Of a DNA stretch of 55,955 nt, positions 1-55,955 are shown in pieces (within the stretch, counting starts at the first letter, position 1; the number at the start of each line of letters is the position of its first letter). The stretch is from Actinomycetes bacterium (GTDB lineage Bacteria; Actinomycetota; Actinomycetes; Mycobacteriales; Pseudonocardiaceae). Where the stretch lies: positions 1 to 55,955 of the forward strand of contig JAJYTH010000010.1 in assembly GCA_021793175.1 (NCBI GenBank), in the 5' to 3' direction. The translations under genes and the position numbers were made by a program. Below the pieces are notes generated by a model. It saw only the letters and a program-made list of their open reading frames with translations, was not told the DNA's origin and did no database searches.

Positions 1-2825
1 TCTTTCTCGCGGAGCTCGTACGTCTCGATCACGTCACCGACCTTGATGTCGGAGAACTTGCCGAGCGTGAGACCGCATTCGAAGCCCTCGCGGACCTCCA
101 CGACGTCGTCCTTGAACCGCCGCAGCGAGCTGACCGGCAGGTTCTCGGAGACCACCACACCGTCGCGCAACAGGCGTGCCTTGGAGTTGCGTCGAATCTC
201 GCCCGAGGTGACCAGGCAACCCGCGATGGTGCCGACCTTCGAGGACTTGAACACCTCGCGGACCTCGGCACTACCGAGGTCGACCTCCTCGTACACCGGC
301 TTGAGCATGCCCTTCAGGGCGCGCTCGATCTCCTCGATCGCTTGGTAGATCACCGTGTAGTAGCGGACGTCGACACCCTCGCGCGTGGCACGCTCGGTCG
401 CCTTGCCCTGCGCACGCACGTTGTACCCGATCACGATGGCATCGGACGCCGTGGCGAGGTCGATGTCGCTCTCGGTGACACCACCCACGCCGCGGTGGAC
501 GATGTTGAGCTCCACCTCGTCGCCGACGTCGATCTGCATCAGGGACGCCTCGAGCGCCTCGACGGTACCCGAGTTGTCGCCCTTGATGATCAGGTTGAGG
601 GTGTTGGTCTCCTTCAGCGCGGAGTCCAGGTCCTCCAGGCTGACGCGCTTGCGCCTGGCGGCGTTCTCGGCGTTGCGGATACGGGCCTGACGGCGCTCGG
701 CGATCTGCCGGGCCACCCGGTCCTCCTCGACGACGAGGAACGTGTCACCGGCCCTCGGTACCGAGGTGAAGCCGATGACCTGGACCGGCCGCGACGGGGT
801 CGCCTCGGTGACGTCCCGGTTGTACTCGTCCACCATGCGCCGCACTCGACCGTAGGCGTCACCGGCGACGACCGAGTCGCCCATCCGCAGGGTTCCGCGC
901 TGCACCAGCACCGTCGCCACCGGACCACGACCCCGGTCGAGGTGCGCCTCGATGGCCACACCCTGGGCCTCCATGTCCGGGTTCGCCCGCAGGTCCAGCG
1001 CCGCGTCGGCGGTCAACACGATCGCTTCGAGCAGCCCGTCGATGTTCGTGCCCTGCTTGGCCGAGATGTCGACGAACATCGTGTCGCCGCCGTACTCCTC
1101 GGCCACCAGGTTGTACTCGGTGAGCTGCTGGCGGACCTTCGCCGGGTTCGCACCCTCGACGTCGATCTTGTTGACCGCGACCACGATGGGCGCCTTGGCG
1201 GCCTGCGCGTGGTTGATCGCCTCCACCGTCTGCGGCATCACACCGTCGTCGGCCGCGACCACGATCACAGCGATGTCGGTGGCCTGCGCACCACGGGCAC
1301 GCATGGCGGTGAACGCCTCGTGACCCGGGGTGTCGATGAAGGTGATGACGCGCTGTTCGCCGTCGACCTCCGTCTCGACCTGGTAGGCACCGATGTGCTG
1401 GGTGATGCCACCGGCCTCGGCCTCGCCGACCTTCGTCTGCCGGATGGTGTCCAGCAGGCGGGTCTTACCGTGGTCGACGTGACCCATGACGGTCACCACC
1501 GGCGGCCTGGCCTGCAGGTCCTCCTCGCTGCCGACGTCCTCACCGTAGGTGATGTCGAACGCCTCGAGCAGTTCGCGGTCCTCCTCCTCGGGGCTGACCA
1601 CCTGGACCTTGTAGTTCATCTCCGAGCCGAGCAGTTCCAGCACGTCCTCGGAGACGGACTGCGTGGCGGTGACCATCTCACCGAGGTGGAACAGCACCTG
1701 CACCAGCGAGCCCGGGTTCGCGTTGATCTTCTCCGCGAAGTCGGTCAACGACGCCCCGCGCGGCAGCCGGATGGTCTCGCCGTTGCCCTTGGGCAGACGC
1801 ACGCCGCCGACCGACGGCGCCTGCATGTTCTCCATGTACTCCTGGCGCTTCTGCCGCTTCGACTTGCGGCCCTTGCGCGAAGGACCACCCGGACGTCCGA
1901 AGGCACCAGCGGTTCCACCACGACCACCGGGTCCACCGCGACCGCCGCGGAAACCGCCGCCACCGGGACCACCGCGGAAACCGCCGCCACCGGGACCACC
2001 GCCCGGTCCGCCACGGAAGCCCCCACCGGTACGGGGAGCGCCACCGCGACCACCAGGACCGCCACCGCGGCCACCGGGTCCACCACCGCGACCACCGGGA
2101 CCACCGGCCGGGCGCGGCGGACGCGACGGCATCATGCCGGGGTTCGGACGCGGCGGCATGTTGCCGGGGTGCGGCCGGCTGCCACCGGGAGCGCCGCCCC
2201 TGGAGCCGCCCGGACGCTCGCCGCCAGGACGGGGACCACGGTCACCCTGCTGTCCACCACCGGGACGCGGGGGCGCGGGACGCGGAGCCGGAGCCCCGGA
2301 GCCCACACCGAACGGGTTGTTGCCGACACGCGGCGGGCGCGGGCCGGGCTTCGGACCGGGCTTCGGACCCTGCGGCTTCGGCGGAACGACGGAACCCTGC
2401 TGGTCCTTCGGGGTCGCCTTCGCCGCCGGAGCCTGCTCACCCGGCTTGGGAGTCGGCCCAGGCCTCGGCCCGGGCTTCGGAGCCGGACGCGGTCCCGGCT
2501 TCGGAACCGGGGGCTGCTCGGACTTCGCAGGAGCCTGCTGCGCCTGAGGCTGCGGCGGCGCCGGCTTCGGCGCGGGCGCAGCGGCCTCACCACGCCTCGG
2601 CGGTGTCGGCTTCGCACCCGAGGGTTTGTCCTTGCCGGACGCCTTCTCGGCCTCCTGGCCGTCCTTACTCGCAAACGCGTTACGCAACCGTCGGGCGACG
2701 GGCGCCTCGACGGTGGATGACGCGGATTTCACAAACTCGCCCTGCTCCTTCAGCTTGGCGAGTACTTCCTTGCTCGTGACACCGAGCTCTTTCGCGAGCT
2801 CATGTACGCGGGCTTTGCCTGCCAC
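1..2825 (-). CDS. infB: Translation initiation factor IF-2 (3' end cut by window edge)
   Basis: GTPase that brings initiator fMet-tRNA to the 30S subunit and promotes subunit joining. The 941 residues in the window begin with the IF2_N helix ([20 protein letters not shown]), run through a very long Pro/Gly/Arg-rich linker (about residues 60-330), then the G domain with P-loop GHVDHGKT near residue 446, DTPGH near 497 and NKID near 550, and the C-terminal beta-barrels. The last visible residues are YELREKE, so only a few codons lie outside. The start is a GTG at 2825 preceded by GAGGAG. The long low-complexity linker is usual for high-GC actinomycetes. It is the last gene of the rimP-nusA-ylxR-infB order. 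Family certain. Confidence 0.97.
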
Positions 2826-2902
2826 TGCTCTCCTCAACTGATGAGGTCTGGCGGCGCAACCCGCAGACCTCGTCCTATCGTCGCGCGTTCATGGCTTCAG
2901 CT

Positions 2903-3280
2903 TCACGGCTGACTCATGACGGGTCGACCTGCTTCCTTGTACCGTTTCCGGACGTGGGAGATCCACGCCCGCCTTTGCTCGACGAGCCGTTCAACATGAT
3001 GCCGCACACCGTCGGCGTTGAGCACCCCCCTGACCCGAAGGGCTCGGGGGAAAGCCCGCCGCCGCTCGGCCTTGGACACACAGTCCGGGTTCGGGTGCAC
3101 CCACGCCCCCCGGCCCGGCAGCCGTCGACGTTCGTCGACGACCAACTGTCCGTCCGATGCGACCACGCGTAACAACTCGTCGACCGACGCCCGTTGCCGA
3201 CATCCGACACACAGACGGACCGGTGAGGTTCCGTCCGCGTGTCGTATCGGACTCGGCTGTGGGGATCGCACCACAGCCAA
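2903..3280 (-). CDS. ylxR: YlxR/RnpM family RNA-binding protein (DUF448)
   Basis: Small basic RNA-binding protein of the YlxR (DUF448) family, here 125 aa. The visible family marks are LCVGCRQR near residue 23 and GRGAWVHPNPDC near residue 56, followed by a basic helical tail. Members in Bacillota are reported to affect RNase P and transcription; in actinomycetes the role is less clear. It sits in its usual place between nusA and infB, 17 bp after the nusA stop. The TTG at 3280 has AAGG 7 nt upstream; GTG codons at 3274 and 3271 are possible alternatives. Confidence 0.9.
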   Translation of the reverse strand: MAVVRSPQPSPIRHADGTSPVRLCVGCRQRASVDELLRVVASDGQLVVDERRRLPGRGAWVHPNPDCVSKAERRRAFPRALRVRGVLNADGVRHHVERLVEQRRAWISHVRKRYKEAGRPVMSQP

Positions 3281-3297
3281 GTTTAGACCTTGGTCAA

Positions 3298-4341
3298 TCA
3301 GTCGGCGGAACCGGTCGCTGCCGGATGCCGCTTCTCGGTCGCATCCGCTTGCGGTTCCCCCGCATCGGGGGCCGCGTCGCTACGGATGTCGATCCGCCAC
3401 CCGGTGAGTCGGGCCGCGAGCCGCGCGTTCTGACCTTCCTTACCGATTGCCAGGGACAACTGGAAATCGGGTACGACGACCCGGGCCGTCTTGGCCCGCT
3501 CGTCGACCACGTTTACAGATACAACCTTCGCGGGCGACAAAGCATTCCCCACGAAGCGGGCCGGATCGTCCGAGTAATCGATGATGTCGATCTTCTCGCC
3601 ACCGAGCTCGCTCATCACGTTGCGCACCCGAGCACCCACGTGGCCAATGCAGGCGCCCTTGGCGTTGACGCCGGGCACGGTGGAACGCACGGCGATCTTC
3701 GATCGGTGGCCGGCCTCCCTGGCCACCGCCGTGATCTCGACGGTGCCGTCGGCGATCTCGGGCACTTCCAGGGCGAACAGCTTCCGCACCAGGTTCGGGT
3801 GGGTACGCGACAGCGTGATCTGCGGCCCACGAGCCGAGCGGGACACCCCCACCACGTACGCCTTGAGCCGCGCGCCGTGCTCGTAGACCTCGCCGGGCAC
3901 CTGCTCCGCGGCGGGCAACACGCCCTCGGTGTCACCGACCTGGACGATCACCATGCCCCGGGCGTTGGCCTTGGCATCGCGCTGCACGATGCCGGCCACG
4001 ATCTCGCCTTCCTGCGCCGAGAACTCGCCGTAGGTCTTCTCGTGCTCCGCGTCCCGCAGCCGCTGCAGGATGACCTGCCGGGCGGTGGCGGCCGCGATCC
4101 GGCCGAATCCCTCCGGAGTGTCGTCCCACTCCTCGAGGACCTCACCGTTCTCATCGAGCGTGTACGCAAGCACGCGTACGTACCCGGTTTTCCGGTCGAT
4201 GTCGATCCTGGCGTTCGGCTGCCGCCCCTCGGTGTGCTTGTACGCCGTGAGCAGGGCGCTCTCGATGGCCTCCAGCACCGTCTCGAAGGGGATGTCCTTG
4301 TCCGCTTCGATCGCGCGCAACGCCGCGATGTCGACGTTCAC
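3298..4341 (-). CDS. nusA: Transcription termination/antitermination factor NusA
   Basis: RNA-polymerase-associated elongation factor controlling pausing, termination and antitermination. The 347 aa contain the N-terminal RNAP-binding domain, an S1 domain (about residues 105-180) and two KH domains ([39 protein letters not shown]). It ends soon after KH2 without the acidic repeats of enterobacterial NusA, normal for actinobacteria. The GTG start overlaps the rimP stop (GTGA), so the two are translationally coupled. Confidence 0.97.
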
Positions 4342-4877
4342 CTCGACTCCTCCCTCGTTCCGGTGCCTTCCCCGATCTTGCCGTAAGCGTCGGTTTCCAG
4401 CAGCTTGAGCTCCTCGGCGGGGGGCTGTTTGAACTCAACCTCCACCACGGCCTTGCGCACGTCGGCGTAGCGTAGATCTCGCACTTCCCCGTCAACCAGT
4501 ATGCGTACCGAGTCCTCTCCCGCCGCACCGACACGGCCGACATACGCGGCCCCCTCGTGCGGCGTGACCCGGACCAATCGGTTCCGAGACCTGCGCCAGT
4601 GACGGGGCTTCGTCAACGGCCTGTCGAGACCGGGTGAGGTCACCTCCAGCGTATAGGCGCCCGCGATGAGGTGGTCGTGCTGGTCAAGCACCGCGGACAC
4701 CGCCCTGCTGATCTCGGCGACCTCGTCGAGTTCGACACCGTCGTCACCGTCGACCACGACCTTCACCAGCTTGCGTCTGCCCGCCTGCTGTACGTCCAGC
4801 GCGTCGAGATCGAACCCCGCGGCCCCGACGGCCTCGGCCACGAGTGGCTCCAGCCTGCTGGCGAGTTCGTTGGGCAC
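4338..4877 (-). CDS. rimP: Ribosome maturation factor RimP
   Basis: Needed for late assembly of the 30S subunit. The 179-aa protein shows the RimP core: [20 protein letters not shown] followed by [20 protein letters not shown], and [14 protein letters not shown]. The frame stays open upstream, but the GTG at 4877 with AGGGAG about 7 nt ahead and the first residues [13 protein letters not shown] give the expected length. First gene of the leftward rimP-nusA-ylxR-infB group; its stop overlaps the nusA start. Confidence 0.94.
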
Positions 4878-4978
4878 CGTGATGCTCCCTGTTTGTCTTT
4901 GTTCTGAAGTGGTGATCCAGCTTATCGTGCCCCGACCACCGCCCGCCCGACGTCGGCACCTGCTGGCAGGATGCATGT

Positions 4979-5947
4979 GTGACGTCTCGATCTGCCCGAT
5001 CCGCACTGAATCGGCGGGCGCTGTTGCGGATGGCCGCGCTCACCGCGCTGGCGATCCCGACGGCTTCCGGACTCGCCGCGTGCACCGGTTACGACGATGC
5101 GCCGGACCCGCTGCGACCGCTGTGGCTGCGCGCCTCCGCCGACGCGGAAGCCGCGAAAGCCCTGGCCACCGCGTCCCCGGAGTCCGCCGAACTCGCTCAC
5201 GAACTCGCCGCGATCCGCTCCGCGCACGCCGAGGCCCTGCGTGCCGAGGTCGAACGACTCAACCGCCCCGTTCCCGAGCAGGCCGACACCGCGCCGAGCT
5301 CCACGGTGAGCGACATCGCCGAACTCTGGGCCCGGATCACCGAGGCCCAGGAGGAGGCACTGCGACTGGTCGAGGACGTGCCCCGCCACCGTGCCGGTCT
5401 GGTGGGAGCCGTCAGCGCAGGCTGCGCCGCGGCACGGCAACTCGGTGAGGGCGGCCTCGAACCGGAACCCGACCTCCTCGGCGGCGCGACGATCCAATCC
5501 CTGGACGACGACACCGTCGGCGCACTGCAGTCGGCCTTGACGGCCGAGCACGCCGCCATCTGGGTGTACAACCTGGCGCAGGCGTTCCTCGGCTCGGGAT
5601 TCGCGAACGGCGTCTCCCGGGGAGAACGAGCCCACATCGACCGCAGGGACGCCTGCCAGCGGGTGTTGTCCGAGGCCGGGCACACCCCGCGCCCGGCCGA
5701 ACCCGCCTATGTCCCGCCCGAGGAGGTCACCGACGAGACGTCGGCCGCGCGCGCGGTGGCCACCGCCGAATCCGACGCCGCCACCGCCTGGCACGGGGTA
5801 CTCGAACGCACCGACGACAAGACCGTACGGACGCTCGCCGCCAAGTGCCTCACCGGCGCCGCGACGAGGGGCGTGCACTGGCGGCTCGAAGCCGGGCTCC
5901 AACCCACCGTGCCGCCCCTGCCGGGCAGGAAGGACACCGCGAGCTGA
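4979..5947 (+). CDS. DUF4439 ferritin-like lipoprotein
   Basis: Predicted exported lipoprotein of 322 aa. An Arg-rich N-terminus (SALNRRALLRMAALT) leads into a hydrophobic segment and a lipobox-like SGLAAC with the acylated Cys near residue 35. A long all-helical region follows, then a DUF4439 ferritin-like domain beginning around TAEHAAIWVYNLAQAF with further His/Glu residues for a possible di-metal site. GTG start with AGGA 7 nt upstream. It is divergent from rimP, with about 100 bp between them, and convergent with the next gene. No substrate can be assigned. Confidence 0.85.
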   Translation: MTSRSARSALNRRALLRMAALTALAIPTASGLAACTGYDDAPDPLRPLWLRASADAEAAKALATASPESAELAHELAAIRSAHAEALRAEVERLNRPVPEQADTAPSSTVSDIAELWARITEAQEEALRLVEDVPRHRAGLVGAVSAGCAAARQLGEGGLEPEPDLLGGATIQSLDDDTVGALQSALTAEHAAIWVYNLAQAFLGSGFANGVSRGERAHIDRRDACQRVLSEAGHTPRPAEPAYVPPEEVTDETSAARAVATAESDAATAWHGVLERTDDKTVRTLAAKCLTGAATRGVHWRLEAGLQPTVPPLPGRKDTAS

Positions 5948-5965
5948 GCACGGCCGCCCTCCTCG

Positions 5966-6760
5966 TCACCCGTTGCGCAGGTGATCGGCCAGTTGGGCGG
6001 CGTCGACGCTGATGTCGTGGAGCAGTTCGGAGTCGGTGTGCTCATCGAAGAACTCCGTCTCGACGATGGTCACCTCCTGGCCCTCGACCTCGGAGTGGTA
6101 CTGGCCCCTGGCCACCACCGGCGCGCGCGGAAGCGAAGCCGTGCCGTCGCGCACGAGATCGTTGATGTTGCCGGTGCCGTCGGTGTCGGTGACCGCCTTC
6201 AGCTGCTGCGCCAACGAGGCGTCGGGCATGGTCACCAGCACCACGGACACCAAGGCCCTGGCTTCTCCCTCCTCGGTCACGTAAAGACCGCGGACGACCC
6301 GCTCGCAGGGCCTGTCGGCGAACCAGTCCACCATGTCGCCGTAGGAGTTGGCGGAGCAGTCGGTGGCCGTCGTCGGCCCTGCGACCACCTCGTAGGAGAA
6401 CTGCCCGGCCGTCAGCGGGTCCGTCGCCTCCGGCACGACCTCGGGAGTGCCGGTCACACCGCTGCCACCACCGGACCGGACGAGTCCCCAGACAAGCCCC
6501 GCTACCACGGCCACACCCACCAAAGCGGCACCGAACACGAGTGACGAGGGACCTCGCCCCCCACCCGGCCGGGACTGGGTCGAAGTCGATGTCGAAGGCG
6601 GTGTCGTCGATGTCGAGGACGGTGCCATCGGTATCGCCGGTGCCTGTCCATGCGCGGGGCCGGGGACCTGGGACTGGGGGCCGGGTTCCCCGCCGACAGC
6701 GGGAAACGGCGCCGTACTGGTCACTCCGGGTCTGTCGGGTCTGTGCTCCTGTGCAGCCAC
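5966..6760 (-). CDS. Hypothetical single-pass membrane protein
   Basis: 264 aa. The first 65 residues are a Pro/Ser/Thr-rich cytoplasmic tail, followed by one transmembrane segment (SLVFGAALVGVAVVAGLVWG). An extracytoplasmic domain of about 170 residues carries two Cys (TDCSANSYGD and DRPCERVVRG) that could form a disulphide. The C-terminal part resembles the extracellular domains of many uncharacterised actinomycete membrane proteins, but I do not recognise a named family. Transcribed toward the DUF4439 gene, 18 bp apart. Confidence 0.8.
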   Translation of the reverse strand: MAAQEHRPDRPGVTSTAPFPAVGGEPGPQSQVPGPAHGQAPAIPMAPSSTSTTPPSTSTSTQSRPGGGRGPSSLVFGAALVGVAVVAGLVWGLVRSGGGSGVTGTPEVVPEATDPLTAGQFSYEVVAGPTTATDCSANSYGDMVDWFADRPCERVVRGLYVTEEGEARALVSVVLVTMPDASLAQQLKAVTDTDGTGNINDLVRDGTASLPRAPVVARGQYHSEVEGQEVTIVETEFFDEHTDSELLHDISVDAAQLADHLRNG

Positions 6761-6782
6761 AGGTCGTGACCGTAGTCGTTGA

Positions 6783-6902
6783 TCAAGAGAGGGCGTTCAC
6801 CACCCGTTCGACGTCGATCTCCGTGTCGTGGCTATGCGAGCCGAGCCAAGCACGACCCGCGCGGGCACCGGCGACCACACCCGCCTCGACCGGTCGTTTC
6901 AC
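6783..6902 (-). CDS. Possible 39-aa small protein
   Basis: A short GTG-started frame (VKRPVEAGVVAGARAGRAWL, then a tail ending DVERVVNALS) fills the gap between the membrane protein and the PH-domain gene, on the same strand. Its start overlaps the stop of an even shorter upstream frame (GTGA). Codon third positions are GC-rich, but no clear ribosome site is visible and I know no family. It may simply be intergenic sequence. Confidence 0.25.
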   Translation of the reverse strand: MKRPVEAGVVAGARAGRAWLGSHSHDTEIDVERVVNALS

Positions 6903-7018
6903 CGTGTCTCTCGCCGTGTCTCGGCGGGCAACGTCACGAGGCCTGCCGCCACCGCGTCGGCCCGTGTCATCTCGCGGCCTCGGACCGACGAGCGGTACCG
7001 CGCGGCACGACGAGGCGC

Positions 7019-8533
7019 CTAGTCGACTCGCTCCAGAAACGGTGTCAGCAACCCGGGCACGGCCTCCTCCGTGAACACGAGTCCCTCGTCCTCACCCAGG
7101 TCGTATGCCGAGTACGCCTGAGAACCCGCCGCCGTGGTGGCGGTGACGGTCAGCAGGCCACGCCGACGCTGGAAGAACGACTGGCGCACCGTCCACCCGA
7201 TGACACCGGAACGTTGGAGTGCCACGGTGCCGCGCCGAACGGATCCGCGGCGTATGACCAGATAACCGCCCGTGATGCCGTGTCCGAGATTCCGGTACGC
7301 TTCGAAGGCCAACGCCACCGTGATCGGCACGAGCACCACGGCGCTCACCCAGGCGATGTGCAGCAACACCGACGTCACGGTCAGCCCGAGGACCACGAGT
7401 GGAAGCAACACGACCGCGACGGCGGCCAACGCCCACCGCACCCGCCTGCCGAGCGCGGCCCGCGGGTGCGCCCGCAGCCGGACCGCCTCGGTGGGTGAAA
7501 CGGGTTCCCGCAGCACCGCGGCGGCGATCCGATCGGAGTGTTCGCGCGGAGCGGCGGGCTGGAGGGTGTTGTGATCGGCCTGCTTCTCCTGCTGCCCCTG
7601 CGCCAAGCCGGTGGCCACCGCATCGACGCGGGCCGCTCCGAGCAAGCGGGCACCGAGCGGTTCCACCAGCTCCACGCCCCGCAACCGCCGCTCCTCCACG
7701 GAGATCGAACGGGTGGTGAGCAAGCCACGCCGAACGCGGAGCGTTCCACCGGGCTCACGTTCCAGCCGGTACTGCCACCACATCTCCACGAACAACGCCA
7801 TCGCCCCGACAGCGCCGATGACCATCCCGAGCGCCACGAGAACGAGGAGAGCGGCGACCAGAGGGAGACCTCGCAGAAGGTCGAGAGCCCACGTGATCAC
7901 ACTGTTCTGCAGGCCGAACCATTCCGCCACCTGCAACACGACACCGAACGCCGCCACTCCGAGGGTGGGCGTGACGAACGACATCGGCGCGTACTTCACC
8001 CAGGTGGGGCGCCACACGGACAAAGTGCCGTCATGGCCGGGCTCGGCCTCCTCGGAAGCCGCGTGCTCCAACAGTTCCCGGCGCAGCCACTCGGCGTCGG
8101 CGCGGCTGATCGGGTTCAGCGACAGCGAACTCTCGTTGCTGTCCGTACGTTCACCCGTGCCGACTTTCACGTGGGCGAGCCCGAACAGGCGCAGCAGTAC
8201 GGGCGCGGTGATGTCCACGGTGCGGATGCGATCGCGGTTGAGTGATCGGCGCGTGCTCACGACGACGCCCTTGCGGAGTTCGAAACGGTCGACCGACACG
8301 TGGTACCGGGTCTTACGCCAACGGACTCGGTCCACGAGTGCGGCCGCGACCACGAGCACGACCGCGGCGGGAACCACGACCGCGACGGCCACCCCCGGCG
8401 AGAAGGAACCACCGAGCCCGATACCGACGGGCACACCCGCGAGGACCGCGACTTCCGCGGCTCGCAACGCGGTGACGACGACCGTGCGCCGATCGAGCCG
8501 CCTCCACTCCGGCTCCTGTTCGGGCGCGGTCAT
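7019..8533 (-). CDS. Bacterial PH domain membrane protein, large (YdbT-like)
   Basis: 504-aa integral membrane protein with repeated bPH2 (YdbS/YdbT) domains. Hydrophobic helix pairs alternate with PH modules; motifs include FELRKGVVVSTRRSLNRDRI with TVDITAPVLLRLFGLAHVKV, and later LRVRRGLLTTRSISVEERRL. The family is membrane-associated and poorly understood. The start overlaps the stop of the smaller PH gene upstream (ATGA), so the pair is an operon and the products probably form one complex. Confidence 0.88.
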   Translation of the reverse strand: MTAPEQEPEWRRLDRRTVVVTALRAAEVAVLAGVPVGIGLGGSFSPGVAVAVVVPAAVVLVVAAALVDRVRWRKTRYHVSVDRFELRKGVVVSTRRSLNRDRIRTVDITAPVLLRLFGLAHVKVGTGERTDSNESSLSLNPISRADAEWLRRELLEHAASEEAEPGHDGTLSVWRPTWVKYAPMSFVTPTLGVAAFGVVLQVAEWFGLQNSVITWALDLLRGLPLVAALLVLVALGMVIGAVGAMALFVEMWWQYRLEREPGGTLRVRRGLLTTRSISVEERRLRGVELVEPLGARLLGAARVDAVATGLAQGQQEKQADHNTLQPAAPREHSDRIAAAVLREPVSPTEAVRLRAHPRAALGRRVRWALAAVAVVLLPLVVLGLTVTSVLLHIAWVSAVVLVPITVALAFEAYRNLGHGITGGYLVIRRGSVRRGTVALQRSGVIGWTVRQSFFQRRRGLLTVTATTAAGSQAYSAYDLGEDEGLVFTEEAVPGLLTPFLERVD

Positions 8534-9036
8534 GTGGCGTCACCCGGTGTGTCCTGAGTGGTACGTGTCAACCGCTCGACGATGTCGGAGGCAAGCGCGT
8601 GATCGAGCCCGGGGATCGTGACAGCGCCCTTGGCCGACGCCGTGGTCACGGTGACGGTGGCGAGCCCGAACATCCGTTCCAGAGGCCCCCGCTGGGTGTC
8701 CACGGTTTGGATCCGGGACATGGGCGCCACACGCCACTCCTGCCACAGCAGCCCGGTGCGGGTGTAGACGGCGTCATCGGTGATCTCCCACCGATGCACG
8801 CGGTACCACCAAAGCGGCAACAGCACCGCGGACGGGACACCGACGACGGCGACGGCGGCGAGGGCGAACAACAGCCACGGACTCGCCGACGTGAGCACCA
8901 ACGCCAGCACACCGAGCGCGAGAAGGGCCGGCACCACCACCAGCGCCCACTGCGTCCACCACCAATATCGAGCTCTGCGGTCGATCCGATTCCTCGGCGG
9001 GCGCAATCGCAACGACCCGCTCTCCCCCTGTGTCAC
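8530..9036 (-). CDS. Bacterial PH domain membrane protein, small (YdbS-like)
   Basis: About 168 aa: two transmembrane helices (WTQWALVVVPALLALGVLAL and a second following SASPWLLFAL) and one bPH2 domain (DDAVYTRTGLLWQEWRVAPM, then RIQTVDTQRGPLERMFGLAT). GTG at 9036 has GGAGG 4 nt upstream; a GTG at 9063 would add nine residues. It pairs with the overlapping larger PH protein, as YdbS/YdbT do in Bacillus. Confidence 0.86.
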   Translation of the reverse strand: MTQGESGSLRLRPPRNRIDRRARYWWWTQWALVVVPALLALGVLALVLTSASPWLLFALAAVAVVGVPSAVLLPLWWYRVHRWEITDDAVYTRTGLLWQEWRVAPMSRIQTVDTQRGPLERMFGLATVTVTTASAKGAVTIPGLDHALASDIVERLTRTTQDTPGDAT

Positions 9037-9226
9037 ATACCCTCCGAAATCGCTGGTCCCCACAGACGCTCAGCCTGACGAGGTCAAAGATATCCCCCGC
9101 TTGCAGCGGATCCGGATCGTAATTCGCCCGACCGTACGACGGCAGGGAAACGACACCGAAAATCGCCGGAAGCACCGGGATCGTTATCGCCGCCACACTT
9201 CCCAGTCTCCGAATGTGTTGGCCCGA

Positions 9227-10366
9227 CTATTGGCCGGGACGAGTCAGACCGTCCTCGGCGGCGCCCCGGCTGAGCACGATCTCGTCAGTACGTTCCAACG
9301 CCTCGATCCTGCGCTCGGTCGGCTCGGCGGCGGTGAGGTCCACGAGCCGGATCGGCGGCCCCAACTCCACCAGGGTGGGCACGTACTCAGCGCGGTCCAC
9401 CGTCCACTCGTCACCGTCGCGAACGAACGTGAAACGAGCCGCAAGCCCCTCCTCGCTCACTCCCCGGGGTTCGGCGTGACGTGCGACCGAATTACCGAGA
9501 CCGTAGGCGACCCACTTGTCGTCGATCCTCTCGATCGGCTGCACGACATGCGCGTGATGGCCGATGATGAGGTCGATCGACTTCTCGGCCAGCAACTGTT
9601 CGGCGATCTGCTGTTGCTCGGGTGTCGGTTCGTGAACGTACTCCTGGCCCCAGTGGAGACTGGCGACGACCACGTCGGCTCCCGCGGCCCTGGCCGCCTC
9701 GGCCTCGGCGACGACGGCATCGACGTCGAGCTGGTTCGACAACCAAGGCTTGTCGGCGGGAAGCTCGAAGCCGTTGAATCCGTAGGTGTAGGACACATGT
9801 CCGACCGAAACCCCGTCCACATCGAGCACCAGCGGTGTGTCGGCCTCCTGCTCATCGCGGGCCGAGCCGGTGTGGGCGAGGTCCGCCTCGTCGAGGGCGT
9901 CGAGTGTGCTGACCACGCCGTCGGCCCCGTGGTCGAGGGTGTGGTTGGAGGCCGTGGAGCAACTGTCGTACCCGGTGTCGGAGAGTCCCTGCGCGAGTTC
10001 GGGCGGCGCGATGAACTGCGGATAGCCCGAATAGGGACCACCGTCCTCGGCGAGCGGTACCTCCAGGTGGCACAGAGCCAGGTCGGCCTCCGACACGAGC
10101 GGCCGCACCCCCTCGAACAGGGGCGCGTAGTCGAACTCGTCCTCGCCGCCTCGTCCAGCCGACGCCGCGTCCTCGGCCGCCTGCTCGGTCAACGGAGGGT
10201 GGATGAGGATGTCACCGGTGGCGACGACGGTGAACGTCGAGGGCAGGGCATCGGCCGCGGTGGACGGCGGGGTCTGCTCGGCGACGGAGTCGGGCTCCGC
10301 CGAGGTGCCGCAGGCGGCGACGAGCGTGACGGTACCGAGCAGCGCGGCCACGGCGCGACGCGACAT
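9227..10366 (-). CDS. CapA family lipoprotein (PGA-capsule-type metallophosphatase fold)
   Basis: 379 aa with a short signal peptide ending in a lipobox (TLVAAC, Cys at about residue 19). The CapA/PgsA-type domain starts with VVATGDILIHP and continues with CHLEVPLAEDGGPYSGYPQF, DSCSTASNHTLDHGADGVVS, and LHWGQEY with IIGHHAHVVQPIE. These are the metal-ligand motifs of the calcineurin-like CapA fold. In Bacillus CapA acts in poly-gamma-glutamate capsule; no capB/C genes are here, so that role is not supported. ATG preceded by GGAAAGGG. Confidence 0.9.
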   Translation of the reverse strand: MSRRAVAALLGTVTLVAACGTSAEPDSVAEQTPPSTAADALPSTFTVVATGDILIHPPLTEQAAEDAASAGRGGEDEFDYAPLFEGVRPLVSEADLALCHLEVPLAEDGGPYSGYPQFIAPPELAQGLSDTGYDSCSTASNHTLDHGADGVVSTLDALDEADLAHTGSARDEQEADTPLVLDVDGVSVGHVSYTYGFNGFELPADKPWLSNQLDVDAVVAEAEAARAAGADVVVASLHWGQEYVHEPTPEQQQIAEQLLAEKSIDLIIGHHAHVVQPIERIDDKWVAYGLGNSVARHAEPRGVSEEGLAARFTFVRDGDEWTVDRAEYVPTLVELGPPIRLVDLTAAEPTERRIEALERTDEIVLSRGAAEDGLTRPGQ

Positions 10367-10384
10367 GGATGACCCTTTCCGCGG

Positions 10385-11530
10385 TTACAGCCGAACGGGG
10401 TCATCCTGCCCGTTCACTCGGGACGCTTCGAACCCACCCCTTGAAAGAGAACGCCACCAGGGAACCACCTCGGGCGGCGCGCTCACGTCGATGCGTTCAC
10501 CCGGGCGTGGCACCGCCACCCGCACCCCTGCCTCGCTCGCGGCCCGCAGCACACGCTCCACCGGATCCGCCCACCCGTGAGGCGCGAGGGTGAAGGTGGC
10601 CCAGTGCACGGGTACGAGCAACCGCCCCCGTACGTCGAGATGCGTAGCCACACCGTCCTCCGGAGTCATGTGGATGTCCGGCCAACTCGTGGCGTAGGCG
10701 CCGACCTGGATGAGGGTGAGATCGAACGGGCCGTGGTCGCGGCCGATGTCGGCGAACGCGTCGCAGTACCCGGTGTCACCGCTGTAGAACACGCGGTGCC
10801 GCTTCCCGGAAAGCACCCACGACGCCCACAGAGTGGTGTTGCGGGCGAAGGCACGGCCGGAGAAGTGTTGCGCGGGAGTGGCGGTGATACGTAGCGAGTC
10901 CACCCGCGTGTGCTCATGCCAGTCGAGCTCCACGATCCGGTCTTCCGAGACGCCCCAGGCCCGCAGATGAGCACCCACACCCAACGGCACCACGAACGGG
11001 GCCGACTGTTCGCGGGCCAACGTCCGGACCGTCGCCGTGTCGAGGTGGTCGTAATGATCGTGCGAGATCACGATCGCGTCGAGGCGGGGCAGGTCGGTGA
11101 GACGATGCGGCACGGGATGCAGGCGTCGAGGCCCCACCAACCACGACGGCGAGGCCCGTTCGCTCCACATCGGATCGAACAGCACACGGACGCCGTCGAG
11201 CTCCACGAGTGAGCTCGCGTGACCGAACCACGTGACGTGCAGGCCTTCGGCGGGCGCGGGAGTCGGTCCCACGAGCGGCACCGGACCGAGCGGTTTCTTC
11301 GGCCCTCTCGTCACGGCCACATCGCGCACCACGTTCCGAACACTCCCGCGCGGCAACCAGCGTGCCGGGCGCGCGTTGTGGAACGAACCGTCACGGTACT
11401 GCGGCGAGGAACGCAGGATGCGCGGGTCGGGCCTACCGCCCAGGGCTTCGTAGACGCCTGTCGCTGCGGCCAGCGCCGCCGCACCGAGCAGCCCGAGACT
11501 CACCGCCAACAGGCCTGCTGCTCCACGCAT
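10385..11530 (-). CDS. Metallo-beta-lactamase-fold hydrolase, NAPE-PLD-like
   Basis: 381 aa with an N-terminal membrane anchor (LLAVSLGLLGAAALAAATGV), then an MBL domain of the UlaG/NAPE-PLD type: THVTWFGHASSLVELDGVR-like strand, the zinc motif SHDHYDHLD, a further HFSGR and FYSGDTGYCDAFADIG, and VPVHWATFTLA near the end. The frame runs upstream without a stop, but ATG 11530 with GGGAG about 10 nt ahead fits the family and gives a proper anchor. Substrate unknown. It precedes capA by 18 bp on the same strand. Confidence 0.88.
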   Translation of the reverse strand: MRGAAGLLAVSLGLLGAAALAAATGVYEALGGRPDPRILRSSPQYRDGSFHNARPARWLPRGSVRNVVRDVAVTRGPKKPLGPVPLVGPTPAPAEGLHVTWFGHASSLVELDGVRVLFDPMWSERASPSWLVGPRRLHPVPHRLTDLPRLDAIVISHDHYDHLDTATVRTLAREQSAPFVVPLGVGAHLRAWGVSEDRIVELDWHEHTRVDSLRITATPAQHFSGRAFARNTTLWASWVLSGKRHRVFYSGDTGYCDAFADIGRDHGPFDLTLIQVGAYATSWPDIHMTPEDGVATHLDVRGRLLVPVHWATFTLAPHGWADPVERVLRAASEAGVRVAVPRPGERIDVSAPPEVVPWWRSLSRGGFEASRVNGQDDPVRL

Positions 11531-11901
11531 CCGTCCACGCTCCCGTACAACCCGTACAAAGCCCGTACAACCCCCGCGTCGAGCCACGCTACCGACACAT
11601 TCACAACCTAGCCGCGCCGCGGAGCGTCCGGCTCGAGATCCGGACGTGGCATCACCGAGGACAGCGATGCGAGCACGCTGCGTGCCGTCAGCGCCGCGAC
11701 CGCGCGTGCGGCTCGCCCGCACCGAGGATACGGAGGCCTACGCAGGGCGCGGACACGACTACGCAAAATGCGGACACGGCTACACAGGCTGCGGACACGC
11801 CGGGCATCCGGTGTCAGCAGTCACACCTAGGCCCTCTGGCCTGCGCACATGGAATGCTACCGGCCCGCGCGGCGTTGCCCTACCGGAAGGAGGGAGCAGA
11901 A
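11531..11901. other. Divergent intergenic region with short direct repeats
   Basis: About 370 bp between the hydrolase and the sigma-factor gene. It must hold both promoters, but no clear -35/-10 pair stands out. Between 11747 and 11802 the motif GCGGACACG recurs three times at about 21-22-bp spacing (two full units plus a partial one). An open frame of 87 codons crosses this region but has no ribosome site and looks accidental. Confidence 0.6.
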
Positions 11902-12882
11902 TTGGCTGACGCCACGCTAACCGCCGCACGCCCCTCGGGCCCTCAGCGCAACCGTCTCGCGAACGAGGAGCCCGACATCGTGCGCTACTACCTCGACGAA
12001 GTCGGCGCGACCCCTCTGTTGACCGCCAACGAGGAGGTGGATCTCGCCAAGCGTATCGAAGCAGGAGTTTACGCGGCCGAGTTGCTCCGCCGGGCCGACG
12101 AGGGCGAGATCACACTCGTCCACGACCGTCGGGACCTGGAGACCGTCGCTCGCGACGGGCAACGCGCCAAGGACCACATGATCCGGGCCAACCTCCGCCT
12201 GGTCGTCACCGCTGCGCGGAAGAACCGCCACACGAACCTGCCCTTGCTGGACGCCATCCAGGAAGGCAACCTCGGCCTGATCCGGGCCGTGGAGAAGTTC
12301 GACTACGCCAAGGGCTTCAAGTTCTCTACCTATGCTATGTGGTGGATCCGGCAAGCGATCCAACGCGGTAACGCGTTCCAGAGCAACGCCATCCGGCTGC
12401 CGATGCACGTCAGCGAGCAGGTGGCCAAGTTGGACCGCCTGGAGCGCACCCTGCAGGCGCGCAGCAACCACGAGCTCACAGTGGAGGAACTGGCCACCGC
12501 GGCCGAGATGCCGGTGGAGCGGGTGGAGGCGCTGCGCCAGGCCGGTCGATCGACCGTCAGCCTGGACATGTCCCTCGACGAGGACGGCGAACTGTACCTG
12601 CGTGACCTCGTGGCGGACGGGACCGTCCCCGCGGTCGGCGAGGGTATCGAGCGGCAAGCCATGATCGACCAGGTGCGGGCCACACTCGACAGCCTCCCGC
12701 CCACGGAGGCGGCCGTGGTGTCGCTGCGTTACGGCCTGCGAGACGGCCGCCAGCACACCATTCCGGAGATCTCGAAGCGCCTGGGATTGAGCCGCAAGCG
12801 GGTGCGCACACTCGAACAGCGCGCCCTCACCCTGCTGCGGGAACCGCAGCGCCGCGAGCCGTTGCTCGACTGGGCGAGCTGA
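11902..12882 (+). CDS. RNA polymerase sigma factor, sigma-70 family (divergent group 2)
   Basis: 326 aa. Region 1.2 (DIVRYYLDEVGATPLLTANE), region 2 (LPLLDAIQEGNLGLIRAVEK, FDYAKGFKFSTYAMWWIRQA), region 3 and region 4 (LGLSRKRVRTLEQRALTLLR) are all present. Region 4.2 reads KRVRTLEQRAL rather than the usual ERVRQIE, and the 2.3 segment lacks the GRGM of HrdB/SigB, so it is a divergent primary-like factor, not plain SigB. TTG start chosen because GGAAGGAGGGAG lies 5 nt upstream; the long upstream frame has no coding look. A strong hairpin follows. Confidence 0.88.
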   Translation: MADATLTAARPSGPQRNRLANEEPDIVRYYLDEVGATPLLTANEEVDLAKRIEAGVYAAELLRRADEGEITLVHDRRDLETVARDGQRAKDHMIRANLRLVVTAARKNRHTNLPLLDAIQEGNLGLIRAVEKFDYAKGFKFSTYAMWWIRQAIQRGNAFQSNAIRLPMHVSEQVAKLDRLERTLQARSNHELTVEELATAAEMPVERVEALRQAGRSTVSLDMSLDEDGELYLRDLVADGTVPAVGEGIERQAMIDQVRATLDSLPPTEAAVVSLRYGLRDGRQHTIPEISKRLGLSRKRVRTLEQRALTLLREPQRREPLLDWAS

Positions 12883-12961
12883 TCGGCCTGATCGGCCCCG
12901 CATCGAATCGGCGGCGGATCGACACCGACGTGACCCCGCCAGGTCGTGACGACACCGACAT

Positions 12962-12988
12962 GACCCCCGTCAGGTCATGACGGGGGTC
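12962..12988. terminator. Hairpin between convergent sigma and chaB genes
   Basis: Perfect 10-bp inverted repeat GACCCCCGTC / GACGGGGGTC with a 7-nt loop. No T-tract follows, but position between two convergent genes suggests bidirectional termination. Confidence 0.6.
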
Positions 12989-13086
12989 GAAGGAGCCCGA
13001 AGCGGGGTCCGGCACCGCCTGCCTCCATCACTCAATGAATCCAGTCGATTTCACAGCGCATCGCTAGATTCGCCGTGCTCGGCGAC

Positions 13087-13506
13087 TCACGAGGATCCGC
13101 TCCCGCGGGCCTTGGCCGTCCTGCGGCCACTGGCCTTCTGCAACGCGTCGACGAGATCCTGCTTGTTCATGGAGGAGCGGCCGGGGATGTCGAGTTGCCT
13201 GGCACGCTCGTAAAGGTGCTGTTTGCTGGCGTTCGCGTCCACTCCGCCGGCCGTTTTGGTGGCACGTTGTCCCGCGCCACGTGAGGCCTGCTTGTCGGAC
13301 GGCCCCTTCCGGTCCTTCGGCTCCCAGCGGTCGCCGACTTTTTCGAAGGTGTGCTTGAGCGCCGCGAAAGCAGTCTGGTGGGCCCGCCTGCCCTCGCCGT
13401 AGGTCTTGACGGCGGAGTCGTGCGCCTCGATCCACGTGCGCTGCGCCTTCTTCGGGGAGCGCTGCAACGTACTCGGAAGTTCCTTGCGTCCCGGCACAGG
13501 TACCAC
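13087..13506 (-). CDS. chaB: ChaB family protein with Rho-N-like C-terminus
   Basis: 139 aa. The ChaB domain covers residues 6-70 (ELPSTLQRSPKKAQRTWIEA, AALKHTFEKVGDRWEPK). After a Gly/Lys-rich linker the end holds a Rho-N/SAP-like module (KQHLYERARQLDIPGRSSMN, KQDLVDAL), then a basic tail. ChaB was named as a putative regulator of the ChaA cation antiporter, but here it stands alone and the role is unknown. GTG at 13506 with AAGGCAG close upstream. Confidence 0.9.
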   Translation of the reverse strand: MVPVPGRKELPSTLQRSPKKAQRTWIEAHDSAVKTYGEGRRAHQTAFAALKHTFEKVGDRWEPKDRKGPSDKQASRGAGQRATKTAGGVDANASKQHLYERARQLDIPGRSSMNKQDLVDALQKASGRRTAKARGSGSS

Positions 13507-13632
13507 CTGCCTTGTGATCGGTTGCTCTCGTGCCGTCTGCCGTCCGAGTTGCCGTTATCCCGGTTCGGCAAACGCACATCTGGACATCTGGAAGGCGGGG
13601 GCCGTTCATCGACACGGCCGTTCTTCGGGACC

Positions 13633-14202
13633 GTGCTCGATCACCTCATCACCGACCACGGCCTCTACCAGGGCACGGACACACCACGACTGGCCTCGGT
13701 ACTTCGGGAGGCTCTCGCGGGCCTGTTCGTGCACGCGTTGAAGGAGAAGGAACAGTACGTTCCCACAGCGGTACTCCGCCGGGATCTCCTTTTGCGGATG
13801 CGGTCGTTCATCGATCAGAACCTGTCCGACCAGGAGCTCGGGCCACGGCTGATCGCGGCTGTGCACAACGTCTCGATCAGTTACGTCCACCGATTGTTCG
13901 GCGACGACGGAACCACGGTGGCGGGATGGATCCGCGAACAGCGGTTGCAACGGGCCTACAGGGATCTCTCCGACCCGGCGATGTGCGCCGTACCCGTCCA
14001 TCACATCGCGGCGCGCTGGGGGTTCTCGCACCACGCGGCGTTCACCCGCGCTTTCCGCGCCGCCTACGGCATCGCTCCCCGGGACCTTCGACGCAAGGCG
14101 CTGCCCCAGACGCAAACGGCATGGAGAGAACGTCAAAAGAGCGAAGAGGCTGTGCTAACGACATCCCCCGTGGTCCACACCAACATGGTGTCCAGACGGT
14201 GA
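13633..14202 (+). pseudogene. AraC-family regulator, N-terminus missing
   Basis: The frame encodes the C-terminal part of an AraC/XylS activator: a helical linker (LASVLREALAGLFVHALKEK) and two helix-turn-helix units (LIAAVHNVSISYVHRLFGDD, IAARWGFSHHAAFTRAFRAA, YGIAPRDLRR). The effector-binding domain of about 130 residues expected upstream is absent, because the 5' end runs into the divergent chaB start region. The first plausible codon is GTG 13633 (189 aa). Either a truncated remnant or a stand-alone DNA-binding domain; I favour a remnant. Confidence 0.65.
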
Positions 14203-14252
14203 TGCCCGTGCTACTCAGTGCGGGCACGGATCGGGACGCAGGGGGAAGCACG

Positions 14253-14713
14253 ATGCGCAAGATCCGCACACTCGCGGTGGGTGTCGCGGCGCTGTTCCTG
14301 GCGCTTCTGCCGGCGACAGCGTCCGCAGCCCAGGAGGCACCGGTGGCCGGTGAGGAGGGGGCGTCGGCCGCCGCTGCGCTCGAGACCGACCGCGCCAAGA
14401 AGGGGACTTATCCGGGTGGACTGGACTGCATGACGGTTACCGGCGCCCAGGCGTGTTTCGAAGCCTACGGCGACAAGTGTGGGTCCAGGACATGGTGGCC
14501 GACGGTGCCTCGGCCGTCGTCTACTGGGACAACTACCGCGACGGCGAGCTTTACCGCTACGGACGGTGTGAGAACCGACTGGGATCCGGGAACTGGGGCG
14601 TGTGCAACAAGAACTACTACGAAGGCAGCACGCTCGAGTATCAGGTCTGCGTGCAGGACTTCTCCGAGAATCGGATCATCCGCTGCTCGGCGGTGCACCA
14701 ACTCATCGCCTGA
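14253..14713 (+). pseudogene. Small secreted protein interrupted by a frameshift
   Basis: ATG 14253 behind GGGGGAAG starts a clear signal peptide (MRKIRTLAVGVAALFLALLP then TASAAQE) and a secreted segment ending FEAYGDK. The protein then continues only in another frame as VWVQDMVADGASAVVYWDNY, with Cys-containing downstream parts YGRCENRLG, WGVCNKNYYEGSTLEYQVCV and a stop at 14713. A single base missing near 14476-14480 (AAG(G)TGTGGGTC) would restore a protein of about 153 aa. It could be a sequencing error, a real mutation, or less likely programmed frameshifting. Function unknown. Confidence 0.75.
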
Positions 14714-14792
14714 TCGACGGTGAGTTCCCGAATTGTCGGGATCACACCACTGGCCGTCCCGCTCGTTGTCCCGAGCCGGATGTGCCCGCCTC

Positions 14793-14833
14793 GATCGCCC
14801 GGCCGTCACTCAAGGCCGGGCGATCTTCTTTTT
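14793..14833 (+). terminator. Rho-independent terminator
   Basis: Perfect 12-bp stem GATCGCCCGGCC / GGCCGGGCGATC with a 9-nt loop, directly followed by TTCTTTTT. Ends the transcript of the frameshifted secreted protein gene. Confidence 0.92.
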
Positions 14834-14896
14834 CGCCTTCGCCGCTCCTCGAACACCACGGCCACAGCCGGGCGTCCGCCGCTATAGTCGCCGGTC

Positions 14897-15967
14897 ATGA
14901 CCGGCACGAGGATCGGGCTGATTCGCGGCGACGGCATCGGCCCCGAGATCGTCGACGCCGCCGTGCGGGTGCTCGACGCGTTGGCCGACCTGGCGCCGGG
15001 ATCACGGGGCTGGGACTACGTGGAGATCGACGCGGGCGCCGACACCTATCGCCGCACCGGCGTCGCGTGCGCCGAGGCGGACGTACGGCGGTTGCGGGAC
15101 GAGGTGGACGCCACGCTGAAGGGCCCGGTCGGCCTACCCGACGTGCGCACTCCGGACGGGACCGAGGCCGGAGTGCTCGGCGGCATCCTGCGCACGGGGC
15201 TGGACACCTACGCCAACGTACGGCCCGTGCGCTCCTGGCTGGGCGTGCCGTCCCGGGTGCGGGCGAAAGAGGTCGACTACGTCATCGTCCGGGAGAACAC
15301 CGAGGGCCTGTACGCGTCGCGGGACAAAGGTGTGGGCAACCGCTGGGCGGTGACGGACACGCTCCTGGCCACCCGTGAGGGCACTTTGCGGGTCGCGCGT
15401 AAGGCGTTCGCGATCGCCGCGGCTCGGCGGGGCGCGGCCGCCGATGGAGTGCGTCGGGTCACCTGTGTCGACAAGAGCAACGTGCTGCGTAGTCACGCGT
15501 TCTTCCGCGAGGTGGTGACGGAGGTGGCGGCGGAGTTCCCGCAAGTGGAACTGGAGTACCGCTACGCCGACGCCGCCGCACAGGACCTCGTGCTGTCTCC
15601 CGAACGGTTCGACGTCCTCGTGATGGAGAACTTCCTCGGTGACGTGCTCAGCGATCTCGGCGGAGCCACGGTGGGCGGCATCGGCTTGTGCCCCGCGGGC
15701 AACATCGGCGACGGTGCCGCGTACTTCGAACCCGTGCACGGCAGCGCCCCCGACCTGGCCGGACGGGACAGGGCCAACCCGGTGGGACAGTTGCTGGCCT
15801 CCGTGATGCTGCTCGATCACCTGGGCCACGTCGACGAGGCCACGCGCCTGCGGCGGGCCGTGTCGTCGGTGCTGGCCCGCGGCGCCGTGCGGATCGAGAC
15901 CGACGGGACCGTGACGGGTGGCGCCCGCGCCGTCGCCGACGCGGTCGTCGCCGCGCTGCGGGATTGA
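14897..15967 (+). CDS. Isocitrate/isopropylmalate dehydrogenase family protein
   Basis: 356-aa NAD-dependent beta-decarboxylating dehydrogenase. Signature parts: IGLIRGDGIGPEIV at the start, VDYVIVRENTEGLYASRDKG, the catalytic Lys in TCVDKSNVLRSHAFF, and the metal-binding Asp segment ENFLGDVLSDLGGATVGGIG. The RENTEGLY motif is typical of isocitrate, homoisocitrate and tartrate-type members; LeuB usually has RELTGGIY. The substrate is therefore open. No leucine genes are nearby. ATG follows TAGTCGCCGGTC with no strong ribosome site. Confidence 0.85.
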   Translation: MTGTRIGLIRGDGIGPEIVDAAVRVLDALADLAPGSRGWDYVEIDAGADTYRRTGVACAEADVRRLRDEVDATLKGPVGLPDVRTPDGTEAGVLGGILRTGLDTYANVRPVRSWLGVPSRVRAKEVDYVIVRENTEGLYASRDKGVGNRWAVTDTLLATREGTLRVARKAFAIAAARRGAAADGVRRVTCVDKSNVLRSHAFFREVVTEVAAEFPQVELEYRYADAAAQDLVLSPERFDVLVMENFLGDVLSDLGGATVGGIGLCPAGNIGDGAAYFEPVHGSAPDLAGRDRANPVGQLLASVMLLDHLGHVDEATRLRRAVSSVLARGAVRIETDGTVTGGARAVADAVVAALRD

Positions 15968-16053
15968 CCCCGGCATTTCAGTCCACATGCGACGCCAATG
16001 GACCCGATTCGCTCCTGGCTTTCGGCGTCGAACGCTGGGACAATGGCGGCGTG

Positions 16054-16815
16054 ATGTGGCTGGAGCTTGAAGGTGCCGTGAACACCCGCGATGTCGGCGG
16101 GATCCCCACCGACGACGGAGCGAAGATCGCTCCCGGCCGCTTGTTGCGGTCGGACAACCTGCAGGATCTCTCCCCCGCCGACGTGACGCGCCTGGTGGAG
16201 GACGTGCGACTCGACACGGTGGTGGACCTCCGTTCACCCTTGGAAGTGGCCGCCGAAGGGCCCACACCACTGGGCCGGGTGAGTCACATCATTCACGTCA
16301 ACCACTCACTGCTGCCCGAGCGCGGTATCGACGCCGGGGCCGAGGCCCTGCTCGTGCGACGCAAGCGGGAGGAGGAACGCCATCCCGGCGATCCGTCGTA
16401 CCCGCACTACCTCGGTTACGTGGAAAACCGCCCCGACAGCATCGTCGCCGCCCTGCGGGCCATCACGCGTGCCTCCGGGGCTGCGCTGGTGCACTGCGCG
16501 GCGGGTAAGGACCGCACGGGCGTCGTCGTGGCCTTCGCTCTCACCGTGGCCGGAGCGCGCCGGGAGGACATCATCCGCGACTACGCGGCCACCGGCGAGC
16601 GGTTGCACCTCATCCTGGAACGTCTCCGCAGCACGCCCACCTATTCCAGGAACATCGACAGCGTGCCCGAGGACCATCATCGGCCGCGCGCCGAGATCAT
16701 GGAGGCTTTCCTGGAACAGGTGGATCGGCGCTACGGCGGCGTGGAGGAAGTGCTCGGGCGTAACGGCTTCGGCGACGACGAACTCGACGCCCTGTACCGC
16801 AAGTTGCGGGAGTGA
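16054..16815 (+). CDS. Tyrosine-protein phosphatase, PtpB-like dual-specificity type
   Basis: 253 aa. The P-loop VHCAAGKDRTGV (CX5R, C-A-A-G-K-D-R) with Lys and Asp inside the loop is typical of the Y_phosphatase3 (MptpB-like) family that also acts on phosphoinositides. The N-terminal NTRDVGGIPT and VDLRSPLEV are family motifs. Likely cytoplasmic, no signal. ATG 16054 or GTG 16051; neither has a clear ribosome site. Stands 86 bp after the dehydrogenase gene and 69 bp before the DUF4429 gene, same strand. Confidence 0.9.
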   Translation: MWLELEGAVNTRDVGGIPTDDGAKIAPGRLLRSDNLQDLSPADVTRLVEDVRLDTVVDLRSPLEVAAEGPTPLGRVSHIIHVNHSLLPERGIDAGAEALLVRRKREEERHPGDPSYPHYLGYVENRPDSIVAALRAITRASGAALVHCAAGKDRTGVVVAFALTVAGARREDIIRDYAATGERLHLILERLRSTPTYSRNIDSVPEDHHRPRAEIMEAFLEQVDRRYGGVEEVLGRNGFGDDELDALYRKLRE

Positions 16816-16884
16816 CGTCCCCGCTCGCGCTGTCACGGTCGCCCGCCGACGAGAACCGATTCGGTACTGCCCTATTCTGCCGAC

Positions 16885-17766
16885 ATGGCTGAGCTGACCT
16901 CACCCTTCGGTACCTGGACGTTCGATGGGCAGACGCTGCGTATCACGCCCGGTTCGCACCGGCGTGTCCACAAGGTGAGGAAAGCTCTCGGCGAGGTGGC
17001 GGTCCCTCTCACCGCCATAGCCGGCATCTCCTACGAACCCGGCCGTAAGACCGGTCGTCTGCGGGTGCGACTCAAAGCAGGCGCCGACCCTTTGTCACAG
17101 GTCGCCGGCGGACATCTCAACGACAACGCCGACCCCTATCAGCTGACGGTCGAGCCGGAACAGCAACAGGCGGCCGAGTACCTGGTGGACGCCGTGCGGT
17201 TCAGTCCACGCCCCGCCGACGACCCGGAGACTTTCGACCATTACGTGCTGCCGGGTCCGCCGGTTCCGGTGCATGTGTCGATATCGGAGGGCTCGGTGTC
17301 GTGTGACGGCTCCCGCGTCGTCATCGATTGGGGTTGGCAGGCGCCCGAGGCCAAAAGCAAGCTCGGTCGAAGGGAACTCAATCTCACCACGCTCGACGGG
17401 GTGGACTGGCGGCCGATGAGCGGGCTGACCGACGGTCTGCTGCGGTTCCGCGTGCGCGGGTTGGAGACGGCGCTGCCGCCCGAGGCCGATCCGCATTGCC
17501 TGCGGTTGGGCTGGGGAACCGAGAACGAGTTGTTGACCGTGCTCGTCGCCGCGGCCGTCACGGCCCGGCTGCCACATCCCAACACCCCCGCCGAGTCGGC
17601 ACACCTCGAACAAGGCCGAGCACAAGCCGATGCGAACTCGCTCGACGATGTGGACGGGATCTTGCGACGGCTGAGAGAGCTCGGCGACCTGCACCGGGAC
17701 GGCATTCTCGACGACGACGAGTTCGCCGCGGCCAAACAGGCACTGCTGCGCAGGATGACCGGTTGA
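16885..17766 (+). CDS. DUF4429 and SHOCT domain protein
   Basis: 293 aa. Two DUF4429-type beta domains (WTFDGQTLRITPGSHRRVHK near the start; SEGSVSCDGSRVVIDWGWQA near residue 140) and a C-terminal SHOCT helix pair (LRRLRELGDLHRDGILDDDE followed by FAAAKQALLRRM). Such proteins are common in actinomycetes; the SHOCT part may mediate oligomerisation or membrane association. Function unknown. Confidence 0.88.
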   Translation: MAELTSPFGTWTFDGQTLRITPGSHRRVHKVRKALGEVAVPLTAIAGISYEPGRKTGRLRVRLKAGADPLSQVAGGHLNDNADPYQLTVEPEQQQAAEYLVDAVRFSPRPADDPETFDHYVLPGPPVPVHVSISEGSVSCDGSRVVIDWGWQAPEAKSKLGRRELNLTTLDGVDWRPMSGLTDGLLRFRVRGLETALPPEADPHCLRLGWGTENELLTVLVAAAVTARLPHPNTPAESAHLEQGRAQADANSLDDVDGILRRLRELGDLHRDGILDDDEFAAAKQALLRRMTG

Positions 17767-17816
17767 GAACGACCGTTGAACATCGCCACAGCGGTGCCCG
17801 GCCAGTGGCGTGGACG

Positions 17817-19652
17817 TCAGCGAGCTGGGCGCACCACCCCGGCGTGTCCTCCCCCACGGCGCTCCGGCTCGGCCACGGCCTGCAACGTCCCGTCCGGCGA
17901 CACCTCGATGGCCGCCATCGCGCCGATCTCCGAGGACGACGAGAACTCGTGTCCGTAGCCCGAAAGCGCGGAACCGTACGCCTCACGGAAAGCGGGTTCG
18001 GCCGACACGGTGGCGGTGTTGCGTGGCGTGGCGCGCGGCGCCGCGAGCGCTGTCGGCAGGTCCATGCCGAAGTCGATGCGGTTCAGCAACGTCTGGGACA
18101 CCGTGGTGATGATCGTGGAGCCACCCGGTGAACCGAGCACGAGCCACGGCTTTCCGTCGTCGAACACGATGGTCGGCGTCATCGACGAACGGGGGCGTTT
18201 GCCGCCTTCGATACGGTTCGGGTCCGCGGGATCGTAGACGTGGCTGAAGTCGGTGAGTTCGTTGTTGAGCAGGAAGCCTCGGCCGGGCACCGTGATACCG
18301 CTGCCACCGGTCTGCTCGATGGTCAACGTGTACGACACCACGTTGCCCCATCGGTCCACAACGGACAGATGCGTGGTGGACGGACCCTCCGTGTCGGGGC
18401 GGTCCACGACGGTGCCCCCGGTATCGGCACAGGACGGGTCGTAGTCGCCGTCGGCGCTTCCGGCGGCCACGGGTTTGGGAGCCGCCGCCGTGGGGTCGAG
18501 TTCACACACGCGCTCGGCGGCGAAACCGTCGGACAGCAGCTCCTCGGTGGGAACGTCGACGAAGCTCTCGTCACCCAGGTAGCGGGCACGGTCGGCGTAG
18601 GCCAGAGCGGATGCCTCGAAGTAGTGGTGCAGTGCCTTCTCCTGGCCCATCGAGGCCAGGTCGAACCGCTCCAGGATGTTCAGTGTCTCCCCGACGGTCG
18701 TCCCACCGCTGGACGGCGGGCCCATCCCGACGACTTCGTAGCCGCGATAGTCGTGCCGGGTCGGCTCCGGCCACAACACCTCGTATGCCGCCATGTCCTC
18801 GGCGGTCATGTGTCCTTCGGGAACGGGGAGGTCGGTCCGGCCGGACAACGGCGGGGCCTGCACGGTCTCGACGATCTCGTCGGCCACCGGACCGGTGTAG
18901 AACCAGTCAACGCCTCGGCGTCCGAGCTCGGCGTAGGTGCGGGCAAGATCGTGGTTGCGGAACACCGACCCCACCTCAGGGGCGTCCCCATCGGGGAGGA
19001 ACAGGTCGGCTGTCGACGTGATCGCCGAGAAACGCTCGGCGTTGTCGAGTGTCTGCTTGCGGAACTCCTCGTCCACCACGAACCCACGCCGGGCCAGGTG
19101 CGTCGCCGGACGCAGCGCCTCCGACAGCGAGTACGTTCCCCATTCCCGGAGAGCGGCGTCCCAGGTGGCGGGCGTTCCGGGAACCCCGACAGCCGCGCCG
19201 CTGGTGACCATTTCCGGAAAGAGCGGGTACGGTTCCCCGGTCGCCGGGTCGATGAAAGCATCGCGCGGCATGGCCTCGGGCGCGGTCTCCCGCCCGTCGA
19301 TGGTCCCCACCTCGCCGGTTCTCGCGTCGTAGTGGACGAAGAACCCACCGCCTCCGACACCCGCGCTGTAGGGTTCGGTGACACCCAACGCCGCAGCGGT
19401 CGCCACGGCGGCGTCCGTGGCGTTCCCGCCTCGACGGAGCACTTCCAGTCCGATGGCGGTGGCCTCGGGGTCCACGGAACTCACCGCTCCACCACTGCCG
19501 ACGGCGATGGGGGTCTTCTCGACCGGCCGTGGCTGCGCCACAGCCGCCGCAGCCGTGGACTGGGTGAACGTCGCCAGACTCGCCGTCATCCCCACCGCGG
19601 CCAGGCACGCCAGGGCACGGTGACGGGCGGAGCGTGTGACGCCTGTGGACAT
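17817..19652 (-). CDS. ggt: Gamma-glutamyltransferase (secreted)
   Basis: N-terminal nucleophile hydrolase that cleaves or transfers the gamma-glutamyl group of glutathione and related peptides. The 611 aa begin with a signal peptide (ALACLAAVGMTASLATFTQS). The large subunit starts near AVSSVDPEATAIGLEVLRRG, and the autocleavage/nucleophile Thr is in GPSTTHLSVVDRWGNVVS. LVLGSPGGSTIITTV near the end is the substrate-binding Gly-Gly segment. ATG 19652 has GGGAGG ahead and gives a proper signal peptide; the frame continues 264 nt further without coding look. About 245 bp separate it from the divergent TRAP operon. Confidence 0.95.
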   Translation of the reverse strand: MSTGVTRSARHRALACLAAVGMTASLATFTQSTAAAAVAQPRPVEKTPIAVGSGGAVSSVDPEATAIGLEVLRRGGNATDAAVATAAALGVTEPYSAGVGGGGFFVHYDARTGEVGTIDGRETAPEAMPRDAFIDPATGEPYPLFPEMVTSGAAVGVPGTPATWDAALREWGTYSLSEALRPATHLARRGFVVDEEFRKQTLDNAERFSAITSTADLFLPDGDAPEVGSVFRNHDLARTYAELGRRGVDWFYTGPVADEIVETVQAPPLSGRTDLPVPEGHMTAEDMAAYEVLWPEPTRHDYRGYEVVGMGPPSSGGTTVGETLNILERFDLASMGQEKALHHYFEASALAYADRARYLGDESFVDVPTEELLSDGFAAERVCELDPTAAAPKPVAAGSADGDYDPSCADTGGTVVDRPDTEGPSTTHLSVVDRWGNVVSYTLTIEQTGGSGITVPGRGFLLNNELTDFSHVYDPADPNRIEGGKRPRSSMTPTIVFDDGKPWLVLGSPGGSTIITTVSQTLLNRIDFGMDLPTALAAPRATPRNTATVSAEPAFREAYGSALSGYGHEFSSSSEIGAMAAIEVSPDGTLQAVAEPERRGGGHAGVVRPAR

Positions 19653-19897
19653 CCCCACCTCCCGGTGATCGGAATCGGTGGCCCCGCGGTCGTACGGAAC
19701 CGCCTCCAGCATGGTCCACGATGGACCGCACCACAGCTCTACGCCGCCCGGACGATTTACTTTCCCCCGATTGCTCCGGCTACTACGCCACCCGAGTGGT
19801 GACAGCACGGCGGGCCACAACACATCACCCGGAAGGGCTCGCCCAAACGGCGATTTTGGTATAGACCAGATCTTTCCGCCGTCAGGGAGGAGTGGAC

Positions 19898-20908
19898 GTG
19901 CGCACCACAGCAACACGGGCCGGGCGCCACCGAGGAACCACCTTGGTGGCCGCGGCGCTACTCACGGTGGTCTCCGGCTGCTCGGGCGGTCCGGACGGCT
20001 CGGCCGGAAGCGAAGGCTTCACCACCAACCTCCAATTGGGCACGGGCAGCACAGGCGGTGTGTACTATCCGCTCGGCCAGGAGTACTCGGGCATCTTCGT
20101 CGACACCGCCGACGTCGACGGACTCGCCGTCACCGCCGTGGAGACAGGGGCCTCGGTCGAGAACCTCGCCAAGATCGCCCGTGGGGAGCTTCAGCTGGCC
20201 ATCGCCCAGCACAACACGGCCAACGACGCCGTGAACGGGCGCGGCGACTTCGAGGGCATGGCGGTGGAGAACGTCGGTTTCCTCGGCAAGTTGTACCCCG
20301 AGGCCGCACAGATCATCACTCTGGAATCCACCGGCATCGAGTCGGTCGGCGACCTCCGCGGTAAGACCGTGGCGATCGGCCCTCCCGGTGGAGGTACCCG
20401 CGAGGTCGCCGAACAGATCCTCTCCGCCTACGGCCTGGAGGAGGGTTCCTACACACCCTTGGAGGAAGGCTTCGGCGACGCCAAGACCAAACTGCAGGAC
20501 GGCAACGCCGACGCCTCCATCGAGATCCTCGGCGTTCCGGCTTCGAGTCTGCAGGAGCTGCAAGCCTCCACCGGCGAGGTCAAGCTGATCCCGATCGACA
20601 CCGAGCAGCTGGACACCGTCGTCGGAAACAGTCAGTTCGAGCAGTACGAGATTCCCGCGGGCACCTACGACTTCATCGACGAACCGGTGCCGACGGTGTC
20701 GGTGTTCGCCGCGATGTACGCCTCGACCACACAGGTCGACGAGGAGCTGGGCTACGAGCTCACCAAGGCGCTCTACGAACAGGCCGATTCCTTGACGTTG
20801 GCGCAGAAGGAGCTCATCGACCTGGAAGAGGCCACCCTCGGCCAGGGCGATGTGCCGTTGCACCCGGGGGCGCAGAAGTACTTCCAGGAGCAAGGCCTGC
20901 TCGACTGA
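19898..20908 (+). CDS. TAXI-family TRAP transporter solute-binding lipoprotein
   Basis: 336 aa. A short signal peptide ends in a lipobox (VVSGC, Cys about residue 28). The TAXI domain is recognised by LGTGSTGGVYYPLGQEYSG, VETGASVENLAKIARGELQL and VAIGPPGGGTREVAEQIL. It captures a small organic acid or amino acid (often glutamate or 2-oxoglutarate) for the permease encoded 33 bp downstream. GTG 19898 was chosen over GTG 19892 because AGGGAGGAG is then properly spaced. Confidence 0.92.
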   Translation: MRTTATRAGRHRGTTLVAAALLTVVSGCSGGPDGSAGSEGFTTNLQLGTGSTGGVYYPLGQEYSGIFVDTADVDGLAVTAVETGASVENLAKIARGELQLAIAQHNTANDAVNGRGDFEGMAVENVGFLGKLYPEAAQIITLESTGIESVGDLRGKTVAIGPPGGGTREVAEQILSAYGLEEGSYTPLEEGFGDAKTKLQDGNADASIEILGVPASSLQELQASTGEVKLIPIDTEQLDTVVGNSQFEQYEIPAGTYDFIDEPVPTVSVFAAMYASTTQVDEELGYELTKALYEQADSLTLAQKELIDLEEATLGQGDVPLHPGAQKYFQEQGLLD

Positions 20909-20941
20909 GCCGTCCCACGTCGAAGAAGGGGTCGTTCGACG

Positions 20942-22930
20942 ATGGCCGACGACACGGCGACATCCGCACCGGCACCGCAGCCGGATGCGGGCGACGAGGT
21001 CGGTGAGCGGGAACGGGAACAGGCCCGTGCCCACGACCGGGAGAGCCGGTACCGCACCCGGCTCGGACCGTGGAGATGGGTCGTCGCGGTACTCGGCACC
21101 GCGTTGACGCTGTTCCAGCTCTACACGGCGTTGTTCGGCGCGTTCACCTCGATCATCCAGGGCGCAGTGCACGTCGGTATGGCACTGAGCCTGGTGTACC
21201 TGCTCTATCCCGCGAGGAAGGCCTGGGCGGGCAGGCCCGGTGTGCCGTGGTACGACGCGGTGCTGTGCGCGTCGGCGCTCGGTTCCTGTGGCTACATCGT
21301 GGTGGACTACGACCGCCTGACCACGCAGGCCGTGGTGTTCGGGTTCACCGACACCGACGTCGTGGTGGCCACGGCCACGATCGTGCTGATCCTGGAGGCC
21401 ACGCGCCGCTGTGTCGGGTTACCGATCGTGGTGATCGCCTCGGCCGCACTGGCCTACGGCTATTACGGGCCTTCCATGCCGGTCTTCGCGCACCCGGGTT
21501 TCTCGTTCGAGTCGCTGGTGTCGGAGTCGGTCTACAGCTCGACGTCGATCTTCGGCACACCCATCCAGGTGTCGTCGACGTTCATCTTCCTGTTCCTGTT
21601 CTTCGGGGTCATCCTCGTCCGGACAAACATCGGACAGTTCTTCAACGATCTCGCGTTCGGACTCACCGGCCGCTACACGGGTGGTACTGCGAAGGCGGCC
21701 GTGGTGGCCAGCGGTCTACAGGGCATGGTGTCGGGCAGTTCGGTGGCCAACACGGTCGCCTCCGGCTCGTTCACGATCCCGATGATGAAGCGTGCCGGCT
21801 TCCGTCCCCACGTCGCGGGAGCGACGGAGGCCACGGCCTCCACCGGAGGCCAACTGGTACCGCCCGTGATGGGCGCGGCGGTGTTCATCATGGGCGAGTA
21901 CACGGGCACGCCGTACAACGAGTTGATCCTGTACGCGGTGGTTCCCGCGGTGCTGTATTACCTGGGCGTGTTCTGCGGTGTGCATTTCGAGGCCCGTCGT
22001 ACGGGTATCGTCGGCACGCCGAAGGACCAGTTGCCCCGCCTGCGCGGGTTGCTCACCCGTGCCTACCTTCTCGCCCCGCTCGTAGTCATCGTCGGATTAC
22101 TGTTGGCGGGCCGTTCGGCGGGCAACGCGGCACTGTTCGGCATCCTCACCGCACTGTTGGTGAGCCTGGTGAGCGCGGACACCCGCCTGTCCCCGAAGGC
22201 GTTCGTGCGCTTGTTCGAGGACGGGGCACGCGCCGCACTGCCGGTCATCGCGGCGTGCGCGAGCGCGGGCATCATCGCGGGCACGGTCACCCGAACCGGA
22301 CTGGGCGGGAAGCTCGCCGGCGGCATCGTGGATCTGTCGATGGGCAACTTCGCCCTGGTGCTGATACTCACGATGGTGGCATGCCTGCTGCTCGGCATGG
22401 GATTGCCGACCACGGCAAACTATGTCGTCACGGCGACGATCGCCGCGCCGATCCTGGTGCAGCTCGGAGTGCCGGTCGTGGCCGCGCACTTCTTCGTGTT
22501 CTACTTCGGCATCATCGCCGACATCACCCCGCCGGTATGTCTGGCGGCCTACGCCGGCGCGGGTCTTGCGGGCGCCAACCCCATGAGAACGGGAGTGACG
22601 GCGTTCAAACTGGCTGTTCCGGCGTTCCTGGTGCCGTACGTGTTCGTGCTCGAACCCCAGTTGCTGTTGCAGGATGTCACGGCCTTCGGGTTCACGACCA
22701 CCCTGCTGACCGCGGTCGTGGGCATCGCGGCGGTGGCGGCCGGGCTGATGGGGTATGCACCCGACGGTCACCTGTTGCCGCGCGCGGCACTCATCGTGGG
22801 TGGCCTCGCCGCCGTCTATCCGCACCTGGGTGTGTCACTCGCCGGGCTGGCCGTGATCACCGGGGTCCTGGTGGAGCGACGTCTGCGGCACCGCGACCGC
22901 GACAAGCGGAAGGAGGTCGCCGCCGGGTGA
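20942..22930 (+). CDS. TRAP transporter permease, fused 4TM/12TM type
   Basis: 662-aa integral membrane protein in which the small DctQ-like and large DctM-like subunits are fused, as is usual with TAXI binding proteins. Motifs: GLQGMVSGSSVANTVASGSF, ATEATASTGGQLVPPVMGAA, LLGMGLPTTANYVVTATIAA and FGIIADITPPVCLAAYAGAG. Ion-gradient-driven uptake together with the upstream lipoprotein. GAAGAAGGGG precedes the ATG. Confidence 0.95.
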   Translation: MADDTATSAPAPQPDAGDEVGEREREQARAHDRESRYRTRLGPWRWVVAVLGTALTLFQLYTALFGAFTSIIQGAVHVGMALSLVYLLYPARKAWAGRPGVPWYDAVLCASALGSCGYIVVDYDRLTTQAVVFGFTDTDVVVATATIVLILEATRRCVGLPIVVIASAALAYGYYGPSMPVFAHPGFSFESLVSESVYSSTSIFGTPIQVSSTFIFLFLFFGVILVRTNIGQFFNDLAFGLTGRYTGGTAKAAVVASGLQGMVSGSSVANTVASGSFTIPMMKRAGFRPHVAGATEATASTGGQLVPPVMGAAVFIMGEYTGTPYNELILYAVVPAVLYYLGVFCGVHFEARRTGIVGTPKDQLPRLRGLLTRAYLLAPLVVIVGLLLAGRSAGNAALFGILTALLVSLVSADTRLSPKAFVRLFEDGARAALPVIAACASAGIIAGTVTRTGLGGKLAGGIVDLSMGNFALVLILTMVACLLLGMGLPTTANYVVTATIAAPILVQLGVPVVAAHFFVFYFGIIADITPPVCLAAYAGAGLAGANPMRTGVTAFKLAVPAFLVPYVFVLEPQLLLQDVTAFGFTTTLLTAVVGIAAVAAGLMGYAPDGHLLPRAALIVGGLAAVYPHLGVSLAGLAVITGVLVERRLRHRDRDKRKEVAAG

Positions 22931-23414
22931 ACGAAAGCCCTCGCACAAGTCCAGTCCACGCCGCGATGCCGCGGCGTCGTGGATCGGCCGCCGTTCGGGC
23001 CGGGCCAAGGTTCGTCGATGGTCTGGGCTACCGCCTCGGTGGCTTCCGTATCTTCCGTGACTTCCTCGGCTCCCGCCGCTCCCGCGAAACAGCGATTCCA
23101 GCCTCGACACCAACCGACGGTAACCGGATTCGACCCAGTCCACTCCGGACAGTAATGTTGCCACTGGCGGAACCGACTCCCGGTCGGCGACGGGATTCCT
23201 ATCCGTCCTCGGGCCTGGTGGGAGCGCCCAGAACGCCGCACTTACACGGTTCCATATCGATCAGTTCCGTTCTAAGGTATCGCGAACGGCGGCCGAGTAG
23301 GCTGCCACCCTGTCGCGCGGCCCGCCCGCTCGGCCCACCGGATTCCGGCGCGCCGGGCACAGACCGGCACGACTCCTTGAATCATCGACACGACCACGAT
23401 TCGGACACGACGCC
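22931..23414. other. 484-bp intergenic region
   Basis: No gene I can defend. Just after the TRAP stop, 22958-22977 forms a perfect 8-bp hairpin (ACGCCGCG, 4-nt loop, CGCGGCGT) that may terminate the operon. Between 23020 and 23100 the minus strand is low-complexity with open frames on two registers, one starting MATLLSGVDWVESGYRRLVS, possibly a decayed small gene. The 3' part should hold the promoter of the NSS transporter. Confidence 0.5.
22958..22977 (+). terminator. Hairpin after TRAP operon
   Basis: 8-bp GC-rich perfect inverted repeat with 4-nt loop, 27 bp past the permease stop; no T-tract, so only a possible terminator. Confidence 0.4.
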
Positions 23415-24932
23415 ATGCAAGCAGAGCACCGTGAGCAGTGGGGAACCCGCGCCGGGTTCCTCCTGGCCGCCATCGGCTCCGCCATCGGCCTGGGCAACAT
23501 CTGGCGCTTCCCCTATGTCGCCTATGAGAACGGCGGTGGGGCCTTTCTCATCCCATACCTCGTCGCACTGCTGACGGCCGGTATCCCGCTTCTCATCCTC
23601 GAGTACTCGATCGGACACAAGTACCGGGCGTCGCCGCCCACCGCGTTCCTACAGATATCCCGCCGCACCCAGTTCATCGGCTGGTGGCAGGTCCTCATCT
23701 CCTTCGTGATCGCGGTCTACTACGCGGTCATCGTCGCGTGGGCGTTCATGTACACCGGGTACTCGGTCAACACCGCCTGGGGTGACGACCCTGAAGGGTT
23801 CCTGTTCGGCGACTTCCTCCAGGCCCCCGACGCCCCGACCGGCGGACTCTCGTACGTGGGCACCATCCTGGTGCCACTCGTCGTGGTCTGGCTCATCACT
23901 CTCGGAGTGCTGGCCGCCGGTGTGCGCCGCGGCATCGAACGCGCCAACAGGATCTTCATCCCACTGCTGGTCGTGCTGTTCGTGGCCCTTGTGATCAGGG
24001 CGATCACCCTGCCGGGCTCGTTGGACGGGCTCAACGCCTTCTTCTCCCCCGACTGGTCGGCCATCGCCGACAGCACGGTGTGGGTGCAAGCGTACGGGCA
24101 GATCTTCTTCTCCCTGTCCGTCGGCTTCGGCATCATGATCACGTACTCGTCGTACCTGCGGCGGCGCTCCGACCTCAGCGGCTCCGCCATGGTCGCGGGT
24201 CTGGCCAACAGTTCGTTCGAGCTGCTCGCCGGTATCGGCGTGTTCGCGACGATCGGCTTCATGGCCGCCAGCGCCGGGGTCCCCGTGGACGAATTCGCCA
24301 CCGGCGGTATCGGCCTGGCGTTCGTGGCCTTCCCGGAGATCATCTCCAACATGCCCATGGGCGAGCTGTTCGGCGTGCTCTTCTTCGCCTCGCTGGCCAT
24401 CGCGGGACTGACCTCGCTCATCAGCATCGTGCAGGTGGTCGTCGGGTCCTTCTCCGACCGCACGGGACTGCGTCGTGTCCCGTCCGTGCTAATCGTCGGC
24501 GGGTTCACAGCGCTCGTGTCCATCGTGCTGTTCCCGACCACGAACGGTGTCCACCTGCTCGATGTCGTCGACCGCTTCATCAACCAGTACGGCATCGTCG
24601 TCGCCGCTTTCGTCTCGGTCATCGTCATCTCCTGGGTGACCCGTCAGCTCAAGCCGCTGCAGGAGCACGCCAACGCCACCTCCGCCATCCGGCTCGGTGC
24701 GCTGTGGAGGGTAGCCCTCGGCGCCGTCACCCCGGCCGTACTTGGCTGGATGCTGTGGGACAGCCTGCAAACGGAGCTTTCGGAGAACTACGGCGGCTTC
24801 TCGAACTCGTTCCTGCTCGGCGCGGGCTGGGGTGTGGCTCTCGGCGCGCTGGTGCTGGGCATCCTGCTGTCGCTGGTGCCCTGGAAGCAGAGTCGACAGA
24901 CCACCGCCGCTGAGAAGGAGGTGCAAGGCTGA
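23415..24932 (+). CDS. Sodium-dependent transporter, NSS/SNF family
   Basis: 505-aa, about 12-TM Na+:amino-acid symporter of the LeuT/MhsT class. The first helix holds the Na+/substrate motif GSAIGLGNIWRFPYVAYENG; further marks are GIPLLILEYSIGHK and IFFSLSVGFGIMITYSSY. Uptake of an amino acid such as methionine, alanine or an aromatic residue is likely. The following 38-aa gene overlaps its stop by one base (TGATG) and is the MetS-type companion, which favours the MetP/MetS methionine-alanine subgroup described in Corynebacterium. Confidence 0.94.
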   Translation: MQAEHREQWGTRAGFLLAAIGSAIGLGNIWRFPYVAYENGGGAFLIPYLVALLTAGIPLLILEYSIGHKYRASPPTAFLQISRRTQFIGWWQVLISFVIAVYYAVIVAWAFMYTGYSVNTAWGDDPEGFLFGDFLQAPDAPTGGLSYVGTILVPLVVVWLITLGVLAAGVRRGIERANRIFIPLLVVLFVALVIRAITLPGSLDGLNAFFSPDWSAIADSTVWVQAYGQIFFSLSVGFGIMITYSSYLRRRSDLSGSAMVAGLANSSFELLAGIGVFATIGFMAASAGVPVDEFATGGIGLAFVAFPEIISNMPMGELFGVLFFASLAIAGLTSLISIVQVVVGSFSDRTGLRRVPSVLIVGGFTALVSIVLFPTTNGVHLLDVVDRFINQYGIVVAAFVSVIVISWVTRQLKPLQEHANATSAIRLGALWRVALGAVTPAVLGWMLWDSLQTELSENYGGFSNSFLLGAGWGVALGALVLGILLSLVPWKQSRQTTAAEKEVQG

Positions 24933-25048
24933 TGTCGGCGAGTGCCATCGTGATGCTCATCGTCTCCATCGGAATCCTGTGGGGCGGCCTGGTGTTGGCG
25001 ATCCTGCGGCTACGCAAACACCCGGAACTACCCGAGGACGATTCCTGA
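24932..25048 (+). CDS. MetS-type small subunit of NSS transporter
   Basis: 38-aa single-TM peptide (MSASAIVMLIVSIGILWGGL, then charged tail RLRKHPELPEDDS). Size, one hydrophobic helix beginning near the N-terminus, basic-then-acidic tail and start-stop coupling to an NSS transporter match the MetS family. GAAGGAGGTG precedes the ATG within the transporter's last codons. Confidence 0.88.
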   Translation: MSASAIVMLIVSIGILWGGLVLAILRLRKHPELPEDDS

Positions 25049-25101
25049 CCACTTCCGGCAGCAGCGCACGGTGTCGAAGAACGCCGTGGCATGGTCGGTG
25101 A

Positions 25102-25140
25102 ACGGGGGCGGGCACTTCCCTATGCAGTGCCCGCCCCCGT
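25102..25140 (+). terminator. Terminator hairpin after NSS operon
   Basis: Perfect 14-bp stem ACGGGGGCGGGCAC / GTGCCCGCCCCCGT with 11-nt loop, 53 bp after the small subunit stop. Weak T content downstream (CGTATTC). Confidence 0.8.
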
Positions 25141-25330
25141 CGTATTCGGGATTGTGTGTTTCCGCCGCAGTGCCTCTCGCCGGTCGACCACGTGGATCAC
25201 GTCGGTTCGTGTTCCTGCGCTCGCACACGGTCGACGCGACGTCGCGAGGCGGTTTCCGTGGTCGCGCCGGTTCCGGCCACGTCGACAGCGTGGCCCACCG
25301 TCACGTTTTCCGGTTGAAGGTGCACAAGAC

Positions 25331-25585
25331 ATGAGCAAAGCCGCCGTGGTGGGTTCGGCCCCCCGACAGCCTGGCCGCCGCGGTGACGCCGGCCTGTGCG
25401 GGCATGTCGGTGACCGTGTGGGAGACCGGACCGGAACCCGGCGGCACTGAGAGCAGCGTTCTCGTGCGATCGCCGGCGGACTCGGCCGGGCCACGCCTTT
25501 GTGGTAACGGCTGTTCGCCCCACTGGCCGAGCGCTACGACGCACTCGCCGAGCTCGGCCCCAGGTGCGTATCGTCCGGCATCTGA
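25331..25585 (+). pseudogene. Decayed FAD-dependent oxidoreductase fragment
   Basis: ATG 25331 begins MSKAAVVGS, the start of a Rossmann FAD-binding motif, but the rest (PDSLAAAV, then ACAGMSVTVWETGPEPGG) is only readable after a shift of frame, and later similarity fades. This looks like the first part of a phytoene-desaturase/amine-oxidase-like protein (usual length near 500 aa) broken by frameshifts and a large deletion. It lies at the left edge of the biosynthetic island and may mark a recombination scar. Confidence 0.6.
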
Positions 25586-25684
25586 TGGACATCGGGGCCC
25601 GCATTGGATGCGATCGCCGGACGCGACCACCTGCCGGAAATGCCTAGAGTCGGATCGACCCTGCTGGCCGGTGAGGGGACTGCG

Positions 25685-26155
25685 ATGGCAGCACAGTGTA
25701 CGGATGCGGTCGACAAGCCCACTTTCACCACGGCGTCACTTCCCTGGCGCACCATCAGGCTCCCCGAACACGCGGATCCGCGGGGCAGCCTGGCGGTGGT
25801 GGAATCAGGCAAGGACGTGTTGTTCGACATCAAGCGGGTGTACTACCTCTACGACCTGCCGATCTCCACTGTGCGCGGCGCGCACGGACACCGCATGCTC
25901 GAACAGCTGATCATCGCCGTGCACGGGCAGTTCGAGATCGAACTCGACGACGGATTCCACACGGCGCGGGTGCGGCTCGACCACCCGGCGACCGGCCTCT
26001 ACATCGGGCCGATGGTGTGGCGGAATCTGGTGAACTTCTCCGCAGGTGCCGTCGGCCTGGTGCTGGCCTCCGCTCACTATGACGAGAGCGACTACTACCG
26101 CGACTACCCGAGCTTCCTCGCCGCTGCCCGGCGGCTCGGGAATGGAACGAAGTAA
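25685..26155 (+). CDS. FdtA/Tyl1a-type dTDP-sugar 3,4-ketoisomerase (WxcM-like)
   Basis: 156-aa single-domain cupin of the WxcM/FdtA family. These enzymes turn dTDP-4-keto-6-deoxyglucose into the 3-keto isomer, the step before 3-amination in mycaminose, ravidosamine or Fuc3NAc-type sugars. Visible marks: DPRGSLAVVE, the catalytic His pair in RGAHGHRMLEQLIIAVHG (His67, His69), and GPMVWRNLVNFS. ATG 25685 follows GTGAGGGG. It converges with the N-methyltransferase gene (10 bp gap), which would act two steps later on the same sugar. No aminotransferase or dTDP-glucose synthase is in the window. Confidence 0.85.
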   Translation: MAAQCTDAVDKPTFTTASLPWRTIRLPEHADPRGSLAVVESGKDVLFDIKRVYYLYDLPISTVRGAHGHRMLEQLIIAVHGQFEIELDDGFHTARVRLDHPATGLYIGPMVWRNLVNFSAGAVGLVLASAHYDESDYYRDYPSFLAAARRLGNGTK

Positions 26156-26165
26156 ACTTTTCGAC

Positions 26166-26891
26166 TCATCCGATTCCGACGAACAGCCCACGTCCGGATG
26201 GGCCACCCGGACGATAGTTCACTCGAAGCCCCGCCGATTCGAATGCCGTTTCGTACTGTTCGCGAGTGAACAGGGTGATGACATGCTCGGTTTCGATATG
26301 CCTGATGCCACCATCGGGGTCGCCGAGCAGGAAATGCACGCGCATTCGCGTCCGCCCCGCGTCCTCCACCGAATGTGACATCCGGGCGATGGTGCGCCGC
26401 CCGTCCCGCACGACATCGCCCGCCACGTAACCGGGCAGGAAAGTCTCCGGGAAATACCACGGCTCGACGATCACGACCCCGCCCTCGGTGAGATGGCGTG
26501 CGAAGTGCTCGATCGTGGCACGCAGCTCGGCCTCGTCGGCCGCGTAGCCGATCGAGCTGAACAGGCACGTGACGAGGTCGAATCGCCTTCCGAGGGCGAA
26601 CTTCCGCATATCCGCCTTGTGCAGGGGCACGCCGGGCAGGCGGGAAGCGGCGATGTCCAACATGGCCGAGGACAGCTCCAGCCCCTCGGCCTCAGACACC
26701 CGCTCGGCGAAGTGCCGCAGGTGTTCGCCGGTGCCGCAGGCGACGTCGAGGACGGATCCCGGTTCTCGCCCGGCCGCTTCGGCGGCCTCGGCCAGCACCA
26801 TCGCGACCTCGGTCGCGTAGTCCCTGCCGCGGGTCTCATACAGGGCGTCGTACATCGATGCGAGTTCAGGAGCGTACTCAGTGCCGCCCAC
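26166..26891 (-). CDS. dTDP-3-amino-deoxysugar N,N-dimethyltransferase, DesVI/TylM1-like
   Basis: 241-aa SAM-dependent methyltransferase. The N-terminus (YDALYETRGRDYATEV) and SAM motif LDVACGTGEHLRHF (about residues 48-61) match TylM1/DesVI, which dimethylate the 3-amino group of the dTDP-sugar in mycaminose or desosamine synthesis. The later segment VIVEPWYFPETFLPGYV is also typical. GTG 26891 follows AGGAGG at 4 nt; an ATG at 26966 would add residues unlike the family. With the ketoisomerase beside it, this implies a 3-dimethylamino-6-deoxyhexose. Confidence 0.87.
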   Translation of the reverse strand: MGGTEYAPELASMYDALYETRGRDYATEVAMVLAEAAEAAGREPGSVLDVACGTGEHLRHFAERVSEAEGLELSSAMLDIAASRLPGVPLHKADMRKFALGRRFDLVTCLFSSIGYAADEAELRATIEHFARHLTEGGVVIVEPWYFPETFLPGYVAGDVVRDGRRTIARMSHSVEDAGRTRMRVHFLLGDPDGGIRHIETEHVITLFTREQYETAFESAGLRVNYRPGGPSGRGLFVGIG

Positions 26892-27356
26892 GCTACCTCC
26901 TGCCCTGGTGCGAGTCCTCTCAAAACGATCATGGAAGCCATGATCGTGCGGCATCCACCATTTCACTGATTACCCTTTCGGATCATCCACTACTTCGCAG
27001 ATGACCACCGCGGGTAACTTCAGCAAACAGGCCGCCTCCACGTCGAGGGGGCCGCGCAATGTCCCCAAAGTCCGATTAGTCGGAAAATCACACTCGCAAA
27101 CAAAGTGGGCGCCGACCCCTACTTTCGGAGGGAATCAGACTACCCACACACCGACCACACCCAAGAGATTTCGGCTTATCCGAAACAAAAGGCGAGCTCA
27201 TCGCGGTCTGACGCCACCTTTCGCCCCCGCAAGCGAGAGCAGTCGCCGACGTCGACCCGACTTGACTGAAGTCGATCAAGGGATAATCTAAAAGCGTTTT
27301 ACCCGATTGGGCGATATGCACATACACTCATTACGTCAAGTAGTTTTGGGGATCAT
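26892..27356. other. AT-richer divergent regulatory region
   Basis: 465 bp between the dimethyltransferase and the LuxR gene, noticeably lower in GC than surroundings. It carries a good -35/-10 pair for the regulator. No supported gene; the frames across it lack ribosome sites. Confidence 0.6.
27262..27289 (+). promoter_or_regulatory. Putative sigma-70 promoter of the first LuxR gene
   Basis: TTGACT (27262-27267), 16-bp spacer, TAATCT (27284-27289), about 65 bp before the regulator's ATG. Good match to housekeeping consensus. Confidence 0.45.
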
Positions 27357-28052
27357 ATGGTCACTGTGGGGCTGGTCGAGGACGCGAGCAAGCTCAATTC
27401 AGATGACGGCAGACTGTCCTGGCTCCACGCCCTCGACCTCCAGAGACTCCACATTGAACTGACAGCGACCATGCCCACGCTCGAGGAAGCACTCCGCGGT
27501 TCGGGCTCATTACGCAGCCCAGACGTATGGATCGCCAGATCTTCCGACATTCTTCGCTGCACCCGATGGCCCCGCCTGCTCGACAAACGAACGGGCGAGT
27601 CCGGCCATACGGTGCGGCCGATCGTCGCGGTGTGCTCGGGAGAGCGGACGGAGATCAGCGATGTCCTCAGACGCGGAGTCTCCGCGGTAGTACGGATGAC
27701 CGACTCTCCATGGCACCTGGCGGCGGCGATCCATTCGGCGTCCACTTTGCACCTGTTCATCTCGCCCCAGTCGCTCAGCGATTACCGCGGCGATGTGATC
27801 GGCCTGTTCTCCGGCCCCGAAGAGACCACCCTCAACTCCTTGACCGAACGCGAACGCGAGGTGCTGACCTGCCTCGCACATGGCATGTCCAACCCCATGA
27901 TCGCCGCGCACTTGCACATCACCCGGGCCACGGTCGGCTCGCACGTCCTGCGTATCCTGCGGAAACTGGACGCGTCGAACCGGACCGAGGCCGCAGCGAT
28001 AGCCCACTCGCTGGGTTTGGTCGGCAACAGGCAGGCGTTCGCGTCGAGCTGA
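27357..28052 (+). CDS. LuxR-family regulator with degenerate receiver domain (copy 1)
   Basis: 231 aa. The first 150 residues fold like a response-regulator receiver ([43 protein letters not shown]) but the strand that should end in the phospho-acceptor Asp reads [10 protein letters not shown], with no clear Asp at that place. Residues 163-225 are a canonical GerE/LuxR HTH ([34 protein letters not shown]). No partner kinase is near. It is the same length as, and close in sequence to, the regulator at 37009, and it faces the leftward ABC/glycosyltransferase operon. Likely cluster-specific, phosphorylation-independent control. Confidence 0.88.
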
Positions 28053-28065
28053 CACCCGGCGCCGA

Positions 28066-28824
28066 TCAGCCGACACGCCTGTCCCAGCGGAAGAATCGCC
28101 GGGCCGCCATCGCCCCCACGACAGCCCAGGCCGACAGGACGAGCAGGCCCGGTACCGAATCGGCGAGCTGCCCGGCGAACGAACCCGTCGGATCGTAGGC
28201 GATACGCATCAGGTCGACGATCGCTCCGCCCGGCGTCCACAGCTGTTCCGCGGAAGGCCCGGCCGCGCCATTCGTCGCGCCCCAGATGCCGGTCGCCAGC
28301 AGGAAGAGGAAGAAAGGCATACCCGCCATGTCGGCCTGTTGGGGGCTCGACACCAATCCGGTGGTGGCGAAACCCAGCGTAGCGGCCATCACGACGCCGA
28401 GCACGACGGTCAGCAGCAAGACGAGCACGTTGCGGGGCGAGGCGGGGCCGAGCGCCCACACGATGCCCACGGCGAGTACGCACTGCAGCAGACCGAGCAC
28501 CACCAACGGTGAGCTGATTCCGATGATGATCGTGCTGTCTCCGGCCTCGCCGCTACGCAGCCGCTTCAGGTAGAGATCCTCCCTCCGAGCGGTCAACGCG
28601 AGCGCCGTACTGATGTACACCGTCATACCGATGATGAGCAGGATCTGTAGCGCCACGGGCAGCGCCCAGCCGAGCGGGCCGAGGTTGTCCTGGGAGAACA
28701 GGGTCATGAAGACCGCCATCACCACGGGGACGATCAAGGCGGTCGCCGCCACCGTGGAGTTACGGGCCAACAACTTGGTCTCGGCGAGGAACAGCGCGTT
28801 GATCTGCTTGCGTGTGAGACTCAT
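28066..28824 (-). CDS. ABC-2 type transporter permease
   Basis: 252-aa membrane protein with about six helices (VAATALIVPVVMAVFMTLFS; ILLIIGMTVYISTALALTAR; VLGVVMAATLGFATTGLVSS). The segment AARREDLYLKRLRSGE-like between helices 2 and 3 is typical of drug- or antibiotic-export ABC-2 permeases. ATG 28824 overlaps the stop of the ATPase gene. Together they form a DrrAB-like exporter or self-resistance pump at the end of the glycosyltransferase operon. Confidence 0.9.
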   Translation of the reverse strand: MSLTRKQINALFLAETKLLARNSTVAATALIVPVVMAVFMTLFSQDNLGPLGWALPVALQILLIIGMTVYISTALALTARREDLYLKRLRSGEAGDSTIIIGISSPLVVLGLLQCVLAVGIVWALGPASPRNVLVLLLTVVLGVVMAATLGFATTGLVSSPQQADMAGMPFFLFLLATGIWGATNGAAGPSAEQLWTPGGAIVDLMRIAYDPTGSFAGQLADSVPGLLVLSAWAVVGAMAARRFFRWDRRVG

Positions 28825-29783
28825 CGGAGCTCCCCCTGGACGGGCTGGACACCGGTCATGGGCACCGTCTCCACCCGGTTGCGGTCGAGTACGTCGTGGA
28901 AGACCTGGTCGAGCGAGGCGTGGTGGGCGCGGAACCTCCGCAAGGGGAACTGGTGCGCGCTCTGCCACTGCATCACCGCACGCAGGTCGTGTTCCAGGTC
29001 GGGAGTGCGGATGTGGACCCGTCCCTCACGTAAGCGTTCGGGGTCCAGGTCCCCCGCCAAGCCGGGCAGGTCCAGCTCGAACGGACCCGGCGGCAGGTCG
29101 AAACCGATGTGGGCGCGTTGAGCGCTGAGCACATCCGCCAGGGCACCCTCCACGGCGATCCGACCGTCATGCATGATCGCCAGCCGGTGGGCGAGGTTCT
29201 CCGCCTCGTCGAGGTAGTGCGTGGTGAGGACGATGCTGACACCGTCGGCGAGCAGTTCGCGTACGAATGCCCACACGGTGGTGCGGGACTCGGGGTCCAG
29301 ACCCGTCGTCGGTTCGTCCAGGAACAGCAACGACGGTGAGTTCAGTGTCGCCAGCACCAGGTCGAGCCTTCGCCGTTCCCCACCGGAGAGCTGCTTGACC
29401 CGGACGTCGCTGCGGTGATCCAGACTCAGTCTTTCCAAGCTGGCCCGCGGATCGGAATCACGGCTGCTCATCGCACGGCACAACTCCACCGTCTCGGCCA
29501 CCGTGAGATCCCCGGCGAATCCGCTGTCCTGCAACATGATGCCGATCCGACTGCGCAGTTCTTTGCGGTCGCCCACCGGGTCGAGCCCCAACACGCGTAC
29601 CGATCCGCCGGCCGGCCTGCGATGACCTTCGAGCGTCTCCAGCGTTGTGGTCTTACCTGCGCCGTTGGTGCCCAACAACGCGAACAGCTCCCCACGCTCG
29701 ACGTGGAAGTCTATCCCTTTCACCGCTTCGAATGAGCCGTAAGAGCAATGTAGATCGTTCACTTCCACCACGGGACCATGCAT
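28821..29783 (-). CDS. ABC transporter ATP-binding protein (DrrA-like)
   Basis: 320 aa. Walker A LLGTNGAGKTTT, signature VKQLSGGERRRLDL, Walker B LLFLDEPTTGLDPES and H-loop TTHYLDEAENLAHR are all intact. A C-terminal extension of about 100 residues is typical of DrrA-type antibiotic exporters. ATG 29783 lies close to GGAG (2-nt spacing); GTG codons just inside are alternatives. Works with the overlapping permease gene. Confidence 0.93.
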   Translation of the reverse strand: MHGPVVEVNDLHCSYGSFEAVKGIDFHVERGELFALLGTNGAGKTTTLETLEGHRRPAGGSVRVLGLDPVGDRKELRSRIGIMLQDSGFAGDLTVAETVELCRAMSSRDSDPRASLERLSLDHRSDVRVKQLSGGERRRLDLVLATLNSPSLLFLDEPTTGLDPESRTTVWAFVRELLADGVSIVLTTHYLDEAENLAHRLAIMHDGRIAVEGALADVLSAQRAHIGFDLPPGPFELDLPGLAGDLDPERLREGRVHIRTPDLEHDLRAVMQWQSAHQFPLRRFRAHHASLDQVFHDVLDRNRVETVPMTGVQPVQGELR

Positions 29784-29872
29784 ATCTCCACAGTAGAAAG
29801 AATTCGGTGTGGGAGAAAGACTCAACGGTCAGCAATAGCCATGTACATTTCACCGGCTGGACATGACACCTG

Positions 29873-31153
29873 TCATGCTCGACGCGCCGCGTGTTCTCGG
29901 GTGCGACGTATCAACTCGTCCGCGACCTCGGCGGGTGAGGGTTGGGCCAACAACTCGGCACGCAGTCGCTCGGACTCCCGGCGGTACGACGGGTCGTCCA
30001 GCAGCCGCTGGAGTTTGTCGCGCACCGACTCCACCGTCAACGTGCTCGCGGGCTCGACCAATCCCGCACCGTGCTCGGCGAGCCGTGCGGCCTTCCACGG
30101 TGCGTCCCAGATGTCCGGCAGGACCAGTTGCGGTGTTCCCGATCTCAGTGCCGTGCACCAGGTTCCCGCACCACCGTGGTGGATGACCGCCGCGCACGTC
30201 GGCAGAAGAGCGTGCATCGGCACGTTCTCTACTAGCCGTACGGACGAGGGAAGTCGACCCAGCTCTCCTCTCTGCGCGGCGCCGGCGGTGACGACGAGCT
30301 CGATGTCCGGCGATGCCAGCGCTCTCACGAGCTCACCGAGAGGCACACTGGTGTGCCCCAGGCCGGAACGCGCCGAGACCCCGAGCGTCACACACACCCG
30401 AGGACGGTCGGGTTTCTCGCGCACCCAGTCCGGAACCAGCGCGGGTCCGTTGTACGGCACGTAACTCATCGGCAGCCGTGGTTGCGCGGTGGACAGGCCC
30501 AGGCTGGGAGATTCCTGGTCGACGACCCAGTGTCCCTCCACCACGGTTTCGTCGAAGTCCCGACCGTACTTGCGCAGTGTCCAGGTGAGCCACTCCTCCA
30601 GCGGATCGTCTCGAAGAGGTCCGGGTGTGTTCGACTGCGCGTCGAGGAAAGCCTGCCGGGTCGCTCCCAGGACGTCCGCGCTCCACAGCAGTCGGGCGTG
30701 AGCGGCTCCCGTGACCGTGGCCGCTATCGCCCCGGCCCAGGTGAGCGGCTCCCAACACACGAGGTCAGGTTCCCACTCCTCGGCGAACGTCACGAGACCA
30801 TCCACCATGGACTTGTTGTTCAGTGGGGCGAAGAGTCCGGGAACCAGGATCGTGTAGAAACCGAGCAGGTCGTGCGGGTCCGGGTCGGCGAGCAGATCGG
30901 TGAAGTCGATCCTCGGAGCCGTTCCGGCCGTGGCTGTGTTGGCCGCGAACTTCTCCGCCCACTGATGGTCCTCGCCCACGGGCACGAAGGTGAGTCCGCT
31001 GCGGGTGACGGCATCGGCGAGCGAAGGCTGGGAAGCCACCCGGACCTCGTGACCGGCACAACGCAACGCCCAGGCCAACGGCACCATCGAGTAGTAGTGC
31101 GTGGGGTGGGCGATCGTCGTGAACAATACCCGCATCGGTTCGAAAGGGCTCAT
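29873..31153 (-). CDS. Activator-dependent macrolide-type glycosyltransferase (DesVII/TylM2-like)
   Basis: 426-aa GT-B glycosyltransferase. The opening MRVLFTTIAHPTHYYSMVPL, the acceptor-side domain with EEWEPDLVCWEPLTWAGAIA, and the C-terminal donor motif (AVIHHGGAGTWCTALRSGTP, then QLVLPDIWDAPWKAARLAE) match DesVII, EryCIII and TylM2, which attach desosamine or mycaminose and need a P450-like helper. That helper is encoded immediately upstream: the ATG at 31153 overlaps its stop (ATGA). The donor is probably the dimethylamino sugar implied by the genes at 25.7-26.9 kb. Acceptor unknown: no polyketide synthase lies in the window. Confidence 0.92.
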   Translation of the reverse strand: MSPFEPMRVLFTTIAHPTHYYSMVPLAWALRCAGHEVRVASQPSLADAVTRSGLTFVPVGEDHQWAEKFAANTATAGTAPRIDFTDLLADPDPHDLLGFYTILVPGLFAPLNNKSMVDGLVTFAEEWEPDLVCWEPLTWAGAIAATVTGAAHARLLWSADVLGATRQAFLDAQSNTPGPLRDDPLEEWLTWTLRKYGRDFDETVVEGHWVVDQESPSLGLSTAQPRLPMSYVPYNGPALVPDWVREKPDRPRVCVTLGVSARSGLGHTSVPLGELVRALASPDIELVVTAGAAQRGELGRLPSSVRLVENVPMHALLPTCAAVIHHGGAGTWCTALRSGTPQLVLPDIWDAPWKAARLAEHGAGLVEPASTLTVESVRDKLQRLLDDPSYRRESERLRAELLAQPSPAEVADELIRRTREHAARRA

Positions 31154-32247
31154 CGAGTACTCACCTGCCATTGGGCGAAACGCCGAGTCACCGGGCTCCG
31201 TGGCCTGCGCAGTGGTTCGGCCTCGGAGCGGAGGCCGGGAAACCGGGTCAGCAGTACGTCCGCGGCGATGGTCACGGTGAGGTCGAGAAGGTTCCGGAGG
31301 GCCGCGCTCCAGGGGTCGGCCGCCACCACGGTGTCCACCATGTTCGTGTCGTCCGGGGCGAGGTGCCGGTCCTGTGGTTCGACGAGCACCACGACCTGGT
31401 CGTTCTCGGGGATTCGGTGCCCGCCCAGTTCGAGGTCGTGTTGCGCCACGCGTGGAAGCAGCCGCAGTGGAGGATTGCGGTGGCTCCACCACCGCGTTTC
31501 TCCGCCCGTGCAGTGTTCGCGCAGAGCGGCGACCACCGCGGTCGGTGCCGTGGCGAGGTAGAGCACCGTCAAAGGCAGCGGCGGGTGGGTGGCTCGGTCG
31601 TCCGTGCCGCGTCCGACAGCGAGGTGCGCCGCCCGTACCGCGGCCGTCACCGCGAGCACGTCGTCCAGTGTCTGTGGCGTGGCCAGCGCGTCCGAGACAC
31701 AGGCGAGGCCTCGGACGTGTCCCGCCAACGTGTCCGCGTCCTGCCCGGCGTGGCGGGCGACCTCGGTGAGCGCGCGGACTGCCAGTGGTCCTGCATAGTC
31801 ACCGACCAGGTCGAAGGACTCGTGGTGTTCGAGCTCTCGGGCGAGCCGGAAGGCGTGTTCGGTGAGCGCGTTCGTCCACGACTCGTGGAATCCGGGCGTG
31901 GTGGCGAGCGCGGCCACGATGCGCTCCCTCTCAGTGGGACCGGGTGTCAATCCCGCCTCGGGTAACGGCAGGATCTGTAGGTGCGCTTTGTGGCCGTCGG
32001 TGCGCAGATGGCCGAACGCGTCGTCTGTGAGCACCGTGGTGGCTAGAGCGGGGTCCGTGACGATCCACGCACCCACGGCGCTGCGCGTCACCGGCGTGGT
32101 GAATGCCAAAGGTTCGATCGTCGACGACGGGTCGACATAGTCGCGCAGTAGGTGTGCGTAGGCGTCACCGGCCAACGCTTCCTGCCAGATCGCACCACGG
32201 ACGCTCTGCAACCGCAGACCAAGCTCGGCTTTGGTCAGCACCGCCAT
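31150..32247 (-). CDS. P450-like glycosyltransferase activator (DesVIII/EryCII-like)
   Basis: 365 aa. Similar to cytochrome P450 in overall layout (early VGAWIVTDPALATTVLTDDA; late NPPLRLLPRVAQHDLELGGH and RIPENDQVVVLVEPQDRHLA) but the haem-binding loop with its Cys is missing: after DDTNMVDTVVAADPW the chain goes straight to the last helix. This is the hallmark of DesVIII/EryCII/TylMIII proteins, which bind and activate the partner glycosyltransferase instead of doing oxidation. Start inside the end of the previous gene (13-bp overlap); GGAG 8 nt ahead. Confidence 0.9.
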   Translation of the reverse strand: MAVLTKAELGLRLQSVRGAIWQEALAGDAYAHLLRDYVDPSSTIEPLAFTTPVTRSAVGAWIVTDPALATTVLTDDAFGHLRTDGHKAHLQILPLPEAGLTPGPTERERIVAALATTPGFHESWTNALTEHAFRLARELEHHESFDLVGDYAGPLAVRALTEVARHAGQDADTLAGHVRGLACVSDALATPQTLDDVLAVTAAVRAAHLAVGRGTDDRATHPPLPLTVLYLATAPTAVVAALREHCTGGETRWWSHRNPPLRLLPRVAQHDLELGGHRIPENDQVVVLVEPQDRHLAPDDTNMVDTVVAADPWSAALRNLLDLTVTIAADVLLTRFPGLRSEAEPLRRPRSPVTRRFAQWQVSTR

Positions 32248-33506
32248 GATGTGGACTCCGACACCCCGACCCATCGTTCCAGCGCGACGCACGCGCGTTC
32301 CACGGCCGATTCCGCGCGTATCATGCGTCCGAGCTCCTCGGCCCGCCGACGCATGTCCGAGTCGTGGACGGCCTGCTTCAGCGCACGGCGCACGAGGCCC
32401 GGTTCCAGTCGCGATCCGGGGATGCCCTGCGGGGCGACACCGAGTGCCTCCATCCTTTCGGCCCAGAACGGGTGGTCCACGAAGATCGGGGCGACGACCT
32501 GTGGAACACCCGCTCGCAACACCGCCGCGCCGGTGCCGAATCCGCCGTGGTGGACCACGGCCGCCGCGCGGGGGAACAGCCACGTGTAGTCGACGTCGTG
32601 CAGGCGGACCACGTCCGGCGGCAGTCGGTCCCCGTCGGGCCCGTCGATCACCACGACCTTGCGTCCCTGGGCCCGTGCCGCGGCGACGACAGTGGCCAGG
32701 CTGTGCTCAGGGTAGGCGGGCCACAGGGAACCGAACGACAGCACGATCGGCGCAGGCCCCTCCTCGACCGCCGCGATCGCCTCTGGAGTCGGTTCCCACT
32801 CCCGGTCCCAGAACCAGTAGCCGTCCATGTGGACGGTGTCCGGCCAGTCACTCGGTTTCGGTAACACCGCAGGACTCTGCAGGCAGAAGGCCGGCCTGCC
32901 ACGTTCCAGTTCGGCGAACGGCACTCGACCGCCCAGCGCCCGCTTGCCCAGTTTCGCGCGATAGGCGTTCACCACAGGCCGGCTCGTACGCCACTCGATG
33001 CGCTGGGACACGTGGTGGCTGATCCGGTTGTACAGCCCTCCGAGCGGAAGCCTGGGCATACCCATCGCGGGAAACGCCGACGTGGGGGTGTTCGGGTACC
33101 ACGACACGAACGTCCACGGGATGTCCGGTGGGCGACCGAGGAAGGCGTTGCGCACGAACGGCGAGGTGACCAGAGCGTCGGCTCCCTCGCTCGCCCGGTG
33201 CACGTACCCCGCCATCACCGCCGTCGCCTCGGCGGCGACCGCCGCGTCCTGCTTGGGCATCCTGCGCACGAGTTGCCACGGCGAGCGGCTCGACCTCAGT
33301 GACGCGATCACTTCCGGGGAACCGAAATAATGCGCCGGACTGCCAGGAACGACCGCGTATTCGAGCCCCGCCTCGTGGGTCAGGTCACGGAAATCGGCGT
33401 GAGTCGCCAAACACACGTCGTGCCCTCGGGAACGCAACGCCGAGCCCAGAGCGAGGAACGGCTGTACATCGCCACGTGAACCGATCGCCACCAATGCGAT
33501 GCGCAC
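32235..33506 (-). CDS. UGT-type glycosyltransferase (GT1, GtfE/sterol-GT-like)
   Basis: 423-aa GT-B enzyme. N-terminal MRIALVAIGSRGDVQPFLAL and the C-terminal donor-binding AAAVVHHGGFGTGAAVLRAG with VPQVVAPIFVDHPFWAERM are typical for the group of vancomycin-type and sterol glycosyltransferases. It needs no P450-like helper. Two different glycosyltransferases in one operon imply two sugars or two sites. GTG 33506 follows AAGGAGG. Its stop lies inside the start region of the P450-like gene. Confidence 0.92.
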   Translation of the reverse strand: MRIALVAIGSRGDVQPFLALGSALRSRGHDVCLATHADFRDLTHEAGLEYAVVPGSPAHYFGSPEVIASLRSSRSPWQLVRRMPKQDAAVAAEATAVMAGYVHRASEGADALVTSPFVRNAFLGRPPDIPWTFVSWYPNTPTSAFPAMGMPRLPLGGLYNRISHHVSQRIEWRTSRPVVNAYRAKLGKRALGGRVPFAELERGRPAFCLQSPAVLPKPSDWPDTVHMDGYWFWDREWEPTPEAIAAVEEGPAPIVLSFGSLWPAYPEHSLATVVAAARAQGRKVVVIDGPDGDRLPPDVVRLHDVDYTWLFPRAAAVVHHGGFGTGAAVLRAGVPQVVAPIFVDHPFWAERMEALGVAPQGIPGSRLEPGLVRRALKQAVHDSDMRRRAEELGRMIRAESAVERACVALERWVGVSESTSWRC

Positions 33507-33515
33507 CTGGCCTCC

Positions 33516-34262
33516 TTACGCTTGCGCTTGTGACCGGTACACGGTCACGTGCTGCCGCGAGCCGTGGCCGAAGGGCCCGCCCCGCCAGTCCCCGTAGCGG
33601 GCTTCCTTGTCCAACCCCGCCAACCTCGCCATGAGGTCCAGCTCGCGGGGGAACGCGTACCGGCTCAGTTCGGTATAGGTGCTGACCGAACCGTTACCGA
33701 TGACGGTGTGCACCTGGACCAACAGCTGTTCCAGCTGGTCCACGTCCATATGGTCGATCATCACCCGGTCCGGAGTCAGGTGCCGGATCTGCACGTTCGG
33801 CTTGTCGAACCGGTGGATCGGGGTCGGGTCGTACACCTCCACCACCAACCTGCCCCCGGGCTTCAGGTGCTCGGCCGCCCTACGCAACACCTCGATCTGG
33901 CGTTCGGAGTCGACCACCATGAACAACGTGTTGCAGGCGATGTAGCAGAGGTCGAAGCCATCACCGACCACGTGCTCGGCGAAGTCGGCGCACACGGTCT
34001 TCACCTTGTTGCCGGCATCGCGCTCGTGGAGATTGTCCAACATGGATGGTGATGCCTCGATCGCATACACCTCCAGGCCCCGTTCGGCGAGCGGGATGGC
34101 CAGTCGTCCGGTGCCCGCCCCGAACTCGACCACTCGGCCTTCCGGCCCGGCCAACGACGCCAGGAACTCGATGGCACCCAGAGTGTCCTCGCCCGGATAC
34201 ATGTGGTCGTAGACTTCGTGCAAAGCCTCACCGTAGGCTTCTGGCTTCACGTGGTAGCGCAT
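33516..34262 (-). CDS. Class I SAM-dependent methyltransferase
   Basis: 248 aa. SAM motif RVVEFGAGTGRLAIPLAERG (about residues 42-61), acidic strand end VYAIEASPSMLDNL, and DLCYIACNTLFMVVDSERQI. Resembles small-molecule methyltransferases in glycosylated natural-product clusters; it could methylate a sugar O or N, or the peptide. ATG 34262 lies within the end of the SdpA-like gene (16-bp overlap), so it belongs to the same transcript. Confidence 0.88.
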   Translation of the reverse strand: MRYHVKPEAYGEALHEVYDHMYPGEDTLGAIEFLASLAGPEGRVVEFGAGTGRLAIPLAERGLEVYAIEASPSMLDNLHERDAGNKVKTVCADFAEHVVGDGFDLCYIACNTLFMVVDSERQIEVLRRAAEHLKPGGRLVVEVYDPTPIHRFDKPNVQIRHLTPDRVMIDHMDVDQLEQLLVQVHTVIGNGSVSTYTELSRYAFPRELDLMARLAGLDKEARYGDWRGGPFGHGSRQHVTVYRSQAQA

Positions 34263-34849
34263 ACCGGCTCCCGGGTCACTTCGGTGTCGTGTGTCCCAGA
34301 AAGCGAATGGAACTCCGACAGGAACAGCATCCTTGGTTCCAAGGATTCTTCATGTCCGGCTGACTGTGCGATGAGGAACTGCACTTCCTTGGCATCGGCG
34401 GGATGCTCGACCTGATGGGTCACGAAATTCAACAACGACAGGTACGCGACGGTGAGCTGGATGCGCTCGGGCTCGGTCACCTTCTCATACGACTGGAGCA
34501 GCTCGGAGGCGACGTCGAAGAGCGCCTTCTCCATACGACGACCCGGGTGCCACAGCATTTGCAGCAGTGTCCGGTCCTGGGTGATCTGGTGTTCCCGCCA
34601 CGGTGTCAACGTTCCGTCGGCGAGCCGCTCACGGTAGAGCACGTTGAAGTCGTGCCTGGCCGGTGTGGGGGCGAAGAACCGCCAGTTGGGGATGGCCATC
34701 GCCGTGGGATCGAGACGTTTCCCCAGCGGATGCGGACGATTCGCCTGTTGGCAGATGGTCAGGCCGAACCACAGACAGAGCGTGCCGTACAGCGCCCAGC
34801 GGCGCGCGGTCGCCCATCCGAGGGTCGGACGGGACCAACGAATTCTCAT
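34247..34849 (-). CDS. SdpA-like / DUF5819-like membrane protein (copy 1)
   Basis: 200 aa. One N-terminal TM helix (RWALYGTLCLWFGLTICQQ) followed by NWRFFAPTPARHDFN, the WRFFAP.P mark I associate with SdpA/DUF5819 partners of HTTM proteins. In Bacillus, SdpA and the membrane protein SdpB are both needed to mature the toxin SDP. The second copy at 40100 is also 200 aa and shares WFGLT, WRFFAP, DGTLT.WRE, WHP.RR and FLSEFH. AGGAG 6 nt before the ATG. Family assignment from memory of motifs and from the neighbouring HTTM gene. Confidence 0.75.
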   Translation of the reverse strand: MRIRWSRPTLGWATARRWALYGTLCLWFGLTICQQANRPHPLGKRLDPTAMAIPNWRFFAPTPARHDFNVLYRERLADGTLTPWREHQITQDRTLLQMLWHPGRRMEKALFDVASELLQSYEKVTEPERIQLTVAYLSLLNFVTHQVEHPADAKEVQFLIAQSAGHEESLEPRMLFLSEFHSLSGTHDTEVTREPVCATT

Positions 34850-34858
34850 GGCCGTCTC

Positions 34859-35839
34859 CTAGCTTTTTCGTCCTGTGACGGGCTGCTGCGCGGCGACCCG
34901 GTTCTCGACAGCCCACTCCACGGCTTTGACCACCCGGGAAGCCAGCTCTCGACGCATGACCAACGCGTCGTGCTCCGCGGCGTACACCACGTCGTGGGAA
35001 CCGACGTCGGTGAGTTGCGCCAGTTCGGCCTGCATCCGGGCGTGAGCGAGGTCCATGGACGACTGCGCACCCGCCGTGACCACCGCTACCGGGACGTCAG
35101 CACGGGGCACTGCCTCCCGCGCCTCGTTGGCCCAGAACGTGTACCAGTCCGCGAACTCCCGACGCGCGGCCGCCCACGGCTCCGGCCTGTGCATGACCTT
35201 CCGGCTGGGCTCGACCAGATGTTCCGGAAGCTCACCGATCGCGCCGAAGCCGTCATCCGGCCGGGACAGACCGAATCGAGCACGCCAATACGTAGCCCAG
35301 ATGCCCTGCTCCACCAAGGACATCCCCTCACGCTGCAGCGCCGAACGCTCCAACTGATCGGGGTGGGAGGAGTCCACGAGTACGATCCCCGCGACGTCAT
35401 CGGCGTGGTGCAGAGCGAACGTCCTGGCCAGCAGTCCGCCCACCGAGTGCCCCACGAGAACATAGGGCCCCGGCAAGCCGGCGTTGGAGAGCAACTCCCG
35501 CAAAGTCGCCGCGTGCTCGGCGGCCGTACGCGGTGGTGCGTGCTGTGTGCTCCACCCGTTACCGGGCCGGTCGTAGGCGAGGTACGGCAGCCGACCGTCG
35601 AGTTCGCGGATCACCCACGCCCACTCCGTGCACGGACACGACAGGGCGCTTTCGAACACGATCGTCGGGCCGTTGCCCTCGGAGTTGGACAGGTGGTGGA
35701 TCGACTCGGAACCGACCGTGGTGAACCGTCCCGGCGCTTCGGGCCAGTCGGCGACGGAATTCAGCCGACGCGCCGCCACCACCGCCGCGGCACTCGCCGC
35801 GGCCAGCACCGACGCACCGAGCACGATCGCTTTTCTCAT
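34859..35839 (-). CDS. Alpha/beta hydrolase with N-terminal membrane anchor (cassette 1)
   Basis: 326 aa. N-terminal anchor (AIVLGASVLAAASAAAVVAA), oxyanion-side VFESALSCPCTEWAW, AYDRPGNGWS, and nucleophile elbow VGHSVGGLLARTF with Ser132; a His near EHDALVMRRELASR probably completes the triad. A hydrolase lies in both SdpA/SdpB-like cassettes, so it may be a dedicated peptidase or (de)acylase rather than a general esterase. ATG overlaps the stop of the HTTM gene (ATGA) and the SdpA-like gene follows after 9 bp. Confidence 0.86.
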   Translation of the reverse strand: MRKAIVLGASVLAAASAAAVVAARRLNSVADWPEAPGRFTTVGSESIHHLSNSEGNGPTIVFESALSCPCTEWAWVIRELDGRLPYLAYDRPGNGWSTQHAPPRTAAEHAATLRELLSNAGLPGPYVLVGHSVGGLLARTFALHHADDVAGIVLVDSSHPDQLERSALQREGMSLVEQGIWATYWRARFGLSRPDDGFGAIGELPEHLVEPSRKVMHRPEPWAAARREFADWYTFWANEAREAVPRADVPVAVVTAGAQSSMDLAHARMQAELAQLTDVGSHDVVYAAEHDALVMRRELASRVVKAVEWAVENRVAAQQPVTGRKS

Positions 35840-36729
35840 TCCGTCCCCTCCGTGATCGCCGCACGCCGTGCCTTGGCGTCCGCCCGGCCCAGGTGCCGGG
35901 AGAAATGCGCTACCGCGGGATAGGACGCCACGAAAGACCAGAAGAACCGGTTCAACCCCATGAACCGGGCGTTGCCGAGGTGGAAGCCCATGCCGGCGAG
36001 CAGGATCATCTTCGCGATCGGCCGTGGCGCGACCAGAACCAAGGGGAACAGCACCTCGGCCACCATGGTCCCCCACGCCACCGCCTGCGCCAGAAGCTTG
36101 CGGTCCTTGACCAGTTCGTAGAAGAACCGGTCCCCGTAGGTCCGGGTACGGAAGACGCCGGTGATCGCATCCCCGCTGCGCCACACCGGCGAGGTCATCT
36201 TCACCGCACCGGACGTGAAGTACGCCAGGCAGCTCTGGGCCGCGATGAACGCCAGCGCGGCCTCACGCGCCCTGCGGTCGTTGGGGTAGAGCTTCTCCAA
36301 CAACGCGACGGCGAAGTTGATGAACGCGAAGTGGTCGGAGCCGTCGAGTCCGTAGTTGCTGCGCAGGTTGATGGCCGCGCCCGTACCGGTCATCCCGGCG
36401 AGCGCCACCGCTCTGCCGCGACGGCTGACCCGGGGCGACAGCAGGGTGAGACCGCTGACCGCGCGCGCACCGACCACGCCGAGCACCTGCGGGTAGCGGA
36501 GCACCTTGTCCAGGTACCGGCCCGGTGTCCGGTTGAGTGACAGCATCCGCGTCCTGGACACGGGCCAACCCAACAGGCTCCGGTCTTCCAACGCCTTCCG
36601 GGCCGCCAACAACTCCAGCGCGCTGATTGTCGCCCCGGTCGCTGTCAACCGTTCGACCCGCTGAAACGCCGCGTCGATGTCGTCCTTCGGGCTGTCTTTC
36701 CGGCGTGGTGTGCTGATCCGCAACCGCAT
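35836..36729 (-). CDS. HTTM-domain membrane protein, SdpB-like (copy 1)
   Basis: 297-aa multi-pass protein of the HTTM (vitamin-K gamma-carboxylase-like) superfamily. Conserved stretch FIAAQSCLAYFTSGAVKMTS followed by PVWRSGDAITGVFRTRTYGD, then EVLFPLVLVAP and GFHLGNARFMGLNRFFW. SdpB, needed for SDP toxin maturation, is in the same superfamily. An N-terminal soluble stretch of about 75 residues precedes the first helix. ATG 36729 follows GGAGG; the frame upstream is not coding. First gene of the leftward operon running to 28066, divergent from the second LuxR gene. Confidence 0.82.
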   Translation of the reverse strand: MRLRISTPRRKDSPKDDIDAAFQRVERLTATGATISALELLAARKALEDRSLLGWPVSRTRMLSLNRTPGRYLDKVLRYPQVLGVVGARAVSGLTLLSPRVSRRGRAVALAGMTGTGAAINLRSNYGLDGSDHFAFINFAVALLEKLYPNDRRAREAALAFIAAQSCLAYFTSGAVKMTSPVWRSGDAITGVFRTRTYGDRFFYELVKDRKLLAQAVAWGTMVAEVLFPLVLVAPRPIAKMILLAGMGFHLGNARFMGLNRFFWSFVASYPAVAHFSRHLGRADAKARRAAITEGTE

Positions 36730-37008
36730 CTTTCCTCCGACATGCCAGCGGTGGCCGACCGAACGAGCGCCTCGATGAGCAGTGGACCACCGCCGGAACA
36801 ACGTACGTCCGGCATCGTGCGGTGCGCCTCCCCCAACCGACGGCATTACCTCAACGCGCGGCTCCATCATGTTGCTGATCACGACCAGCGGGGAGAGGTT
36901 CGTCATGGCATCGGCCGTGCCGATTGTGCTACACACAACCGCGACCAGCAGTGGTGTACGTCTGCTTCCGACCGTGTCCGTCCCCCCTGCCGGAAAGCAG
37001 GAAAATCC

Positions 37009-37704
37009 GTGATCTCGTTAGGTTTGATCGACGACGGGACCGTCCGGTCCCGCCTCCTCACCGTTCTGTCCCTTTCAGACTTCGGTGGGCCCGAGCTGCG
37101 GATGGGTCCGGCGCTGACCCCGGCTCGGGGAAACCCCCTCGACTCCCACTCCACCGATGTGGATGTGTGGCTGGTTCAGTTCTCTCAACTCGACCACATC
37201 GGGTCGTTGAGGAGAACCCTCGGTCAGCGAGGTGTGCCCGGACCGCCGTATCCGATCGTCGCCGTCTGCCAGGACGACCCCGAGGAAGTGGCCGCCTCAC
37301 TGGCCAACGGGGTGTGTGGCATCGTCCTGGTGAACGACCCTCCATGGGAGATCGTCTCGTCGATCCACTGTGCCCTGCGTGGACAGTTCTACTGCTCGTC
37401 CCAGCTGCTCGACCGGCACCGCGCGCAGATCGTCGACATCCTCACCCTCGCCCCCACGCAGCGGTTGACCCGTCTCACCGCCCGGGAACACGATGTACTG
37501 CGCTGCTTGGCGGAAGGCCAGTCGAACTCACAGATCGCCGAACGATTGTTCATCACACGCGCGACCGTCGGTTCCCACGTACTCAGTATCCTGCGCAAAT
37601 TGAACGCCGCCAACCGCACCGAGGCGGCGGCACTGGCCCACCGACTCGGACTGATGGGCTCCCACTCGCCCGGTGGGCCGCGCACGCGGCCCACCGTCGG
37701 CTGA
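37009..37704 (+). CDS. LuxR-family regulator with degenerate receiver domain (copy 2)
   Basis: 231 aa, same length as the regulator at 27357 and clearly paralogous. Receiver-like part (VISLGLIDDGTVRSRLL; PYPIVAVCQDDPEEVAASLA) lacks an Asp where phosphorylation would occur (DVWLVQFSQLD). HTH at about residues 160-225: [42 protein letters not shown] 37009 follows AGGAAAATCC. It is divergent from the HTTM1 operon (279 bp) and ends 5 bp before the converging 59-aa membrane gene, in the middle of the island. Confidence 0.87.
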   Translation: MISLGLIDDGTVRSRLLTVLSLSDFGGPELRMGPALTPARGNPLDSHSTDVDVWLVQFSQLDHIGSLRRTLGQRGVPGPPYPIVAVCQDDPEEVAASLANGVCGIVLVNDPPWEIVSSIHCALRGQFYCSSQLLDRHRAQIVDILTLAPTQRLTRLTAREHDVLRCLAEGQSNSQIAERLFITRATVGSHVLSILRKLNAANRTEAAALAHRLGLMGSHSPGGPRTRPTVG

Positions 37705-37709
37705 TGAGG

Positions 37710-37889
37710 TCAGTTCTGCCCGGACCGCCGCTTGAGCACGTACCCGATCAGACTGCCCAACGCCATCCCGATGACCATTCCCACGAGCACCTGATCGAAG
37801 AGCATTCCGGCGACGAAACCGACCAGAGCTCCGATACCCGTCAGGTACTCGACGGTGTACTTCCGCGCTCGTGTGTTGTTCGAACCCAT
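37710..37889 (-). CDS. 59-aa two-helix membrane protein, candidate immunity protein
   Basis: Two predicted TM helices joined by a tight turn (YLTGIGALVGFVAGMLFDQV; then LVGMVIGMALGSLIGYVLKR), glycine-zipper-like, with basic ends. ATG 37889 has GGAGAG 5 nt upstream. It is the last gene of the precursor region on the minus strand. Small hydrophobic proteins at the end of a bacteriocin-type operon are often self-immunity factors, which is my suggestion; no homology to SdpI is visible. Confidence 0.75.
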   Translation of the reverse strand: MGSNNTRARKYTVEYLTGIGALVGFVAGMLFDQVLVGMVIGMALGSLIGYVLKRRSGQN

Positions 37890-38061
37890 ACATCTCTCCA
37901 TTCCGCCGAGCATCAGGACGACCCGAATACGGGCGACACACTCTAGCGCCTCGAACCGGTGGGATCAGCCGGAAGCGAATGGACAGACCCCACCGCCCCA
38001 CGAACTCACCGCTGTGCCCTCAGCGGCCTTCGGACGTCTTCACGACGCCTCGCTGTGTCCT

Positions 38062-38322
38062 TCAGGCCCGCATCCCGCTCGCGCGAATGGACAACAGCTC
38101 GGCGCTGGACCCACCCGAGGGCACACTCTCGACGAGCCGACTGTCCTCAAGACCTGTCGAGCTCGCCGCACCGGTGGCCGCGATGAGGAAGGAGGGGCAA
38201 GCGCTCACCACGAACGACGCCTCCTGAAAACCGAGCATGCCGTCGTTCACCCGCTGCAACGGAGCCAGAGCACCACCCTGCTCTGGAATAGCGATCTGGG
38301 CGATTTTCTCAATATTGTTCAT
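38062..38322 (-). CDS. Candidate peptide precursor 1 (86 aa)
   Basis: No signal peptide. N-terminal leader-like part MNNIEKIAQIAIPEQGG with L.PLQR.N, a hydrophobic middle (about residues 34-54, including SFVVSACPSFLIAATGAASS with one Cys), and a C-terminal follower VPSGGSSAELLSIRASGMRA. Ends are nearly the same as in precursor 2, the middle is quite different: the usual pattern of ribosomal peptide precursors. ATG 38322 with AAGGTG ahead; a GTG two codons earlier is possible but the paralogue supports the ATG. It follows a terminator and so probably has its own promoter in 38323-38500. Confidence 0.8.
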   Translation of the reverse strand: MNNIEKIAQIAIPEQGGALAPLQRVNDGMLGFQEASFVVSACPSFLIAATGAASSTGLEDSRLVESVPSGGSSAELLSIRASGMRA

Positions 38323-38500
38323 CGTCACACCTTCACAATCGGTCGACGCCGTACGTCAACACACTCCGAGGTAATTTCCAAGGGCATCATGGTGGCGGTT
38401 TACGCCACACATCGCCGATCCCCCGACATGGGGTCGGGTGATTTCCCACTCCGCTGCGGCGGAAAAAGACGGCACAAGCGACAGGCTCGCGTTCGGGGCG

Positions 38501-38546
38501 GAACACAAAACTGCGGGGGCCCACCGAGGAGAACTGGTGGACCCCC
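38501..38546 (-). terminator. Terminator/attenuator between precursors 2 and 1
   Basis: On the minus strand GGGGGTCCACC pairs with GGTGGGCCCCC (11 bp including one G-T wobble, 10-nt loop), followed by GCAGTTTTGTG. It starts 29 bp after the precursor 2 stop. Confidence 0.75.
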
Positions 38547-38574
38547 TGGTCATGCGAACCACGCCGCCGTGGAC

Positions 38575-38835
38575 TTAGTTCTGCATGCCCTTCGTCCGCA
38601 TGGACAGCAGTTCGGCACCGGACTTGCCCGACGGAACGCCGCCGTCGTGCTTGGCCGCGCTCTCGTGGCCCACCAGGTCGAGAACCATGTTCCCGGCCAC
38701 GAAGAGCACACCGGCCGCCGTGACCAGCGCCGGCGTGCCGAGAACGGGAGCCGTGCCGTTGGCCCGCTCCAACGGACGCAGCACGCCACCCTGCTCCGGA
38801 ACGGCCGACTGAGCAGCCTTTTCAATGTTGTTCAT
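38575..38835 (-). CDS. Candidate peptide precursor 2 (86 aa)
   Basis: Same plan and length as the other two. Leader-like MNNIEKAAQSAVPEQGG and L.PLER.N; hydrophobic core about residues 29-56 beginning APVLGTPALVTAAGVLFVAG; follower VPSGKSGAELLSMRTKGMQN. The PVLGTPA element is shared with precursor 3 (PVLATPA), the ends are shared with precursor 1. GGAGGTG precedes the ATG at good distance. Located 89 bp downstream of the flavoprotein gene, with AT-rich sequence between that may hold an internal promoter. No Sec signal, so export would be by the ABC transporter. Confidence 0.85.
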   Translation of the reverse strand: MNNIEKAAQSAVPEQGGVLRPLERANGTAPVLGTPALVTAAGVLFVAGNMVLDLVGHESAAKHDGGVPSGKSGAELLSMRTKGMQN

Positions 38836-38924
38836 TATCACACCTCCACTATTGGCCGGCGCTATGCCGACAAACACCAGCGTACTGGCGGAAACGCTTT
38901 ACACATCCATCAAGTAAACGATTG

Positions 38925-40103
38925 TTAGCCCCGCGGGAGCGGCATTTCCAGCGCCGATACGAGTGGACCTTCCGGGCACTCGCAGTCGAACAGAGGACCA
39001 TTTCCCTCCAGCGCCCGACGAGTCCGGCCGAGCGCCGGTCCGAATTCACGCGAGTTCAACATCCCGGTGAGGTCCCGCACCAACTCCGCCTCCGTCTGCC
39101 GCTGCCGCGAAGGGTCGAGACAAAACGCGGCGAATTCCCGCGTACACCGGAGGGTCTCGGTGTAGGCGTCGACGTAACGAGCGGACATCTCGACACCGTC
39201 GGCGAGCCCGGAGAGCACCGAGTGCAACATCTCTGCGGCGGCCTGAGCCGCGAGCAGGGCGACCGTGGCGGGCGACAAGAACAGTGGATCGGACACACCG
39301 GCCGCATCGCCCACCGCCAACCAACCGGGTCCCGCGATGCGCTGAGAACTCCAAGGAGTCCACACAGTACAGGTGGAGTCACGGTCCTGTTCGGGCCGAC
39401 GCAATTGCCCGACCTCGACATAGTCCGCACAGGGAAGAACCCACCGCCACAACGCCCCGTCTGCCTGTGCTTCGGTGTGGAACACCTCGGGTTCGCCGGT
39501 CGCCTGCTCCGGTGACAGTCGAGTGCGGTGCACGTGCCGGGTCGACGCCGGATCGGACACCCGGTCACCGAATCCGCCTGCGATCACGCGATCCTCGCCA
39601 CTGGCATCGACCACGAATCGGGCCGGAATCCGATGTGTACCGTCGTCGGAGCCCCGGTCACGGACGTACACACCGGTCACGACGTCGTTCGACACGACTG
39701 GTCCCGTAACGGTGACGGACGGTTCCAGTGTGGCACCCAATTCACCGGCGCGACGCCGGATCAGTTCCACCAGTGCGGCGTAGTCGACGTGGTAACCATG
39801 GTCGTACGACCCGGGTCCGGTCACAGGGCTGCGCCACGGTGCCGAGCCATTGCCCCAGTCCAGCACCGCGTACTCCGAGCGGCGAGCGCCGGCCGCGACG
39901 ATCTGCTCGCGTAGCCCCAATTCCTCCAGTACCGAGTGCACGCCCGCGGGCAGCGCCTCCGCACCGCTGTTCCCGGCCCGTCCACCGTTGTCCAGCACCC
40001 GCACCCGGTAACCACGGCCCGCCGACAAAGCGGCGATCGTCGCACCCGCCAGTCCGGCGCCGACGACCACCACATCGGCGACCTCACCACGTGCCGTCGT
40101 CAC
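38925..40103 (-). CDS. FAD-dependent oxidoreductase, halogenase-like
   Basis: 392 aa. Rossmann motif VVVVGAGLAGATIAALSAGR (GxGxxG at 15-20), second flavin motif GWLAVGDAAGVSDPLFLSPA. WRWVLP at residues 219-224 matches the WxWxIP pattern of flavin-dependent halogenases, and GAEALPAGVHSVLEELGL corresponds to the early G-E-x-L-P segment. The conserved Lys of tryptophan halogenases is not evident, so halogenation, hydroxylation or dehydrogenation all remain possible. ATG overlaps the stop of the SdpA-like gene (ATGA). Confidence 0.82.
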   Translation of the reverse strand: MTTARGEVADVVVVGAGLAGATIAALSAGRGYRVRVLDNGGRAGNSGAEALPAGVHSVLEELGLREQIVAAGARRSEYAVLDWGNGSAPWRSPVTGPGSYDHGYHVDYAALVELIRRRAGELGATLEPSVTVTGPVVSNDVVTGVYVRDRGSDDGTHRIPARFVVDASGEDRVIAGGFGDRVSDPASTRHVHRTRLSPEQATGEPEVFHTEAQADGALWRWVLPCADYVEVGQLRRPEQDRDSTCTVWTPWSSQRIAGPGWLAVGDAAGVSDPLFLSPATVALLAAQAAAEMLHSVLSGLADGVEMSARYVDAYTETLRCTREFAAFCLDPSRQRQTEAELVRDLTGMLNSREFGPALGRTRRALEGNGPLFDCECPEGPLVSALEMPLPRG

Positions 40104-40702
40104 CGTGTCCGCCGCTCCACCGCCGTGTCGGCGCCCGCCTCCTGGTGCGAACGCTCGTGATTCGGGGCCACGGCATGGAACTCCGACAGAAACACCATCG
40201 TGGGCTCGTCCTCTTCGTCGTACCCGCCCGACACCGCGATCAGGAACTGGGTCTGCACCGCGTCGGGATGGTGTGGTCGGGTGGCGACGTGCGCCAGCAA
40301 CGTCAGGTACGGCACCGACAGCTGCACGGTGGGGTCGGCGTTACCGTTGTTCGGTCCGCGCTGTCCGATGAATCGCAGCAGTTCCGCCGACGTGTCGAAC
40401 ACCGTCTTCTCGGCCCTGCGGTGCGGGTGCCACACCGCGTGCAACAAAGTGCGCTCCTCCACGTGGCTGACCTCGCGCCACTCCGTGAGCGTCCCGTCCG
40501 ACAACTTGTCGCGCATCAAAAGATGGTGGTCGTGGATCCCCGGGTTGGGCGCGAAGAACCTCCAGTCGGTGACGATGAGGTAGAGCTTGTCCCAGAAGCT
40601 CGGCTTGCTCTGGTCGCGATAGAGTTTCTGGCCCGCCACGGTCAGCCCGAACCACGTGGCGAACAACGCATACAGTGCGCCTCTGGCCTTCCTACTCGCC
40701 AT
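40100..40702 (-). CDS. SdpA-like / DUF5819-like membrane protein (copy 2)
   Basis: 200 aa, paralogue of 34247. TM helix GALYALFATWFGLTVAGQ, then DWRFFAPNPGIHDHHL, DGTLTEWREVSHVEERTLLH, VWHPHRRAEKTVFD and a closing TMVFLSEFHAV. Soluble domain presumably outside the membrane. ATG 40702 follows GAAGGAG at 6 nt. It overlaps the hydrolase gene (11 bp) upstream and the flavoprotein gene downstream, so all are one transcript. Confidence 0.75.
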   Translation of the reverse strand: MASRKARGALYALFATWFGLTVAGQKLYRDQSKPSFWDKLYLIVTDWRFFAPNPGIHDHHLLMRDKLSDGTLTEWREVSHVEERTLLHAVWHPHRRAEKTVFDTSAELLRFIGQRGPNNGNADPTVQLSVPYLTLLAHVATRPHHPDAVQTQFLIAVSGGYDEEDEPTMVFLSEFHAVAPNHERSHQEAGADTAVERRTR

Positions 40703-41609
40703 AGTTGGCTCCTTCTCCGGCACCGGACACCGGGACTTCGTTTCTCGGCTGGAGCACCGCCGTCACGGCCTGGGACACGAGCTGGGCCCAGCGTGCGTTG
40801 AGGATCAGTTCGAAATGCCCGGCTTCGCGCACCGGCACCGCGAAGGAATTCCGGGACCACGACAGGAAGTCCTGCTGCAACCTCTGATGAGCCACGTCGT
40901 TGCGTAGGGACTCCCCCGAGATCACGACCCCGAGCGGGAACTCGTCGGGAAACGTTCCCACCTCCACCTGCGTGGGATCGGAGTTCTTCCACCAGACGAG
41001 TTCCGAGACGGCCGTGCGCCAGAAGGCCGCCCGGTACAACTGGGCCCTGGCTGTCCGTGCGGCTTCGTCGGGAAGGTCGACGAACTGCTCCTCGATCCGC
41101 TTGCGGGCAAGGCCGAGACTCGCCCGCAGAGCGGACAGTTTCAGTGACTGCTCCAACCAGGCCATTCCACGCCGTTGAGTGGCGGAACGCCGCAGTTCCC
41201 ACGGGTGGAGCGCGTCCACGAACACCGCACCCGCCACCCGATGCGGATGTCGTCCCACGTAGTGGCGGACGATGAGGCCGCCGAAGGAGTGTCCGACGAG
41301 CACGACCGGCCCGGTGACCCCCACGGCGTCCAACAGCTCGTCGAGGTCATCCGCCAGCCGGGGCACCGTCCGCGGTCGCGGACCGGGATCGCTCCAGCCG
41401 CACCCCGCGCGTTCGTAGGCCAGTGTGGGCACCTCGGGTGGCAAGCCGCGGCGCACCCACTCCCACACCTGTAGAGGTGAGGCTAGACTGCTTTCGAACA
41501 CCACGGTGGGCGTGTCCGTCGGGGTGCCTCGCAACGACACGTGCAACCGTCGGCCGTCACCGAGGCGGACGAGCGTATCGGACGAGTCGTCCTTCAACGC
41601 GGGTGGCAT
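40692..41609 (-). CDS. Alpha/beta hydrolase (cassette 2)
   Basis: 305 aa. VVFESSLASPLQVWEWV and AYERAGCGWSDPG parallel the first hydrolase; nucleophile elbow VGHSFGGLIVRHYVG with Ser108; a His in REAGHFELILNARW near the end. Unlike copy 1 it has no N-terminal anchor. ATG 41609 lies 11 nt after AAGGAGG; it begins 16 bp past the ABC exporter stop. Function inferred only from its linkage to SdpA/SdpB-like genes. Confidence 0.85.
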   Translation of the reverse strand: MPPALKDDSSDTLVRLGDGRRLHVSLRGTPTDTPTVVFESSLASPLQVWEWVRRGLPPEVPTLAYERAGCGWSDPGPRPRTVPRLADDLDELLDAVGVTGPVVLVGHSFGGLIVRHYVGRHPHRVAGAVFVDALHPWELRRSATQRRGMAWLEQSLKLSALRASLGLARKRIEEQFVDLPDEAARTARAQLYRAAFWRTAVSELVWWKNSDPTQVEVGTFPDEFPLGVVISGESLRNDVAHQRLQQDFLSWSRNSFAVPVREAGHFELILNARWAQLVSQAVTAVLQPRNEVPVSGAGEGANYGE

Positions 41610-41625
41610 AGGTCCACAAACCTCC

Positions 41626-43443
41626 TTACACCAGGGGAAGTGAGCCGCGCAGCGAGCCGACCGCACAGTTTTGGCCCGATACCGTTTCCGCACGGCCGGA
41701 CGGGCCACCGAACTGGATCGAGGTCAACCGCTGGTACAGCGGGCTGTCCTGCAGCAGCTGTTCGTGTGTGCCCATCGCCCGCACTTCGCCCGCGTCCATC
41801 ACCACGATCCGGTCGGCGTCCACGATGGTGGAAAGCCGGTGGGCGACGCTGATCACCGTGCACTCACGGGCGATCTGGGTGACGGTGTTCCGCAGCATCA
41901 GCTCGGACTCCGAATCCAAATTGGATGTCGCTTCGTCGAGGAGGAGGACGGACGGTCGACGCAGCAAGGTCCGCGCGACCGCCAACCGCTGGCGCTCACC
42001 GCCGGACAGCCCCGCACCGCTTTCACCGAGCTCGGTGTTCAGGCCCTTGGGCAGCCTCCGCACGACCGGTTCCAACCCACTGAGGGCCAGCGCGCGTTCG
42101 AGCTCACTGTCGCTTGCTCCGCTCTGCCCGTACAGGAGGTTGTCGGCGATGGTGCCACGCAGTGCCGTACTCTCCTGCTGCACGTAGCCGACCAGTTTGC
42201 GCAATTCTCGCACCGGGATCGTGTTGATGTCCTGCCCGCCGATGAGGATGCGCCCATCCTCCAACGGGTAGAACCGCATCAGCAGTTGCAACAACGTGGT
42301 CTTACCGGAGCCCGAGGGACCGACGATCGCGGTCAGCCCCCGGCCCGGAGCCGTGAACGAGACGTTCCGCAACGCCGGTGTGTCACCGTGGCTGAAACTG
42401 GCCCTTTCGAATCTCACTTCGTCGTGGCTTTGTTCGGACAGGTTCACGGTGTCCACCGAATAGACGGGGGACCGCACCTCGGCCTCCTGCTCGATGTCGG
42501 CCAGTTCGCTGATCCGACCGATCGCCGCCCTGCCCTGCTGAAGCTGTCCGATGGCCATGAACAGCGTGATCAGGGGCGACACCAGGTAGAACAGGTACAT
42601 GATGAACGCGGTCAGCGAGGCGGCGCTGAGTGAGCCCGTGGCCACCCGGCTCATCCCGGTCACGATGACGACGGCGAGCGACACCTGCATACCGATGCCC
42701 ATCGCGGGCGCCAGCAGCGCCCCGAGCGCACTGACCCTGATGCCGGACCGGCGAGCCGCGAAAGCGAGTTTGCCGATCCGATCCTTCTCGAAGTCCTCCG
42801 CTCCGGAGGACTTCACGGTGGCGAGCGCGCTGATCGCTCGATGCAGGTCGGCGCCGAAATCACCCATGATCGTGCGTTGCTGGGTGGCGACGACCTTGAG
42901 CCTGCGGGCCAGGACCAGGGACAGAACGCTGGCGACCGCCAGACAGCCGAGCGTGATCCCCAGCAGCAACGGGTCGATGAGGAACATCAGCACGGCCCCG
43001 CCGAGCACCATGGCGGTGTCGACGACGATGGAAGACAGGCTCTGGGACAAGGCGATACGCAGCATCGCCGTGTCGGCGATGATGCGGGACGAGATGTCAC
43101 CGATCCGGTGCTTACCGAACGCGCGGTAGTCGGCTCCGAGTACGCGATCGACCAGCACGGTCCTGGTCTGGTAGACGATGCTCTCGCCGGTGCGCCCCAT
43201 GGCGTAGGCCTGCAACGCGCTCAGCGTGGCCTCCGCTGCGAACAGCAGCAGCACGATCACGATCGGCCAGGCCAGGGGCGCGCTGTTCTCCACCGTGGCG
43301 ATCAGTTGCCCGATGAAGACGGGTTGGGCGAGGCCGGCCACAGCGGCCACCAGACCGAGCAGCACGGCGCCGGCGATCTTGCCCGCGTGCTTCCTGGTGA
43401 TGTGGCCAACGAGGCCGGCCTCACCTTCCAACCGCACCCTCAA
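41626..43443 (-). CDS. ABC exporter (fused membrane and ATPase domains)
   Basis: 605 aa: six-helix ABC1 domain (about residues 20-310) and ATPase domain with Walker A VGPSGSGKTTLLQLL, Q-loop GYVQQESTALRG, signature AGLSGGERQRLAVARTLL, Walker B VLLLDEATSNLDSES and H-loop AHRLS. Belongs to the peptide/lipid exporters such as LanT/MsbA-like ones, but has no N-terminal C39 peptidase domain, so leader removal must be done elsewhere (the M16 pair is the obvious candidate). ATG or GTG start overlaps the HTTM2 stop. Confidence 0.93.
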   Translation of the reverse strand: MRVRLEGEAGLVGHITRKHAGKIAGAVLLGLVAAVAGLAQPVFIGQLIATVENSAPLAWPIVIVLLLFAAEATLSALQAYAMGRTGESIVYQTRTVLVDRVLGADYRAFGKHRIGDISSRIIADTAMLRIALSQSLSSIVVDTAMVLGGAVLMFLIDPLLLGITLGCLAVASVLSLVLARRLKVVATQQRTIMGDFGADLHRAISALATVKSSGAEDFEKDRIGKLAFAARRSGIRVSALGALLAPAMGIGMQVSLAVVIVTGMSRVATGSLSAASLTAFIMYLFYLVSPLITLFMAIGQLQQGRAAIGRISELADIEQEAEVRSPVYSVDTVNLSEQSHDEVRFERASFSHGDTPALRNVSFTAPGRGLTAIVGPSGSGKTTLLQLLMRFYPLEDGRILIGGQDINTIPVRELRKLVGYVQQESTALRGTIADNLLYGQSGASDSELERALALSGLEPVVRRLPKGLNTELGESGAGLSGGERQRLAVARTLLRRPSVLLLDEATSNLDSESELMLRNTVTQIARECTVISVAHRLSTIVDADRIVVMDAGEVRAMGTHEQLLQDSPLYQRLTSIQFGGPSGRAETVSGQNCAVGSLRGSLPLV

Positions 43444-44309
43444 GCCTCTTTCTTCCTACGTCCTAGGGCGCGGGAGCAGTACATCACCGCCGGGTAAGTA
43501 CCGAGGAAGGCCCATACGAAGCGGTTGAGTCCCATGAGGACGGCATTGCCCGCGTGGAATCCCGCTCCGGTAGCCAGCAGCGCACGGGCCACCGGAGCGG
43601 GAGCGACAAGCACCAAGGGGAAGAGCATCTCGCCCACGATGGTGCCCATGCCGACCGCACGAGAGAGTTTGGGGCGAGTACGCAGGAACTCGAACGCGCG
43701 CTTGTGGCCGAACATGTGGGTACGGAAGATGTCGCGCACGGCGCTTCCGTCCCTCCACACCGGGGAGACGAGTTTGGCGACTCCGGCGATGCCGTACGAC
43801 AGGCACGACTGCGCGGCGATGAACCAGAGGCAGGCTTGGCGGGCGCGGGCGTCGGAACCGAACCAACGACCCAACGCGATGCTGGTCAACGAGAGAGTGA
43901 GCACGGCTTCCGATCCGTCGGAGCCGTAAGGACTGCGGGCGTGCACGGCGAAATTGGTCGCCGCGAGGTAGGTCGCCGCCGCGGTCTTGCTCGACGAGGA
44001 GGAACGCGGATGGAGCAACGTCGCCGCCGCCATCACCCGTAATCCGAACAGCGCCTGGATACCCGGCTTGTCGAACACCACGCCCAGGGCCTTCGCGGGT
44101 CGGCCCGTCATCCACCGGTACCGGGTACGTGCGACGTCCCAGCTCAGCAGCTCACCCCGGTCGAAGTCACGAGACGAGGCGAGGTACTCCAGCGACGACA
44201 CGGCCGCGCCCAGTCCGGTCAACTGCTCGACCCGGCGGAAAGCGCGGTCTTGTTCCTTACGGTCGATCGCGGAGGCGAATCGCTTCTCCAGGGACTCGAT
44301 GAGGGCCAC
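43440..44309 (-). CDS. HTTM-domain membrane protein, SdpB-like (copy 2)
   Basis: 289 aa, paralogue of 35836. Conserved FIAAQSCLSYGIAGVAKLVS and PVWRDGSAVRDIFRTHMFGH, EMLFPLVLVAP, AGNAVLMGLNRFVWAFLG. Early soluble part has RRVEQLTGLGAAVSSLEYLA, as in copy 1 (QRVERLTATGATISALELLA). GTG 44309 follows AAGGAAGG. Directly downstream of precursor 3 and its hairpin. Confidence 0.82.
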   Translation of the reverse strand: MALIESLEKRFASAIDRKEQDRAFRRVEQLTGLGAAVSSLEYLASSRDFDRGELLSWDVARTRYRWMTGRPAKALGVVFDKPGIQALFGLRVMAAATLLHPRSSSSSKTAAATYLAATNFAVHARSPYGSDGSEAVLTLSLTSIALGRWFGSDARARQACLWFIAAQSCLSYGIAGVAKLVSPVWRDGSAVRDIFRTHMFGHKRAFEFLRTRPKLSRAVGMGTIVGEMLFPLVLVAPAPVARALLATGAGFHAGNAVLMGLNRFVWAFLGTYPAVMYCSRALGRRKKEA

Positions 44310-44345
44310 GGTCGCCTTCCTTGTACTCGTCTTTCGAGGAAATGA

Positions 44346-44375
44346 GGTGTGGTGTCGCACGGGCGACACCACACC
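44346..44375 (-). terminator. Strong hairpin directly after precursor 3
   Basis: Perfect 13-bp stem GGTGTGGTGTCGC / GCGACACCACACC with a 4-nt loop, 7 bp after the precursor stop. Only a weak T-rich tail, so likely a partial terminator or mRNA 3' stabiliser. Confidence 0.75.
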
Positions 44376-44382
44376 CGATCAC

Positions 44383-44643
44383 TCACTTGATGCTGTCGAC
44401 CCGCATCCCGAGCAGCTCGTCCACGGAGCCCGACTCCGGAACCGGGCCGGTGGGCGACACCTCGGAGGCGTGGTGGTTCTCGACCAGGTCCGTGATCAGA
44501 CCCAGCGTGAACACGACACCGGCACCGGCGGCGTAGCCGGCGTAGGCCGGGGTGGCCAGGACCGGGCCGACAGCGGCGCCCACCTGCAGCGGGCTGAGCG
44601 TCTCGTCCGCAGTGGAGTTAGCGAACTTTTCCACAGTGCTCAT
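44383..44643 (-). CDS. Candidate peptide precursor 3 (86 aa)
   Basis: Again exactly 86 aa. Leader-like MSTVEKFANSTADETLSPLQ, hydrophobic middle from about residue 27 (GPVLATPAYAGYAAGAGVVF, then TLGLITDLVENHH), and follower PESGSVDELLGMRVDSIK. It keeps the spacing of the two other copies and the PVL.TPA motif, but is more distant. GAGGAG precedes the ATG. It stands directly before HTTM2, the exporter, hydrolase 2 and SdpA2, so it is the natural partner of cassette 2. Confidence 0.85.
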   Translation of the reverse strand: MSTVEKFANSTADETLSPLQVGAAVGPVLATPAYAGYAAGAGVVFTLGLITDLVENHHASEVSPTGPVPESGSVDELLGMRVDSIK

Positions 44644-44682
44644 TGGTTTCTCCTCATGCTCGATGAGCTTGCGGGCTCCACG

Positions 44683-44763
44683 TTATGCCGTGCTCACGGG
44701 CGCCTCATCCATCAGATCAACGATCTCCTCCGACAACTTGTCCACGAATGTGCCGGGACGCAT
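44683..44763 (-). CDS. Possible 26-aa peptide upstream of precursor 3
   Basis: ATG 7 bp after the ACAD1 stop; product MRPGTFVDKLSEEIVDLMDE plus APVSTA. Acidic amphipathic helix, GC-rich third positions, but only a weak ribosome site (CGGTGA). Could be a real small peptide, a leader ORF regulating precursor 3, or chance. Confidence 0.35.
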   Translation of the reverse strand: MRPGTFVDKLSEEIVDLMDEAPVSTA

Positions 44764-44769
44764 TCACCG

Positions 44770-45891
44770 TCACAGCACGGGAAATCGTGGATATCCACCG
44801 AATTGCGTACGAGCGACCTCCCCTTCGGCCGCGGCACCGAAAACCGAGTGCGAGGACAGTGATTCGACTTCTCTCCAAGCCCGCTCCAATGGGTGTCCAC
44901 TGTAGAGTGAACTGCCTCCGGCCTTGGTGAAGACGAACCGCACCGTCGCAAGAGCCGCTTGCTGTGCGTGGAACTGCGCCGCGGCCAGCCGTACCCGGAT
45001 TCCACGGGACGGCGTCATATTGGCCGCGGGAACCGCTGCCGTCCTCGCCGTCTCGGCGATCAGCAGTTCCCGCGCGGCCAGGAAGCCTTGCACGGATCGG
45101 TTGAGTTCACGTTGCAACATCGGTTGCTCGATCATGCGCTCGACCGATCCCGCCCGGGACCGATGTCGGGCCGTCGCGACGAACTCACGCACGGCCCGGC
45201 GAGTGATTCCGAGAAGCACACCGGTGGCGGCCTGCCGGGTGTGCAGCGGCATCGGTAGCGACCGGGAGTGCCGAGACAACTGGGGTCCGGTCACATCGAC
45301 GACCTGCTCGTAAGCCACGGTGACCTCGTCGCACACCACGTCCGGTGCGGCGGTGTCGTCGAACCGTCCGGAGTCGACGGAAGCCTCCCTGCGCACGGAC
45401 GCGGCCGGGAGCAGCGCCACCAGCTCGCGTGGTCCGCAGCGGCACGGCAACGCTACCCAGTCGGCGCAGTCCGCTCCCGGGACCTCGTGCCAACGTCCCG
45501 TGAGCAGCAGGCCGTCCTCGCCGGGTTCGAGCACACCGCTGACCGTGTCGGCACCTGCGACGTGCGCGCCCTCGTCCACGCCATCCCGCAGCGAGGGAAT
45601 CGCCCAGTGGAGTACGGCGGCGGCCTGTGCGGCCACGAACAGCCTGCCCATCGGGCCGTCCTCATGGCCGATGTGTTCACAGACGTGCAGCAGTGTCTCC
45701 GGTGAAGTCGCCGCGCGCCACGGCGCGGACAGATCGAGCAGCCCCGCTTCCCGGAGCGCGGTCGTCACCGACATACCGTCCTGCGTGGCGGCCACAGCCC
45801 GGCGTGCGGCGTCCACCGCCTGCGCCGCCGATGGGCCACATCGCTCGTCCACGGAGATCGTTCCCGTCACTGTGGCTCCTTGCCCGTTCAT
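44770..45891 (-). CDS. Acyl-CoA-dehydrogenase-fold flavoprotein (short)
   Basis: 373 aa. Recognisable but divergent ACAD fold: helical N-domain (RRAVAATQDGMSVTTALREA, LLHVCEHIGHEDGPMGRLFV), central beta-domain (LLLTGRWHEVPGADCADWVA) and C-terminal four-helix domain (AATGVLLGITRRAVREFVAT, KAGGSSLYSGHPLERAWREV). SGHPLERAWREV is the usual place where ACADs read R..RD. The base Glu of true acyl-CoA dehydrogenases cannot be placed with certainty. Overlaps the larger ACAD gene (ATGA), suggesting a heteromeric flavoenzyme. Confidence 0.82.
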   Translation of the reverse strand: MNGQGATVTGTISVDERCGPSAAQAVDAARRAVAATQDGMSVTTALREAGLLDLSAPWRAATSPETLLHVCEHIGHEDGPMGRLFVAAQAAAVLHWAIPSLRDGVDEGAHVAGADTVSGVLEPGEDGLLLTGRWHEVPGADCADWVALPCRCGPRELVALLPAASVRREASVDSGRFDDTAAPDVVCDEVTVAYEQVVDVTGPQLSRHSRSLPMPLHTRQAATGVLLGITRRAVREFVATARHRSRAGSVERMIEQPMLQRELNRSVQGFLAARELLIAETARTAAVPAANMTPSRGIRVRLAAAQFHAQQAALATVRFVFTKAGGSSLYSGHPLERAWREVESLSSHSVFGAAAEGEVARTQFGGYPRFPVL

Positions 45892-47393
45892 GTCGCATCG
45901 GGATGTCCGACAAGCCGCAGCGCATTGCGCCGGTAGACGTCGTCGCTGACGGCCAGGTGTTGGCCCGCGCCGTAACAGTCACGGAGCAACCCGCGTAGCG
46001 TGCGGGACGTTTCGAAGGAACCGACGTGTTCCACCGACCTCGACACCTGTTCGATCACGTGTTTGGCCGTGTCCACGGCCTGCCGCAACACCAGTGCCAG
46101 TCGTGCCGCGGACCGCGGTGCCAGCTGTGGTTCGAGGGAGAGTTCCTCCCAGTACTCGTCCACGGTGTCGAGCGCGAGCGCGCGGGCGGCGGCGAGAGCG
46201 GTTTCCAGTCGCGCGAACTCGATGGCGGTCTCCTCCGCCCACGGCACGGTGGGCGACGACATCAGCGCGGTGAGCTCGTCCAGTGCCCGGCGTGCCAGGC
46301 CGAGCGGCAACCCGATCATGAGCACGCCCTGGATGTTGTAAGGGCTGAGCCGATGCAACGGGTCGGGCGACTGGGACGGTTCGGTGAACAGCGGCGCGAT
46401 GAAGTCGGCGGGCACGTCCACATCGTTGAGGACGATGTCGTGGCTGCCGGTTCCGGCCAGCCCCGCTACGTGCCACGTGTCGAGTACCTCGGCCTTCCTC
46501 CACGGCACGAACGCCAATCGGGGTACCCGCGTACCGTCGTCGGCCGGCACGGTCACGCCCGCCATGATCCAGTCGGCGTGCAGGCAGCCACTGTTGAAAC
46601 GCCAGCGCCCGTTGAGGCGGTAGTGCCCGTCACCGCTCGGTTCGGCGGTGCCCGTCACCGCCGTCGAGCCCGCGAGCACGAACGACCCGTTCTCCCCGGA
46701 CATTCGTGCCAACGTCTTCGGTGGCAACCATGCGGCGTAGGCGTTCTGGTTGCCGATGAATGCGCACCACCCGGTGGCCGCATTGGCTCGGCTCAGTTCC
46801 TCGATGACGGCCACGACGGTCCGGCCGGACAGGTCCGCTCCACCGAGCGAGCGGGGCAGTCCGATGCGGAAGATTCCACACTCACGCAGAGCCGCGACCA
46901 CCGCGGGGTCGAGTGTGCGAGCGCGGAGGGAGTCCTGGGCCCGGCCACGGGAGATCGGTGCCAGTGCCCGCGCCTTGTCGAGCGGGTCCTCGTATGTGCG
47001 GGCGATCTCGACGATGTGGCTCGTCTTCTCGATCGTGGGAGCACACGCGTCGGCTTTGCGCCAGAACTCCGCGACCGGGGCGGGGGCCTCGGGCCACAGT
47101 GCCCAGGTGGCGGTGGACAGCTCACCCGCGGAAGCGACGGCGCAGGTGAGCACGGTGCGTTCCCCGCAACGTACTTCCATGGTGAAGGACGTGGGATCCG
47201 CGATCGTCTCGATGTCGCAGTCGGTCCCCGCGTGTCCGAGTCGGTACCGAGTCCGGCCGTTGGCACGTCCCGTGAACTCCACGGAGACGGCACTGCCGAC
47301 CAACCACGGCCAGCACTGCGGGGCGGACAGCAGGTGCCATGTCCATTCGACCGGCACGGCCACCGACACGGTCACCTTGTCCGGATCGCTCAC
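45888..47393 (-). CDS. SRPBCC-ACAD fusion flavoprotein
   Basis: 501 aa. Residues 1-115 look like an SRPBCC (START/polyketide-cyclase-like) ligand-binding domain (VAVPVEWTWHLLSAPQCWPW, FTMEVRCGERTVLTC). From about residue 140 an acyl-CoA-dehydrogenase-type flavoprotein of the HsaA/nitrososynthase class follows (LRECGIFRIGLPRSLGGADL, ANAATGWCAFIGNQNAYAAW, GTGSHDIVLNDVDVPADFI). Members of that class act as flavin-dependent N- or C-monooxygenases or dehydrogenases. GTG follows GGAGGAACG. The fusion is unusual. Confidence 0.85.
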   Translation of the reverse strand: MSDPDKVTVSVAVPVEWTWHLLSAPQCWPWLVGSAVSVEFTGRANGRTRYRLGHAGTDCDIETIADPTSFTMEVRCGERTVLTCAVASAGELSTATWALWPEAPAPVAEFWRKADACAPTIEKTSHIVEIARTYEDPLDKARALAPISRGRAQDSLRARTLDPAVVAALRECGIFRIGLPRSLGGADLSGRTVVAVIEELSRANAATGWCAFIGNQNAYAAWLPPKTLARMSGENGSFVLAGSTAVTGTAEPSGDGHYRLNGRWRFNSGCLHADWIMAGVTVPADDGTRVPRLAFVPWRKAEVLDTWHVAGLAGTGSHDIVLNDVDVPADFIAPLFTEPSQSPDPLHRLSPYNIQGVLMIGLPLGLARRALDELTALMSSPTVPWAEETAIEFARLETALAAARALALDTVDEYWEELSLEPQLAPRSAARLALVLRQAVDTAKHVIEQVSRSVEHVGSFETSRTLRGLLRDCYGAGQHLAVSDDVYRRNALRLVGHPDAT

Positions 47394-47481
47394 CGTTCCT
47401 CCACGTCGCTCGTCACGACGCCGTCGATGCTAGGAACGGCGGCGCGGCCTCGTCCTCCGTCAGTCGACTGATCCCACTCGA

Positions 47482-48801
47482 TTACCGGTCCGTCGATCGA
47501 TGCACCATCGTTTGGGACTCGGGCAGTTGCGCGTGGAGGGTCGCTGTGTCCCCCAACACGATCTCCGTGGCCAGCTCCGGGTCGAGGTAACGCCGTGCCA
47601 CGGATTCCACATCGGATTCCGTCACGGTGTTCAGGTGCCGTAGGTGTCGCTCGACCCAGTCGAGTTCGACTCCCTGGTCGGCGAGCAGCAGCATCAGGTC
47701 GGCCAATTGTGCGGAGGAGCCCATGGTGAGTGTGTGCCTGCCGAGCGCACATCCTCGGACGCGTTCCAGTTCCGCTCCTCGAACGGGATCGGTCGCCAGG
47801 CGACGCAGTTCCTGACGGATCAGGTCGAGTGCGGTGGCGGTGCTTTGCGGGGAGACGTCAGCCGACACCACCAGTTGGCTGGCCTGGCGCTGATGCACCA
47901 GGACCGAGCGTGGCGTGTAGGCACAGCCGTGGCGTTCCCGCAGGGTCTCCACGAGCCGGCAGGAATACATGCTTCCCAAGGAGAGATGGGCCAGCTCCAC
48001 GGCGGGAAAGTCGGGGTGCCCCAGGCCGACGACGTCCAGCCCGAGACGGATCGACGACTGCACCGCCGATCGACGGTGCACCAGGGTCAACGACCCCGGG
48101 CGTGGTGGGGGCACCGGTGGAGCGGAGGGTACGGGCTCCGGCCCTCCGAGCCAAGAGGCGAGCGCGTCGGAGGCCGCCTCGAATGTGTCGGTGACCGGTT
48201 CCGGGGCGACCACGATGAGGGTCGCCGAGTCCGGCCGCAACCGGGACGCGTGGAGGTCGAGCACCTCGTCCGTGCTCACCTGCCGCACTCGCTCGGGAGA
48301 GGGCGCGGACTCTCCGTAGGGGTGGCCCGCGTACCGAACGGTGGTGAGTGCCTCCTGCACGGCCAGGGCGGGTTCACTGCCGGCCACCCGGAGCGCGTCG
48401 GCGATCCGGTTGCGGGCGGCGTTCGCGACCGGTTCCGGACAGTGGGGTGTCCGGAGCACCTCCGCGAGGAGGTCGAGCAGTTCACGGGTGTGTGTGGCGA
48501 GCGCATGTCCGCCTATGACGAGGCTGTCGGCGCCCGCAGCCGCGTACAGGTGGCCGCCGATGGCGTCCAACCTGTGCGGAAAGCGCTCTCTGCCCGAAAG
48601 AAGGGTCTCGGCCAACACGGCGGCGACGGCCGGTGCGCCGGTGAGCGGCACGCACAACCTCAGCTCGACCAGCGGGCCCGGCCTCGCCGCGGCGAGGACA
48701 CACAGCCCGTTCGCCAGCCGGGCCCGGTCATGACTGGGAACGCTGACCGAGTTCAGCGGCTCGACGGGTGGGATCGCCCCGGCCGCGGTCATGCCGTCCA
48801 T
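47482..48801 (-). CDS. M16-family peptidase-like protein, non-catalytic subunit
   Basis: 439 aa with two M16 halves, but the zinc motif HxxEH is absent (the matching place reads AAVLAETLLSGRERF). The second half keeps GHPDFPAVELAHLSLGSMYS and LRERHGCAYTPRSV, where R and Y bind substrate in two-subunit M16B peptidases. It therefore pairs with the catalytic subunit encoded just upstream (13-bp overlap). ATG 48801 has GGAGGCGACGGC ahead; ATG 48792 is also possible. Confidence 0.88.
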   Translation of the reverse strand: MDGMTAAGAIPPVEPLNSVSVPSHDRARLANGLCVLAAARPGPLVELRLCVPLTGAPAVAAVLAETLLSGRERFPHRLDAIGGHLYAAAGADSLVIGGHALATHTRELLDLLAEVLRTPHCPEPVANAARNRIADALRVAGSEPALAVQEALTTVRYAGHPYGESAPSPERVRQVSTDEVLDLHASRLRPDSATLIVVAPEPVTDTFEAASDALASWLGGPEPVPSAPPVPPPRPGSLTLVHRRSAVQSSIRLGLDVVGLGHPDFPAVELAHLSLGSMYSCRLVETLRERHGCAYTPRSVLVHQRQASQLVVSADVSPQSTATALDLIRQELRRLATDPVRGAELERVRGCALGRHTLTMGSSAQLADLMLLLADQGVELDWVERHLRHLNTVTESDVESVARRYLDPELATEIVLGDTATLHAQLPESQTMVHRSTDR

Positions 48802-50090
48802 GCCGTCGCCTCCGTGGTGAGTTCGACCGTGGCGCGTGGTCGCGAGCGAAGTGACGCCGCGGCCGCGCGAACGTCGTCCTCGTCCACCGAGGAAAGACGG
48901 CGCAGAAGTTTACCGCCGAAGGTGGGCTCGTTCCGTTGGAGAGCGAACCGGGCCGCCCACACGGCTCGCGCGGACACTTCGTCGAGACGCCCGGCCAACC
49001 GTGCGGTGAGTCGACCCCGAGCGCGGACGAGTTCGTCCGGCCCCGGTCCGACATCGGCGACCGAGTGGAATTCCCGGTCGACGGCAGCGAGTACCCGTGC
49101 CGCGTCGGTACCGGGACGAAGATAAGCGGCCACGCAGAACCCTGTGGGATCACGTACCCCGAATGGGTCGCCGACCAGGTTCGCCGCCGCGTCCACGGCC
49201 ACCGCGACACCGTCGTCGTGCACCAGCCGCTGCGACAGCGGCGCTCGGCCTCCGACCAGGAGTTCGGCCAACACCACGTACGGAAGGAAGGCCTCCAGGT
49301 CGTGGATCGGGTCGGGTACGCGCCAAGCCGCCGCCACCGCGGGGAACGGGGCGAGCGGATCATGCTGCTCACCATGCCGGCTTCGGGCCGGTTCGGGCTC
49401 GGCCGCGTCGATTCGGGGTGCTGACGTCGCGGCCGGGATATCGCCGAAGTAGGCATCGGTCAGGGTGAGTGCTTCCTCCGGATCAACCTGCCCGGCCACC
49501 GCCACCACCGCGTTCCCCGGTACGTAGTGGTCATGGAGGAACCGCTCGACGTCGCCGACGGTGGTCTCGGCCAGTCGCGCCATGTCCTCGTAACCGTGGT
49601 GGGTGTTGGCGAACCGGTCGAACAGCAAGGCCTTCAGGGCGCTTCGAGGGAAGGCCCCGTAGGGAACGTTGTTCACCGTGGACTGGAATTCACCGGCGAT
49701 CACCTCGATCTCACGTCGCAAGTGCTGCTCGGTCACCCGCAGCCCACGCATGCGGTCGGCCTCGCAGAACAGCACCTGTCGCAACGCGCCCGGCGGCACC
49801 ACCTGGTGGTACACCGTGTCGTCGGAGCGGGTCACCGCGTTGAACACACCCCCGGTCCGCTCCACGAGCCGCGCGTGTTCCCCCGGCCCGACGCCGGTGG
49901 AGCCCTGGAACATGAGGTGCTCCACCAGATGCGCGAGCCCCACCTGGTCCCTTCGTTCCGACCGGGTGCCGGCCCCGTACACCACCGCGACGCACACAGA
50001 GGGCACAGTGGACTCGGGGTCGACCACCACACGCAGCCCGTTGTCCAGTCTGGCCACATGCCCCGCCGTCGCGCGTGTTCTTCCCGACAT
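48789..50090 (-). CDS. M16-family zinc metallopeptidase, catalytic subunit
   Basis: 433 aa. Inverted zinc motif in GLAHLVEHLMF (His54, Glu57, His58), third ligand Glu134 (REIEVIAGEFQSTVNN), 76 residues later as in the family. M16 enzymes cut small unfolded peptides inside a closed chamber, suiting removal of leader or follower from an 86-aa precursor. No signal peptide, so cytoplasmic. ATG 50090 lacks its own strong ribosome site but overlaps the stop of a 35-codon frame (TGATG), so coupling is likely. Confidence 0.9.
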   Translation of the reverse strand: MSGRTRATAGHVARLDNGLRVVVDPESTVPSVCVAVVYGAGTRSERRDQVGLAHLVEHLMFQGSTGVGPGEHARLVERTGGVFNAVTRSDDTVYHQVVPPGALRQVLFCEADRMRGLRVTEQHLRREIEVIAGEFQSTVNNVPYGAFPRSALKALLFDRFANTHHGYEDMARLAETTVGDVERFLHDHYVPGNAVVAVAGQVDPEEALTLTDAYFGDIPAATSAPRIDAAEPEPARSRHGEQHDPLAPFPAVAAAWRVPDPIHDLEAFLPYVVLAELLVGGRAPLSQRLVHDDGVAVAVDAAANLVGDPFGVRDPTGFCVAAYLRPGTDAARVLAAVDREFHSVADVGPGPDELVRARGRLTARLAGRLDEVSARAVWAARFALQRNEPTFGGKLLRRLSSVDEDDVRAAAASLRSRPRATVELTTEATAWTA

Positions 50091-50197
50091 CAATTCGACG
50101 GGGGCGAGACGAGGGAGCCCGAACCGCGGTGGTCGACGTTCGCCCCTCCTCGGCTCAGCCACATCGCTGCGGTCACGATCGAGAAGCCCTGGGCCAT
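50090..50197 (-). CDS. 35-aa peptide coupled to the M16 peptidase gene
   Basis: ATG 50197 with GGAAGG about 9 nt upstream encodes MAQGFSIVTAAMWLSRGG followed by a Gly/Ser/Asp-rich tail ending VSPPSN. Its TGA overlaps the M16 ATG. It is the first gene after a promoter-like pair. Could be a leader peptide that sets translation of the peptidase, or a further small precursor. No family known to me. Confidence 0.5.
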   Translation of the reverse strand: MAQGFSIVTAAMWLSRGGANVDHRGSGSLVSPPSN

Positions 50198-50230
50198 ACG
50201 CTCGCACCTTCCGTAAGCCTGTCGGCACGG

Positions 50231-50259
50231 ACGTTAACGAGAGTCACCCCCGACTCCAA
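50231..50259 (-). promoter_or_regulatory. Putative promoter of the M16/ACAD/precursor 3 operon
   Basis: On the minus strand TTGGAG (50259-50254), 17-bp spacer, TAACGT (50236-50231), about 33 bp before the ATG at 50197. It would start the leftward transcript leading to precursor 3. Confidence 0.45.
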
Positions 50260-50373
50260 TGTCACGGCCACGATTTCAGCAGTTTCACGGACTTCTCATC
50301 GCGAAGGACTCAGCCGTTCGCCCCATGCCCGGTCCACGGAATCAGGCGGCCGCCCCGACAGCCGCCCGGTCGT

Positions 50374-50841
50374 TCAGCCGACCTTGCCGACCGGCGCGGC
50401 GGTCCAGCGGTTCCGGTCTTCCGCAAGGCCCGCGAGACCCGCGCTGCGCGCCATCCAGCGCAGTCCACGGCGAACCTCGGGCACGGGGAACTCGGGTGGC
50501 GTCGACTGTCCGTACGCCTGCCCCCGCAGAAGGGCCGAGGTGTAGGAGGCCAGGGCGCTGGGAGGCGGTAGCGGGTCGCCGCCGAGGTAGCTCACCACGA
50601 TCAGGTCCTCACCGCATCCCGCCTCGACCGCGCCCGCCCAGCCGTGCCGTTCGTCCCACAGGAGGGCGACGTCACGGTCGGGGAAGTCGGGCAGGTGCCC
50701 GTCCACCGCGAGGTATAGGCTCAACGGCTCGGATTGGATGTACGACGAGTCCCCGGTCAGCCCCAGGGTTTCCACGGCACTGCGAACGTAGTGTTGCAGC
50801 CCCCGCGTCTCCGGATCTCCCGGTCCCAGTTCCCATTCCAT
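50374..50841 (-). CDS. DUF6292 family protein
   Basis: 155 aa, soluble. The stretch ALLWDERHGWAGAVEAG followed by DLIVVSYLGGDPLPPPSAL is typical of DUF6292 proteins found in Pseudonocardiales. ATG 50841 with GGAG 5 nt upstream preferred over TTG 50856. Function unknown. It lies 116 bp beyond the promoter of the island and is probably not part of it. Confidence 0.8.
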   Translation of the reverse strand: MEWELGPGDPETRGLQHYVRSAVETLGLTGDSSYIQSEPLSLYLAVDGHLPDFPDRDVALLWDERHGWAGAVEAGCGEDLIVVSYLGGDPLPPPSALASYTSALLRGQAYGQSTPPEFPVPEVRRGLRWMARSAGLAGLAEDRNRWTAAPVGKVG

Positions 50842-51183
50842 CGGCTCTCCGACCAACTACAGATCACTCACGGTGTTTCGGTGTTTCTCGGCCCCGACGG
50901 TCGCCGGGCCGCTCAGGAGATACCCCGGCGAAACACTCACCCAAACGTGTGTATGGCCGTTCGCACATCGGCGCCGTTCGCCCTCTCCGTGCCGGGAGTG
51001 CCGCAATCGTTCCCCTACGCGGGCCCCTTCGGAGTAGTGGTCCAGACCGTTCATCCCGATTACGCCGCCATTCGTCTTACCGTCGCGCCATTGACCGCTG
51101 ACTCCTTGTGACCGGCACCACTCGGTGTTGTCATGAGTGATCGACGAGTCAGCCCGCGAAGTCGGGGAGGAAGGACGTCGGTG
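50842..51183. other. Divergent intergenic region, possible 52-codon frame
   Basis: About 340 bp between DUF6292 and the SGNH hydrolase gene. A plus-strand frame at 50953-51111 (MAVRTSAPFALSVPGVPQSF at the start) has no ribosome site and loses GC-rich third positions toward its end; I treat it as doubtful. The region should contain both divergent promoters. Confidence 0.4.
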
Positions 51184-52416
51184 ATGAGACGAACACGGTC
51201 ACGTATCGCGATTGGCTTGCTCAGTGCTGCCACTTCCCTGGCACTGCTCACTCCCCCGGCCGCTCACGCCACCCCGCCGGGCCACTCCGAGTGGATCGGC
51301 AGCTGGCACGCCGCCATGACCACGGCCGCCGCGAGCGGCCCCTCCGCCGAGGGCTTCACCGACACCACCCTGCGGCAAGTGGCTCACCTGTCGGTCGGTG
51401 GTGACGCCGTACGAGTCCGGATCAGCAACGCTTACGGAACCGATCCGCTCACGGTGGCGGCGGTCACCGTCGCCCCCAGGTCGGACGACGCGGCGGGCAC
51501 CCCCACGGTCGACCCCAAGGCACTCACCGAGGTGACGTTCGGAGGGCGGGCCGCGGTGACGATCCCCGCGGGCGCCGACTGGATGTCCGACCCGGTCGAC
51601 GTGTCCGTGCCGGACGACTCGGATCTCGTGGTGAGCATGTACCTGCCCGGTCCCACCGGCCCGGCCACCACCCACCGGGCGGGGTACGCCACATCGTTCG
51701 CCGCCTCCGGTGATGTCACCGCCGACGCAGGAGAGGCGTTCGACAAGCTCGACACCTCACGCTACTTCCTCACCGGGGTGGACGTGACGACCCGCGCCCG
51801 TGGTTCCGTGGTGTTCTTCGGCGATTCCATCACTGACGGCGTGATCTCGACGGTCGACGCCAACCTGCGCTACCCGGACCAGGTCGCCGACCGGCTCCTG
51901 ACGCGCCCTGGTCCTCACCGGTGCGGGGTGCTCAACAGCGGCATCAGCGGCAACCGGCTGCTCACCGACGCCGGAGCCTCCGGCGACTCCGCCCTGGCCC
52001 GGTTCGACCGGGACGTGCTGAGCAGGCCGGGAGTACAGACGGTGGTACTGCTCGAAGGCATCAACGACATCGGCAACAGCGAGGGCGCGCTGGAGCCGGA
52101 ACAGCTCATCGCCGTCTACCGCCAGTTCATCGCCCGCGCCCACGCCGCCGGGATCACGGTGGTGGGCGCGACACTGACGCCGTTCGAGGGCGCCGCGTAC
52201 TACACCGAGGCAGGCGAGGCCGACCGCCAGGCAGTCAACGAGTGGATCAGGGACTCGGGTGAGTTCGACGCCGTGGTGGACTTCGACGCCGTGCTGCGTG
52301 ACCCCGCCCATCCGAGCCGCATCCTTCCCGCCTACGACCCGGGCGACCATCTGCACCCGAACGACGCCGGGTTCGCCGCGATGGCGGCCGCGGTCGACCT
52401 GCGCACCATCTGCTGA
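51184..52416 (+). CDS. Secreted SGNH/GDSL hydrolase
   Basis: 410 aa with signal peptide (RSRIAIGLLSAATSLALLTP, cleavage after AHA). SGNH blocks: VVFFGDSITDGV (Ser), NSGISGNRLL (Gly), LEGINDIGNS (Asn) and DHLHPNDAGF (Asp...His). An N-terminal beta domain of about 180 residues precedes the catalytic part, as in secreted actinomycete esterases. ATG 51184 or the adjacent GTG 51181, both behind GGGAGGAAGG. Acts outside the cell on ester substrates. Confidence 0.94.
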   Translation: MRRTRSRIAIGLLSAATSLALLTPPAAHATPPGHSEWIGSWHAAMTTAAASGPSAEGFTDTTLRQVAHLSVGGDAVRVRISNAYGTDPLTVAAVTVAPRSDDAAGTPTVDPKALTEVTFGGRAAVTIPAGADWMSDPVDVSVPDDSDLVVSMYLPGPTGPATTHRAGYATSFAASGDVTADAGEAFDKLDTSRYFLTGVDVTTRARGSVVFFGDSITDGVISTVDANLRYPDQVADRLLTRPGPHRCGVLNSGISGNRLLTDAGASGDSALARFDRDVLSRPGVQTVVLLEGINDIGNSEGALEPEQLIAVYRQFIARAHAAGITVVGATLTPFEGAAYYTEAGEADRQAVNEWIRDSGEFDAVVDFDAVLRDPAHPSRILPAYDPGDHLHPNDAGFAAMAAAVDLRTIC

Positions 52417-52543
52417 CCGCGGCCGTGGCGGAGGCGACGACGATCTCGGTCGTTCCCCGCCACCGCCGCGGGATCGGCGGATCCTTCGGGAAGAATCCGA
52501 CCGCTGCACCCGCCGACCCAGTCCGACCGGCCCGGCCGGTCCG

Positions 52544-53035
52544 CTAGTCCCGCGCCAGCGCCGCTTCCACCGCCGTGGCGATCTCGTTCGCCTCCGGTTC
52601 CGTACGAGGCCGGAACCGGGCGAGCACGCTGCCCTGGCCGGTGACGAGGAACTTCTCGAAGTTCCACTGGACGTCGCCCGCTTCACCGTCGGCGTCGGGA
52701 TGCCGCGTCAGCTCGGCGTACACGGGATGGCGGTTGGGCCCGTTGACATCGATCTTGGCGAACATCGGGAAGCTCACGCCGTACGTGGTGGAGCAGAACT
52801 GGGCGATCTCCTCGGCCGTTCCGGGTTCCTGACCGGCGAACTGGTTGCACGGAAAACCGACTACGGCGAATCCGCGGTCGGCGTAGCGCCGGTGCAGACG
52901 CTCCAACCCCTCGTACTGGGGCGTCAACCCGCACTTCGACGCGACGTTGACCACCAGGAGGGCCTTCGCCCCCAGTCCCGCGAGAGTCGCGGGCTCACCT
53001 GAGAGTGTGCGCAGTTCGATATCGGTCAGAGCCAT
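52544..53035 (-). CDS. Glutathione peroxidase-family thiol peroxidase
   Basis: 163 aa. Peroxidatic Cys in VVNVASKCGLTPQYEGLERL, then GFPCNQFAGQEPG (second Cys) and WNFEKFLV: the Cys, Gln, Trp, Asn tetrad of GPx. Cys instead of selenocysteine, and no dimer loop, so probably thioredoxin-dependent. Divergent from the DeoR gene (about 270 bp). Confidence 0.95.
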   Translation of the reverse strand: MALTDIELRTLSGEPATLAGLGAKALLVVNVASKCGLTPQYEGLERLHRRYADRGFAVVGFPCNQFAGQEPGTAEEIAQFCSTTYGVSFPMFAKIDVNGPNRHPVYAELTRHPDADGEAGDVQWNFEKFLVTGQGSVLARFRPRTEPEANEIATAVEAALARD

Positions 53036-53304
53036 GACGTGCCTTCCTCCGCCGTGACGATCGTGGCGAAGGGAAGTCTACGTCGACGGCGGGCTTGTTC
53101 GGTTATGTTGCGATGCTGCATCGTTTCCAACATCGATGTGACGCCGGGCTCTACCCCACCGAACCCCATAAACCGTTGTTACCAGCGAGTTCTGCCCTGT
53201 CGACCGCCGGAAGGGTATTCCGATACGCTTGTGAAAATGTGCGATCCTGTGCCAGTAGGTGCCGGGCAGGATCGGCAGCGGGAGAGCGCGAGGAGGGCAG
53301 ACCG

Positions 53305-54153
53305 ATGTTGGCGAGCCAACGCCGGTCGCGGATTCTGGAGGAGCTCCGCCGGTCCGGTGCCGTGCGGGTGAGCGCACTCGTCGAGCGACTCGGCGTATCC
53401 GACATGACCGTGCGCCGCGACCTCGAAGTGCTGGCGCAGCAGGGACAGTTGCAGAAGGTGCACGGCGGCGCAGTCCTGCCGGGCGGGCGCAGTACCGAGG
53501 AACCCGGGTTCGCGGCAAAGTCGAACCGGGAGAACGCCGAGAAGTTCGTCATCGCCTCCGAGGCGTTGCGGTTCGTGGAACCGGGCATGGCGGTGGGGCT
53601 GTCCGCCGGCACCACGACGTGGACGTTCGCCCAGCTGCTGTGCGACCTGCCGGACATCACCGTCGTCACCAATTCCGTACAGGTCGCGGATCTGTTCTCC
53701 AGCCGACCCCGTGCCGACCAGACCGTAGTCCTCACCGGAGGCATCCGCACACCGTCGGAGGCGCTGGTCGGTCCGTTCGCGGTCACCGCCATCCGGTCGG
53801 TGAACCTCGACATCATGTTCATGGGCGTGCACGGCATGGACGTGCGTAGCGGCTTCACCACCCCCAATCTCATGGAGGCCGAGACGGACCGCGCGTTCGT
53901 GGAGGCGTCCCGCCGGTTCGTGGTACTCGCCGACCACACCAAGTACGGCGTACTGGGCATCAGCACCATCGCCGACATCGAGGCGGCCGATGTGCTCATC
54001 ACCGATTCCGGCCTCGCTCCCGAACACCGTCAGGCTCTGCGGGACCGTGTCGGCGAACTCATCGTGGCAGAGGTCGCGGGTGGTTCGAGCGACGTGAACA
54101 CCGCGGCGGCGAGCGAGATGAACCCTCCTCAGGAAAGCGAGCCCAGCGCATGA
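53305..54153 (+). CDS. DeoR/GlpR-family transcriptional regulator
   Basis: 282 aa. HTH at the start (SQRRSRILEELRRSGAVRVS; LGVSDMTVRRDLEVLAQQGQ; KVHGGAV) and a DeoRC sugar-phosphate sensing domain (GLSAGTTTWTFAQLL; VLTGGIRTPSEALVGPFAV; VVLADHTKYG). ATG 53305 with GGAGGG upstream. Its stop overlaps the galactokinase ATG (ATGA), so it probably represses its own operon and responds to a galactose-pathway phosphate. Confidence 0.93.
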   Translation: MLASQRRSRILEELRRSGAVRVSALVERLGVSDMTVRRDLEVLAQQGQLQKVHGGAVLPGGRSTEEPGFAAKSNRENAEKFVIASEALRFVEPGMAVGLSAGTTTWTFAQLLCDLPDITVVTNSVQVADLFSSRPRADQTVVLTGGIRTPSEALVGPFAVTAIRSVNLDIMFMGVHGMDVRSGFTTPNLMEAETDRAFVEASRRFVVLADHTKYGVLGISTIADIEAADVLITDSGLAPEHRQALRDRVGELIVAEVAGGSSDVNTAAASEMNPPQESEPSA

Positions 54154-55367
54154 CCAGGAACACCGAGAACTCCGGAAACACCGGGAACGCAGGAAACACA
54201 GGAAGCACAGCCACCCTGCTCGACATCACCGAGGTGTCCACGGCTTTCGTCACCGCCTTCGGCCGGCAGCCCGACGGCGTGTGGTCCGCCCCGGGCCGGG
54301 TGAACGTCATCGGCGAGCACACGGATTACAACGACGGTTTCGTGCTGCCCATGGCACTTCCCCAAGGCGTGCACGCGGCGGTTGCCCGGACGGAGAGCTC
54401 CCGGATACGCATGCTGTCGCTGCAGGAACCGGATTCCCCGGTGACCGTCGACCTCGATGCCGCCCCGGGTGAGGTCACCGGCTGGTCCGCCTACCTCGCC
54501 GGTGTGGTGTGGAGTCTGCGGGCGGCCGGATACGCCGTCGGTGGTGTCGACATCGCCGTGGACGGCAACGTCCCGGCCGGTGCGGGGCTGTCGTCCTCGG
54601 CGGCTTTGGAATGCGCGGTGGCCTACGCGCTGAACGACCTGTTCGACCTGCGGATCGAGGCCAGCGAACTCGCGCGGTTGGCTCAGCGGGCGGAGAACGA
54701 CTTCGTGGGGATGCCGTGCGGGGTGATGGACCAGATGGCGTCCATGACGTGCACGGCGGGCCACCTGCTGTTCCTGGACACTCGGTCGATGGTCACCGAG
54801 CAGGTGCCGTTCGATCCGACCGAACAGGGCCGCACGCTGCTCGTGATCGACACCCGTGCCCCGCACCGGTTGGTCGACGGCGAGTACGCCGAGCGTCGCC
54901 GGACGTGCGAGGACGCGGCCGCGGCCCTGGGTGTCACCGCTTTGCGAGACGTCTCCGCCGAGGACCTTCCCGCCGTACTGTCACGGCTGGACGACGACGT
55001 GCAGCGCCGCCGCGTGCGGCACGTCGTCACCGAGAACACCCGGGTGACGGAGGTCGTGCGCAAGCTGCGGGACGGGGACCTCGACGGCATCGGACCGCTG
55101 CTCACCGCCTCCCATGTCTCGCTGCGGGACGACTACGAGGTCACCGTGGGGGAACTCGACACGGCCGTGGACGCCGCACTCGACGCGGGCGCGCTGGGCG
55201 CCCGGATGACCGGTGGCGGTTTCGGCGGTTGTGTGATCGCGCTCGTGCCGAGCGACCGCGCCGACTCGGTGGTCGACGCGGTCCGTACGGCGTTCGACAA
55301 GGCGGGCTACAGCGAGCCGCGGGCATTCACCGCCGTCCCGGCCCAGGGAGCGCGCCGCGTCCGCTGA
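54150..55367 (+). CDS. galK: Galactokinase
   Basis: 405 aa GHMP kinase: galactose + ATP to galactose-1-phosphate. Substrate signature APGRVNVIGEHTDYNDGFVL, ATP loop VPAGAGLSSSAALECAVAY, and RMTGGGFGGCVIAL. The first 20 residues are an Asn/Gly/Thr repeat (NTGNAGNTGS) coded by a short imperfect DNA repeat and not part of the usual family. Coupled to the DeoR gene. No galT/galE follows. Confidence 0.96.
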   Translation: MTRNTENSGNTGNAGNTGSTATLLDITEVSTAFVTAFGRQPDGVWSAPGRVNVIGEHTDYNDGFVLPMALPQGVHAAVARTESSRIRMLSLQEPDSPVTVDLDAAPGEVTGWSAYLAGVVWSLRAAGYAVGGVDIAVDGNVPAGAGLSSSAALECAVAYALNDLFDLRIEASELARLAQRAENDFVGMPCGVMDQMASMTCTAGHLLFLDTRSMVTEQVPFDPTEQGRTLLVIDTRAPHRLVDGEYAERRRTCEDAAAALGVTALRDVSAEDLPAVLSRLDDDVQRRRVRHVVTENTRVTEVVRKLRDGDLDGIGPLLTASHVSLRDDYEVTVGELDTAVDAALDAGALGARMTGGGFGGCVIALVPSDRADSVVDAVRTAFDKAGYSEPRAFTAVPAQGARRVR

Positions 55368-55379
55368 GCCGGGCCGGTG

Positions 55380-55955
55380 TCAGCTCCGCGCCAACTCGGC
55401 GACCTCCTCCTTCGTCAGCGCCCTGTCGAAGACGCGGACCTCGTCCACGTCACCACGCAGGTGGTCCACCTGCTCCCCGCCGTACTGGGCACGCCCGATC
55501 ACCGTGTTGCCGCTGCCCTCCTGGGGTGTGCACGCGCTTTCGTGTTCCGCCGGCTCGCCGTCCACGTAGAGCGAGAGCGTGCCCGCCCGCGCGTCACGCA
55601 CCCCGGTGAGGTGGTACCAGCGTCCGGGTTCGGGTTTCTCCGACGACAACGCCCGCAGCCCGGCGTAGCTGAAGGCCCACCGTTGGTCCTGGCCGGAGTA
55701 CTGGAGGAAGAAGGCGCTGTCGGTGCCGGTGTCCTGACTGACCACGGTCTGGAATCCGTCACCGGCCTCGTCGAGTCTCACCCATGCCGACACCGAGTAG
55801 TCTCCCGCGGTGTCCACCAGCGCCGCCCCGGTGTCGGCCTCCCCCGCACCGTCGAAGGACACAGCGCCACCACGCACACCGTCCGTCCATTCGGCACCGG
55901 TGAGCGTGGCGTCGGCGTCACCGACGGCGTCGGTGGCCACCGATCCGGAACCGTC
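55380..55955 (-). CDS. LamG-domain protein, C-terminal part (5' end outside window)
   Basis: 192 codons to the right edge, still open at the edge. LamG/concanavalin-like jelly roll: AVSFDGAGEADTGAALVDTA, YSVSAWVRLDEAGDGFQTVV, RWYHLTGVRDARAGTLSLYV and GDVDEVRVFDRALTKEEVAE. Such modules end secreted glycoside hydrolases or adhesins. Converges on galK (12 bp gap), so a galactoside-degrading enzyme would fit, but that is a guess. Confidence 0.88.
   Translation of the reverse strand, partial: DGSGSVATDAVGDADATLTGAEWTDGVRGGAVSFDGAGEADTGAALVDTAGDYSVSAWVRLDEAGDGFQTVVSQDTGTDSAFFLQYSGQDQRWAFSYAGLRALSSEKPEPGRWYHLTGVRDARAGTLSLYVDGEPAEHESACTPQEGSGNTVIGRAQYGGEQVDHLRGDVDEVRVFDRALTKEEVAELARS

Follow-up and report, generated by a model that had tools for sequence, protein, structure and literature searches.

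Within the window (the whole stretch of DNA analysed, 55,955 nucleotides), an island at 25685-50197 holds 26 features, 23 of them on the minus strand and several overlapping, which agrees with the first-pass annotation both in gene content and in the contiguous, mostly one-strand arrangement. Pfam and NCBIfam scans, the latter taking in all island proteins except FdtA, the ABC2 pair, M16a and the LuxR genes, revealed an ABC exporter, an M16 peptidase pair and three flavoenzyme-like genes, together with sugar and methylation genes (FdtA, two methyltransferases, two glycosyltransferases and a P450-derived activator). Among the matches listed, no polyketide synthase, NRPS, LanB, LanM, YcaO or radical-SAM family reached its curated cut-off, as had been stated before. 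The features are as follows.

25685..26155, plus: FdtA/QdtA-type TDP-4-keto-6-deoxyhexose 3,4-ketoisomerase (Pfam FdtA 4.1e-47; PDB 2pa7 1.5e-32)
26166..26891, minus: MT1, aminosugar N,N-dimethyltransferase of TylM1/DesVI type (PDB 3pfg 4.7e-79)
27357..28052, plus: LuxR1 regulator (GerE 2.7e-18)
28066..28824, minus: ABC-2 permease, predicted export or immunity (Pfam ABC2_membrane)
28821..29723, minus: ABC ATPase, partner of the ABC-2 permease (Pfam ABC_tran)
29873..31135, minus: activator-dependent glycosyltransferase of EryCIII/DesVII type (TIGR04516 547.8 bits, cut-off 440; PDB 2yjn 2.6e-114)
31150..32274, minus: P450-derived glycosyltransferase activator (TIGR04515 4.6e-49, 167.8 bits, below the cut-off of 343; no heme-Cys motif by motif scan)
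32235..33506, minus: second glycosyltransferase, GT28/MGT-like (Pfam, NCBIfam)
33516..34262, minus: MT2, CypM-like peptide N-methyltransferase (PDB CypM 7wzg 1.7e-26; CcbJ better, 6.1e-37)
34247..34849, minus: LinL_1, the SdpA-like protein of the first-pass annotation (LinL family alignment and scans)
34859..35839, minus: LinH-C_1, alpha/beta hydrolase (Pfam; motif GHSVG)
35836..36729, minus: LinH-N_1, HTTM membrane protein (Pfam HTTM 6e-5, below cut-off; aligns with grm-type and CT34 HTTM domains)
37009..37704, plus: LuxR2 regulator (GerE)
37710..37889, minus: 59-aa glycine-zipper membrane protein, candidate immunity protein (sub-cut-off Pfam matches)
38062..38322, minus: PreA, diverged beta-type precursor without PxxxTP
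38575..38835, minus: PreB, beta-type precursor, PVLGTP
38925..40103, minus: halogenase-like FAD oxidoreductase, GxGxxG and WRWVLP (PDB 8zop 1.1e-26)
40100..40702, minus: LinL_2
40692..41708, minus: LinH-C_2, alpha/beta hydrolase, GHSFG
41626..43443, minus: ABC exporter, permease-ATPase fusion
43440..44309, minus: LinH-N_2, HTTM membrane protein
44383..44643, minus: PreC, alpha-type precursor, FANS leader and PVLATP
44770..45870, minus: acyl-CoA-dehydrogenase/HsaA-like flavoprotein b
45888..47393, minus: HsaA-like flavin monooxygenase a, with an N-terminal SRPBCC-like part
47482..48801, minus: M16 peptidase b, without HxxEH
48789..50057, minus: M16 peptidase a, HLVEH zinc site

The three 86-aa precursor-like reading frames are homologous to one another (15 of 92 alignment columns invariant), and with their hydrophobic middle segments they bear out the earlier view of a RiPP-type locus. 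Two of the three, PreB and PreC, carry the linaridin hexapeptide PxxxTP; in relatives free of sugar genes this position reads PVFCTT, PVLCTA, PALSAA, PVLCTE or PVLCCP. Counted from the predicted cleavage site, the core holds three Thr in PreB and four in PreC, and that of corynaridin seven, a Thr-rich core being typical of type B linaridins but not defining (PMC9927463). A strict search for hydrophobic-core frames with PxxxTP, the motif having been chosen after the precursors were seen, was positive in 46 of 75 loci, and the reversed DNA gave 1 of 75; this stricter form was used because a looser scan proved too noisy (48/75 loci, with 17/75 in the reversed control). All precursors of the 86-aa type carry a C-terminal tail, which is absent from the grm-type and most distant precursors. 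The lack of PxxxTP in PreA, the altered hexapeptides of the sugar-free relatives, the Thr-poor cores and this tail count against the linaridin reading given below. A general role of the M16 pair as the enzyme acting on the tail is not supported: P. flavalba, S. piscinae and P. cavernicola possess the tail, yet the stretches read there hold no M16 homologue. A search of 397 genomes from the order, in which at most 13 and 8 candidates per genome were scored and misses are possible, found at least 17 precursor matches in at least eight genomes. Each of the 17 has a LinL gene no more than about 4 kb away, so that the association is not due to chance; homologues of the 86-aa genes without their companion genes, which the first-pass annotation had named as contrary evidence, were not encountered when LinL was taken as the companion.

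Two groups of genes, at 34247-36729 (set 1) and at 40100-41708 plus 43440-44309 (set 2), encode proteins that are 35-46% identical between the sets and had been described as two SdpA/SdpB-like sets. Two HTTM-type sets are indeed present, but the SdpB match is weak and an SdpA-family match is lacking; judged by their sequences, the genes are the signature enzymes of linaridins, namely an HTTM protein and an alpha/beta hydrolase (together LinH, here two pairs of split genes) and two copies of LinL. A LinL profile retrieves the LinL proteins encoded in the S. griseus grm-type locus (E 8.3e-33) and in the legonaridin-like locus of CT34 (2.8e-44), HTTM and hydrolase motifs align with the proteins of both loci (L126 and L125, respectively), and MT2, the likely gene for N-terminal dimethylation, matches the methyltransferase of the S. 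griseus locus (E 9e-31). These two loci, from S. griseus NCTC13033 and Streptomyces sp. CT34, are called grisemycin-type and legonaridin-like by inference, from the strain or species of origin and from the genes present; the first LinL locus of CT34 (L112) has no PxxxTP precursor, and L125 was used instead. In the S. griseus locus, a precursor with FANS, PAMATP and the core ATPAVAQFVIQGSTICLVC is followed by a 602-aa protein matching the HTTM protein (E 7e-26) and hydrolase of set 2, and by LinL, methyltransferase and ABC genes. Because LinL, LinH, PxxxTP and the CypM-like MT2 all match linaridins, the locus is placed in the linaridin family, where it reads as a variant and not as the new RiPP class that had been proposed; the locus of a relative, S. 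piscinae KCTC 19743 (region 990976-1014377), was labelled "Linaridin" by a published antiSMASH run (PMC7380521, Table 1).

With grisemycin and cypemycin (type A), the island shares LinL, the HTTM protein and hydrolase, the CypM-like methyltransferase, the FANS leader and a core starting with ATPA after PxxxTP (L126), but it differs in its split LinH, its two sets, its 86-aa precursors with a C-terminal tail, and its sugar, M16 and oxygenase genes. Neither a CypD-type decarboxylase among the island proteins (Pfam, NCBIfam) nor a C-terminal Cys in the precursors was found, and the island is therefore not filed under type A (AviCys) linaridins. With legonaridin and corynaridin (type B), it shares separate HTTM and hydrolase genes, LinL, the lack of a decarboxylase and PxxxTP near residue 30 (PMC9927463; L125), whereas fewer core Thr, two sets, glycosylation and flavoenzyme genes, and the M16 pair set it apart; corynaridin and other linaridin clusters have no leader-protease gene (PMC9927463). 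The locus of S. piscinae KCTC 19743 (L028, L047) is homologous, double-set and uncharacterised, but the stretch read shows homologues of neither the sugar and methyltransferase genes nor the FAD and M16 genes. According to an excerpt of PMC8068269, cacaoidin is N-dimethylated and Tyr-glycosylated, with D-residues and an M16 peptidase, and lexapeptide has an active/inactive M16 pair; the island differs from both in its glycosyltransferase families. The domains PF17914 and PF01636, given in an excerpt of PMC7794033 as those of class V lanthipeptide dehydration and cyclisation, matched none of the island proteins scanned with Pfam, and class V was rejected, as was a daptide assignment (daptide methyltransferase 71.8 and 79.6 bits, cut-off 175).

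Both sets and two precursor types occur together in 11 loci found, one of them in Leifsonia, a member of another family; the nearest relative is G001. In trees of HTTM proteins and of LinL, set 1 and set 2 fall into two clades of 10-11 rows each (SH-aLRT 95-99). An alpha precursor lies just upstream of the HTTM gene of set 2 in every one of the eight double-set loci where the fetched sequence reaches that far. For the beta precursor, a place directly before the HTTM gene of set 1 is confined to S. piscinae and P. cavernicola; the other double-set loci have it between the sets (on the opposite strand in L044 and L045) except Leifsonia, where it follows LinL_2 at about 14 kb from set 1, and a pairing of this precursor with set 1 is weakly hinted at. 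The 59-aa glycine-zipper protein, which may confer immunity, has homologues 51-72% identical in four loci (L023, L041, L042 and L043).

A new RiPP class related to Bacillus SDP, with SdpA/SdpB-type maturation, would accord with a weak match between HTTM proteins and SdpB (E 1.8e-4 and 0.0079) and with a W-x-FF-x3-P stretch in which LinL locally resembles SdpA, a similarity kept as a curiosity only. Yet the SdpB model TIGR04033 gave 21.2 and 15.8 bits against a cut-off of 178.4, no SdpA-family match was obtained in the island's own genome (at 1e-5) or in 27 LinL proteins, and hhalign of LinL with SdpA returned a probability of 0.8% (E 0.069). The SDP operon is sdpABC in an excerpt of PMC5719810, and the linaridin set with its alpha/beta hydrolase occurs in 80 of 86 loci examined, LinL being present there by selection; the SDP-like peptide suggested at first is thus highly improbable. 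Two linaridin pathways might also simply lie side by side, their peptides lacking any joint action, which is a real possibility if not the outcome we expect: it would suit the separate clades of the two sets and the existence of single-set loci, such as that of Actinopolyspora with two precursors, but both sets recur together in the 11 loci, the shared exporter is single-copy in double-set loci where it was found (Leifsonia not among them), and two or more precursor-like frames are common (at least two in 36 of 75 loci).

The glycosylation proposed earlier as a possibility finds support at the gene level only. GT28 is present in nine of the 11 double-set loci (one partial), and the activator and EryCIII-like glycosyltransferase in seven; most of the nine glycosyltransferase-bearing loci hold all or part of a mycaminose-like aminosugar cassette. 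The order set 1, MT2, GT28, activator, EryCIII-like glycosyltransferase is kept in 7/11 (the island, G001, A. marina, A. antarctica, P. rugosa, P. flavalba and Leifsonia), GT28 and activator being separated by another gene in A. antarctica and P. flavalba; the sugar-gene linkage thus holds across two families. This order speaks against unglycosylated peptides beside a cassette that serves another metabolite or is a mere neighbour, a reading we judge unlikely, and so does a YxxY motif directly behind the ATP of the alpha core, seen in 6/6 alpha precursors read from glycosyltransferase-bearing loci and 0/6 from glycosyltransferase-free ones in a small, ancestry-confounded count. Such peptides would nevertheless be in keeping with the double-set loci of S. 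piscinae and P. cavernicola, free of sugar genes in the stretches read, and with that of A. palatopharyngis, where GT28 is the only sugar gene. The island, moreover, lacks the aminotransferase that adjoins FdtA in relatives, Prauserella flavalba among them (best DegT match elsewhere in the assembly 41-47% identical), and G001 has neither FdtA nor MT1 in the stretches read, with only a 43% MT1 match elsewhere. Phrase searches, with partial literature coverage, found no report of a glycosylated or two-component linaridin.

We infer, as the probable product, a two-chain, partly D-configured, N-dimethylated and probably aminosugar-decorated linaridin. The alpha precursor PreC would be modified by set 2 and the beta precursor PreB probably by set 1, the HTTM protein and hydrolase (LinH equivalent) forming with LinL, in each set, a maturase whose most likely action is the L-to-D epimerisation of several core residues; against this, an excerpt of PMC7794033 gives dehydration of Ser, not epimerisation, as the presumed role of LinH or LinL. 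An AlphaFold model of LinL (pLDDT 79.5, pTM 0.64) had no PDB match at E 0.001, so no mechanism was gained from the fold. Leader cleavage within PxxxTP would yield cores beginning ATPAYAGY (alpha) and GTPALVTA (beta), whose new N-terminus MT2 would N,N-dimethylate. The EryCIII-like glycosyltransferase, together with its P450-derived activator, would add a mycaminose-type dimethylated amino sugar, and the GT28 enzyme perhaps a second one; the flavoenzymes may oxidise or halogenate a side chain, ABC proteins would export the products, and the two chains may act together. We tentatively extend this, as possible but short of probable, to a first two-chain linaridin with one epimerase module per precursor, one or both chains bearing a macrolide-type dimethylaminosugar through the EryCIII-like enzyme, an HsaA-type oxygenase pair, and the M16 pair trimming a C-terminal follower.

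The M16 pair, the HsaA-like oxygenase pair, the halogenase-like flavoprotein and the conserved C-terminal precursor tail are unusual traits, and two modification sets with two precursor types, plus putative genes for making and attaching an aminosugar, are unusual for linaridins. If our reading is true, the island joins linaridin maturase chemistry with macrolide aminosugar machinery, which were unseen together in the material searched, and the presence of two paralogous sets of LinH and LinL within a single cluster would represent a natural experiment on peptide recognition by a poorly understood membrane maturase.

The island at 25685-50197 lies in the window formed by bases 1-55955 of contig C166, in a genome of 3.63 Mb divided among 187 contigs, and 23 of its 26 features are on the minus strand. 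Codon-model gene calling, translation, and Pfam and NCBIfam scans bore out the inventory of the first-pass annotation: three 86-aa ORFs (the precursors PreA, PreB and PreC) and two sets of an HTTM protein, an alpha/beta hydrolase and an SdpA-like protein were recovered, and the same scans confirmed the exporter, the M16 peptidase pair, three flavoenzyme-like genes and the sugar genes. DUF6292 and GDSL genes to the right (window 50374-52416) also adjoin the island of the nearest relative, G001, with 78-84% identity, so this flank is common to both island copies.

Judged from its sequence, the island belongs to the linaridins, as indicated by LinL (the SdpA-like protein), LinH-type partners, the PxxxTP hexapeptide, the CypM-like methyltransferase MT2 and the antiSMASH label of a relative. 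Pfam recognized only DUF5819 in LinL (one copy at 27.2 bits against a cut-off of 27.1, the other below it), and neither island copy matched an NCBIfam model. According to the corynaridin paper, linaridin clusters are typically identified via LinL; the paper also describes the PxxxTP hexapeptide, along with an HTTM protein and a hydrolase of the alpha/beta type (PMC9927463). A LinL profile built from a 20-row alignment and run against a collection of 84,980 species genomes matched 151 stretches, with a relative encoded in 125; the best 80 of these were retained and represent 75 distinct loci. The HTTM protein and the hydrolase accompany LinL, itself present by selection, in 80 of 86 loci (these 75 plus nine and two more, with L036 and L078 being one place and L049 overlapping L113).

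Strong profile matches include two in S. griseus and two in CT34, the legonaridin strain according to PMC9927463. The second CT34 locus (L125) encodes a Thr-rich 65-aa precursor, starting MSVLAEFANTE and carrying the hexapeptide PTMITP, which is adjoined by separate hydrolase, LinL and HTTM genes. In the second S. griseus locus (L126), a 64-aa precursor with the end ATPAVAQFVIQGSTICLVC is followed by a 602-aa protein matching both HTTM and hydrolase, by LinL, and by methyltransferase and ABC genes, which we take to be the grisemycin/cypemycin layout. The island's PreC has the leader element FAN(S/T) in common with both precursors, and the hexapeptide reads PVLGTP in PreB and PVLATP in PreC. 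Compared with the PDB, MT2 matched CypM (1.7e-26) and, better, CcbJ (6.1e-37). The two antiSMASH 'Linaridin' regions of S. piscinae contig 3 (60896-82094 and 990976-1014377; Table 1 of a genome announcement, PMC7380521) coincide with L032 and L028/L047. However, PreA and several precursors of relatives lack PxxxTP, and the cores are not Thr-rich. In alignments A6 and A8, a local W-x-FF-x3-P motif is common to LinL and SdpA; the profile comparison gave a probability of only 0.8%.

Both sets occur together in 11 loci: the window, G001, A. marina, A. palatopharyngis, A. antarctica, P. rugosa, P. flavalba, S. halophila (a small gapped contig from which HTTM was not recovered), S. piscinae, P. cavernicola and Leifsonia sp. 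ALI-44-B (combining the overlapping L049 and L113). Quick maximum-likelihood trees, built without bootstrap, divide set 1 and set 2 into two clades, both for HTTM (10 + 10 rows, SH-aLRT 97 and 98; 47 of 96 rows selected) and for LinL (11 + 11 rows, SH-aLRT 95 and 99; 48 of 98 selected), the Leifsonia set-2 rows being long branches. S. bicolor (L100, 548-10396), absent from these trees, carries two linaridin-like sets of a different branch and two PVLATP precursors. The Actinopolyspora loci L056 and L057 are related to the island and have a single LinH/LinL set, on either side of which lies a beta-like precursor bearing the C-terminal tail.

That tail, around (E/Q/D)-L-(L/I)-x2-R, is common to the double-set precursors and absent from grm-type and most distant ones. 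An alpha-type precursor (FAN leader, as in PreC) stands directly upstream of HTTM_2 in all eight double-set loci for which the stretch extends to that position. The beta-type precursor (MNxIE-like leader) immediately precedes HTTM_1 in S. piscinae and P. cavernicola; the remaining Pseudonocardiaceae loci examined have it between the sets, and in Leifsonia it comes after LinL_2. With its position varying in this way, its pairing with set 1 is putative. PreA (38062-38322) retains a beta-type leader and the tail, with an altered core from which PxxxTP has disappeared. It had no visible counterpart in G001 and may represent either a duplicate in decay or a third peptide.

A strict motif scan of the wider family, in which counted ORFs may overlap and which misses the precursors of S. 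piscinae and P. cavernicola, found at least one precursor-like ORF in 46 of 75 loci and at least two, a common arrangement, in 36, against 1 and 0 of 75 in reversed DNA. Homologues of the 86-aa proteins apart from the other genes, which the first-pass annotation named as evidence against its reading, were looked for with LinL as the marker and not encountered among 397 genomes of the order. There the profile of the precursors found at least 17 places in at least eight genomes; each of these eight has LinL, and none of the 17 places is more than about 4 kb from one. LinL itself occurs in at least 22 of the 397, the two profile searches having scored no more than 13 and 8 candidates per genome.

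The window's genome holds another LinL/hydrolase/HTTM set (G000:C16:3204-3686 and neighbours; L039, 3165-5484) with low third-position GC (0.57-0.65), whose HTTM groups with grm-type HTTM on long branches; this may be a second linaridin cluster of recent acquisition. Outside Actinomycetota, a contig carrying the label of a Cytophagales MAG (L111) also encodes LinL and HTTM homologues, which may reflect genuine spread or an error in binning.

PMC10373908 describes GrmL as indispensable and as possibly a new peptide epimerase, and reports several D-residues in type A linaridins; by analogy, each HTTM/hydrolase/LinL set would epimerize its own precursor. By contrast, PMC7794033 names LinH or LinL as the presumed catalyst of dehydration. 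The predicted fold of LinL found no match in the PDB. The assignment of each set to its peptide is putative, and the two chains may act together. M16a keeps HLVEH, which a motif scan did not find in M16b, so that by motif they resemble the active/inactive M16 pair of lexapeptide (PMC8068269). ACADa resembles HsaA-type flavin monooxygenases, and similarity to halogenases and to QhpG/GoxB was seen for the FAD protein.

FdtA, the TylM1-like aminosugar N,N-dimethyltransferase MT1 and an EryCIII-like glycosyltransferase with its P450-derived activator, in which a motif scan found no heme-Cys motif, together point to a 3-(dimethylamino)-3,6-dideoxyhexose. In the examined stretches of the 11 double-set loci, several of them incomplete, the second glycosyltransferase GT28 is present in nine (partial in S. 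halophila), the activator and EryCIII-like enzyme in seven, MT1 in six, FdtA in six and a DegT aminotransferase in five (partial in S. halophila). FdtA, MT1 and the aminotransferase occur together in A. antarctica, P. rugosa and Leifsonia (Pfam calls) and in P. flavalba (73% identity). No aminotransferase lies next to the window's FdtA and MT1; DegT proteins are encoded elsewhere in its genome, the best 41-47% identical. G001 has both glycosyltransferases and the activator, with neither FdtA nor MT1 near its island in the stretches examined and a 43% MT1 match elsewhere. In the stretches examined, GT28 is the sole sugar gene in A. palatopharyngis, and S. piscinae and P. cavernicola have none, the latter with a 44% MT1 match elsewhere in its genome. 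A glycosylated, two-component or two-peptide linaridin was not found by phrase in the literature searched, nor in the titles or opening abstract lines among the broader matches listed, a weak negative, subscription papers, including a 561-cluster survey, being mostly outside its scope. The motif ATPAYxxY occurs in all six alpha cores read from glycosyltransferase-bearing loci and in none of six read from loci lacking these enzymes, a hint, confounded by ancestry, that Tyr may be the sugar attachment site. With sugar genes present in most double-set loci and absent from some, glycosylation is, as predicted from gene content, a trait linked to these loci yet variable among them.
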